From Hyphomicrobiales bacterium (lineage in GTDB: Bacteria; Pseudomonadota; Alphaproteobacteria; Rhizobiales; Rhizobiaceae): a DNA stretch of 40,822 nucleotides. The stretch's first letter is position 1; each line of letters starts with the position of its first letter. The stretch spans positions 1-40,822 of the forward strand of contig JAALLE010000032.1 of the NCBI GenBank assembly GCA_011087605.1, written 5' to 3'. This document shows positions 1 to 40,822 of the stretch, one piece after another. The position numbers and the translations under genes were made by a program. The notes under the pieces are model-generated. The model was not told where the DNA came from, searched no databases, and was given only the letters and a program-made list of their open reading frames with translations.

Positions 1-2
1 CC

Positions 3-53
3 GTCTGATGGGCCGTCTATAAAAGCATCAGGTTGGGGTAGCTGGGTAGTTAC
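3..53. repeat. Left copy of the 51-bp terminal inverted repeat (possible IS66-type end)
   Basis: Bases 3-53 are the exact reverse complement of 40772-40822. Read inward from the gene side, the element starts GTAACTACCCAGCTACCCCA. The terminal GTAA and moderately GC-rich end resemble IS66-family insertion-sequence ends, as I remember that family. No transposase is inside the window, so the family is a guess. The repeat stops 12 bases before the deacetylase stop codon. The two bases at 1-2 extend it slightly beyond the right copy. The bases beside the two copies (54-61 and 40764-40771) do not match, so this is not a single insertion with a target duplication. Confidence 0.7.
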
Positions 54-65
54 TCTTAGGCAAAA

Positions 66-971
66 TCACTTCTCTGTCTCATGAATGCTGACGGGGAACA
101 CCCAGGCTGCCAGTTCAGCATGGGTTGGAAACCAGACATTTCCCTGGGCGCGGGCGTGCTGGATGAGCTGTTCGAGAATCCAGATGCGAGAGCGGTACCC
201 GATCACAAATGGATGCATCACCAACTGACACAATCCACCCTCGGCATATGCACCATCAAATTCGCGGCGGAATATGTCGAATACGGCCTCCGGCGGGGTC
301 CAGGGCCGGGTTGGTGGCTCGCGGTTGAACAGCAGATAGACCGCGTCATCACGCACCCAGTCGACCGGAATTTCAACTACACCCGTTGACTTGCCTTTCG
401 ACAGAAGTTCGTAGCAACTGTCATCCGCCATCATTGAACTGTCATAGGCAAACCCAAGTTCGGCAACCAGTTCAACCGTGTGGGCGCTCAGATCCCAATT
501 GGCGGCGCGGTGTCCGACGGGTTCATCGCCGGTCATCTCGCGCAGCGCGTCCCGGGCCCGCAACATCAGGTCTGCTTCCACGTCGCGGGAGAGCAGAGAG
601 GTGTTTTCGTGGATCCATCCGTGGACACCGATTTCGTGACCGGCATCGGTGATGGGTTTCAGGGCATTCGGCTCTATCAGACCTGCAACTGCCGGGACGA
701 AGAAACTGGCATTGACGTCATGTCTGGCAAGCGTATCCAGGATGCGCGGCACGCCGGTTCTGCGGCCAAATTCGCCCCAGGCCATTCGCCCGATCGCGGC
801 TCGTCCCGTCCCCATTTCAAAAGTTTCGTGATCACAGTCGAAGGACAACGCAAACGCACAGCGCGCACCGTTTGGCCATCGCTTGGGTTTTAGCGGCTTG
901 CCCGCGCGTACGCGGTTTACGTCAGCGCGCCATTCGACTTCCTGTGTCTCCCATGGTCGATCCCGGTTCAT
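66..971 (-). CDS. Polysaccharide deacetylase family protein (PuuE/allantoinase-like)
   Basis: The 301-residue protein has the NodB/CE4-like fold signature of the PuuE group. An SFDCDHET segment (Asp45, Asp47) replaces the classical TFDDGP. The H-x3-H motif is His117 and His121 in EIGVHGWIH. Enzymes of this group hydrolyse C-N bonds of N-acyl or cyclic ureide substrates in the cytoplasm, and no signal peptide is visible. It is the last gene of the operon starting at 9013, and its ATG overlaps the aminotransferase stop as ATGA. A deamidase or deacylase step on the imported compound fits the context, but the substrate is unknown. The gene ends just inside the terminal repeat and appears complete. 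Confidence 0.8.
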
Positions 972-2350
972 GATCCCAAGACCTCGTAAAGCGCATCCTT
1001 TAATCCCCTTGCAACAATATCGATCTCGTCGCGGGTGATCGACAAGGGCGGTGCGAAACCCATGATATCGCCTTCCGGCATGGCGCGTGAAATGACGCCA
1101 TGGCGGAGCATGGCTTCGGAAACTTTGGGAGCGACACTCATGGTTGGGAAGAATTTGCCAGTGGACGGGTCGTCCATTAATTCTACGGCTGCCAACAGCC
1201 CGTCACCGCGAACCTCCGCGACGTTGGGATGGTCACCAACCGCCTGCTGCAGACTTTGCTTGAGGAAGGGTCCATTTTCGGCGGCTTGGGCTAAGAGACC
1301 AAGTTCGTCGATCAAAGTCAGCGTTGCTACGCCTGCAGCGGCAGACACGGGGTGGGCGGAATAGGTCCAACCGTGGCACAGAACGCCATACTCGTCGGTT
1401 CCCTGGCTCAAAACCTCGACCACACGGTCTGACAGGATTGAGCCAGAAAGAGGAGCATAGGCAGATGTCAGGCCTTTTGCGATGGTCATGAAGTCCGGCT
1501 TGATCCCATAATAAGTTGACCCGAACATTTCACCCATACGGCCAAATCCGGTCACCACTTCGTCGGCAATGAGAAGGATATGATGCCGGTTCAGAACTTC
1601 CTGGACGCGACCCCAGTAACCGGCAGGGGGAGGCAGGATACCGCCGGTGCCCATCATCGGTTCGCCGATGAATGCGGCAATCGTTTCTGGGCCTTCCTGC
1701 TCAATCATTTCTTCAAGCTTGAGGATCAAATGATCAACATAGTCCGCCTCGGTCATATCCGCGTCTGGTCGGCGCAGGTAGTAGGGGGCTTCTGTGTGCA
1801 AAAAATCGGGCAACGGCAGGTGGAAGCGGGCGTGATATCCGGCAAGGCCGGTGAGGGATCCCGAAACAAGGCCTGACCCGTGATAACCGCGCCAGCGGCT
1901 GATGATCTTCTTTCTTTGGGGTTCGCCGCGCAGGATATGGTAATGCCAGGCGAATTTGACATTGCTCTCATTCGCATCGGACCTGGATAGCCCGAAATAG
2001 ACCCGGGCCATGTGGTCTGGTGCCCGATCCATGACCATCTTGGCCAGTCGAATCGCCGGTTCGTTGCCATGACCTGCAAAGCTGTGAAAAAACGCCAGCT
2101 TGTTAGCCTGTTCGCTCATCGCATCTGCGATTTCGGTTCGGCCATAGCCAGCGTTTACGCAATAAAGCGCAGCAAAAGCATCGAGCAGACGATTGCCGTC
2201 GCGGTCCGTGACATAAACGCCCTCGCCACCGTCAATGATACGTCCCGGCGTATCGCCGCGGGAATGGTTTGCCAGATGCGTGGTGGGGTGCATCAGGCTG
2301 CTGCGATCCCAGTCCGCGAGTTCGTCGTTGATGGGGGTATCCAGGGTCAA
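968..2350 (-). CDS. Class III pyridoxal-phosphate aminotransferase
   Basis: The 460-residue protein has the full class III (omega) aminotransferase layout. Asp263 in [13 protein letters not shown] should bind the PLP pyridine nitrogen, and Lys292 in MTIAKGL should form the Schiff base. The usual GSEAND-like cofactor-phosphate motif reads SRSDANESN (122-130). The family moves an amino group from an omega-amine or amino acid to pyruvate or another keto acid. The start is a TTG at 2350 overlapping the upstream SDR stop (TTGA). The Shine-Dalgarno is weak, so coupling to the preceding gene is likely. Met20 (2293) is an alternative but would trim conserved N-terminal sequence. The substrate cannot be assigned. 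Confidence 0.85.
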
Positions 2351-3048
2351 ATCACAGTTTCCAATCGAGTGTTCGCGATGAGTTCGGGGACGCTTGCCTG
2401 ATTGGGCAATGCCAGTATGAAAGCGACCATGTCAGCGACAGTTTCGGGTGTCAGGCGGTCGGCTTTTGGCGTCACACCCGGAAGGTCGGCTAACAGTTCC
2501 GTGTCTATGGCTCCCGGGCAAATTGCCGTTGCGCGCACTCCATCGTCCCAACCGGCGTGACGAACCGCTTGTGTCATGGCCAAAAGCGCATGCTTGGTCA
2601 TCGAGTAGCCGATCGACGTTCCATCCCGATACCTCTTGGCGTCGGTTGATGCGATGTTGATAACGCGCCCCCGACCGCAGGCTTTCAAATGAGGAAGCGC
2701 GAGGCGGATCAGGCGATACGGGGCCTTGACGTTGATTGCCCATAGGTCATCAAGATCCTCTTCGGAACCCTGATCAAAATCCACCATGCGCAGGATACCT
2801 GCATTATTGACCAGCGCATTAAGTTTGCCGAAGTGGTCAATGGTTGCTTGAACCCAGGTTTCGGCGCTGGCCGGGTCTGTTGCGTCGAAATGGCTGACCA
2901 GCAATCGATCCGGATTCACCTTGAACTGTTCTGCTTGCGCGACGTCGCGAAGGCCCAATGACAAAGTCCACCCGTCGGACAAAAGTTTGTCGGTGATGGC
3001 AGCGCCAAGTCCGCGACCGGCACCTGATACCATCGCGACACGGTCCAT
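2347..3048 (-). CDS. SDR-family NAD(P)-dependent oxidoreductase
   Basis: This is a 233-residue classical short-chain dehydrogenase. The nucleotide-binding motif SGAGRGLG is at residues 8-15 and NNAG at 81-84. The catalytic set is Ser134, Tyr148 and Lys152 (YSMTK). I chose the ATG at 3048 because it overlaps the stop of the upstream SDR (TGATG) and begins directly with the Rossmann strand; a longer frame to 3123 adds only 25 unrelated residues. It probably oxidises or reduces a hydroxyl or keto group of the intermediate handled by this operon. Its partner upstream is an SDR with a degenerate active site. Confidence 0.85.
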
Positions 3049-3830
3049 CAGAACAGTCCCTGGTAGACACCACCGTCGTTGACGATGTTCTGGCCAGACA
3101 TGAAGCCGGCCTGTGCAGAACACAGGAATGCGATCAGATCACCGCATTCCTTGGGATCGGCAAATCGGCCAGCGGGGCAGTTGTCTTTGCGATCCTGAAC
3201 GATCGCCTCATAGGTGGTGTTGCCGCGCTTTGCATGGCCATGAAGGTTGGTATGCAGAGCATCGGTATCGAAAAGACCGGGGCAAATGGTGTTGATAGTG
3301 ACATTGTGTCCAATCAGATCACGCACCATTGCAGCAGTTGCGCCCGACAAAGCAAGGCGAGCCGCGTGGCTGTGCGCAAATCCGAGTTGCGGAAACTTGA
3401 TAAAGCTTACCGACATGTTGACGATGCGGCCAAACTCGCGCTGTTTCATGCCAGGGGCAACGGCCTGCATCATTTCGATCGACGACAGGAAGTGCACCTC
3501 AAGCCAATACCTCCAATCGTCTGGCGTAATGTCTTCCCACGGTGTGGGGACTTGTCGGACGCCTGGATTGGAGACCAGAATATCAACCTGTCCGGCCGCT
3601 TGGAGGATTTCAGCCCGGCCTTTTGCATCAGTGAAATCCGCTGCGATTGGCGTGACTTCGACACCGGTTTCTGCCCGAATCTTGTCAGCAGCTTCCTTCA
3701 GAGGTGCCTCGGTGCGGGCATTCATCGTCACATGGACGCCTTCCCCCGCCAGGGAACGTGCAGTTGCATACCCAAGTCCGCGGCTCGCCGCTGTCACAAC
3801 AGCGCGTTTTCCTTTCAGTCCAAGATCCAT
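3048..3830 (-). CDS. Atypical SDR-family protein lacking the Tyr-x-x-x-Lys motif
   Basis: The 260-residue protein has an SDR fold with TAASRGLG at 13-20. Where classical members have NNAG it has SNPG (87-90). Where they have Tyr-x-x-x-Lys it reads HSHAARLALSG (153-163), aligning as Ser154 and Arg158. Ser140/Ser142 remain. Such SDRs exist as a subgroup, so it may be a working enzyme with altered chemistry or a non-catalytic partner. The ATG at 3830 has AAGGG eight bases upstream; an in-frame TTG at 3851 is less likely. It lies 32 bp downstream of the lyase gene and overlaps the next SDR by one base. Confidence 0.8.
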   Translation of the reverse strand: MDLGLKGKRAVVTAASRGLGYATARSLAGEGVHVTMNARTEAPLKEAADKIRAETGVEVTPIAADFTDAKGRAEILQAAGQVDILVSNPGVRQVPTPWEDITPDDWRYWLEVHFLSSIEMMQAVAPGMKQREFGRIVNMSVSFIKFPQLGFAHSHAARLALSGATAAMVRDLIGHNVTINTICPGLFDTDALHTNLHGHAKRGNTTYEAIVQDRKDNCPAGRFADPKECGDLIAFLCSAQAGFMSGQNIVNDGGVYQGLF

Positions 3831-3862
3831 TCCGGTGTCCCTTCGATCCAAGTTGTTTGTTT

Positions 3863-4774
3863 CTAAACGGGTTCTACGCCCAATTTTTTGAGCTCTGCAA
3901 TCAAGCTTGTCAAAGGCGCATCTTCCAAGTCGCGGTAGGGCGGCCGCATATGGCCACCACCAGGTACTTTAAAGTGATTCATTGCAGCCTTGGTTGCCGG
4001 ATAAAGGGTTCGCCCACCCGTGGTGAAAATTTCGGTAAGCACAATTCCGGTTTGTTGCAGGGCCCAGGCGGTTTCCAGTTCTCCGGCCTGTGTTTTATGC
4101 CACAAATCAAGACAGCCTGGTGCCCAGACATTTGGAAAACAGTCAATTAGCCCATCGGCTCCGGCCAAGGTGGCGGGTACGCCAAATATCGATGATGGGC
4201 CGCAGAACACACGGAGACGATCTTTCACCCGGTTCAGCGTTGCCTGAAAGTTGTTCCAGTCGCCGCTCGATTCCTTGATTGCGACAACCATATCCAGATC
4301 CGCAAGATGGTCTGCCGCAAAGGGTGTGATGGCGTTTCCTGCATTGCCGGGAATATTGTACAAGACGATTGGCAGGGCAGAGCGCTCAGCAATTGCCTCA
4401 AAATGAGTTATGAGCTCGGATTCGGTAACGCGCGCGAAGTAGGGTGGCATCACCAAAGCTCCATCGGCACCGGCTTCCTTGGCGGCAAATGTCTGTTCCA
4501 CAACTTCAGATTCGTTTATGCTGCCGGTTCCGATGATTGCCGGTCCACGACCCCTACAGGCGTCTGCAGCGAGTTTTGCCAGCCGGGCACGTTCATCAAG
4601 CGAGAGCGCCCAGAATTCCCCGGTACATCCAGCTGCAACCATGCCGGTTGCACCGGCAGCAAAAAGACGCTCGATGTTGGTGACAAAGCCCTCCTCGTCG
4701 ATCGACAAATCAGAATTAAAGGGTGTCGTGGTTGCGGGCATGGGCCCGGACCAATCGATGGAATTGCGGTTCAA
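3863..4774 (-). CDS. DHDPS/N-acetylneuraminate lyase family protein
   Basis: This 303-residue class I aldolase-type (beta/alpha)8 barrel has the Schiff-base lysine Lys167 in VVAIKESSGD and the catalytic tyrosine Tyr139 in VLYNIPG. The carboxylate-binding loop reads GCTGEF (49-54), with Cys replacing the first Thr of GTTGE. The family makes or cleaves C-C bonds, or dehydrates 2-keto acids. The start is a TTG at 4774 with an excellent Shine-Dalgarno (AAGGAGG, seven-base spacer), and it overlaps the ATPase stop as TTGA. In a sugar-type transporter operon a 2-keto-3-deoxy acid aldolase or dehydratase role is plausible, but the substrate is not determined. Confidence 0.85.
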   Translation of the reverse strand: MNRNSIDWSGPMPATTTPFNSDLSIDEEGFVTNIERLFAAGATGMVAAGCTGEFWALSLDERARLAKLAADACRGRGPAIIGTGSINESEVVEQTFAAKEAGADGALVMPPYFARVTESELITHFEAIAERSALPIVLYNIPGNAGNAITPFAADHLADLDMVVAIKESSGDWNNFQATLNRVKDRLRVFCGPSSIFGVPATLAGADGLIDCFPNVWAPGCLDLWHKTQAGELETAWALQQTGIVLTEIFTTGGRTLYPATKAAMNHFKVPGGGHMRPPYRDLEDAPLTSLIAELKKLGVEPV

Positions 4775-5904
4775 GATGTCGCCTCCTTCAGTGCTGATTG
4801 ACTTTTTGCCGGTCCATCGGATGTGGCGGCGGCCTTGTTCAGTCTTTTGCCGGTCGCGCCTTCAGCAAAGAAGTGCGCTTTGTTGGCGTCGATGCTGAGC
4901 TTGATGGTTTCGCCCGCCCGCACAGGTTGATCCGGGTTGGTGCGGCCGGTCATGCGCAGTCCGTCTCCGACACGCGCCACAACAATGTTTTCATGGCCGG
5001 TTTGTTCGACGAGTTGCACGACGCCCTCTATCGGTCCGGTTCCAATGCTGAGGCCTTCAGGCCGAATTCCCATTGCCGCAGCACCCGACTGCGCGTCGGG
5101 GCCAAGATTTGGGGCATCGACAGAAAAACCCTGAGACTGGAAAATCCAGCGTCCATTTTCCTGCAGCAGTTCTCCATCAACAATGTTCATGCCGGGCGTG
5201 CCAATGAAACTCGCCACAAAGCGGTTTGCGGGTTCTCTATAGACGACCTGCGGTGGTGCAAATTGTTGTAATTTGCCACTTTCCATAACGGCGATCCGGT
5301 CTGACATCGTCATCGCTTCAAGCTGGTCGTGCGTCACATAAACCATCGTGCGACCAAGTCTCTGGTGCAATTCGATCAACTCAGCACGCATATAGCCTCG
5401 CAGCTTGGCATCGAGGTTCGACAATGGCTCGTCCAGAAGAAATACCTTGGGATCACGCACCAGGGCTCGCCCAAGGGCAACGCGTTGTTGTTGCCCGCCC
5501 GATAGTTCCCTGGGCTTGCGATTGAGCAACGGGGTCAGCTGCAGCATTTCAGCGGTTTTGGCAACCATTGCCGTGCGCTCGGCTTTCGCAACGCCCCGTT
5601 TTTTCAACGGATACGCAATGTTCTGACCAACCGACATGTGGGGATAAAGCGCGTAGGATTGGAAAACCATCGCAATGTCGCGCTGACCCGGGGCCAGGTC
5701 GTTGACCATCCGATCGCCAATCCGGATTTCGCCTCCGCTGGGAAACTCCAGCCCGGCCAACATACGCAGCGTTGTCGTCTTGCCACATCCCGAGGGTCCC
5801 AGCAGCGAAACAAATTCTCCCTGGCGGATGTCCAAATTCAAGCCGTCGACGGCAGTAAAGGTTCCGAAAACCTTGTTTACATTTGATAGAACGACATCGG
5901 CCAT
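4771..5904 (-). CDS. CUT1-type ABC transporter ATP-binding protein (UgpC/MalK-like)
   Basis: The 377-residue ATPase carries Walker A GPSGCGKT (36-43), signature LSGGQQQR (134-141), Walker B VFLLDEP (154-160) and the H-loop His192. A C-terminal extension of about 140 residues forms the MalK-type OB/TOBE regulatory domain (around 240-350). It energises the two permeases encoded just upstream, which import a carbohydrate or related polyol from the periplasm. AAGGA precedes the ATG at 5904 by six bases, and only a few bases separate it from the permease gene. The tail after residue 350 is low-complexity and Ala/Ser/Lys-rich. Confidence 0.92.
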   Translation of the reverse strand: MADVVLSNVNKVFGTFTAVDGLNLDIRQGEFVSLLGPSGCGKTTTLRMLAGLEFPSGGEIRIGDRMVNDLAPGQRDIAMVFQSYALYPHMSVGQNIAYPLKKRGVAKAERTAMVAKTAEMLQLTPLLNRKPRELSGGQQQRVALGRALVRDPKVFLLDEPLSNLDAKLRGYMRAELIELHQRLGRTMVYVTHDQLEAMTMSDRIAVMESGKLQQFAPPQVVYREPANRFVASFIGTPGMNIVDGELLQENGRWIFQSQGFSVDAPNLGPDAQSGAAAMGIRPEGLSIGTGPIEGVVQLVEQTGHENIVVARVGDGLRMTGRTNPDQPVRAGETIKLSIDANKAHFFAEGATGKRLNKAAATSDGPAKSQSALKEATS

Positions 5905-5907
5905 CTT

Positions 5908-6729
5908 CTATCCTTTCACACCGCCCGCACCGAAGCCGCGGGTCAGATAGCTTTGCAAGAAAGCAAAAACAATAATCAACGGGACGCTCATCATGACCGA
6001 CGCGGCCATCAGCAGCGACCACTCGATATTGAACGACGAAATCAGCATGTTCATGACGCCCGTCGTCAGCGGTCGGGATTCGTCGGAATTTACGAGGACG
6101 AGCGCGTAGAGATATTCGTTCCATGACAGAATGAAGGTGAATAAAGCCGTCGAAATAATGCCCGGCAGAAGCTGAGGCAGTATCACGTCTTTAAAGGCAC
6201 CAAGGCGTGTTGCGCCATCAACCAGTGCAGCAGATTCCAGATCTTCCGGAATGCCGGCCATAAACGACCGCAACAACCACAACGCATAGGGCAGGGCGAA
6301 AGTTGTATAGGCAATAACCAGTGAGGTGATGGTGTTGGACAGACCGAGTTCCACCAGCATCAAATAGAGCGGCAGGATCAGCACAACAGACGGCAACAAA
6401 TAGGTGAAGAGGACCAGAAACGCCAAGGTCTCGCGTCCCCTGTATCGAAACCGCACCAGACTGTAAGCGCCAATTGTTGCGATTGTGACGACCACGAATG
6501 TTGTAGCTGTCGACAGGATGACGGAGTTCCAAAAATATCCCAGAAAATTCGTATCGCTGAGCAGCCTCCAGTAATGCTCAAATGTCACCGTTTCAGGCAG
6601 CATGGAAGGCGGCCTGCGAAACAGTTCAAACTGCGGCTTCACCGAAGTGACCAGCATCCAGAAGAGCGGGAATGCCACCATCAAAACCACCATCCAGGCA
6701 AAGATGTTGAAGAGGATTTTTCTGGCCAT
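5908..6729 (-). CDS. CUT1 ABC transporter permease (MalG-like)
   Basis: This 273-residue inner-membrane protein has about six hydrophobic helices, starting with one right at the N-terminus. The cytoplasmic EAA loop reads ESAALVDGATRLGAFKDVILP, the contact for the ATPase. The C-terminus ends in the typical SYLTRGFGAGGVKG type of tail. The preferred start is the ATG at 6729, since GAGGA lies six bases upstream and it overlaps the upstream stop as TGATG; a GTG one codon earlier is possible. It should pair with the neighbouring MalF-like permease. Confidence 0.9.
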   Translation of the reverse strand: MARKILFNIFAWMVVLMVAFPLFWMLVTSVKPQFELFRRPPSMLPETVTFEHYWRLLSDTNFLGYFWNSVILSTATTFVVVTIATIGAYSLVRFRYRGRETLAFLVLFTYLLPSVVLILPLYLMLVELGLSNTITSLVIAYTTFALPYALWLLRSFMAGIPEDLESAALVDGATRLGAFKDVILPQLLPGIISTALFTFILSWNEYLYALVLVNSDESRPLTTGVMNMLISSFNIEWSLLMAASVMMSVPLIIVFAFLQSYLTRGFGAGGVKG

Positions 6730-7625
6730 CACGATTCCTCTGACCGGGTTCGGCGAATATAGACCAGCATGAAGCCAAGCATGATCAGCATCATGATCAC
6801 AGCGTAAGCCGATGCCATTCCCATCTGGTTCAGCGCAAAGGCTTCCTTGTAGACGAGCAGTGGCAGGGTCTGGGTTGACGTGACAGGCCCACCTCCGGTC
6901 AGCAGGAAGATCAGATCGAATTCCTTAAAGTCCCAAATGGCGCGCAACATTATGATGACGACGAGCACTTCGCGAAGTTGGGGTAATGTGATGTCAAAAA
7001 ACCGTGCTATTGGCCCGGCGCCGTCAATTTTGGCGGCCTCGTAAAGCTGATCCGGGATCGACTGCAGTCGCGCCAATACGGCGATCACAACAAATGGAAA
7101 ATACTTCCATGCGCCGACAAGTATCACCGAGATCATCGCGTTGGGCATGGATCCCAGATAGTCGATCGGCCAATCGATGAGCCCGGCGGTTATCATCAGA
7201 TGGTTCAATATGCCGTAAAGATCGTTAAACAGCCATTTCCACACCAGAACCGCAACCACGGTCGAAATAAAATAGGGAAACAGGATCAGCGAGCGGGCAA
7301 GACTTCGAAACCATATATTTTGATGAAGCACCAGCGCCATTCCAACACCAAATATGATCTGCAGCGAAAGGGTTCCGACAGTCCAGATCAGGTTGGCTCT
7401 TAGGGATGTCCAGAATTCGCCTTTGGAGAGCAGAACCCGGTAATTGTCGAGGCCGACCCACGAGCCCTCCAGCGTCGGTGTAAAAATCTTGAAAAGCGAC
7501 AAATAAACAGCGGAAATCAAAGGATAGACAATGACCGCGCAGAACACCAATACGGTCGGCGCGATCAAAAAAAGGCCGAGCATGGAATACCGGCGCTCCA
7601 GGAGTGTCTGTTGTTGCTTTGCCAT
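6729..7625 (-). CDS. CUT1 ABC transporter permease (MalF-like)
   Basis: About 298 residues with six predicted membrane helices and the EAA motif YEAAKIDGAGPIARFFDITLPQ. Its length and N-terminal region (SMLGLFLIAPTVLVF) are typical of sugar-type permeases that precede a MalG-like partner. The start is uncertain. ATG 7625 avoids reading through the stem-loop at 7641-7667; ATG 7637 and a GTG at 7670 are in frame. None has a strong Shine-Dalgarno, which may help keep permease levels below those of the binding protein. It lies directly downstream of the binding-protein gene in the operon. Confidence 0.88.
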   Translation of the reverse strand: MAKQQQTLLERRYSMLGLFLIAPTVLVFCAVIVYPLISAVYLSLFKIFTPTLEGSWVGLDNYRVLLSKGEFWTSLRANLIWTVGTLSLQIIFGVGMALVLHQNIWFRSLARSLILFPYFISTVVAVLVWKWLFNDLYGILNHLMITAGLIDWPIDYLGSMPNAMISVILVGAWKYFPFVVIAVLARLQSIPDQLYEAAKIDGAGPIARFFDITLPQLREVLVVIIMLRAIWDFKEFDLIFLLTGGGPVTSTQTLPLLVYKEAFALNQMGMASAYAVIMMLIMLGFMLVYIRRTRSEES

Positions 7626-7640
7626 GATGTGTCGCATTGA

Positions 7641-7667
7641 GTCGTGCCGCCTGTTTGGCGGCACGAC
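7641..7667 (-). promoter_or_regulatory. Stem-loop between binding-protein and permease genes
   Basis: A perfect 11-bp inverted repeat (GTCGTGCCGCC / GGCGGCACGAC) with a 5-nt loop lies 11 bases after the binding-protein stop codon. No T-run follows it on the minus strand. It therefore looks like an mRNA-stabilising or attenuating hairpin of the malE-malF type rather than a full terminator. Similar hairpins occupy the same place in the other two transporter operons. Confidence 0.75.
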
Positions 7668-7678
7668 CACCTATAGCG

Positions 7679-9013
7679 TTAGGATTTCATGATGTCTTCG
7701 ATAGCTTTCGAAGTCTCGCCGATTACCTGATCGGCATTCTCGCCGTTCAGCACCACGCGCTGCACCATGTCGGCAATTGCACCTGACCCAACGACCTTGC
7801 CTGCCTTGTCATTAGACGGGTGTTTGGCGCTCTCATAGCCCAGATTAAACCCACCAGCAGCGGCCTGAGACATCAGTTCAACTTCAGCAGGATACTTCTG
7901 AATAATCGCGTTGGACTGATATTTCGGGTTTTCGTTGATCGACTTCAGCACCGGCAAGACGTGACCCGGAGCAGCATGAAGCTGCTGGATATAGCCTTCA
8001 GGATTATAAAGGGATGCCGCAAATGCTTTGGCAACCGCGATATTTTTCGACTGTTTGGGAATAAAGACACTCGGGAAGTCGTTGAATGTCCATGTGGGTA
8101 TGTCTGCCGATTTGGTCGGATATGTAACGCAGGTAACACTATCTGCAATCGGTGGGTTTTGTGCATTAACGTTGCCCAAAACGCGACCGGTGTAGATGCC
8201 TGTTGCCGTTGCGCCGGAGACGAAGGCCGTGATGGCTTCGCCCCAACTGTAATTGGTCGCACCTGGCGGACAAAGCTCGCGCATTGACGCATAAAATTCC
8301 AATGCATCCCGGGTCGCCTGGGTGTCCAGTGCAACGTTGAGATCGGTATCGAAAACCTGGCCACCAGCCTGATGGATGACGCCAATGAAGATGAGCGTTG
8401 TCATCGAATTTCGACCATAAGGTAGCGGGGCACCGTAGATGCCGGCTTTTTGCATGGCCTGGCAGGCAGCACGCAATTCATCCCATGTTTTGGGCGCGTC
8501 AGAAATGCCCGCACCTTCCATCAGATCCTTGCGCAGCCAAAGCATGTTGGCGGCTGAATTACCAATGCCGGTTCCGACATAATTGCCGTCGGCCGCCTTG
8601 AATACTTCATTTGCACCTTCGTAATAATCGTCGGCACCAATGGCTTCAATTACGTCATTGAAAGGCTCTACAAGGCCGTTTGCATAATATGTCTGGATCG
8701 CAAAAGATGGCAGGTGAGTGACAATGTCTGGCACTTCTCCAGATGAGAACGCTGCTGCCAGCTGTGGTGCATAACCTTCATCGGACGTTGTTTCAAAAAC
8801 AACTTTTACCCCCGCATTTGCTGCTTCGAACGCCGCGATTTGCGCCTTATAGGCTGCAACCTGGGCCGGTGCGGCCTGTGGTGACCACCAACGTATCGTT
8901 GTTTCCTGGGCAGAAGCGCGTATCGGCATTGCGGCAACTGCCGTCGCGGCAGCAAGCCCCTGCAAGGCACCGCGGCGCGATATTCCTTGACTAAGCATTG
9001 ATGTATGTTTCAT
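7679..9013 (-). CDS. CUT1 extracellular solute-binding protein with Tat-type signal
   Basis: This 444-residue periplasmic binding protein of the MalE/UgpB type (SBP family 1) delivers substrate to the permeases downstream. The N-terminus has a twin-arginine-like signal, SRRGAL (12-17), a hydrophobic stretch and an ASA-QE cleavage site near residue 35. Folded export is therefore likely. The ATG at 9013 follows AAGGAGG with a seven-base spacer, so the in-frame extension to 9052 is rejected. It is the first gene of the left operon. An IclR-type operator pair lies 23 bases upstream of its start, at 9037-9072. Confidence 0.9.
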   Translation of the reverse strand: MKHTSMLSQGISRRGALQGLAAATAVAAMPIRASAQETTIRWWSPQAAPAQVAAYKAQIAAFEAANAGVKVVFETTSDEGYAPQLAAAFSSGEVPDIVTHLPSFAIQTYYANGLVEPFNDVIEAIGADDYYEGANEVFKAADGNYVGTGIGNSAANMLWLRKDLMEGAGISDAPKTWDELRAACQAMQKAGIYGAPLPYGRNSMTTLIFIGVIHQAGGQVFDTDLNVALDTQATRDALEFYASMRELCPPGATNYSWGEAITAFVSGATATGIYTGRVLGNVNAQNPPIADSVTCVTYPTKSADIPTWTFNDFPSVFIPKQSKNIAVAKAFAASLYNPEGYIQQLHAAPGHVLPVLKSINENPKYQSNAIIQKYPAEVELMSQAAAGGFNLGYESAKHPSNDKAGKVVGSGAIADMVQRVVLNGENADQVIGETSKAIEDIMKS

Positions 9014-9036
9014 TCGTAGTCCTCCTTGAGCGTAAA

Positions 9037-9072
9037 TGTTCACATAGCGCACTCTTGTTCAATAATGCATTT
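9037..9072. promoter_or_regulatory. IclR-type operator pair in the transporter/IclR intergenic region
   Basis: Two half-symmetric boxes start 19 bp apart: TGTTCACATAGCGCACT (9037-9053) and TGTTCAATAATGCATTT (9056-9072). The first matches the palindrome seen at four other places in this window; the second keeps the left arm TGTTC. The position, 23 bases before the binding-protein start and in the divergent region with the IclR gene, suits repression of both directions. Confidence 0.6.
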
Positions 9073-9166
9073 GCGCTTGTGAGTCACGCGAGAACGTGTT
9101 TTAGCCCAACGAATTCGTGTATCAGCGCCCGGGCGTCAATTGGATGCACAACATTTGGAACTTCAT

Positions 9167-10060
9167 ATGGGAAAGGCAAAGATGGGACGACAAAATACAA
9201 ACGACACCAAAGCCAAGGCGCCTTCGACGCAAAAAGCACCTGCGCAGGCTGGCCTTATGACAGCTGTACCCGATCAGACCGATATCGGCGATTCCACGAG
9301 CATGAACCCGCGCGATCATGTCAACTCGCTGGCTAGAGGGCTTCAGGTATTGCGTGCCTTTAACCGCACGGGGCGCAAGATGACACTCAGTGAAGTGGCT
9401 TCCGAGACCGGCAATACGCGCGCCGGGGCACGACGCATATTGCTGACATTGGTGCATGAAGGTTATGCAGTCGCAGAAGGCAAACTGTTTGATTTGACGC
9501 CGCAAGTGCTGGAATTGGGCCATTCCGTCCTGTCTTCCAAAGGCGTATGGGAAATCGCCAAGCCTTTCATAGACCATCTGTCGGAAGATGTGCATGAAAG
9601 TGTCTCCGCGGCAATTCTCGACAATTATGACGTGGTCTACGTCTCCGGATCACAATATCACCGGGTGATCAGCGTCGGGATCTCGGTTGGCGCGCGTTTT
9701 CCAGCCCATTGCACGGCTAATGGACGTGTGCTTCTGGCTGCTCAACCGGAGGAAAAGTGGCCGGCAATGCTGAAAGGCATCAAGCTCACCAAGCTGACGG
9801 CAAATACCGTGACGGACCTAGAAGAATTCAGGAATGTGCTGATAGAGGTGCGTGATCAGGGCTGGTCGATGGTGGATCAGGAACTCGAGATCGGATTGAT
9901 GTCCATTTCAGTACCCCTGACGACGAGTGCGGGTGTGCTTGTTGGAGCTATCAATGTGGGCGTGCCGACCTTGCGTTGTTCGCCAGAAGAAATGATCACC
10001 GACATTTTGCCCAAGCTGCAAACAACTGCCTTGAACATCTCAAAAGCGTTGAAGCGTTAA
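9167..10060 (+). CDS. IclR-family transcriptional regulator (PcaR/PobR-like)
   Basis: About 297 residues. A winged helix-turn-helix (roughly residues 73-96, MTLSEVASETGNTRAGARRI) follows a long polar, probably disordered N-terminus. The C-terminal effector domain is of IclR type, with ARFPAHCTANGRVLLA and DQELEIGLMSISVPL segments typical of the PcaR/PobR group. Start codons are ambiguous: ATG 9167 is chosen, while TTG 9140, ATG 9182 (GGGAAAGG nearby) and ATG 9302 are possible. The shortest would match the usual length of about 250 residues. It is divergent from the left operon and is the obvious candidate to bind the repeated palindromes at 9037, 13806, 15530, 22650 and 23923. Confidence 0.9.
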   Translation: MGKAKMGRQNTNDTKAKAPSTQKAPAQAGLMTAVPDQTDIGDSTSMNPRDHVNSLARGLQVLRAFNRTGRKMTLSEVASETGNTRAGARRILLTLVHEGYAVAEGKLFDLTPQVLELGHSVLSSKGVWEIAKPFIDHLSEDVHESVSAAILDNYDVVYVSGSQYHRVISVGISVGARFPAHCTANGRVLLAAQPEEKWPAMLKGIKLTKLTANTVTDLEEFRNVLIEVRDQGWSMVDQELEIGLMSISVPLTTSAGVLVGAINVGVPTLRCSPEEMITDILPKLQTTALNISKALKR

Positions 10061-10063
10061 GCT

Positions 10064-11188
10064 TCAATTTGCAAAACGCGCCGGGCTGTAACGCTCGATC
10101 ACGCTGTGGTCGGCTTTGCCCAACAGGCAGTTTGCGGCGAGTCTGGCAACCAGCGGCCCCAGCGTGTAACCAGCGTCGCCCGGCACGGCCATCACCAATC
10201 GGTCGCTGGCGGGAAGGGGGCCAATAACCGATGCACCATCCATCGTTGTGTTCATGCCTGCCCAGGTGCGAATAATCCGCAAGTTGCCGATGGTCGGCAC
10301 AAGTTGGGCAGCCAGCGACACATTCCCCAAAAGCGATAACGGATCGACGGTTGGCACCTGGCTCAAACCGCGATCATTTGCAGACCATCCACCGCCAATA
10401 ACGATTTGTCCTGACTTAAATTGTTTGAGCGTGATCGAGCGCTCAGCGTGCTGAACAAGGTGGTCGATGCGGGCAGAACAGGCTTCAGTGATATTCATAT
10501 GCAGGGGTTCACCAACGGATGGAATGGTGACCCCGAAATTACCAACAAGCGCACCGGTACCCCATGCCGCCGCAATCACAGCCCGGTCGGCCTGATAGGT
10601 ATCGGTTTGGCCGATTGCTTCGACGCGCTTGCCAACGGTTAGATTTTGAATCCGGTCCTGCAGAAATTGCACGCCAAGTCCATCGGCAACAGCGCGCAAC
10701 CGCCGGTTAGCGACAAGGGGATTTACCTTGCCCTCGTTCAGACACAGCTCGGCGCCGATGATGTGTGGTCCCAGCCAGGGGGCAATTTGTTCCAGCGCAT
10801 GTCTGTCCAGGATTTCGACAGAAACACCTTTTTTGGCTTCGCGTTTCGCCTTTTTTTCCAGAAACGAAAGTTGCTTTTGATCCTCTGCAAGCATCAGTCC
10901 GCCTTTGCGGATCATTTCGACCGGACCGTATTTTGCGTCAATGCGCTCCCATTCCTCAACGGCCCGAAGATAGAGCGGAAGCGATGCCTCGATATTGGGT
11001 ACCTGGTCGGGATAAATCCGCATGAAGCGGCTTTGCATCTGAACGTGCAGGCTTCCGGCATTTGCAGTTGATCCGGCGTTTATTCCGGCGTCGACGACTG
11101 TGACTTTGGCTCCCGCATTCGCCAGTTTGATTGCGGTGATCTGTCCAACGATGCCGCCCCCGACAATCAGAATGTCATTCGGGATCAT
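10064..11188 (-). CDS. FAD-dependent oxidase/dehydrogenase, beta-subunit type (DadA/HcnC/OoxB-like)
   Basis: This 374-residue DAO-family flavoprotein has the dinucleotide motif VGGGIVG (9-15) and the NAGSLHVQ segment also present in two other oxidases of this window. It overlaps the upstream iron-sulfur/FAD subunit gene by 14 bp. The pair therefore resembles the catalytic beta and electron-transfer alpha subunits of opine oxidase, hydrogen cyanide synthase or D-hydroxyproline dehydrogenase. It should oxidise a C-N bond of a secondary amine or D-amino acid to an imine. Its stop lies three bases from the convergent IclR gene end, with no terminator between. Confidence 0.87.
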   Translation of the reverse strand: MIPNDILIVGGGIVGQITAIKLANAGAKVTVVDAGINAGSTANAGSLHVQMQSRFMRIYPDQVPNIEASLPLYLRAVEEWERIDAKYGPVEMIRKGGLMLAEDQKQLSFLEKKAKREAKKGVSVEILDRHALEQIAPWLGPHIIGAELCLNEGKVNPLVANRRLRAVADGLGVQFLQDRIQNLTVGKRVEAIGQTDTYQADRAVIAAAWGTGALVGNFGVTIPSVGEPLHMNITEACSARIDHLVQHAERSITLKQFKSGQIVIGGGWSANDRGLSQVPTVDPLSLLGNVSLAAQLVPTIGNLRIIRTWAGMNTTMDGASVIGPLPASDRLVMAVPGDAGYTLGPLVARLAANCLLGKADHSVIERYSPARFAN

Positions 11189-12842
11189 CCAGCGCCTCCT
11201 GCGCCGCCAGGATCGACGAAATGGCGATGGGTTTGATCGGAGCGCGCGGGGCGAAATGGCTGAGATCTTCGATCGGTTTGCCGGTAATTTGGGCTACCAG
11301 CCTTGTCGCTACCGGGCCGCAATAACGCCCCTGGCAGCGTCCCATCCCGACGCGCGTTGCGCGTTTCAAACTGCCGGCATGGCCAGGTGAAGTTTCAAGG
11401 CCGTCGAGGATTTCGCCCAGGGTAATTTCTTCGCAACGACAGACAATGGTTTCGGGTGCCGATGTATCGGGGAGTTTGGGTCGCACATCGTGCAGCTTCC
11501 AAAGGTAGTTTTGAAAATTGCGATGCCGGGCAAGGCTACGGTCCTCGGGATAGCTGTCCTGAGCGCTTCCAAAACCGGCCCGGGCTGCAGCAGCGCGACC
11601 GGCGATTGTGCCTTCATCACGCGCTGCCGGAGCGCCACCAAGTCCGGCACAGTCGCCAACGGCAAATAGGTTCGAAATGCTGGTTTCCATCCTGCGGTCC
11701 CGATCACATCGCAAGTGTCCCATCGCCCCATCGTAGGTCATGCTCGCCCCCAGGAGCCGCAATACTTCATTCTGCGGCTCGAAGCCGTCGTTCATGCAAA
11801 TCACGTCGACAGTTTCGCTGAATTCCGATCCGGACGCGGTTTTGAACGTGGCGCGCAGGCCGTCTTCCACCTGCTCGATGGTGTGCAGCGAAGTTTGATG
11901 GCGAAGCGGAATACTTTGTCGCTTCAATTCCCGCATCATGCCGATGCCTTTAAAAACAAGCCCTGGATCAGCTGTGATTGCCTTGAGCGAAATCCACGGG
12001 TGCTGCCATGGGGCTGATGCCGTTTCTGCAACCATGACGACCTGTGAACCACCCTGCGCAAGTTCCAGCGCGACTTGCACATTCAGTGGCCCTGATCCGC
12101 AAACCACCACGCGTTTTCCAGGAGTGGTTCGATAGCTGCGCCACAAGGTCTGCGCCGCGCCGGTGGTCATCACCCCGGGCAAAGTCCAGCCCGGCACCAT
12201 TCGAGGCCGTTCGTAGGCACCGGTCGCGATTATTGCCGTCTTTGGCCGCACAACCAGCGCTGCGCCGCCGACATCGGCCAAAAACAACGGCCCGTCGAAT
12301 GCCCCCCAGATTTCCACGGACCCCATAATTTCTGCACCACTCTCCTGTGCATGTTTGAGCAACGTCGCGCCCTCAGCTTGCTGGGCGTCGAGCGGAGGAT
12401 GGCTGGCAGACTGTTTGTAATATTGTCCACCTGCAACCTTGCGCTCGTCCATCACGAGCACGCTGGAGCCTGCTTTGCGGGCGGCGATTGCCGCTGACAA
12501 GCCACCTGCGCCACCACCAATGATGGCAACATCCGGTTCCAGTATTTGGGCAGGGGTCGCGGTCGGCGGGACGGGCATTTGATTTAACTGCGGGAACGCT
12601 ATTTGTGGTTCGATCTCCAACCCGAAAGCAGCAGGCGTCATACAGGCGCGCTGGTTGGGGAGGCCATCGATCGTAATCAGGCAATCCTGGCACACGCCCA
12701 TTCCGCAGAACATGCCCCTGTTTTCGCCTTTAGCCGATTGCCGAAGCACACGCTGCCCAGCTTCGGTCAGAGCCGCAGCGATCGACTGCCCTTCACGGAA
12801 ACCGATAGATTTGCCAGCAAAATTAAACCTGTCTGTAGTCAC
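11175..12842 (-). CDS. Iron-sulfur/FAD oxidoreductase alpha subunit with fused gamma domain (HcnA-HcnB type)
   Basis: The 555-residue protein joins three modules. A plant-type [2Fe-2S] domain comes first (Cys46, Cys51, Cys54, Cys67 in CGMGVCQDC...C). A pyridine nucleotide-disulfide oxidoreductase-like FAD/NAD domain follows (GGGAGG 109-114; second Rossmann motif CGSGPLN near 248). A BFD-like [2Fe-2S] domain is last (Cys468, Cys470, Cys503, Cys508). In related enzymes the small ferredoxin-like subunit is separate; here it is fused. It passes electrons from the FAD beta subunit encoded next. The GTG start at 12842 overlaps the upstream gene stop (GTGA). Confidence 0.88.
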   Translation of the reverse strand: MTTDRFNFAGKSIGFREGQSIAAALTEAGQRVLRQSAKGENRGMFCGMGVCQDCLITIDGLPNQRACMTPAAFGLEIEPQIAFPQLNQMPVPPTATPAQILEPDVAIIGGGAGGLSAAIAARKAGSSVLVMDERKVAGGQYYKQSASHPPLDAQQAEGATLLKHAQESGAEIMGSVEIWGAFDGPLFLADVGGAALVVRPKTAIIATGAYERPRMVPGWTLPGVMTTGAAQTLWRSYRTTPGKRVVVCGSGPLNVQVALELAQGGSQVVMVAETASAPWQHPWISLKAITADPGLVFKGIGMMRELKRQSIPLRHQTSLHTIEQVEDGLRATFKTASGSEFSETVDVICMNDGFEPQNEVLRLLGASMTYDGAMGHLRCDRDRRMETSISNLFAVGDCAGLGGAPAARDEGTIAGRAAAARAGFGSAQDSYPEDRSLARHRNFQNYLWKLHDVRPKLPDTSAPETIVCRCEEITLGEILDGLETSPGHAGSLKRATRVGMGRCQGRYCGPVATRLVAQITGKPIEDLSHFAPRAPIKPIAISSILAAQEALDDPE

Positions 12843-13783
12843 GCATCACCCCGCAGAAGCTGGTTACGCAAGCCAACCAGTTTGGCAACTGCTTTAGAGC
12901 GCCATGCAGCGCGTTCAGGGATCGATTGATCTCCGCGAACCGCGTCTCGAGATTCAGCAACTTTTTTCACCAGCTCGTCAGACCAGTTTACCACTTCGCC
13001 GCGCGATTCTCCCATTCGCTTGTACGCTGGGCCCATCCTCGCGGCATGGGCGACAATGCCGCCGGGGGTGTTGAGTTCGGCTGTTTCAAACGGACCCGAC
13101 AGGGCCCATCTGGGCCCAAGACCCAGCCGCATGACCTTATCGATGTCGTTGGGCGCAGTAATGCCATCATCGACAAGTCGATAGGCTTCGCGCAGAACCG
13201 CACCCTGCAGGCGGTTCAACAGGAATCCCTCGATTTCCCGGGTCAGGATCGTTGGCTCAAAACCTGCGTCGGTGAAAAGACTGGCAACTTGTTGGATTGT
13301 CTGGCGGGAAGTTCCTGGAGCTGGACACAGTTCGATGAGGCGTAAAACCGCCGGTGGATTAACCGGATGAGCAACAAGACAGCGGCTTTGCCGGTCGAAG
13401 TCGGTCACGATTTGAGACATGGGAATTGCCGATGATGCAGTGACGAGCAACGTTCCTGCCTCCGTAATCGACAACAGCTCGGAAAATATTTCCCGTTTGA
13501 ATTCAAGATTTTCGGGGCCACATTCAATGACCAGAGCAGCTCTATTCAGTGCTGCATCGGCAGAACTGACGGTCTCGATAATGCCATCAAGGTTCAGATT
13601 CAATCCAGCCAATGCCATGGCCTGATTTTGCTCCTTGATGCCATCACCGGCGGCGCGAAGCCGTTCCGGGTCGGGGTCACACAATGTCACCCGCCAGCCG
13701 TTGTCGGCCAGCACAGCCGCAAAGGAAATTCCAATAAACCCTGCACCCAGGATGACCGCTCGGTGATCAGTCTCGATAGCCAA
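12839..13783 (-). CDS. 3-hydroxyacyl-CoA dehydrogenase family protein, L-gulonate 3-dehydrogenase/lambda-crystallin-like
   Basis: About 314 residues. The N-terminal Rossmann domain has GAGFIG (13-18). The catalytic region is VAHPVNPP (His139), followed by IELCP (Glu151). The C-terminal helical domain (EGFLLNRLQGAVLREAYRLVDDGI) closely follows CRYL1/L-gulonate 3-dehydrogenase; carnitine dehydrogenase is a related alternative. No CoA-pathway genes are nearby, so a small hydroxy-acid substrate is more likely. The start is a TTG at 13783 with AGG six bases upstream; the frame stays open to 13858 but would then cross the operator at 13806. It leads a three-gene block with the alpha and beta oxidase genes. 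Confidence 0.82.
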   Translation of the reverse strand: MAIETDHRAVILGAGFIGISFAAVLADNGWRVTLCDPDPERLRAAGDGIKEQNQAMALAGLNLNLDGIIETVSSADAALNRAALVIECGPENLEFKREIFSELLSITEAGTLLVTASSAIPMSQIVTDFDRQSRCLVAHPVNPPAVLRLIELCPAPGTSRQTIQQVASLFTDAGFEPTILTREIEGFLLNRLQGAVLREAYRLVDDGITAPNDIDKVMRLGLGPRWALSGPFETAELNTPGGIVAHAARMGPAYKRMGESRGEVVNWSDELVKKVAESRDAVRGDQSIPERAAWRSKAVAKLVGLRNQLLRGDA

Positions 13784-13805
13784 ACTAAACCTTTTCCTTG
13801 CATTA

Positions 13806-13822
13806 TGTTCGCATGGCGAACA
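13806..13822. promoter_or_regulatory. IclR-type operator, best palindrome of the set
   Basis: TGTTCGCATGGCGAACA has perfect 7-bp arms around a 3-bp centre. It lies between the divergent gulonate dehydrogenase-like gene (TTG at 13783) and the SDR gene (ATG at 13874). A further partial site on the minus strand (13829-13845) begins TGTTCGAAT. The closeness to the 13783 start suggests repression. Confidence 0.65.
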
Positions 13823-13873
13823 AAAGTACAAATATAATTCGAACATGTCACCATGCAAGAAGGATTTCGGATC

Positions 13874-14632
13874 ATGCCAGCCTCACAAGACCTTGCCGGG
13901 CGAAATGCCGTCGTTACCGGTGGCGCATCAGGATTAGGCAGTGCTATTGCCGCCAGATTGGCAGAATCGGGAGCGGTCGTCACAATTGTCGATCTGGAAA
14001 CCGCCAGAAACAATGTACCGAGCGAATTTAAATTCTTTGGTTGCGATCTTGGTTCAACCGACGCCAGGAACCAAATTATGAAACTGGCAAACGAACTTGG
14101 CAGGCTTGATATTCTCGTGGCCAATGCAGGTGTTGTGCCTCCCTGGCGCGTTATGGCTGAAGTTGATGGGCAGGAATGGCAGCGCGTGATGGCCATTAAT
14201 ACGTGGGGCGTAGCCGCCAGCATCGGAGCATTTACAGGCTTGTTGAGCCAGTCTGATTGCGCCTCCATTGTTGTGATGGCGTCGATCAATGGGTTTCGTG
14301 CGCATCCAAAGCAGGTGCTATATACAGCTTCAAAACATGCCGCCATTGGCATCACCCGGGCCGCAGCGCTTGATCTTGGGGCAAGCGGAATTCGGGTTAA
14401 CGCAATTGCGCCGGGCCCGATTGCAACCGACGCGCTCTTGGGGCGCATATCAGCCCGGCACGAGGCTGGCGGGCCTGAGCCTGAAGCGGTTGTGCAGGCA
14501 ATGGATGCAGAAACCGCACTTGGACATATGGCCACTGAAACCGATGTCGCCAATGTGGCTCACTTCCTGGCGTCCGACGCATCGGCAGGCATGACAGGCT
14601 CAGTCCTGCCGGTGGAAGCAGGGCTTGTCTGA
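13874..14632 (+). CDS. SDR-family NAD(P)-dependent oxidoreductase
   Basis: This 252-residue classical SDR has TGGASGLG (15-22), NAG (84-86), and the catalytic Ser137, Tyr150 and Lys154 (YTASK). I chose the ATG at 13874, which has AAGGA upstream, over an ATG at 13853 that has no ribosome-binding site and would add seven residues. It is transcribed away from the oxidase block under a shared operator at 13806. It ends 18 bp from a convergent isomerase gene. Its substrate is unknown; the context suggests a hydroxy or keto intermediate. Confidence 0.86.
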   Translation: MPASQDLAGRNAVVTGGASGLGSAIAARLAESGAVVTIVDLETARNNVPSEFKFFGCDLGSTDARNQIMKLANELGRLDILVANAGVVPPWRVMAEVDGQEWQRVMAINTWGVAASIGAFTGLLSQSDCASIVVMASINGFRAHPKQVLYTASKHAAIGITRAAALDLGASGIRVNAIAPGPIATDALLGRISARHEAGGPEPEAVVQAMDAETALGHMATETDVANVAHFLASDASAGMTGSVLPVEAGLV

Positions 14633-14650
14633 CGCACACTTTGGTTAAGT

Positions 14651-15490
14651 TTAGGGTAGGGGATTCCATCCTGCATCGGACAGAATCTTGTGGCTGGCTA
14701 TGATATCGCCGTCCGGGTCAGCGCCCGGTTGAAGTGCATCGGTGATAATCTCCAGCACTGTTACTTTGTCATAGCCGGTGTCCTTAAGCGCCTGGGCCGT
14801 TGGACCGGGCTCGACAATGCCGGTGCCAAGACGGGCATGTACAAATTCTTCATAGCCGCTGTCTGAAATGTGCACATTTTTCAGCCTGTCACCCATCATG
14901 CGGATCGCGGCAGCGGGGTCTTCCTTGATAAATGCGCTGTTACAAACGTCAAAATTAATACCGATCTCGGGACCGATCAGGTCGGCCGTGTCGATCATGT
15001 CTTGTGCCGAAGGCAGGTAGGTAAAAGGAACGTTCTCCAACAGCAGTTCAACCCCGGTGCCTTTGGAATGTTCGACCAGCTTCTTCATGCCCTCAACGAA
15101 CCAATCGAGCATCCACTGGTGGGGTGGGTTGATCAGACTGTTGACGGGTCCCGGAATGGCGACAACGTAGGGGCAGGACAATTCTGCCGCGAAATCGATT
15201 GCTTCTCGATAGCGGTCCAGCGTGTATTCCCGCATGAGTTTGTCCACACCATTTGGGTTGTTATCCAGCAGCGGGTAACAGAAGGACGAGATGCGTACGC
15301 CTTCTCCCGTAAGCCAGGATTTGTATTCCTTGCGCTTGTCAGATGACAATTCACGTGGCCAGCAATGTGGCGGAAAGATCATCAGCTCAAATATGTCGTA
15401 GCCAAGACTTTGAAGATGTTTCATCGCCCCCAAACCGTCGTGGGAATACAGAAACGGAAACGTACTGGCTGCAACTTCGAGCTTTGTCAT
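14651..15490 (-). CDS. Sugar phosphate isomerase/epimerase family TIM barrel (xylose isomerase-like)
   Basis: The 279-residue AP-endonuclease-2/xylose-isomerase-like barrel has the expected divalent metal ligands: Glu152 (LLLENVPF), Asp181 (INFDVCN), His207 (VHISDSG) and Glu247 (TVLEIIT). Members isomerise or epimerise keto sugars and sugar acids, or dehydrate inositol derivatives. It is a single gene, divergent from the Old Yellow Enzyme gene, with the tandem operator at 15530-15565 between them. The assignment to the superfamily is firm; the reaction is not known. Confidence 0.83.
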   Translation of the reverse strand: MTKLEVAASTFPFLYSHDGLGAMKHLQSLGYDIFELMIFPPHCWPRELSSDKRKEYKSWLTGEGVRISSFCYPLLDNNPNGVDKLMREYTLDRYREAIDFAAELSCPYVVAIPGPVNSLINPPHQWMLDWFVEGMKKLVEHSKGTGVELLLENVPFTYLPSAQDMIDTADLIGPEIGINFDVCNSAFIKEDPAAAIRMMGDRLKNVHISDSGYEEFVHARLGTGIVEPGPTAQALKDTGYDKVTVLEIITDALQPGADPDGDIIASHKILSDAGWNPLP

Positions 15491-15529
15491 TTGAATGGGT
15501 TCCTTTTCACTTGTCAGAATGGGTCGACA

Positions 15530-15565
15530 TGTTCAGTCTACGCACAAATGTTTCTATACCGCACG
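15530..15565. promoter_or_regulatory. Tandem IclR-type operators in a divergent promoter region
   Basis: TGTTCAGTCTACGCACA (15530-15546) keeps both outer arms of the shared palindrome. A second box, TGTTTCTATACCGCACG (15549-15565), starts 19 bp later on the same strand. They lie 39 bases before the isomerase start and 34 bases before the Old Yellow Enzyme start, so one occupied site could govern both genes. Confidence 0.6.
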
Positions 15566-15599
15566 AATGCGCGGAGCAATGTGAATTATAGGAGACTTG

Positions 15600-16700
15600 A
15601 TGGCCAGTACACTTTTTTCGCCGATTACGCTGCGGGAGTTGACGATCTCCAACAGGGTAACCGTCGCTCCCATGTGCCAATATTCGGCCCAGGATGGCAT
15701 TCCCCAAAACTGGCATCTGGCGCATCTTGGGCAGTTTGCCATGTCCGGTCCGGGCCTGATCTTTACTGAAGCTACGGGGGTGGAACCTGATGGGCGGATA
15801 ACGCTGGGCTGCACTGGTCTATATGATGATGCGACCGAGAGTTCATTTGCGCGGATTGTTTCTTTCCTGAAATCCGTGGCTGACATGGCCGTTGGAATTC
15901 AGCTTGGTCACGCGGGCAGAAAGGGGAATACGGTCGAACCATGGCTCGGGGGTGGTATGATTGAAGGCAAAGGTGCTTGGCATCCGCAAGCCCCATCTGC
16001 CGTTCCCTATCTTCCAGGCTGGCCGGCGCCCGATCCAATGAATGAAGCGGATATGGAGCGCATAACACTGGCATTCGTGGACGCAGCTCACAGGGCAGAA
16101 CGAGCGGGGTTCGACATAATTCAGTTGCATGTTGCCCATGGATACTTGCTTCATCAATTTCTGTCTCCGATCACTAACAAGCGCGACGACGGATATGGCG
16201 GCAGTCTGGAAGCCCGAATGCGTTATCCGCTGGAAGTCTTCAAAGCGGTTCGAGAGGCCTTTCCGGCTGAAAAGCCTGTAATGGTTCGTTTGTCCGCAAC
16301 AGACTGGATTGATGGGGGATGGGATATTGAGCAATCGATCGAATTTTGCCGCGCGCTCAAGGAATTGGGCTGCGACATGATAGATGTCTCATCCGGCGGG
16401 TTGGATCAGGCACAGGAGATCGTTACAGGGCCGGGATATCAGGTCGACTTTTCAGCGCGCATTCGTGCTGAAGCGCAGATACCAACCATGTCGGTGGGGC
16501 AGATTACCGATCCAATCCAGGCCGAAACAATTTTGCGTTCTGGTCAGGCGGACATGATCGCGCTGGCCCGTGGCATGCTGTGGGATCCGCGCTGGACATG
16601 GAAAGCAGCAATTGCTCTGGATGAAGAGATCGCCCTTCCAGCCCCATACGCACGCTGTAATCCAAATCTGCGCGCTACACCTTTTGTTTCAAGGAGTTAG
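15600..16700 (+). CDS. NADH:flavin oxidoreductase, Old Yellow Enzyme family (YqjM-type)
   Basis: This 366-residue FMN-dependent TIM barrel has the YqjM-class signature: Cys26 in VAPMCQY and the paired His177/His180 in QLHVAHGYLLHQF. These enzymes reduce activated C=C bonds of enones or act on related unsaturated compounds. The ATG at 15600 has AGGAG five bases upstream; an in-frame TTG directly before it is too close to the Shine-Dalgarno. It is followed three bases later by an SDR gene, forming a two-gene operon behind the tandem operators. Confidence 0.9.
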   Translation: MASTLFSPITLRELTISNRVTVAPMCQYSAQDGIPQNWHLAHLGQFAMSGPGLIFTEATGVEPDGRITLGCTGLYDDATESSFARIVSFLKSVADMAVGIQLGHAGRKGNTVEPWLGGGMIEGKGAWHPQAPSAVPYLPGWPAPDPMNEADMERITLAFVDAAHRAERAGFDIIQLHVAHGYLLHQFLSPITNKRDDGYGGSLEARMRYPLEVFKAVREAFPAEKPVMVRLSATDWIDGGWDIEQSIEFCRALKELGCDMIDVSSGGLDQAQEIVTGPGYQVDFSARIRAEAQIPTMSVGQITDPIQAETILRSGQADMIALARGMLWDPRWTWKAAIALDEEIALPAPYARCNPNLRATPFVSRS

Positions 16701-16703
16701 AGC

Positions 16704-17477
16704 ATGGGCACGCTTTCGGGAAAGACAGTCATCGTCACCGGTGCTTCAAAAGGGATTGGCGCCGCAATTGCCGAGGCGATGATTGCGGCGGATGCCAAGG
16801 TGATTGCCCATTATGGTAGTGATCGCGCGGGTGTAGAAGCAGCGACCGCAGGCGCAAAACCCGGGCAAGTGACGCTTTTGCAAGCCGATCTTGCCGATAT
16901 AGCAGCGGTTGACACTTTTTGGGAGAAGGCGGTCACAGCAGCTAATGGGCGAATTGATGTATTGATCAACAATGCCGGCATCATGCAGCAGGCGGGGGGC
17001 ATCGAGGATCCGATTGAAAACTGGGACGAGGCCTGGGAACAATCCATGGCGGTCAATGTTTATGCTCCCGCGCGCATGCTCCGCCATGCAGTGCGCAACT
17101 GGCTTGATGCGGGTTCGGGTGGTTCGGTTATCGCGATCGGCAGCTGGGTGACTACTCGTGGCACATCGAATCCTGGCGCAATTGCCTATGCGGCCTCCAA
17201 AGCAGCGATCGCTGCGGCGACCAAGACCGTGGCGCGAAATTACGCTGATCAATCCATATTGGCCTATGTAATTGCCCCTGGTGTGGTCAACACCCAGATG
17301 TCAGTGGAAAGCGCTGCCAAGACGGGTGGCGTAGTGGCGGTGACCGCCAGCCTGCCGATGGGGGAATGGGTCCCACCATCGGACATCGCGGAAATGGCGG
17401 TTTTTCTGGCCGAGGGCAGGGCGCGCCATTTGACCGGTGCAACCATCGATCTTAACGGCGCGGCCTATATCAGATGA
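16704..17477 (+). CDS. SDR-family NAD(P)-dependent oxidoreductase
   Basis: The 257-residue classical SDR has TGASKGIG (12-19), NNAG (89-92), Ser147, Tyr162 and Lys166 (YAASK). It is the second gene of the Old Yellow Enzyme operon, with AAGGAG upstream of the ATG. Its stop codon is only two bases from the stop of the convergent lyase gene, and no terminator separates them. It probably acts in series with the flavin enzyme on an alpha,beta-unsaturated or keto intermediate; that is inference. Confidence 0.87.
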   Translation: MGTLSGKTVIVTGASKGIGAAIAEAMIAADAKVIAHYGSDRAGVEAATAGAKPGQVTLLQADLADIAAVDTFWEKAVTAANGRIDVLINNAGIMQQAGGIEDPIENWDEAWEQSMAVNVYAPARMLRHAVRNWLDAGSGGSVIAIGSWVTTRGTSNPGAIAYAASKAAIAAATKTVARNYADQSILAYVIAPGVVNTQMSVESAAKTGGVVAVTASLPMGEWVPPSDIAEMAVFLAEGRARHLTGATIDLNGAAYIR

Positions 17478-17479
17478 GG

Positions 17480-18439
17480 CTATTCGGCGGCGGTGGCGGC
17501 GACGGGTTGAGTCTCTATCCCGTCAACAACGGTGTCCAATTGTTGCATCAACGGCACCATCCGGGCGACACGCTCACGGCCTTCTTCGCCCAGGCTCTCG
17601 AAGGTGGTGTTGGGTGCTCGCACGTCTCCAACCGGATGACCCGCAGCTGCGGCCAATGCTTTCGAGTAGCATTGATGGCCATACAGCGGGTGTCCCTGCG
17701 TAATAATCGTATCGAACTGGGAGATAACGGACTGAACCGCCTGGACATCGTCCCAACGCTCCTGCTCGGCCCATTCAACAAACTTCACCGATGCGCGCGG
17801 GATGTAATTTCCGTAGGGATTGACGTAGCCCATGGCGCCCATTTTGTAGCTTTCCAACACGCGCTGACCTGCCCACGGGTTCATGTGCCCCTCACTTTCA
17901 ACCAATATGTCGTGGATGCGTTCTATGCGCTGCGACGCTTCCTTGATATATCTGATCTGCTCAAAACTCTTGGCAAGCCGTCCAACCAGCTTGGCAGACA
18001 TGTCAACGTTCGAAGTAAAGGGATTGTTATACAGCATAATCTGCAAATCCTGCGCCTCGCAGATCGCCCGGTAATACTCAAATATTTCGTCGTCGGTTGG
18101 CGTATAATAATATGGCGGAATGATCATCAATCCGTCCGCGCCCAAATGTTCAGCCTCTTTGGAATAGCGAACAGCGTTGGGCGGATAGGCGTTCATGGTT
18201 CCGACCCAAACAACCATGCGTCCGTTCACATATTCCACCGTCTTCTTAACAAATTCTGTCCGTTCGGCGTCGGTGATCGTCAGGAATTCGCCGGTTGTTC
18301 CAAGGATAATCACGCCGGGCACACCGCACTCCAATTGCCAGTCGAGAAATCCCTGCCAGGCTTCATAGTCTATCTCCGCACCGCCGGGGGTGAATGGCGT
18401 AACGGCGACGGTGTGGCTGCCGGAATAAGTTGGTTTCAT
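17480..18439 (-). CDS. DHDPS/N-acetylneuraminate lyase family protein
   Basis: This 319-residue class I lyase barrel has the GTTGEF loop (47-52), Tyr137 (MLYNNPF) and Schiff-base Lys166 (YIKEAS). The segment DGLMIIPPYYYTPTDDEIF resembles the lyase at 33938 more than the other two family members here, so these are likely paralogues. A short Ala-rich tail follows residue 305. The ATG at 18439 has AGAGGA seven bases upstream. It lies head to head with the FAD oxidase gene only 29 bp away, and tail to tail with the SDR gene. Confidence 0.86.
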   Translation of the reverse strand: MKPTYSGSHTVAVTPFTPGGAEIDYEAWQGFLDWQLECGVPGVIILGTTGEFLTITDAERTEFVKKTVEYVNGRMVVWVGTMNAYPPNAVRYSKEAEHLGADGLMIIPPYYYTPTDDEIFEYYRAICEAQDLQIMLYNNPFTSNVDMSAKLVGRLAKSFEQIRYIKEASQRIERIHDILVESEGHMNPWAGQRVLESYKMGAMGYVNPYGNYIPRASVKFVEWAEQERWDDVQAVQSVISQFDTIITQGHPLYGHQCYSKALAAAAGHPVGDVRAPNTTFESLGEEGRERVARMVPLMQQLDTVVDGIETQPVAATAAE

Positions 18440-18468
18440 CTTTCGGTCCTCTTCAAGGTCGACGCGGC

Positions 18469-19605
18469 ATGACCCGCGTGGAAGTTGTTATCATTGGCGG
18501 TGGAATTGTCGGTCTTATGACCGCGTGGTTTTTGGCGTCCGAGGGTGTCGACGTTGTCTTGCTGGAGGCAGGTGATCTGGGTGCGGAAGCTTCCGGGGCA
18601 AATGCCGGGTCCTTGCATCTGCAGATTCAATATCCTGAATTCGTCAAATACGGTGAAGACTGGGCAAAAGCCTATGCCCCAACGCTTCGGTTTCTCGAAG
18701 CTTCGATCGGAATGTGGCAGGATCTGGGGCAACAGGTTGGCGAGGATCTGGATGTCAAACTGGGTGGTGGCATCGTTGTGGCGCGACAGGCGGCTCAGAT
18801 GCGCTTGATCGAAGCGAAGGCCCGGATCGAAGCCAGTGTCGGCATCGAAACCCGTATTCTCGACCGCAAAGAATTGCTCGACATTGCACCTTATCTTTCG
18901 GATCAAGCCATCGGCGGCGGTCTTTGCGCGGGGGAAGGCAAGGCCAATCCCTTGCGCGTTACGCCGGCGATAATCCGCGCAGCGGAAGCTGCCGGAGCGA
19001 TCTTGCACCGCGAAACTTCCGTGACTGGGCTGGCGGGACAAGCCGGAGCATTTACCGTCACCACGGCGCGTGGTTCGTATCAGGCCGACAACGTGGTCAA
19101 TACCGCTGGTGCCAGGGCTGCAGAAATTGCTTCGATGCTTGGCATGCAAATCGATCTTGGCGGTTTCCCGCTGCAGGTCAGTGTCACTGAGCCGATTGCT
19201 CCGTTGATTCCGCACCTGATCTATTCGGCCGCAGGTAAGTTGTCGTTGAAACAAGTGGCAAATGGCAGCTGTATTATTGGTGGTGGTTGGGCGGCCAACG
19301 TGCGTGAACATGGCGGGCTGGCGACCAATCCGGTGAATTTTACAGGCAATATGGCGATGGCGGCGGGGGTCGTGCCACAACTGACGCACGCTCGAGCCGT
19401 CAGGAGTTGGACTGCCTGGGTCAATGGCACACCGGACTGGCGCCCGATAATTGGAGAAGCACCAGGAATTCCCGGTTTCTTCCTTGGGCTGTTTCCCTGG
19501 GTTGGCTTCAGCGCCGGGCCGCTGACCGCGCGGGTAATTGCCGACCTGGTACTGGGCCACCCGCCGGCAATGGACATGAAGGGGATTTCCGTCCTTGTGG
19601 ACTGA
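18469..19605 (+). CDS. Orphan FAD-dependent oxidase (DadA/glycine oxidase-like)
   Basis: The 378-residue DAO-family flavoprotein has GGGIVG at 10-15 and the shared NAGSLHLQ segment (near residues 45-52). Unlike the homologue at 10064 it has no iron-sulfur alpha partner gene beside it. It may work as a true oxidase, or share the alpha subunit encoded at 11175. ATG 18469 has AAGG about ten bases upstream, which is a weak site. The divergent lyase gene begins 29 bp away, and the gcvPB-like gene converges 18 bp after the stop. A role on sarcosine, glycine or imino-acid type substrates is suggested by family and by the glycine dehydrogenase-like neighbour. Confidence 0.84.
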   Translation: MTRVEVVIIGGGIVGLMTAWFLASEGVDVVLLEAGDLGAEASGANAGSLHLQIQYPEFVKYGEDWAKAYAPTLRFLEASIGMWQDLGQQVGEDLDVKLGGGIVVARQAAQMRLIEAKARIEASVGIETRILDRKELLDIAPYLSDQAIGGGLCAGEGKANPLRVTPAIIRAAEAAGAILHRETSVTGLAGQAGAFTVTTARGSYQADNVVNTAGARAAEIASMLGMQIDLGGFPLQVSVTEPIAPLIPHLIYSAAGKLSLKQVANGSCIIGGGWAANVREHGGLATNPVNFTGNMAMAAGVVPQLTHARAVRSWTAWVNGTPDWRPIIGEAPGIPGFFLGLFPWVGFSAGPLTARVIADLVLGHPPAMDMKGISVLVD

Positions 19606-19623
19606 CATGGTCACACTCATGAT

Positions 19624-21195
19624 TCATGCAACGTCTTTGGCATTTTGTTTGGCTTTGTCTTCGCCCAAAATCTTCCGTTGATAGGCACGCCAGGTCATGG
19701 CCCATTTCTGTGGGTCTTCAAAGGCATCGCCTTTAACCTGAGCGATTGCCTGATTGTGCGGTGCGGTTTTGACCAATTCAGGGTTTGTCCGCGCTTCTTC
19801 TGCAATCTGAGCAATGACACCGATCCAGGTATCAATATCCTCCTTCGACCACAGTTCGCCGGCCTCTGGCGTGAAAGGCTCCGCCACGATCCATGGCTCA
19901 TGGCTCATCCAATAGGGATCAATGCCGTAATCAGCCATTCGGTTGGCAAAATCGGCGGTCGATACACCGGTCTCTTCGGTCAATTCACCTAACGACCAGC
20001 GCGTCATTTCCATGCGGTGCGTGGTGATAGACGGGTTGGATATGGTAAGTCCCGGTATCTGAGCCAGTTTCTTATCCATGTAATTATTGGCGACTACCGA
20101 TATGTCCGAAGCCAGCTGAATGCCATCGGCTCCCATGGCACGCGACCAGGCATATGCTTTTACAACCTGTGGCACGTTGCCCCAGAACTCTCGCACTTTT
20201 CCTGCAGATTTCGGGCGGTCCTCGTCAAGAACGTACCGGTCTCTTTCTTTCACCGCCACTGGACACGGCAGGTAAGGGGCCAGCTTGTCGGTGCATCCAT
20301 AGGCTCCGACAGCCGGACCGCCGCCAGCTTTTGGTGCGCCAAATGTCTTGTGCAACATGAACATGCAGGCATCAAACCCCAGCTCCCGGGCGGAAAGCTT
20401 GCCCATCACACCGTTAAAGTTGGCGTGGTCGTAAAAGCACAGCGCCCCGGCTTCCTTGGCGACCCTCACCCATTCCTTGATCTCGGGATTGTATATGCCC
20501 ATGTCGTCAGGATTGTTGATCATGATCAGTGCGGTTTTTTCACTCACCGCTGCCTTCAACGCGGCAAGCGAAGGATAGCCATTTTCCTCAAGCGGCAGGT
20601 TCACCACCTTGAACCCGGCAGCAGCAGCTGTCGCTGGATTACAAGGGTGCGCCTGGACAGATGTCACCATTTCGGTGCGCTGGTCCAGCATTCCGCGATC
20701 TTGCCAATAGGCGCGGGCGACAGCTGCCATGGTGTAGGCCGCATCGGCCCCGCCACCAGCCTGAAATATGAACTGATCCATGCCGGACAGGCTTTGCAAA
20801 ATGCCATCGAAGTCGTGGATGATTTCGAGCACGCCCTGCAAAGTATCTTCGTGCTGGTAGGGGTGCACTTCCGCCAATTGCGGGCGCAGTGTCGCATATT
20901 CGGCGGTCTTGGAATTGTATTTCATCGTACAGGTGCCGAACAGGCTAACGCCCATCATGCCAAGCGTCATCTGGCTGAGATGAAGATAATGCCTTTGCGC
21001 TTCAAACTCTGTGATTTCGGGCAGGTCAGCCCGGTCCTTGCGGGCCATGGATTCGGGAATCAGGTCTGTTCCAACGGCCGATATTATCTCTTCTTCCGGG
21101 GCTGCAAAAAGCTGGCCGCGTGCACCGGAGCGGCCCATTTCCATGACCACGGGCTCGTTCCATTTGGCAGCGCGAAATTCTGGGATGCGGGTCAT
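19624..21195 (-). CDS. gcvPB: Glycine dehydrogenase (decarboxylating) subunit 2-like protein
   Basis: This 523-residue PLP enzyme of the GcvP beta half keeps the GTCTMKYN segment (88-95) and the PLP lysine Lys283 in MLHKTFG. However, the motif I recall as LHKTFCIPHGGGGPG in normal GcvP reads LHKTFGAPKAGGGPA here, and YYDGANLN reads YDHANFN. This suggests a divergent paralogue with altered substrate handling. ATG 21195 has AAGGAGG with a seven-base spacer and overlaps the gcvPA-like stop as ATGA. No gcvT, gcvH or lipoamide dehydrogenase gene is in the window, so either it uses distant partners or it does not serve the glycine cleavage system. Confidence 0.85.
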   Translation of the reverse strand: MTRIPEFRAAKWNEPVVMEMGRSGARGQLFAAPEEEIISAVGTDLIPESMARKDRADLPEITEFEAQRHYLHLSQMTLGMMGVSLFGTCTMKYNSKTAEYATLRPQLAEVHPYQHEDTLQGVLEIIHDFDGILQSLSGMDQFIFQAGGGADAAYTMAAVARAYWQDRGMLDQRTEMVTSVQAHPCNPATAAAAGFKVVNLPLEENGYPSLAALKAAVSEKTALIMINNPDDMGIYNPEIKEWVRVAKEAGALCFYDHANFNGVMGKLSARELGFDACMFMLHKTFGAPKAGGGPAVGAYGCTDKLAPYLPCPVAVKERDRYVLDEDRPKSAGKVREFWGNVPQVVKAYAWSRAMGADGIQLASDISVVANNYMDKKLAQIPGLTISNPSITTHRMEMTRWSLGELTEETGVSTADFANRMADYGIDPYWMSHEPWIVAEPFTPEAGELWSKEDIDTWIGVIAQIAEEARTNPELVKTAPHNQAIAQVKGDAFEDPQKWAMTWRAYQRKILGEDKAKQNAKDVA

Positions 21196-22598
21196 GACAA
21201 AACCTCCTTGAGCGTGTTGGCCAGTGTGCGAATATCTGCGGCAGTGTGTATTTCGGTGACACAATAAAGCGCCGACTGACCAAGCGCATTGTTCTCGTCT
21301 GAAATGTCCTTTCCACCAAAGATGCCGCGTCCACGGAGCAATTGGTTTATCTCGGCAACCGTCTTTCCGGTGCCGTCAAAATTCACCACAAATTCCTTGA
21401 ATGTTGTGTCAGGCCAGACGATTTTGACGCCCGGAACGTCAGCAATGCATTTGGCGGCGTAGCGGGCTCTGCTGACGATCAAGGTGCCGAGTTCCCTGAA
21501 TCCTTCAGGGCCCAAAAGACTCATATAAACGGCACCGGCGATTGCCCACAGATAGGTCGAGTTGCCGGTCCAGTCTTTGCCGTGTTCTCGCGAGCCGTAG
21601 GAGTTCTGATGCGGGCAGGCCAGACCGAAGCCAAGCTGCCCCGGCTCTTGTGTTTCGACAATCGATACCAGGAATCCGTTATACTCCAGAACGTATTTTT
21701 CTTCGTCGCGGGAGGCGATAAATCCACCCACGCCACCGCCGCATTGCATATGTACCCCCAGGGGCTGCACTGGTCCGGTCACGATATCAGCGCCATAATC
21801 ACCCGGCGCCGTCATCACGCCCAATGAGACCGGATCGATCCCGACAATCGTCTCTGCACCTGCAGCGCGCGTTAATCGTGCGATCTCTGCCGCCTCAGCC
21901 TCAATCGTTCCGAGATAGGCCGGGTTTTCAAAATATACGGCGGCGACATCGTCTGCCAATTTTGATTGCAAGTCGTTCAGATCAATTCTGCCGGTTGTTG
22001 GGTCAACAGCTACCTCAACAACTTCGATATGGCTGTCCATCGCGGTGGGCTGGCAATAGGTTCGTAGCACCGACAGCCGCTCCGGATCCGAAAGCTGGGA
22101 GACAATCACTTTCGAACGGCCTGTAATTCGTTGCGCCATGCGAACGGCGTGGCCGATTGCACACCCCCAGGAATAAACCGGTAATTGCACCACATCGAGA
22201 TTGAGCAGCGCACCCAATTGGGAGGAAAATTCAAACCACGCCTGATTGCGCCCGTGATCTGATTGATAGCTGCCCCAGACATTCGTTGCGAATTCGGTGC
22301 GACCGACAATCTCATCAACAATAGCTGGCACGTGATGTTGCCAGACCCCTGCACCCAAGAAGCTGAGATTGGCTTCGCAATCTGCGTTCTTGTTCAGTTT
22401 TTGGAGCAGATCCCGCTTCAACTCCATTTCAGAAGAAAGCGTCGGCGGAAGTTGAAGCGGTTCTGTTCGATAATGATCCTGCGGGATCTGCTCAAACACC
22501 GTGGCAACAGACTCTGCTCCGATTTCGTCCAGCATCGCCTGAATTGCACCAGGGGCCGAATTCGCCATCCAGGGATGAGCGGGTGTGTTGTCGGTCAT
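21192..22598 (-). CDS. gcvPA: Glycine dehydrogenase (decarboxylating) subunit 1-like protein
   Basis: The 468-residue partner of the GcvPB-like protein recognisably follows the GcvP alpha half: FLGAGVWQHHVPAIVDEIVGR, and QAWFEFSSQLGALLNLDVV matching QAIFEFQSLICELTGMDVA. The usual S-x-YDGATA segment is replaced by LPVYSWGCAIGHA, so the active-site lining differs from the housekeeping enzyme. The ATG at 22598 has GGAG six bases upstream; longer in-frame starts run through the operator at 22650 and are rejected. It is the first gene of a two-gene operon controlled from that operator. Confidence 0.85.
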   Translation of the reverse strand: MTDNTPAHPWMANSAPGAIQAMLDEIGAESVATVFEQIPQDHYRTEPLQLPPTLSSEMELKRDLLQKLNKNADCEANLSFLGAGVWQHHVPAIVDEIVGRTEFATNVWGSYQSDHGRNQAWFEFSSQLGALLNLDVVQLPVYSWGCAIGHAVRMAQRITGRSKVIVSQLSDPERLSVLRTYCQPTAMDSHIEVVEVAVDPTTGRIDLNDLQSKLADDVAAVYFENPAYLGTIEAEAAEIARLTRAAGAETIVGIDPVSLGVMTAPGDYGADIVTGPVQPLGVHMQCGGGVGGFIASRDEEKYVLEYNGFLVSIVETQEPGQLGFGLACPHQNSYGSREHGKDWTGNSTYLWAIAGAVYMSLLGPEGFRELGTLIVSRARYAAKCIADVPGVKIVWPDTTFKEFVVNFDGTGKTVAEINQLLRGRGIFGGKDISDENNALGQSALYCVTEIHTAADIRTLANTLKEVLS

Positions 22599-22637
22599 GA
22601 TAAGCTCCATGTTGACGGCCATGTGGCAGGCACGATG

Positions 22638-22666
22638 TTTGTGCACAAATGTTCGCATATCGCACA
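22638..22666. promoter_or_regulatory. IclR-type operator next to a TTTGTGCACAAA palindrome
   Basis: TGTTCGCATATCGCACA (22650-22666) is a close copy of the shared operator, 51 bases upstream of the gcvPA-like start. Immediately beside it, TTTGTGCACAAA (22638-22649) is a perfect 12-bp palindrome. It contains the same decamer found over the GntR start at 39892. The pair may be a composite site for two regulators. Confidence 0.6.
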
Positions 22667-22673
22667 AGGCTAA

Positions 22674-23783
22674 TCAACAAGAAGCGATGCACATTATCAT
22701 CTCGCGATTGGCACCTGTGGAGACGCGAATATAGCCCTGTAGTTCAGCATCAAGGTCGGGGTCTCCCGTATCGACCAACAGATGGGGCCGGGCCAGGGCA
22801 GTCAATTTGTTTTCGGTCGCCAGGATGATCAGACCGCTTCGGCCCGCCTTGGAGATAAGGGTGGGTCCGATCTGCTGATTGCCCCGGCCCAGCAGAAAAC
22901 CTTGTTGCCCGGTCACTCCCAGGACAACTCGCACGTCCCGGCCTTCGGCCAGTTGCTGCAATGATGCCTGATCGGCATCCCGCGCCACGACCTTGCCATT
23001 CAACATCGCGTCCACCCCCAATGTTGTCGGCAGATGTCCGGCCGCACTCATGACAGCACCGGCGCTGGTACCTGGTCCGATGATGTAGAGGATATCAGGA
23101 TCCATATCGGTGACGATCTGCTGCGCCGCGCTTGAAAGAGCCTGCGCCGCATCCTGGCGTAGCTGTCCTTTCGCCGCTTGCATAAGATTGCGCGACACAG
23201 GTATCCGCGCCAGACCATAGAGGCGAGGAGCCAGAATGCCCTGTCGCAATGCCTCCTCATCTATGTCCATAATCTCAGCGTCATCCGTCCAAGTGATGCG
23301 TTCAGGTGATGCCACCAGATCTGCCAGCATGGCTCCGGCAGATTGTGGAGAAACGGCGAAAACGCCGGAATGCATCTTCACCCCACAGGGGATGCCAAGA
23401 AGCGCGGCATCACCAGCAACACTGGCCACGTCTCTGGCCGTGCCATCTCCCCCGGCAAAAGCAATCACGTCGAGCTTTCCCATCAAGCGGACAGTGTCCT
23501 TGGTATCGCGGGCGGAACCGGAAAGGGCTGGGAGATCTACAACCGTGGTTTTTAAATCGAGCTCATGGATCCACTCTTCACCCAGTGTATTAGCCGCGAC
23601 AATGATATCAGCGCCGGGGACTCGTTCGGCCATTCTGGTGAGCGCAAATCGCGCCCGCGAGCCGGCTTTGGCCTCGGCGCCACGCCGCATCGATTCTGCC
23701 ACTGCATCGGGGCCATCGGTGCCCTTCAGCCCGACGGCACCACCAAGTCCGGCAAATGGATTGACGATCAGACCAATACGCAT
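22674..23783 (-). CDS. ATP-NAD kinase family protein (COG3199, AcoX-like)
   Basis: About 369 residues, opening with MRIGLIVNPFAG and carrying the NAD-kinase phosphate-binding motif GGDGT (111-115) in AFAGGDGT. The rest follows the COG3199/AcoX group, larger than PpnK, with a C-terminal domain of uncertain role. Members are found beside catabolic clusters such as acetoin degradation. They may phosphorylate NAD or a non-nucleotide intermediate. The start at 23783 matches the family; ATG 23822 is 13 codons longer, and the frame is open as far as 24059. It is separated from the divergent transporter by an operator at 23923. Its stop is next to the gcvPA-like promoter. Confidence 0.8.
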   Translation of the reverse strand: MRIGLIVNPFAGLGGAVGLKGTDGPDAVAESMRRGAEAKAGSRARFALTRMAERVPGADIIVAANTLGEEWIHELDLKTTVVDLPALSGSARDTKDTVRLMGKLDVIAFAGGDGTARDVASVAGDAALLGIPCGVKMHSGVFAVSPQSAGAMLADLVASPERITWTDDAEIMDIDEEALRQGILAPRLYGLARIPVSRNLMQAAKGQLRQDAAQALSSAAQQIVTDMDPDILYIIGPGTSAGAVMSAAGHLPTTLGVDAMLNGKVVARDADQASLQQLAEGRDVRVVLGVTGQQGFLLGRGNQQIGPTLISKAGRSGLIILATENKLTALARPHLLVDTGDPDLDAELQGYIRVSTGANREMIMCIASC

Positions 23784-23922
23784 ACCGGCATTTGGCCAGT
23801 TATCGGATGCGCGTGCAATCATAATTTTGAACCAGAAGCAGAGGCCAGCGATCCCAGCGACCCAAAAGATTCCTCGGGGATTGACAGAAGGAAGAATCTC
23901 CTTGACGCTGAATGTGTACAAA

Positions 23923-23939
23923 AGTTCGTTTTGCGCACA
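23923..23939. promoter_or_regulatory. IclR-type operator upstream of the second transporter operon
   Basis: AGTTCGTTTTGCGCACA keeps the GTTCG and GCGCACA arms of the shared palindrome. It lies 71 bases before the binding-protein start (24011) and about 140 bases before the divergent NAD-kinase-like start. A weaker right-arm element ending GTGTACA (23914-23920) lies 19 bp upstream. Confidence 0.5.
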
Positions 23940-24010
23940 ACGTGGAAAGCGAATAAAAATTCTTTTGAAAAAGGCCAATTTCGGGCCGACCAACACGGGA
24001 GATACGACAC

Positions 24011-24820
24011 ATGCTGAAGCGACAATTCCTGGCGGGAGTTGTGGCGCTTGCCATGGCAACAGTCACATTCACCACCGCCCATGCCAAAAGCCTCGACGAT
24101 ATCCTATCAGACGGCAAATTGCGCATCGGGATCAACCCAAATTTCCCCAACATGAGCACGCGTAATGATGCAGGCGAATGGGTAGGATTCGATATCGATG
24201 TCGGCAACGCACTGGCCAAGGCTCTTGGTGTTGAGGCCGAATGGGTGCCCACTGAAACACCTCAACGGGTGCCGTTTCTCGTATCCGATCGCATCGACAT
24301 TTCGTTGGGAGCGCTGACCCGCAACACCGAACGTGCAAAGCTGATCGACTACACTGTACCACTGCACACGGAAGTGCTGGCGGTGCTGGCAACCGACAAG
24401 ATTGAAGGCAATAGTTGGCAGGAATTCAACAAAGAAGGCGTCACACTTGCAAACATGCGTGGCAACTGGACCGTCGACTGGATTGGTGAAAATATGCCAA
24501 ACGCCAAGCTCGAACTGGTCGACACGCTGGCAGACACCGTGCGTCTTGTCGGACAGGGAAGGGCCGATGTGATTGTTGAAAACATCGACTTCTTCATGGC
24601 CTTCACCAAGAACTATCCGGATGTGAAGTGGCGTGTGGTAGAGAATCCGATTTTCGTCGCCTATTGCGCAATCGGCGTCAGTCAGGGCAATGAAAATCTG
24701 ACCGAAGTGCTGAACATTGCGCTCTACAATCTGCACTCTTCGGGCATGGTCAATGAGACCTGGGAGAAACACTACGGTTCGCCAATGCTGCGGACAGTCG
24801 ATCCCGATCCTTATTTCTAA
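24011..24820 (+). CDS. Amino-acid ABC transporter substrate-binding protein (SBP family 3)
   Basis: The 269-residue periplasmic protein has a Sec signal peptide (MLKRQFLAGVVALAMAT, cleavage near AHA-KS at 25/26). The GFDIDVGNALAKALGVEAEWVP and RIDISLGALTRNTERAKLIDYT segments define the polar amino-acid type (His/Gln/Glu/opine). It is the first gene of the plus-strand operon that runs to 30588, with GGGAG upstream of its ATG. A hairpin follows 15 bases after the stop. The enzymes downstream suggest an imino acid or betaine-like ligand; this is inference. Confidence 0.9.
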   Translation: MLKRQFLAGVVALAMATVTFTTAHAKSLDDILSDGKLRIGINPNFPNMSTRNDAGEWVGFDIDVGNALAKALGVEAEWVPTETPQRVPFLVSDRIDISLGALTRNTERAKLIDYTVPLHTEVLAVLATDKIEGNSWQEFNKEGVTLANMRGNWTVDWIGENMPNAKLELVDTLADTVRLVGQGRADVIVENIDFFMAFTKNYPDVKWRVVENPIFVAYCAIGVSQGNENLTEVLNIALYNLHSSGMVNETWEKHYGSPMLRTVDPDPYF

Positions 24821-24835
24821 GTGATTGACAACGAA

Positions 24836-24866
24836 CGCCCCGGCATTCGGTCAGAATACCGGGGCG
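24836..24866 (+). promoter_or_regulatory. Stem-loop between binding-protein and permease genes
   Basis: A 13-bp inverted repeat with one mismatch (CGCCCCGGCATTC / GAATACCGGGGCG) and a 5-nt loop starts 15 bases after the binding-protein stop. No T-run follows, so it is more likely an mRNA 3'-end stabiliser giving extra binding protein than a complete terminator. Confidence 0.75.
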
Positions 24867-24885
24867 CTCGCCTGCGTTTATTTCC

Positions 24886-25563
24886 ATGAATTACAATTTT
24901 CAGTTCGGCGTCGTCTGGGAGAATTTTCCTGCGCTCCTGGAGGGGGCGTGGTTAACCTTTCAACTTGGCTGTTTTGCCTTTGCCGGAGGGGCGTTGATCG
25001 GGCTGGTCGGTGCGGCGCTTAAGACATATGCTCCCTGGCCGATAAGGTTCCTGGTCGATTGCTATGTCGTGTTCATTACCAACACTCCGGCGCTGATCCA
25101 GATTTACTTTCTGTATTTTGGACTGCCCGAGGTCGGGGTTCGCTGGTCAAACGAAGCTTGTCTGCTGATTGGCCTGACACTGAATGCTGGTGCGTATCTG
25201 ACGCTGATCCTGCGTGCCGGTTTCCTGTCCGTGCGCATCACAGAGATCGAGGCCGGACAAACCCTTGGAATGTCGCTGTTACAGCAGGTGCGCTACATCA
25301 TCGTGCCGCATATCGCCAAGTCGATATATCCTGCGCTGGCGAATTTTTTCATCGTGGTTTTGGTCATGGGTACGTCGGTTGGTGCGTTGATAGGCGTCGA
25401 TGAATTGACTGGCCAGGCGATCAACCTGTCGTCCGTCAATTATCGCTGGCTTGAATATTTTACTGTTGTAGCCGGCATGTATGTCGTGTTGACCTTCATC
25501 GCCTCGATTGGCCTTGCACTGCTCGGTCGGTGGGCGTTCCGCGTTAAGGCGAGGATATTCTGA
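24886..25563 (+). CDS. Amino-acid ABC transporter permease (HisM/HisQ-like)
   Basis: This 225-residue membrane protein has about five hydrophobic segments. The EAA loop is EIEAGQTLGMSLLQQVRYIIVPH, and NTPALIQIYFLYFGLP is a hallmark of polar amino-acid permeases. It forms a heterodimer with the next permease, whose ATG overlaps its TGA by one base. The ATG at 24886 lacks a strong Shine-Dalgarno. Confidence 0.9.
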   Translation: MNYNFQFGVVWENFPALLEGAWLTFQLGCFAFAGGALIGLVGAALKTYAPWPIRFLVDCYVVFITNTPALIQIYFLYFGLPEVGVRWSNEACLLIGLTLNAGAYLTLILRAGFLSVRITEIEAGQTLGMSLLQQVRYIIVPHIAKSIYPALANFFIVVLVMGTSVGALIGVDELTGQAINLSSVNYRWLEYFTVVAGMYVVLTFIASIGLALLGRWAFRVKARIF

Positions 25564-26276
25564 TGGAGCGCATCTTCGAACAGATACCAAGGTTTTTCTC
25601 GGGTCCAAATCTGACACTTCTGCTGGAATCTGCGGGCCTAACTCTGGCGATGACAATGGCGGGCTGTCTGATTGGTTTTGGTCTTGCTTTCGTCCTTGTC
25701 TATGTTCGCCAAACACCCGGCAAATGGGCCATGCCACTGCGCTGGATCTGTATCCTCTATGTCGAAGTATTTCGTCGTATACCGTTTATTGTGGTTGTCT
25801 ATCTGGTGCTGTTTTTCATTCAGGCGGTGACGCCGGATGCATCGCTCTTCACAATTGCTGTCATTGCCATCTGTCTATATGCGGTGGCCTATACCGCCGA
25901 TATTATCAGAGGTGGATTGGAAAGCGTTCCGCAGACGCAGGTGGAAGCTGCACAGGCGATGAACCTGTCGCGGCTTCAGACCAACCTTCGCATTGTTCTG
26001 CCACAGGCCTGGCCGGTGATCGTGCCACCGGCCATCGCATTCGCAGTCAGCTTCATCAAGGACACAGCACTGGTCAGCCAAGTTGGAGTCTTTGAGCTGA
26101 CATTTCGTGGCAAAGAACTCAACAATCAGGGATATTCCGGTATTCTTGTTTTCGGCACCATCGCCTTTTGTTACTTTTTATTGTCGTTCCCGCTGAGCAT
26201 GCTCGGCCAATATCTGGAGAAACGCCTTGGCACACCTCGCGGTCAGCGACGTACGCGCAAGTTATGGAGCCCTTGA
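25563..26276 (+). CDS. Amino-acid ABC transporter permease (HisM/HisQ-like)
   Basis: The 237-residue partner permease has EVFRRIPFIVVVYLVLFFI, the EAA loop QVEAAQAMNLSRLQTNLRIVLPQA and a C-terminal QYLEKRLG tail typical of the family. Its end overlaps the ATPase gene by 50 bp. Confidence 0.9.
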   Translation: MERIFEQIPRFFSGPNLTLLLESAGLTLAMTMAGCLIGFGLAFVLVYVRQTPGKWAMPLRWICILYVEVFRRIPFIVVVYLVLFFIQAVTPDASLFTIAVIAICLYAVAYTADIIRGGLESVPQTQVEAAQAMNLSRLQTNLRIVLPQAWPVIVPPAIAFAVSFIKDTALVSQVGVFELTFRGKELNNQGYSGILVFGTIAFCYFLLSFPLSMLGQYLEKRLGTPRGQRRTRKLWSP

Positions 26277-26964
26277 GGTCCTGAAGGGAATCTCATTCTC
26301 AATTGAGAAGGGTGAAATTGCGGCACTTGTCGGTCCTTCCGGATCCGGTAAGTCGACAGTCTTGCGTGCCCTTATGGGGTTGACGCCGATTACTGGTGGT
26401 GAGGTCGATATTGCCGGAGAGACGATGAACTATTCGTCTGCCCGCGAAGTGCGGGCAGCCCGCGACCGCATGGCCATTGTGTTTCAGCAATACAATCTGT
26501 TTCAGAATATGACGGTGATGCAGAACCTCACTCTTGCTCCGCTAAAGATCAAGAATTGGGATAAGGCCGAGGTTGCATCTGAAGCCCGCAGATTGCTGAG
26601 TCTCGTTGGACTTGCCGACAAGGCAGATGCCTTTTCCGACCAGTTATCTGGCGGACAGCAGCAACGCGTGGCGCTGGCCCGTGCCCTGGCGCTCAAACCC
26701 CAAATACTGCTTCTCGATGAGGTCACCTCGGCGCTTGATCCAGAATTGGTGAATGAAGTGCTGGACGCGATTCGCAAACTGGCTGATGAAGGCATGACCA
26801 TGGTCATCGTCAGTCACGAAATGGCCTTCGTGCGTGAAGTGGCGGACAAGGTCGCTTTTATGGACGCTGGTCAGATTGTTGAGACCGGTACGCCGGCGGA
26901 ACTGTTCGACGCGCCCAAGACTGACCGGGCGCGCGACTTCTTCTCAAAAATCCTGCGCCACTGA
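26227..26964 (+). CDS. Amino-acid ABC transporter ATP-binding protein
   Basis: This 245-residue ATPase of the GlnQ/HisP type has Walker A GPSGSGKST (36-44), signature LSGGQQQR (140-147), Walker B ILLLDE (160-165) with TSALDPE, and His197 in SHEMAF. The start is TTG 26227 with GGAG seven bases upstream, inside the preceding permease gene. This 50-bp overlap is longer than the other junctions and implies translational coupling. Confidence 0.92.
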   Translation: MAHLAVSDVRASYGALEVLKGISFSIEKGEIAALVGPSGSGKSTVLRALMGLTPITGGEVDIAGETMNYSSAREVRAARDRMAIVFQQYNLFQNMTVMQNLTLAPLKIKNWDKAEVASEARRLLSLVGLADKADAFSDQLSGGQQQRVALARALALKPQILLLDEVTSALDPELVNEVLDAIRKLADEGMTMVIVSHEMAFVREVADKVAFMDAGQIVETGTPAELFDAPKTDRARDFFSKILRH

Positions 26965-26989
26965 AACCCGCTAGCGTAAGGAGCCCATC

Positions 26990-27676
26990 ATGATCGAGTT
27001 TTTCTACAATGCGGCACCAAACCCTTTGAAAGTGAGCTTGTTTCTGGAAGAGAGTGGATTGAAATATCGACCCATCCCCATCGATACCAAGCGTGGAGAT
27101 CAACACACGGACGGTTATCGCGCGATCAATCCCAATGCCAAAGTGCCGGCGATAAAGGATGGTGATGTTACCGTCTTTGACAGCAACGCCATTCTGCTCT
27201 ACCTGGCCGAAAAAACGGGCATGTTCCTGCCACCGGACCAGCAACGAGGAGAGATGTTGTCGTGGCTGTTTTTTGTCGCCACCGGAGTGGGACCCTATTC
27301 GGGACAAGCCTTCCATTTTCGCAACATGGCGCCCGAGAAACTGCCCTACGCGATCAAGCGATATCACTACGAGGCCAATCGACACTGGCAACTCATTGAT
27401 GATCGCCTCGAAGGCCGCCGCTATATGATGGGTGATAAATATACAATCGTCGACATGGCCGTTTGGGGGTGGGCGCCACGAATTCCGTTTGTTCTTGAAG
27501 AAGAAACGGCCTTTGAACGCCTGTCGAACATCAAGCGACTGCTTGACGAACTGGACAGTCGCCCGGCGGCAGGCCGGGCGCATGAATTGTCCAAGAGCCA
27601 CAAGTTTCAGGTCGATATGGACGACACGGCGATGCGAAATCTTTATCCCCAGATATTCGCACCGGATGTCGCTTGA
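26990..27676 (+). CDS. Glutathione S-transferase family protein (YfcG/nu-like)
   Basis: The 228-residue protein has a thioredoxin-fold N-terminal domain with the cis-proline VPAI (near residue 53), the glutathione-binding DSNAIL segment (near 64) and an all-helical C-terminal domain ending in GDKYTIVDMAVWGW. Nu-class members reduce disulfides or conjugate electrophiles. AAGGAG precedes the ATG. Its place between transporter and SDR genes suggests it handles a reactive or unsaturated intermediate, although a simple stress role is possible. Confidence 0.87.
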   Translation: MIEFFYNAAPNPLKVSLFLEESGLKYRPIPIDTKRGDQHTDGYRAINPNAKVPAIKDGDVTVFDSNAILLYLAEKTGMFLPPDQQRGEMLSWLFFVATGVGPYSGQAFHFRNMAPEKLPYAIKRYHYEANRHWQLIDDRLEGRRYMMGDKYTIVDMAVWGWAPRIPFVLEEETAFERLSNIKRLLDELDSRPAAGRAHELSKSHKFQVDMDDTAMRNLYPQIFAPDVA

Positions 27677-27677
27677 A

Positions 27678-28451
27678 ATGGCGAATTTGACAAAAACTGC
27701 TGTCGTTACCGGGGCCGGTTCGGGCATCGGGCAGGCGACCGCAACACTTTTGGCCGAATCCGGTTACCACGTGCTTTGTGCTGACATTTCGGAAGATCGC
27801 GCGACAGCAGTTGCAGAGGATTTGAAAGCCAAAGGGCTTCACGGGCAGGGGCATTGCGTCGATGTGTCAAATCAGGATGCCACTGAGGCAATGATCTCCC
27901 GGGCAGTCGACTGGACGGGCCGCCTGGATGTCGTTGTCGCAAACGCGGGTATCATGGAGGAAGGTGACGCGTTGTCCGTATCGCTGGAACAATGGAACCG
28001 CGTTATGGCCGTCAATGCCACCGGTTCTTTCCTGACCGCGCGCGCGGCCCTTCCGCATCTGATAACGTCAAAAGGTGCATTGGTCTTCACCGCTTCGACG
28101 GTGGGGCTGAGCGGGATGAAGGGGGTGGCTGCCTATTCTGCTTCAAAAGGGGCTGTGATTGCGCTGACTCGCCAGCTCGCTGCAGATTATGCTGAAAAGG
28201 GCGTGCGTGTGAACGCAGTGGCGCCCGGTGCCGTGCGAACACCATTGTCTGAATCACAGTTTCGCACGCGCGCCCGTGATGACGCACATTTTGACGAGCT
28301 TCTGGATGCGGTCATTGCCCGCTATCCGCTTGCGCGCTGGGGGACGACCCGGGATATTGCTGAGGCAATCCTGTTTCTCGCTTCCGATCGGTCGGGATGG
28401 GTTACCGGGCAAATTTTGCCAGTCGACGGCGGACTATTGGAGACCCGTTGA
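27678..28451 (+). CDS. SDR-family NAD(P)-dependent oxidoreductase
   Basis: A 257-residue classical SDR with TGAGSGIG (11-18), NAG (89-91), Ser140, Tyr153 and Lys157 (YSASK). ATG 27678 directly follows the glutathione transferase stop; ATG 27666 is in frame and would add MSLE and overlap it. The stop overlaps the start of a 19-codon open frame (TGATG). It is probably part of the same degradation route as the enolase-family enzyme that follows. Confidence 0.87.
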   Translation: MANLTKTAVVTGAGSGIGQATATLLAESGYHVLCADISEDRATAVAEDLKAKGLHGQGHCVDVSNQDATEAMISRAVDWTGRLDVVVANAGIMEEGDALSVSLEQWNRVMAVNATGSFLTARAALPHLITSKGALVFTASTVGLSGMKGVAAYSASKGAVIALTRQLAADYAEKGVRVNAVAPGAVRTPLSESQFRTRARDDAHFDELLDAVIARYPLARWGTTRDIAEAILFLASDRSGWVTGQILPVDGGLLETR

Positions 28452-28510
28452 TGAGTTACAATTATTATGATGGCGCGGTGCTGAATAATCGAATAGGGCG
28501 AACCATATGA
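28451..28510 (+). CDS. 19-codon open frame bridging the SDR and enolase-family genes
   Basis: The frame [19 protein letters not shown] starts in the TGATG overlap with the SDR stop and ends in an ATGA overlap with the next gene start. It therefore exactly fills the 55-base gap and would let ribosomes move from one gene to the next. No homology is recognised. It could be a chance open frame. Confidence 0.3.
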
Positions 28511-29607
28511 AAATCACCTCCATTCGCGCCTATCAGGTCGATCTGCCCCTCAAGGAAGGTCGCTACAGCTGGTCAAACGGCAATTACGTCGAAGTATTTG
28601 ATTCAACTGTGATTGAGGTAGAGACCGATGCGGGCCTGAAAGGCTATGGTGAATGTTGTCCTCTCGGTTCGGCCTATCTGCCAGCCTATGCATTGGGCGT
28701 CCGGTCCGGGATTGCTGAATTGGCACCGAATGTGATTGGTCTGGACCCCCGCGACCTGAACGTTCTCAACCGTCATATGGACGCTGTATTGCGCGGTCAC
28801 CTGTATGTCAAAGCCGGGATCGACGTGGCCTGTTGGGATATTCTTGGGCAGGCGACCGGACTGCCGGTCTATCAGCTTTTGGGTGGCAAGGCGCAGGAAG
28901 ATATCAACCTGTATCGCGCCATTTCACAGATCGAACCGACGGCAATGGCCGCTAACGTGGCGGGCTACCGTGACGAAGGTTATACCAAGTTCCAACTGAA
29001 AGTTGGTGCGGATACTGACAGTGACATTGAACGCATCCACCTGTCGGCGGCCGAGATGCGCAAGGGCGATGTGTTGGTTGCCGATGCGAACACCGGGTGG
29101 ACCATGCATGAAGCCGCGCGCGTCGTGAACGCAGTGCGGGATGTCGACGTATATATCGAGCAGCCATGTCTGACCTACGAGGAAAGTCTTGTCACGCGAA
29201 AGCGCACCAGCCTGCCGTTTATCCTCGATGAAGTGATCACGGATATCTCCAGCCTGACCCGGGGACTGGCAGATGGGGCGATGGATGTGATCAACCTGAA
29301 AATTTCGAAGGTCGGCGGGTTGACCAAGGCGCGTCAGATGCGGGATTTGTGCGTCCACGCCGGAATTCCCATGACGATTGAGGATACCTGGGGCGGAGAC
29401 ATTGTTACGGCAACAATCGCTCATCTGGCGCAATCGACACCGGAGGAATTTACTTTCTCGGCAACAGATTTCAACAGTTACGGAACGGTCTCCATTGCAG
29501 AAGGTGCACCGCGGCGTGTCGCCGGCAAGATGCGGGCATCGAACGAACCGGGACTTGGCGTTAAACCGATTATGGATGCGCTTGGCGCTCCCGTATTGGA
29601 CGTTTAA
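28507..29607 (+). CDS. Enolase-superfamily enzyme (mandelate racemase/muconate lactonizing type), proline-type dehydratase or epimerase-like
   Basis: The 366-residue protein has a capping domain and a (beta/alpha)7beta barrel. Likely catalytic lysines are Lys165 (FQLKVG) and Lys265 ([10 protein letters not shown]). Likely magnesium ligands are Asp193 (VADAN), Glu218 (YIEQPC) and Asp241 (LDEV). The DTWGGDI segment (293-299) resembles the subgroup that contains cis-3-hydroxy-L-proline dehydratase and hydroxyproline betaine 2-epimerase (DAWGGDI in my memory of the latter). With the deaminase that follows, a proline-like substrate is plausible. Other acid-sugar dehydratases of the superfamily are less likely. 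Confidence 0.85.
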
Positions 29608-29655
29608 AAAGCAATTCAAGCGATATCGCTAAATAGCTGGAAGAAAGGAATTTTT

Positions 29656-30588
29656 ATGCCTGTAGAGGTTTTTGCTGGTTGCATGCCGGCCCTGATGACA
29701 CCCTGTACGGCTGACCGTGCTCCGGATTTTGATGCTCTTGTAAACAAGGGCCGCGAATTGGTGGATCTGGGCATGTCGGCGGTGATCTATTGTGGCTCCA
29801 TGGGGGATTGGCCTTTGCTGAGCGATCAACAGCGCATGGAGGGCGTGGCGCGCCTGACCGATGCGGGTGTAAAGGTCGTTGTGGGCACCGGTGCCGTCAA
29901 TACAAACTCAGCAGCAGCTCTTGCAGCCCATGCCGCAGAAGTTGGTGCCGCTGGTTTGATGGTCATTCCACGCGTCCTGTCTCGCGGGTCGTCCGCAGCT
30001 GCTCAAAAAGCTCATTTCAAGGCTGTATTGTCAGCGGCTCCAAACTTGCCATCGGTTATCTACAACAGCCCGTATTATGGGTTTGCCACCCGCGCCGATT
30101 TGTTTTTCGCGCTGCGTGCGGAGCATTCCAATCTGGTGGGGTTCAAAGAATTCGGCGGCAAGGATGATCTTCGCTATGCGGCTGAGAATATTACATCCGG
30201 GGACGACGAAATCGCCTTGATGGTGGGTGTCGACACAGCGGTTTGCCATGGTTTCATCAATTGCGGTGCGGTCGGTGCTATAACCGGGATCGGCAACGCA
30301 CTTCCCAAGGAAGTTCTGCACCTGATGGACCTGAGCATCAAAGCAGCCGCCGGAGACCCGGTGGCACGAAACCGCGCCTATGAATTGGAAGAGGCACTCG
30401 GTGTCTTGTCCAGTTTTGACGAGGGACCAGATCTTGTTTTGTATTACAAGCACTTGATGGTGCTGAATGGCGAAGATGAATATTCGCTGCACTTCAATGA
30501 GACGGACGCTCTGTCCGATGCCCAGCGCAGATATGCCGAAACACAATACAAGCTGTTTCGCCAATGGTATGCGGACTGGAGCAGTTAG
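29656..30588 (+). CDS. DHDPS-family deaminase, delta1-pyrroline-4-hydroxy-2-carboxylate deaminase (HypD/LhpC)-like
   Basis: The 310-residue lyase barrel has Tyr136 (VIYNSPYYGF) and Schiff-base Lys164 (GFKEFGG). The carboxylate loop is CGSMGDWPLL (46-55) instead of GTTGE. That loop, VIPRVLSRG and HFNETDALSDAQRRYAE match my memory of the hydroxyproline-pathway deaminase, which turns pyrroline-4-hydroxy-2-carboxylate into 2-oxoglutarate semialdehyde plus ammonia. No 2-oxoglutarate semialdehyde dehydrogenase or proline racemase is in the window. It is the last gene of the operon, has AAGGAA before its ATG, and is followed by a stem-loop. Confidence 0.85.
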   Translation: MPVEVFAGCMPALMTPCTADRAPDFDALVNKGRELVDLGMSAVIYCGSMGDWPLLSDQQRMEGVARLTDAGVKVVVGTGAVNTNSAAALAAHAAEVGAAGLMVIPRVLSRGSSAAAQKAHFKAVLSAAPNLPSVIYNSPYYGFATRADLFFALRAEHSNLVGFKEFGGKDDLRYAAENITSGDDEIALMVGVDTAVCHGFINCGAVGAITGIGNALPKEVLHLMDLSIKAAAGDPVARNRAYELEEALGVLSSFDEGPDLVLYYKHLMVLNGEDEYSLHFNETDALSDAQRRYAETQYKLFRQWYADWSS

Positions 30589-30609
30589 ATTTTTTGGCGG
30601 CAGAATTGC

Positions 30610-30637
30610 GCGTCTGGGAGAAAGAACGCCCAGACGC
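30610..30637. terminator. Stem-loop terminator between convergent operons
   Basis: GCGTCTGGG / CCCAGACGC form a perfect 9-bp stem with a 10-nt loop, followed by TTT on the plus strand and flanked by a T6 run at 30591-30596. It lies in the 55-bp gap between the stops of the HypD-like gene (plus) and the DUF3830 gene (minus) and can serve both directions. It is the only terminator-like structure I find between convergent genes here. Confidence 0.7.
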
Positions 30638-30643
30638 TTTCGG

Positions 30644-31057
30644 TCAGGCGAATTCGAATCGAATGGGTTGTGCGCCTTTCCAAAGCACCCGGTTGCCTAA
30701 ATCCATCAGGTTTTCATGGCCTTTTGTGATGGTGATGAAGTGGTTGCCCGCCAGTTGTCCCATTTTTGAAGAAAAATCGACGCCGCCATAGGCCAACAAA
30801 ATCTCCGTTTCGCTAATGCCACCTGGATAGAGGATGAAGTGGCCTGGGGCAGGGTGGCTGGTGTGGTTTTCGTATCCGACGCCAAAGTCGTGGTCGCCCA
30901 GAGGAATCCATATCCCTTCGCCACTCCATCGAACGTGAACCAGTTCGCTGGAATAGGGCATCGCGTCGGTGAACGCCTTGCAAGTCTCGGGTGCGGCCTC
31001 GGTTTCCAGCTTGGCTTCGAATTCATACGGCCCGGCGGTAATCTTCAGCTTGGTCAT
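30644..31057 (-). CDS. DUF3830 family protein (cyclophilin-like fold)
   Basis: A small 137-residue protein matching the DUF3830 family, recalled to adopt a cyclophilin-like beta-barrel. Recognisable parts are the N-terminal beta strands (MTKLKITAGPYEFEAKLET), APETCKAF, and IWIPLGDHDF...HPAPGHFILYPGG. No signal peptide is visible. The biochemical role is unknown; the family often lies next to amidohydrolases, lyases and transporters. It is the last gene of the third operon, overlapping the fused oxidase gene stop as ATGA. Confidence 0.8.
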   Translation of the reverse strand: MTKLKITAGPYEFEAKLETEAAPETCKAFTDAMPYSSELVHVRWSGEGIWIPLGDHDFGVGYENHTSHPAPGHFILYPGGISETEILLAYGGVDFSSKMGQLAGNHFITITKGHENLMDLGNRVLWKGAQPIRFEFA

Positions 31058-33933
31058 GGGGTGGTTCTCTCTTTCGGTTGGTTGAAACGTTCAATTGAAA
31101 ATGGGGCAAGGTCGGCGCGGGCGCGTCCGGTCAGTGCAATCGATGCCGCCTCGCGGCCCATCAGCGGGCCCAAGGTGTAACCATTGGCAGTTGCGGCGAT
31201 GGTTAGGCCGGGAAAGCCGGGGACGGCGCCAATCAACGGCGCGCCGTCAATGTCGATATTCATGGCTGCCCAACTTCGCACCACCGACAAGTTGCCTATG
31301 GCGGGAACGGTGTGCGAGGCAGCCCAAAGGTTGCCCTCGAGGCTTTGCGGCAGCACGAGGGGTTGGCCTGTGCGCCCGGTGGCCGCTGTCCAGGCCCCAC
31401 CGATCAAAATGGTGCCCGCATCGGTTTGTTTCATCGTCAGGTGTCGGTCGGCATGAGCGATCAGGCAGGGCAGGAGCGGTGGGGCCGGATCTGTGATGAC
31501 CATTTGCAGCGGTGCGCCCCGGATCGGTACTTTGGCGCCCAACTGCCGGGCGATTGCAGCCGACCACCCACCCGCGGCAATCAAGACCCGTTTGGCCTGA
31601 ATTGCACCGCGAGGGGTGGCGACTGAGTAGCCATCGTTTGTGCTGTCGATCCTCGTCACAGGGGTCATTTCTTCGATCCGTGCGCCGGCTTGTTGGGCTT
31701 CACGTGCCAGGACATTAGTAGCCACAAGTGGGTTGATCTTGCCCTCGCCGGCGCACCATGCACCCGCCACGACTTTTTCGGAAATGGCTGGCATCATCGT
31801 TTGAATCCGATCATGCCCAATGACTTCTGAAGCAATGCCAACGCCGGCTTCCGCGGCGACCTTGGCTTCAAGAAAGGCTATTTGCGCGCTGTCTTCTGCG
31901 ACCATCAACCCGCCGGTGACTTTCATTTCGAAATTGGCATTCAGTTCAGATTCAAGCGCCGACCAGAGCGCAATGGACTCCTGTTGCAATGGTAAAGTCA
32001 GCAATTGAGGAGAGCCGCCGGAGACTGCCTTGCCACCAAAGTCCCAGGACAGGAGCTGCAAATGCAGGCTTCCTGCATTGCCTCCTGATGCTTCTCCATT
32101 GATCGCGCCACGATCGAGGCAAATCACATCGGCACCGGAACGGGCGGCGTAAAGGGCTGCGGAAATGCCAGTAATTCCAGCGCCAATTATTACCAGATCG
32201 GCGCTGGATTTTTCTAGCGGGACTGTTGTTGGTTGGCCGGGTCGTGCTCCGGGACTGCTTTCGACGTGGCCACCCCATTCGGGCTTCTCCAGTGAAAGAG
32301 CCACCACCGGCACCGGTCGTGCAGGTATTTGTGGTGCAAAGATCGCCTCGGGTTTCGCAGCATGTCCGGCTTCTGCCAATATTCCCAGGACGGCAGGCAG
32401 ACAATAGCGACCCTGGCAACGCCCCATGCCCAACCGCGTTGCCCGCTTTATCGCGCCCGGACTGGTCGCGCCTTCGGCAATGGCATTTCGGATTTGCGCA
32501 GATGTCACCTCTTCGCAGCGACAAACGGTGGTGGAGTCAGTTGGTACAGCGCATGGTGGCGCCTTGTAGATTTGCCATAAGGCGCTTTGAAATTTGCGTG
32601 CTCGCGCAGCGCGTCGATGATCTACGGCTAAATCGTCTGCATCAATTCCCAGATGGCGAAGGGCGTCGGCCCCTGCAAGGCGCCCCTGAACCTCTGCCAG
32701 TTGGGCACCCCCCAATCCGCCGGCATCACCAGCGATCCAAAGACCAGCAACCTGTGTCCTGCCATTTGCCTCGCGCTCAGGCATGGGGACGCAAGTCACA
32801 GGATCCAGCCGGATCGGCACACCGAAGAGCCGTGCCAGCTCGCTTTGCGGGGCAAAGCCATCGCCGATGCAGATCGTGTCAGCCTCAATGTCGCGCACTG
32901 CGCCGGTTGCGATGCACCGTAATCGTGCACCCGTTACCGTGTTTGCTCCCGAAATTTCAATGGCTTCCCACCCATTCAACACAGGTACACGATCAAGCTG
33001 CAAACGTGATCGATACGCCAAACCGTCACGCACCAGCGATGGGGAGGCCAGAGCTGCGCGAGCCAGCGCAATTCCGGGGCTGGGTCGACCGCGTTCTGCC
33101 ACAGCAACAACGTTCACACCAATGCGCCGCATTTCGACGGCCAATTGCAATCCCAACGGACCGTTTCCCGCGACCAACACACGCTCACCCGGTGCAACGC
33201 CGTATCGGCGCACCAGCGTCTGGGCTGCACCAATGGACATGACGCCGGGTCGGGTCCAGCCCGGGATCATTTGAGGCCGCTCAAGCGCGCCACTTGCCAA
33301 AATGACTGTACGGGCGGTGATGCGAGACTGACCATCCGAACCCAGAGTGCGCAATTCGAACCCGCTGTCCGTTTCATCGGTGCGGGCGTACCAGACGATT
33401 TGGCCGGTTTTGAATACGGCACCGCACTCGTGCGCCCGCCGACGCAGGTTGTCGCCTTTTTGGTGTTGGGCGTCATTTGGGGTACTTGCTCGATAACCGG
33501 TGCTACGGGGTTTGTAATACTGACCGCCGGTTTCGGATCGTTCATCGATAACGCAGACGGAAACTCCACCTTCGACTGCGACTAGCGCCGCATTCAGCCC
33601 GGCTGGCCCGGCGCCGATGATTGCCAGATCAACTTCGGTTGTTTCTGTCTTGGGTGGTATCGTGCAAGCGGCCATTGCACCCGGCAGCACATCGTTTTGT
33701 GATTCAACCTGCATGTCCGCGCGAACCTCAGACATGCAGGCGCGTTGCGAGCGTTTGCCGTCGATGGTGATCAGACATTCTTGGCAGGCACCCATGCCGC
33801 AGAAAAGTCCGCGCTTTCGTCCAGTAGAACTGGTGCCAAAGCTTCGTATCCCGGCCATGGTCAGAGCCGCGGCAATACTGTCGCCTGAACAGGCTTCAAT
33901 TGGCTGTCCGTTCCAACTGAAGTTCAGGCGCAT
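31054..33933 (-). CDS. Three-subunit oxidase fusion: ferredoxin-like + FAD/NAD domain + BFD domain + DadA-like oxidase
   Basis: This 959-residue single chain joins what is normally two or three subunits of D-hydroxyproline dehydrogenase, opine oxidase or hydrogen cyanide synthase. The [2Fe-2S] domain has Cys45, Cys50, Cys53 and Cys66. The FAD/NAD domain follows, with GAGPAG at 107-112 and a second Rossmann motif near 256. The BFD-like cluster is Cys471, Cys473, Cys506 and Cys511. After a linker of about 30 residues (545-578) comes a DAO domain with GAGITG at 584-589 and NAGSLHLQ. All cofactor motifs are intact. ATG 33933 is preferred; an upstream GTG at 33948 is possible. It should oxidise a secondary or D-amino acid. 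Confidence 0.88.
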   Translation of the reverse strand: MRLNFSWNGQPIEACSGDSIAAALTMAGIRSFGTSSTGRKRGLFCGMGACQECLITIDGKRSQRACMSEVRADMQVESQNDVLPGAMAACTIPPKTETTEVDLAIIGAGPAGLNAALVAVEGGVSVCVIDERSETGGQYYKPRSTGYRASTPNDAQHQKGDNLRRRAHECGAVFKTGQIVWYARTDETDSGFELRTLGSDGQSRITARTVILASGALERPQMIPGWTRPGVMSIGAAQTLVRRYGVAPGERVLVAGNGPLGLQLAVEMRRIGVNVVAVAERGRPSPGIALARAALASPSLVRDGLAYRSRLQLDRVPVLNGWEAIEISGANTVTGARLRCIATGAVRDIEADTICIGDGFAPQSELARLFGVPIRLDPVTCVPMPEREANGRTQVAGLWIAGDAGGLGGAQLAEVQGRLAGADALRHLGIDADDLAVDHRRAARARKFQSALWQIYKAPPCAVPTDSTTVCRCEEVTSAQIRNAIAEGATSPGAIKRATRLGMGRCQGRYCLPAVLGILAEAGHAAKPEAIFAPQIPARPVPVVALSLEKPEWGGHVESSPGARPGQPTTVPLEKSSADLVIIGAGITGISAALYAARSGADVICLDRGAINGEASGGNAGSLHLQLLSWDFGGKAVSGGSPQLLTLPLQQESIALWSALESELNANFEMKVTGGLMVAEDSAQIAFLEAKVAAEAGVGIASEVIGHDRIQTMMPAISEKVVAGAWCAGEGKINPLVATNVLAREAQQAGARIEEMTPVTRIDSTNDGYSVATPRGAIQAKRVLIAAGGWSAAIARQLGAKVPIRGAPLQMVITDPAPPLLPCLIAHADRHLTMKQTDAGTILIGGAWTAATGRTGQPLVLPQSLEGNLWAASHTVPAIGNLSVVRSWAAMNIDIDGAPLIGAVPGFPGLTIAATANGYTLGPLMGREAASIALTGRARADLAPFSIERFNQPKERTTP

Positions 33934-33937
33934 CGGA

Positions 33938-34834
33938 TCAGTCCACACACTCGATCAATTCACCCACAGCATCAAGGGCGGCGTGCAATTCAACCAAATC
34001 GCTTTCCGGCAGTGGCAGTCGCGGGGCGCGGGGCGCACCCATGGCAAAGCCCATCAACTCAAGGGCTGCCTTGCTGGCGGAGACGTAACGATGGCCACCG
34101 ACCAGCCGGATTACCGGCAATATCTGGCGATAAAGTGCGCGCGCCGCGTCGTAATCCTGGTCGTCGGCGGTCAATGTGAACAGCTTTGCAGAAGCTGCGG
34201 GCAGAATGTTGGACCCAACTGCGACCCAGCCATCTGCTCCCTCCACGAAACTTTCAAAGCCCATAATGCCGCCAAATACGCTCATCCGATCGCCGCACAA
34301 CTCAATGATGTCGCGCACGCGGGTGACATCCTTCGTCGACTCCTTGATGTAATCAACGCCCGCAATTTGCGACAGACGCGCAACGATAGGGGGTGTCATG
34401 TCGATATTGGCCGTCGCCGGGTTGTTGTAGATCATGATGGGTAGATCAGTAGCGTCGGCGATGCGGGAAAAGTGGGTGAACAATTCATCTTCAGTCGGGG
34501 TTGAGTAGAATGGTGGAATGATCATCACGCCGTCAGCGCCAAGCTCTGCCGCCATCTCGCAATTTGCGATTACATCATCTGTCCATTCCGCACCTGCGCC
34601 AATGAGCACCGGTACGCGGCCGTCCGCTGCATCAATCACGCATTTTGCCACTGCGCGCCGCTCACCTGCATTCATCGACAAAAACTCACCGGTGGATCCC
34701 AACGGAATCAATCCGTGGATGCCTTCGCGAATCTGCCAATCGGTAAATTGGGCCTGCGTGTCGAGGTTAACCGCACCATCAGCATCAAATGCAGTTACCA
34801 TCACCGTATATGTTCCACGAAACCGGTCGCTCAT
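33938..34834 (-). CDS. DHDPS/N-acetylneuraminate lyase family protein
   Basis: A 298-residue class I lyase with GSTGEF (46-51), Tyr136 (MIYNNPA) and Lys164 (YIKEST). It resembles the family member at 17480 in the DGVMIIPPFYSTPTEDELF segment. It lies between the phosphotriesterase-like gene (ATGA overlap) and the fused oxidase gene, so it probably acts on the product of one of them. Pyruvate-releasing aldolase, dehydratase and deaminase activities are all possible. Confidence 0.86.
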   Translation of the reverse strand: MSDRFRGTYTVMVTAFDADGAVNLDTQAQFTDWQIREGIHGLIPLGSTGEFLSMNAGERRAVAKCVIDAADGRVPVLIGAGAEWTDDVIANCEMAAELGADGVMIIPPFYSTPTEDELFTHFSRIADATDLPIMIYNNPATANIDMTPPIVARLSQIAGVDYIKESTKDVTRVRDIIELCGDRMSVFGGIMGFESFVEGADGWVAVGSNILPAASAKLFTLTADDQDYDAARALYRQILPVIRLVGGHRYVSASKAALELMGFAMGAPRAPRLPLPESDLVELHAALDAVGELIECVD

Positions 34835-35856
34835 GCAGTTCCCTCCGTCAATGTCAGTAATCTTAGTGGATTGTTGCGAATTAATGCGGAGATCAGCACG
34901 TTGGAAAATCCCAGCCTATCCATCAATTGTCGTACATTGCGCAGAATGTGCCCGTAGCCGTGGCCTCCCCAGTGACGCAACCGGGTCTTGGTGCAAATGT
35001 CATGCGATATCGTAATCTGCTCCGCATGACCGCGGTCAGCGAATTTATGGATCAGACGAAGCCGATCCAGATCGGTGGGCAATTCGGTGTCACCCATCCA
35101 GTAATAGGATTGCTCTATGCCAAAGAAGTCCCATTCAACCGTCGCCCCACGATCCAGCAACGACTGGATGCCCGTTCCGTCGGGATGGGTCCGGTCCATG
35201 TGACACAGGATGACACGAGTCAGATCAGCCCCTGCATTTTCAAGAACATCCAGAATTTCAGTGCAGGCCTGCAGATCGCGTCCAGGGTGCACGCTGATTG
35301 ATGCCCCGGTGGCGCGTTGCGCATGGGCTGCAGCGACAAGTGCGGAGCGCTCGAAATCATGCAACGGCCAGGAACAGCCGATCTCTCCAATCAGGCCTGC
35401 CCGAATATCTGTCCCATCCAGACCATTTTCGATTTCCCGAGTAAACAGCCGGGCCAGGGCGTCTTGGTCCATCTCAAGAGTTTGGGCATCGAGGAAGGGC
35501 ACGGTGTATGTACCGGCCGCCGCAACCACATGAACCCCGCTTTTTCGTGCAGCATCTGCAAGTCCGACAGCATCCCGTGCCAGTCCGGCAACCGATTGAT
35601 CAACGATCATTGAGCCGCCATCAGCTGCATATGCAACAAGCTCGGAGCCGGCAATTGCCGAGTTAGTCTGATGCGCGTTGGCGGGGTTCTCATTGCTTCT
35701 ATAATCGGCCTGCCAGCGATCACTCATCTGTATCGGAGCATCGCGATCGCCGACCACCCCGGGAGGCACGATGTTGAACAGCACATGTTCATGCATCATC
35801 ACCGGGCCGACCCCTTCTGAGGATATGTCGCCAAGAACTGTCCGTACTTGTCCCAT
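34831..35856 (-). CDS. Phosphotriesterase family metal-dependent hydrolase (PTER-like)
   Basis: The 341-residue amidohydrolase-fold protein has predicted metal ligands His22 and His24 (MHEH), bridging Glu158 (GLIGEIGCSWPL) in place of the carboxylated lysine of true phosphotriesterases, His190 (SVHPGRD), His219 (LCHMD) and Asp286 (SHDI). The Glu-bridged group includes lactonases and the vertebrate PTER, reported to hydrolyse N-acetyltaurine. Amide or lactone hydrolysis is therefore more likely than phosphotriester hydrolysis. It follows the ABC ATPase by eight bases. Confidence 0.85.
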   Translation of the reverse strand: MGQVRTVLGDISSEGVGPVMMHEHVLFNIVPPGVVGDRDAPIQMSDRWQADYRSNENPANAHQTNSAIAGSELVAYAADGGSMIVDQSVAGLARDAVGLADAARKSGVHVVAAAGTYTVPFLDAQTLEMDQDALARLFTREIENGLDGTDIRAGLIGEIGCSWPLHDFERSALVAAAHAQRATGASISVHPGRDLQACTEILDVLENAGADLTRVILCHMDRTHPDGTGIQSLLDRGATVEWDFFGIEQSYYWMGDTELPTDLDRLRLIHKFADRGHAEQITISHDICTKTRLRHWGGHGYGHILRNVRQLMDRLGFSNVLISALIRNNPLRLLTLTEGTA

Positions 35857-35864
35857 ATCAGCGG

Positions 35865-36680
35865 TCAGTGTTGCAAAATCTTGGAGAGGAACAGACGCGT
35901 GTGATCGGACTTCGGATTGTTGAAGAACTCCTCCGGCGCAGCTTCCTCGACGATCACACCATCATGCATCAACAAGACTCGGTCAGCTGCGGCTCGGGCA
36001 AAACCCATTTCGTGGGTGACCACAATCATGGTCATGCCCTGACGCGACAGATCAATCATCACGTCCAGAACTTCGGAGATCATTTCCGGGTCAAGCGCTG
36101 AGGTTGGTTCGTCAAACAACATGACCTTGGGCTGCATAGCCAAAGCTCGGGCGATTGCCACCCGCTGTTGTTGCCCTCCTGACAATTGCGAAGGAAACGA
36201 CGCTTCCTTGTCTGGCAGCCCAACCTTTTCCAACAGCGCGCGCGCATCAGCCTCAGCTTTTTCACGCGGAACTTTCAAGATTCGCATCGGCGAGATGGTA
36301 ATATTCTTCAAAACAGTCAGATGTGGGAACAGGTTGAACGATTGGAACACCATTCCCATTTCGCGCCGTTGTTGGGATACTTTGGCATCGCTGAGCGGCA
36401 CCAGTCTGTCACCCGTATTGTCACGATATCCCATCAGGTTGCCGCAGGCCCGGATCGAGCCTGAATCAATGGTTTCCAGATGATCGACACACCGTAGCAG
36501 GGTCGATTTCCCAGAGCCAGAACGACCACAGAGAACCACCACTTCGCCTTGCCGGATTGTCAGACTGACATCTCTTAAGACATGATTGGAACCAAAGTGT
36601 TTTTGGATATTTCGAATTTCCACGATGGGTTCGCCGAGCTCGCGGTGTTCCGGGGCTTCAACTTCCTGAATCTCTGCCAT
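35865..36680 (-). CDS. Amino-acid ABC transporter ATP-binding protein
   Basis: A 271-residue GlnQ-type ATPase with Walker [10 protein letters not shown] (52-60), signature LSGGQQQR (166-173), Walker B VMLFDEP (186-192) and His223 in THEMGF. A 25-residue acidic N-terminal extension precedes the first strand. ATG 36680 has GGAGGG about five bases upstream; GTG 36692 lacks a site. In the unshifted frame the permease stop (36694-36696) lies 13 bases upstream, giving the tight spacing expected in this operon. Confidence 0.9.
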
Positions 36681-36693
36681 CTTGCCCTCCACT

Positions 36694-36816
36694 TCAGGCC
36701 TGTGCCGGGGCGTCGCCCAGCCGTGATGTTACAGATTTTTCGGTATTCTGATCGTCGGCAACCGGTCCGAATGGCTTGTCATAATGCGCCTCTAGCCTTT
36801 TTTGGATCTCCCCCCC
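36694..36816 (-). pseudogene. Displaced C-terminal tail of the amino-acid permease (frameshift at a G7 run)
   Basis: In the frame one base off the annotated permease, the minus strand after the G7 run (36810-36816) encodes WGEIQKRLEAHYDKPF followed by about 22 more residues, ending in a TGA at 36694-36696. WGEIQKRLE is the normal end of this permease family (W-x-x-IQ-x-RLE). The open frame as given instead ends in WGGDPKKARGAL and a TGA at 36779. Six G bases instead of seven would restore a 244-residue protein ending 13 bases before the ATPase ATG. Confidence 0.85.
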
Positions 36817-37429
36817 AAACCGTGGTCATCAGCAGATACCAGCAAGCCGCGCAGACATAGGCTTCCAATACCTTGAATTCGATCTGCGCCAGTTGCTGGG
36901 TGCGGCGAAACAGCTCCTCCATCGAGATGACCGACGCAAGCGATGTGGTCTTGATCATCAGGTTGAATTGGTTGCCGAGCGGTGGAATGATTACGCGGGT
37001 GGCCTGGGGGATGATGATGTACCACATGCGCTGCGGCCAAGCCATGCCAAGGGCCTGGCTGGCGTCTGTCTGACCCCTGCCGACTGACAGGATGCCGGCG
37101 CGTACAATTTCTGCGAAATAGGCACCCTCGTGTAGCGTCAGGGCAATAATGGCGCTTTCTATCACCCCAAGTTTCAAGCCAACTTTTGGCAACACCGTGT
37201 AAATGATGACCATTTGCACCAGCAGGGGTGTGCCGCGCCAGAGCCAGATGAAGCCGATCGCAATACGGCGCAATACAAAATTGTTGGACATCTTCATGAA
37301 GGCGACAATGACGCCGAGGCTGACGCCAAGAAACATTGCAACTGTTGCCAGCCATATCGTTGTCCAGACACCATTCAGCATGTATTCGCTGAACAGGAAT
37401 CTGAAAAAATGCTCCCAGCTCCAGCCCAT
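36779..37429 (-). CDS. Amino-acid ABC transporter permease, C-terminus frameshifted
   Basis: The 216-residue open frame of the HisM/GlnP type has TTIWLATVAMFLGVSLG, RGTPLLVQMVIIYTVLP and the EAA loop DASQALGMAWPQRMWYIIIPQA. All membrane helices are present. The last 12 residues are out of frame because of the G7 run at 36810-36816. The protein may still insert and work, the extra G may be a sequencing or assembly error, or the tract may slip in vivo. It is the only permease gene of this operon, so a homodimer is expected. AAGG lies eight bases before the ATG. Confidence 0.88.
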   Translation of the reverse strand: MGWSWEHFFRFLFSEYMLNGVWTTIWLATVAMFLGVSLGVIVAFMKMSNNFVLRRIAIGFIWLWRGTPLLVQMVIIYTVLPKVGLKLGVIESAIIALTLHEGAYFAEIVRAGILSVGRGQTDASQALGMAWPQRMWYIIIPQATRVIIPPLGNQFNLMIKTTSLASVISMEELFRRTQQLAQIEFKVLEAYVCAACWYLLMTTVWGGDPKKARGAL

Positions 37430-37451
37430 GTTTTCTGCCTTTCAATTTAGT

Positions 37452-37475
37452 GGAAGGGCGCTGAGGCGCCCCTCC
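37452..37475 (-). promoter_or_regulatory. Stem-loop between binding-protein and permease genes
   Basis: A 10-bp inverted repeat (GGAAGGGCGC / GCGCCCCTCC, one wobble pair) with a TGAG loop (plus strand) begins 13 bases after the binding-protein stop on the minus strand. It has the same position as the hairpins in the other two transporter operons and no T-run. Confidence 0.7.
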
Positions 37476-37488
37476 GGAATGTGTGGGT

Positions 37489-38334
37489 TTATTTGCCGGT
37501 GTAGAAGTATGTGAACTTTCCAGGCCAGCGTTCCCAGGCATCCATCTTGGTGGTGCCATAGGCATCCATCATTCTGTCATAGGTGCCGTCTGCCTGCATG
37601 GCATTCATTGCATCGGCCACGGCCTGTGCCAGTTTCGGTTCATCAAATGCAAATGCACCGGGAGTACCGGGGAAAAGGCCGGTCGCCGCTTTGGTGAACT
37701 TTCCCTGCTGTTGGTAATAGCTGCCAATCGCATCACCGGCGAAAACCGCGTCGATCTGACCACCGCCAAGGGCAAGGAACGTCTCGCCGTAGGTATTGAA
37801 TACACGGATATCCATGGAAGCGAGTCCCTTGGCCATCTGCGCGTCATTAATTTCGCGGATCTTCTTTTCTTCAAATCCTGCTATCTCCACACCGACCACC
37901 TTGCCGGCCAGATCTTCGGGGCCTCCAATGCCCTTGGGATTGCCATCGGCTGAGATCAGCGCCAATGCGTTGACCGAGAAGGGGACCAGTTGCATGAAAC
38001 CGGCGCGTTTGTCGGTAAAATACAGGCCTGTGTTGATCATGTCCCAGCGATCGGCATCAAGACCGGGGATTTGCACTGCAAAATCAACGTTTTGATATTT
38101 GGGCTCCAGGCACAGGCGTTTGGCGACTTCGTTGCCGAGATCAACATGCAGTCCTCGCAGCTTGCCGCTTTCGTCGATGAACTGTTTTGGTGGGATCGTG
38201 GCGTTGATTGACATGGTCAGTACGCCAGCCTCGATTACCGGCAGATCAGCAGGGCAATCCTGAGCAAGGGCAACAGTCGACGTCAGGCCGATTGCTGCGA
38301 AGGCTGCGACGATAAGTTTCGAAGAATGTCTCAT
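37489..38334 (-). CDS. Amino-acid ABC transporter substrate-binding protein (SBP family 3)
   Basis: This 281-residue periplasmic protein has a Sec signal peptide (hydrophobic 7-22, cleavage near ALA-QD at 24/25). Family-3 features include GLHVDLGNEVAKRLCLEP, DMINTGLYFTDKRAGFMQLVPF and GKVVGVEIAGFEEKKI. AAAGGAA precedes the ATG. It is the second gene of the third operon, after the M20 hydrolase. Its ligand should therefore be the hydrolase substrate, possibly an N-acylated or amide-linked amino acid. Confidence 0.9.
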   Translation of the reverse strand: MRHSSKLIVAAFAAIGLTSTVALAQDCPADLPVIEAGVLTMSINATIPPKQFIDESGKLRGLHVDLGNEVAKRLCLEPKYQNVDFAVQIPGLDADRWDMINTGLYFTDKRAGFMQLVPFSVNALALISADGNPKGIGGPEDLAGKVVGVEIAGFEEKKIREINDAQMAKGLASMDIRVFNTYGETFLALGGGQIDAVFAGDAIGSYYQQQGKFTKAATGLFPGTPGAFAFDEPKLAQAVADAMNAMQADGTYDRMMDAYGTTKMDAWERWPGKFTYFYTGK

Positions 38335-38385
38335 GGTAGTTCCTTTCTGTTGGGTAGTAACGGACCATTAATGTGGTCTCTGTTG

Positions 38386-39693
38386 TTAGGTTTGATTTAC
38401 TCGTTTCCCTCCGCACCAACTGGTGACGACATTGGCTGTAACGTCGACCATGCGCAGAAAATCTGGCAGATCGACCCATTCGTCGTGTTTGCCGTTCTGC
38501 GACAGGTCACCGCCCAGGCAACCGAGCCCGACGCAGGGAATTCCTGCTTCGATCATCGGATTTCGAATGTCGCTGCACGTGTGCATCGGGTTAACGTGTG
38601 GTGGTTCTCCGGTCACAGCGGTGACGGCTTGGCTGGCTGTTTGGTATAGCGGGTGTTCTGCTGATATTTCGGCACCGGTAACACCGGTGACCCAGGTGAT
38701 CTCGGGCGGATTGGACGCCAACCATTCATCAGCTTTCGCCGCAGCCACTATCGCGCCTTCCACTTCCTTTTGAATCTGTTCCAGTGTCTCACCCGGGGGA
38801 AAGCTGATCGCACCGCCCATTTCACAGGTTTCCACTATTTTGGAGAATTTGCGCATCTCGCCGCACCGGATGCCTGAAATATGCAGATTGGTGGCACGAC
38901 CGACTTCAGCTTCAATAAGCGGATGGTGAATGCGTTTGGCGCGTTCTTCAGCCAAATTCGTCAAGGCCTGATGCAAAACGAATGCCTTGTCGATCGGATT
39001 GGCGCTGAGATGCGAGAATGTCGTGTGTACCGGCTCCGTAGTGTTGGGCGCTTTGCCGTGAATTGTGATCTTGAATTCAACTTGACCAGAGGCAACGGCC
39101 TTGATCTCACGCATTCCGACACCGGATTCAGCAGGATGCAAATAAAGCGAAGCATCGGCGCTCAGGCCGTCATGCAACAAAGCTGCGACGCCCCGCGCAT
39201 AGTGTTTGCTGGGAGTGGAGGCAAACACAGCGCGCCCCATGGGCGAATTGGACGCCGCAGCTTTTTCGATGGCAAGTACGGCCGCGGCACAACCAGCCAA
39301 ATCATCGGCAACCCCCCAGCCATATAGCCGACCAGCGTCGACATCACCGGCAAAGGGGTCGTGTGACCAGGTTTCCGTATCCGCAACTGCTTCGCCATCA
39401 GGATGAGCAAACATCAACAGACTGGGCAATGCGGCGTCACCGTTCAGCGTTGCTACGATGGCTCGACGGGTTCCTACATTCTTTGTGCCATCGACAATGA
39501 GCTCTCCAACCACAGGCACGGTACTTGGTTCGTAATCGAATGACGTCACTTCACAACCAGCCTGACTCAGTCGGTCTGAAATTAGCGCCTGCACAGCATT
39601 CTCGCCCTTGGGTTGCGCAGCGATCAGGTCTCTGAGAAACGCTACAGCTCGGCCATTATCTGCACTGCTTTCGAGATCGGCTTGGGTTGTCAC
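38386..39693 (-). CDS. M20 family metallopeptidase/aminoacylase
   Basis: About 435 residues with the M20/M28 di-zinc layout: HPD (His97, Asp99), GWGVADD (bridging Asp130), a lid/dimerisation domain (around 190-300, VASGQVEFKITIHGKAP) and a C-terminal GKHDEWV that supplies a metal His. Members remove acyl groups from amino acids or cleave small peptides, usually in the cytoplasm. The start is GTG 39693, with AAGGG eight bases upstream; the frame is open to 39888, but that would cross the operator at 39713. It is the first gene of the operon that runs to 30644. Confidence 0.87.
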   Translation of the reverse strand: MTTQADLESSADNGRAVAFLRDLIAAQPKGENAVQALISDRLSQAGCEVTSFDYEPSTVPVVGELIVDGTKNVGTRRAIVATLNGDAALPSLLMFAHPDGEAVADTETWSHDPFAGDVDAGRLYGWGVADDLAGCAAAVLAIEKAAASNSPMGRAVFASTPSKHYARGVAALLHDGLSADASLYLHPAESGVGMREIKAVASGQVEFKITIHGKAPNTTEPVHTTFSHLSANPIDKAFVLHQALTNLAEERAKRIHHPLIEAEVGRATNLHISGIRCGEMRKFSKIVETCEMGGAISFPPGETLEQIQKEVEGAIVAAAKADEWLASNPPEITWVTGVTGAEISAEHPLYQTASQAVTAVTGEPPHVNPMHTCSDIRNPMIEAGIPCVGLGCLGGDLSQNGKHDEWVDLPDFLRMVDVTANVVTSWCGGKRVNQT

Positions 39694-39712
39694 GCTGCAT
39701 GCCCTTGTTAAA

Positions 39713-39733
39713 TTGGATACCGACGGTATACAA
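39713..39733. promoter_or_regulatory. Probable GntR operator upstream of the M20 operon
   Basis: The 13-bp core ATACCGACGGTAT (39717-39729) is a perfect palindrome around one base. Flanking TTGG and ACAA extend it to 21 bp with one mismatch, giving TTG-x-ATACCG-N-CGGTAT-x-CAA symmetry, which is typical of FadR-subfamily sites. It lies 19 bases upstream of the GTG start of the M20 gene and in the divergent region with the GntR gene. Confidence 0.6.
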
Positions 39734-39893
39734 TCATAAGAAAAGATTGATGGTGAGATTGCAAGATAATTCTGGAAATATTTTTGGTTTGATCTAAATC
39801 GAACGTTTGCGGCGCAATGATTTGTTGCCCAAATGGTTATGAAACAGGACGCTTGGGCCAATGTCGGTCCGGAAATATGTAGGAGCACAAATT

Positions 39894-40574
39894 GTGCACA
39901 AGTCGTTATCGACGATTAATCAACTGAGCACAGACCTGGGGCGGAATATGCCTGTGACGCTGTCCGACAAAGCTTATACGTCGCTGTTCGCCATGATTCA
40001 GGAGAGACGATTGCCAGGTGGGGTTCCGCTGGTCGAGCAGCAATTGGCCAGTCTTATTGGCGTGTCCCGCACGCCGCTGCGCTCTGCGCTGCAACGATTG
40101 GAGATGGAAGGTCTTTTGAACAAGGACGCCAACAAGTCCTACGTCGTCCGCAAAGTGGAATTAAAGGAATATCTTCAAAGTCTGCGTGTGCGGGAATTGC
40201 TTGAGGCAGAAGCCGCGGCACTTGCGGTAGATCGAATTGCTCCTGAATCGATCGAGAAAGTGCGCGCCAATCTGCATGTTGTTCAGGCAAAGCGGCCCTA
40301 TGATATGATTTCCCATTGGCGCTCAGACGACGAGGTCCATGATCTGTTCATTTTGAATTGCGGCAATCAGATCATGACCGGCATGCTGCAATCATTGCGG
40401 GTAACGACGAACCTGTTTGAGATCGAGAAACTTTCAGAACGTCTGGAACCGGATTCAAAACAGCACGAACGGATTCTAGACGCACTGGAGGCACGAGACG
40501 GCAAAGCAGCTCGCCGCGCTGTGGCGGCGCATATTCGATCACTTTTTCAATTTGCTGTCCGGGCCGTTAAGTAA
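39894..40574 (+). CDS. GntR-family transcriptional regulator, FCD domain type
   Basis: About 226 residues. The N-terminal winged helix-turn-helix is at 46-75 (VEQQLASLIGVSRTPLRSALQRLEMEG). An all-helical FCD effector domain follows, with the DDEVHDLF metal/ligand motif and a later AAHIRSL histidine. GTG 39894 has AGGAG eight bases upstream, so the upstream ATG 39861 is rejected; ATG 39948 is possible but would shorten the N-terminus. It is divergent from the M20 operon and probably represses it until a pathway metabolite binds the FCD pocket. Confidence 0.9.
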   Translation: MHKSLSTINQLSTDLGRNMPVTLSDKAYTSLFAMIQERRLPGGVPLVEQQLASLIGVSRTPLRSALQRLEMEGLLNKDANKSYVVRKVELKEYLQSLRVRELLEAEAAALAVDRIAPESIEKVRANLHVVQAKRPYDMISHWRSDDEVHDLFILNCGNQIMTGMLQSLRVTTNLFEIEKLSERLEPDSKQHERILDALEARDGKAARRAVAAHIRSLFQFAVRAVK

Positions 40575-40771
40575 GACAATTCAATGGTGGGCGCGAACGT
40601 TCTGGCGTCAGCGCCGATGGGATCAAGCAGGCTGATGGGCGGCGTCAGAGGAACTTTCTTGCCGCCATCGTTCCCACCACCTAGCGTGAGCGGCTGACAA
40701 ATCGCTCCCCAATTTCGATACTTCAAGATCAGTCCAGTAATCATCCAACCGGCGGTAATGATAAATGTTAG
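40575..40771. other. Intergenic stretch between GntR gene and right terminal repeat, no recognised gene
   Basis: This 197-bp segment holds no gene I can support. A 65-residue minus-strand frame (40547-40744) overlaps the 3' end of the GntR gene and resembles nothing I know. A weak, long-looped inverted repeat (GATGGGCGGC...GCCGCCATC, about 40632-40670) could be a terminator for the GntR gene. Confidence 0.4.
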
Positions 40772-40822
40772 GTAACTACCCAGCTACCCCAACCTGATGC
40801 TTTTATAGACGGCCCATCAGAC
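40772..40822. repeat. Right copy of the 51-bp terminal inverted repeat
   Basis: GTAACTACCCAGCTACCCCA and the following 31 bases are the exact reverse complement of 3-53. The sequence begins abruptly with GTAA and runs off the window end. It is probably the edge of an insertion sequence also present, inverted, at the left end. Confidence 0.7.

Follow-up and report, generated by a model that had tools for sequence, protein, structure and literature searches.

Published operators of the IclR family include three-box forms and tandem sites lying 18-20 bp apart (PMC8222616). In the three-box type of PcaU, PobR and HmgR, an extra half-site stands 1-2 nt away from the palindrome and alternates in direction (PMC8222616). 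The operators reported for PcaR/PcaU/PobR regulators take the forms TGT-11-ACA and GTNCG-N5-6-CGNAC (Suvorova and Gelfand 2021, PMC8222616), and that of PcaR from Corynebacterium glutamicum, a regulator of 4-hydroxybenzoate/protocatechuate use, reads GTTCGC-N3-GCGAAC (PMC8222616). We analyzed a window of 40,822 nt, the whole stretch taken from contig JAALLE010000032.1 of a Hyphomicrobiales bacterium, in which a 17-bp palindrome with the consensus TGTTCGCAWTGCGAACA occurs five times. This consensus fits the subfamily forms and contains the C. glutamicum sequence, as expected from an earlier sequence-only reading that had likened the sites to PcaR-type operators. Set against the group 1 form TGT-11-ACA, it is TGTYCRYW3RYGRACA-like, with T or G at position 4 where the published form has T or C.

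The window also encodes an IclR-type regulator (9140-10060, plus strand; the true start is uncertain and is perhaps ATG 9167 or 9182), with HTH_IclR (PF09339) and IclR_C (PF01614) domains that both exceed their gathering scores. Its proposed place in the PcaR/PcaU/PobR group is borne out by TIGR02431 (297.9 bits, cut-off 284.75). The next best NCBIfam match, BhcR (NF045644), belongs to the same IclR family, but its score, 129.2 bits, falls short of the cut-off of 350, so that identity with BhcR was rejected. Three arginines, R44, R48 and R49, are invariant in 13/13 aligned IclR proteins; they correspond to Arg56, Arg60 and Arg61 of PobR, as numbered in PMC8222616, by spacing alone, since the alignment holds no PobR sequence. 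C. glutamicum PcaR has other targets and belongs to another phylum, and the present island differs from the PcaR/PcaU/PobR systems in encoding transporters, amine oxidases, SDRs, DHDPS-like proteins, an aminotransferase and GcvP-like proteins. Of the 20 window proteins compared with NCBIfam, none reached the cut-off of a beta-ketoadipate or 4-hydroxybenzoate enzyme; this set included UgpB, HCDH, the isomerase, OYE, GcvPA and HisJ and left out SDR3 and about 18 other genes. The proposed regulon would be a new one of a known kind; titles and abstract openings in the literature revealed no work on the island, and the regulon may already stand in the supplementary tables of PMC8222616.

All five palindromes are present letter for letter as previously listed, and they are conserved, predicted operators. 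Operator 1 (TGTTCACATAGCGCACT, 9037-9053) lies between the UgpB-like gene (ATG 9013, preceded by AAGGAGG) and iclR; it is this site, and not the one listed first in the sequence-only reading, that the regulator gene adjoins. The putative operon on its other side (66-9013, minus strand) encodes UgpB, UgpA, UgpE, UgpC, DHDPS1, SDR2, SDR1, a class III aminotransferase and a deacetylase-like protein. Operator 2 (TGTTCGCATGGCGAACA, 13806-13822) separates a putative operon for a 3-hydroxyacyl-CoA dehydrogenase-like protein (HCDH), a SoxA-like protein and a DAO-like oxidase (10064-13783, minus; start TTG 13783, preceded by AAGGAAAAGG) from SDR3 (13874-14632, plus; ATG 13874). Operator 3 (TGTTCAGTCTACGCACA, 15530-15546) lies between the gene for an isomerase-like TIM barrel (14651-15490, minus; ATG 15490) and those for Old Yellow Enzyme (OYE) and SDR4 (15600-17477, plus). 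Operator 4 (TGTTCGCATATCGCACA, 22650-22666) is upstream of the gcvPA-like and gcvPB-like genes (19624-22622, minus), whose products both exceed NCBIfam cut-offs. Operator 5 (AGTTCGTTTTGCGCACA, 23923-23939) lies between the NAD-kinase-like gene (22674-23780, minus; start codon uncertain) and a putative operon (24011-30588, plus) for a HisJ/Q/M/P-type transporter, GST, SDR5, cis-3-hydroxy-L-proline dehydratase and DHDPS3. The names of UgpA, UgpE, UgpC and SDR1 to SDR4 were assigned by eye, and strand and spacing are the grounds for assuming that the last of these operons is transcribed together up to 30588. Four of the five sites overlap mechanically extended open reading frames, in which better starts lie further in. 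The sites are intergenic, as had been claimed, four of them between the probable start codons of flanking genes; operator 4 lies between a stop and a start, 8 bases after the NAD-kinase-like stop codon, and of its two neighbors precedes only the gcvPA-like gene. Searched with Rfam (gathering threshold) and for tRNAs, the window gave no matches.

It is scarcely credible that these palindromes are chance matches picked by eye. With a matrix built from the five sites themselves and a threshold of 17 bits, five sites were observed in the window against a mean of 0.095 and a largest count of two in 200 dinucleotide shuffles, and with leave-one-out matrices (60 shuffles each) four of the five reached scores for which chance predicts 0 to 0.017 sites in a window. 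The exception is 15530, whose left-out score is expected 1.4 times per window and is not significant alone; it is nonetheless kept in relatives, where it reaches at least 13 bits in 14 of the 17 orthologous gaps and 12.6 in the remaining three. An intragenic sixth match at 33346 even outscores 15530 with the relatives' matrix (16.1 versus 15.1 bits); its position, about 600 bases into a SoxAB-like gene, led us to reject it as an operator. The genome (4.19 Mb, 177 contigs) was scanned with patterns rather than with the full matrix. The pattern WGTTCNNNNNNCGMACW, which fits all five sites, occurs at 15 places (17 matches over two strands), namely the five in the window and ten singles on ten other contigs, and its backwards control gave 12 matches. 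The looser palindromic WGTKCRNNNNNYGMACW occurs at 17 places, five in the window and 12 singles on 12 other contigs (backwards control, 9), and four genomes of the same genus that lack the island hold 4, 7, 11 and 26 such places; therefore, only the clustering is special, and not the total. Many equally good sites elsewhere in the genome, which would speak against a local regulon, were not revealed by this pattern-only scan, whose four best-scoring places all lie in the window. Four outside places score at least 17 bits. L009, L012 and L013 were rejected as distal regulon members as they lie inside long open reading frames, and so was L011, near the start of a short frame that may resemble a toxin-antitoxin gene; none of the four suggests island-like metabolism. 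The remaining six score 8.1 to 16.5, and L014 among them may be intergenic.

Further evidence against chance comes from related islands, several of them near-identical; counts there are not independent, because the matrix derives from the window sites and IclR itself served to find most of the loci. With this matrix, 31 of 32 UgpB|IclR gaps have a best site of at least 13 bits (that of L088 reaches 8.5), and 18 of 19 equivalents of the operator 2 gap carry a site. Gap matches number 150, where 100 column-permuted symmetric matrices gave 1.31 on average and never more than 9, and coding DNA is nearly free of the palindrome (3 matches in 679,188 positions). The common convergent or same-strand gaps tested have no sites, e.g., UgpA|UgpB (0/28) and IclR|DAO1 (0/11). 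Sites stay with their promoters when genes are rearranged: the new gap holds one in HCDH|SDR4 (8/11), ISO|DAO2 (8/8), DAO2|OYE (4/4) and SDR3|HisJ (3/3), and where NADK and HisJ are separated (L166 and L167) the sites are split too; in L166, the 17-mer of operator 5 recurs unchanged and begins 86 bp ahead of the HisJ match. Around the NAD-kinase-like gene, 10 of the 16 GcvPA/NADK gaps carry a site (the siteless six are L132-L137), and in 11 of 16 loci one of at least 11 bits immediately precedes the orthologue; none precedes NADK in L130, L132 or L134. The second contig of G066 has few and weaker sites (15.1, 12.7 and 11.2 bits).

The palindrome is often accompanied by a third half-site. At a half-site threshold of 5 bits, one lies 18-20 bp along, nearly always 19, in 117 of 210 operators and is absent in 93. 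In the window, the three-box form is clear at operator 1 (TGTTCA, 9056-9061, plus strand; 19 bp from the first box, score 8.9) and operator 4 (TGCACA, 22642-22647, minus; 7.1) and weak at operator 5 (TGTACA, 23915-23920, minus; 4.3, below threshold). Operator 3 has a degenerate tandem copy at +19 (TGTTTCTATACCGCACG, 15549-15565; 5.6 bits), and operator 2 has no third box at 19 bp. Third boxes and tandem sites at this distance match the published IclR habit and thus support the assignment to IclR. The regulator would bind TGTTCGCAWTGCGAACA probably as a dimer or dimer of dimers, on an operator that is often extended by the third half-site 19 bp along. This box and the probable horizontal origin discussed below are additions to the earlier reading.

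From these comparisons of sequence, we consider it very probable that the five palindromes serve as operators for this IclR of the PcaR subfamily and that together they make up a self-contained regulon covering most of the 30-kb island for nutrient uptake and breakdown. The local IclR regulon proposed at the outset is strongly supported: the sites are conserved, they follow rearranged genes, they are present or absent along with IclR, their consensus is of the PcaR type, and the regulator belongs to that family. The wider proposal that most of 66-30588 is under one regulator gains support from the sites, their conservation and the co-occurrence of IclR, with the exception of the divergent pair DHDPS2/DAO2, whose gap (18440-18468) is without a site here and, at 13 bits, also in all 17 relatives that possess this gap. 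To the right of 30588, 30644-40574 lies outside the proposed regulon. IclR probably regulates its own gene through the site at 9037, which would not be general, since the best match before IclR is below 13 bits in L075-L084 and L087-L100, with the exceptions of L085, L086, L089 and one of two L080 paralogues. A large catabolic island that is widely shared would thereby gain one regulator with a precise operator, so that mutating iclR, or fusing a reporter to one of the five promoters, would offer a direct screen for the island's substrate.

The sign of regulation is less certain. In the absence of an inducer, for which a substrate or intermediate of the pathway is the likeliest candidate, IclR probably represses most of the promoters, and we favor repression with fair confidence, because the site centers of UgpB and HCDH lie 31-32 nt from the start codons, beside the Shine-Dalgarno sequence, where an activator site is unlikely, and because a promoter-like match (9039-9066) overlaps operator 1 in the direction of iclR. 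This match is the sole one overlapping a site; another (22721-22693) lies just upstream of operator 4, towards gcvPA, in a promoter scan that is weak because its 12 matches compare with 8.6 expected in shuffles. PcaU and PobR act as activators. It is possible, if rather doubtful, that IclR also binds mainly as an activator, or that each divergent pair is activated on one side and repressed on the other: several centers are 60 to 80 nt ahead of a start codon (SDR3 60, OYE 62, HisJ 80), a solved relative, 5hpf, is named as the p-hydroxybenzoate hydroxylase transcriptional activator, and the three-box operators of PcaU and PobR have the closest architecture.

Regulator and sites also occur together. 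Among named IclR loci with at least four island genes, 45 of 45 have a site and 37 have two or more, whereas the three IclR-free islands with at least six core genes all lack IclR-type sites. One of these (G496) carries a GntR/FCD regulator and three GntR-like palindromes. A GntR/FCD gene is present in the window as well (39861-40574), and such a protein, or a regulator encoded elsewhere, might own the palindromes, with the IclR gene a bystander. We regard this as quite improbable, since the G496 palindrome (GTNNAC-N5-GTNNAC) differs from the IclR motif and is absent from the window, the window GntR has no tblastn match in the relatives' islands, motif and IclR are present or absent together, and the motif shows the published IclR consensus and spacing. 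In trees, the island groups among Rhodobacterales islands although its host belongs to another family, which suggests that regulator and operators probably moved together. Whether the self-contained IclR regulon, with at least five matched operators and about 25 genes, entered as a unit from Rhodobacterales, and whether elsewhere IclR and its operators were swapped in the gaps for GntR/FCD and its own, seems to us an evenly balanced question. If so, the island would be a natural test of operator exchange at many promoters upon a regulator swap. It also offers a clear case in which an operator set accompanies its regulator, and in which a homologous island elsewhere uses a different one. Among 385 genomes of the class, UgpB, tried as an anchor independent of IclR, matched none but that of the window. 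The NAD-kinase-like gene was the better anchor: it led to the three IclR-free islands and, within the family, to four genomes, the window's own included, all of which carry sites and, in the island, an IclR of 42 to 100% identity.

The window, a complete contig (C117) of 40,822 bases in a genome of 4.19 Mb and 177 contigs, contains letter for letter all five of the 17-bp palindromes listed by the sequence-only reading. They are located in the intergenic regions between UgpB (minus strand) and iclR (plus) (operator 1, 9037), HCDH (minus) and SDR3 (plus) (operator 2, 13806), and the isomerase (minus) and OYE (plus) (operator 3, 15530), ahead of gcvPA (operator 4, 22650), and in the intergenic region between the NAD-kinase-like gene (NADK, minus) and the HisJ-type transporter (plus) (operator 5, 23923). 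Gene names are shorthand taken from NCBIfam and Pfam matches; SDRs, transporter permeases, ATPases and other unscanned genes were named by eye. Four of the five sites overlap ORFs extended mechanically, and for UgpB and HCDH at least, Shine-Dalgarno-like sequences precede starts further inside the extended ORFs.

At 17 bits or more, the weight matrix of the window sites finds five sites in the window, against a mean of 0.095 and a maximum of 2 in 200 dinucleotide shuffles, a count that uses a matrix made from these same sites. Under leave-one-out scoring, the number expected per window is 0 to 0.017 for four of the sites and 1.4 for the one at 15530. The pattern WGTTCNNNNNNCGMACW occurs at 15 places in the genome (five in the window and 10 on ten other contigs), and its reversed control gives 12 matches; the palindromic WGTKCRNNNNNYGMACW occurs at 17, of which five are in the window and 12 are spread over 12 other contigs, and its control gives 9. 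Since four same-genus genomes without the island hold WGTKCRNNNNNYGMACW at 4 to 26 places, it is the clustering alone that is special, and the totals are not raised. The window matrix gives the five sites 23.0, 22.3, 21.2, 20.8 and 17.2 bits. For the 10 places elsewhere retrieved by the pattern search, the top scores are 18.4, 18.3, 17.6 and 17.2; the first three of these places fall within long ORFs, and the fourth is on the edge of a short ORF. Within the window, a match of 16.1 bits (relatives' matrix) at 33346-33362, about 600 bases into a SoxAB-like fusion gene, is probably due to chance, and the palindrome-like AGCACAAATTGTGCACA at 39884-39900, close to the divergent starts of peptidase-like and GntR genes, is perhaps a site of that GntR.

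The sequence-only reading had proposed scanning related genomes with a matrix from the five sites, and in such a scan the palindrome recurs in the equivalent gaps. The IclR is found at E<=1e-60 in nine of 297 genomes of the family, own included, and the loci compared are the best 80 of 511 confirmed matches in GTDB contigs to an alignment of six IclR proteins, from which L065, L084, L085 and L089 (repeats of genomes already included) were removed before counting. Approximately 15 loci (L042-L045, L047, L048, L050, L051, L053-L059), mostly of Rhodobacteraceae/Roseobacter relatives by title, with Microvirga and Roseibium also represented, essentially keep the gene order of the window as far as read. 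At a threshold of 13 bits, the window matrix finds sites in 31/32 UgpB/IclR, 18/19 HCDH/SDR3 and 14/17 ISO/OYE gaps; like the gap counts that follow, these figures include closely related genomes and do not represent independent events. Where gene order is altered, sites occur in HCDH/SDR4 (8/11), ISO/DAO2 (8/8), DAO2/OYE (4/4), divergent NADK/GcvPA (4/5) and SDR3/HisJ (3/3) gaps. At the same threshold, the frequent internal or convergent gaps contain none: UgpA/UgpB (0/28), SDR2/DHDPS1 (0/22), DAO2/GcvPB (0/15), DAO1/SoxA1 (0/15) and IclR/DAO1 (0/11). Sites also stand in some same-strand gaps (SDR3/HisJ; DHDPS2/SDR4, 2/2; SoxA1/HisJ, 2/2; same-strand NADK/GcvPA, 1/2), as is expected of promoters within an island whose genes have been rearranged. 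Certain gaps ahead of IclR hold few sites (AT/IclR, 1/4; OYE/IclR, 0/4). Overall, the real matrix gives 150 gap matches, compared with a mean of 1.31 and a maximum of 9 for 100 column-permuted symmetric matrices, and coding DNA contains three matches among 679,188 positions.

For operators 4 and 5, a search was anchored on NADK in 16 of 17 chosen genomes behind the loci, all but that of L048. The GcvPA/NADK gap carries a site in 10 of these; it lacks one in L132 and in the rearranged L133-L137, where the two genes are nearer each other, and four of these five rearranged loci have a site ahead of NADK instead (L133, 12.8; L135, 15.7; L136, 17.1; L137, 12.3 bits). Directly before NADK, a site of at least 11 bits is present in 11/16 and absent from L130, L132 and L134; in L125 a site lies ahead of a GST gene adjoining NADK, and in L122 ahead of HisJ. 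In two loci an insert parts NADK from HisJ: in L166 the identical 17-mer AGTTCGTTTTGCGCACA begins 86 bp ahead of the HisJ match, and in L167 NADK and HisJ each have their own site (19.4 and 22.6 bits). Because the site stays before HisJ when the pair is split, operator 5 can be assigned at least to the HisJ genes. The NAD-kinase-like protein (22674-23780) has no solved relative at E<=0.001; in the surrounding loci that were read, its gene adjoins split GcvP-like genes. The divergent DHDPS2 and DAO2 genes, approximately 29 bp apart (18440-18468), have no site between them, nor has any of the 17 equivalent gaps of relatives at 13 bits; these genes, which have sites in relatives when rearranged, are therefore not counted in the regulon here.

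The PcaR-type assignment of the regulator by the sequence-only reading holds: the protein encoded at 9140-10060 (plus strand) scores above the TIGR02431 cut-off, its solved relatives include 8eju, which is named for the Pca regulon, and three arginines spaced like PobR Arg56/Arg60/Arg61 are invariant in 13/13 aligned proteins. Likewise, the PcaR-like operator form is borne out by the consensus, which contains the Corynebacterium glutamicum PcaR consensus GTTCGC-N3-GCGAAC quoted in PMC8222616 and leans to the window matrix because the relatives' sites were selected with it. PMC8222616 describes IclR sites of these kinds: TGT-11-ACA palindromes, tandem sites spaced 18-22 nt, and three-box sites, which it records in 32 orthologous groups and illustrates by PcaU. 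Among 223 sites of at least 13 bits, four lie within gene cores and 210 of the remainder are non-redundant. In 116 of 420 flanks, a directly oriented third half-site starts exactly 19 bp from the first box (e.g., TGTTCG-N5-CGCACT-CT-TGTTCG), and each other offset from 17 to 55 gives 0 to 8; at 18-20 bp on some side, 117/210 sites have it and 93/210 do not. A second palindrome (at least 6 bits) 18-20 bp away forms 49 unique pairs, with 50 counts at 19 bp versus 0.08 in shuffled flanks. Among the window operators, those at 9037 and 22650 have a clear third box and that at 23923 a weak one; at 15530 it is degenerate (a tandem copy of 5.6 bits), and the operator at 13806 lacks it. An IclR dimer or tetramer would most likely sit on the palindrome and the third box, and is predicted to block transcription until a pathway metabolite binds. 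The sites before UgpB and HCDH have their centres 31-32 nt from the start codon and adjoin the Shine-Dalgarno sequence, which favors repression; we infer from this placement that IclR is most likely a repressor, and activation is possible at other promoters, where the sites lie 60 to 80 nt out.

Regulator and sites also occur together. Every one of the 45 named IclR loci with at least four island genes carries a site, and 37 of them carry two or more. In searches that did not start from the IclR, NADK (E<=1e-45) occurs in 4/297 family genomes, own included; in each of the other three, island genes adjoin an IclR (42, 51 or 61% identical) and sites are present, though in G066 those on one contig are few and weaker. 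At E<=1e-35, 9/385 class genomes, own included, contain NADK. In the DNA read, three of the other eight have at least six island genes (G496, 13; G391, 12; G529, 6 in the main locus), and that DNA holds neither an IclR (best homologs elsewhere, 27 to 33% identical) nor a site of at least 11 bits, their pattern matches being on other contigs; the island in G391 and G529, whose contigs are only 15.6 and 16.1 kb long, may run on unseen. The remaining five, in which the DNA read shows just two or three island genes, give a single match of at least 11 bits (L164, 12.8), far from recognized genes; two (G619 and G399) have IclR homologs (36 and 30% identical) on other contigs, and three have none at E<=1e-15. 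Autoregulation is not universal among more distant loci: the best match before IclR is below 13 bits in L075-L084 and L087-L100, the exceptions within L075-L100 being L085, L086, L089 and one paralog in L080. In or near the island, four genomes (L030/L031, L032/L033, L034/L035, L036/L038) have two IclR paralogs separated by 10-29 kb, and two regulators may thus share one operator type there. Burkholderia-titled loci among L101-L120 encode more distant IclR homologs (43-45% identical) without the island, with an upstream site of at least 15 bits in 15/15 and TGTTCTATATACGAACA in 12/15.

The IclR-less island of G496 (L154) contains a GntR/FCD gene (L154:13884-14675), and its gaps hold three GTNNAC-N5-GTNNAC palindromes (L154 9392, 13768 and 17751). 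A fourth match in this locus falls outside the island genes; none occurs in the eight further sequences scanned, window included. In this one genome, it is probable that the regulator and, to match, its operators were swapped.

The regulon appears to be new, and its kind, that of a PcaR-type IclR, is already known; no paper on it came up among the matches listed in literature searches, but supplementary tables of PMC8222616 may list it. In midpoint-rooted trees of UgpB (39 rows) and SoxA1 (41 rows), the window groups with Roseobacter-group islands, within 5-row sets supported at 100/99 and 99/96, respectively, and apart from the own-family rows G099, G112, G183 and G276 in both trees and G066 in the UgpB tree (the SoxA1 tree has no G066 row). 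At E<=1e-90, the gcvPA-like gene is absent from all 14 same-genus genomes and, among 41 relatives, is found in the own genome only. The composition of the window resembles that of a 29-kb sample of the remaining genome (G+C, 0.553 versus 0.525; tetranucleotide r, 0.942), which speaks against a misbinned contig without excluding misbinning. A Roseobacter-type island is also present in L073, a record titled as the actinobacterium Enemella evansiae, perhaps through assembly contamination.
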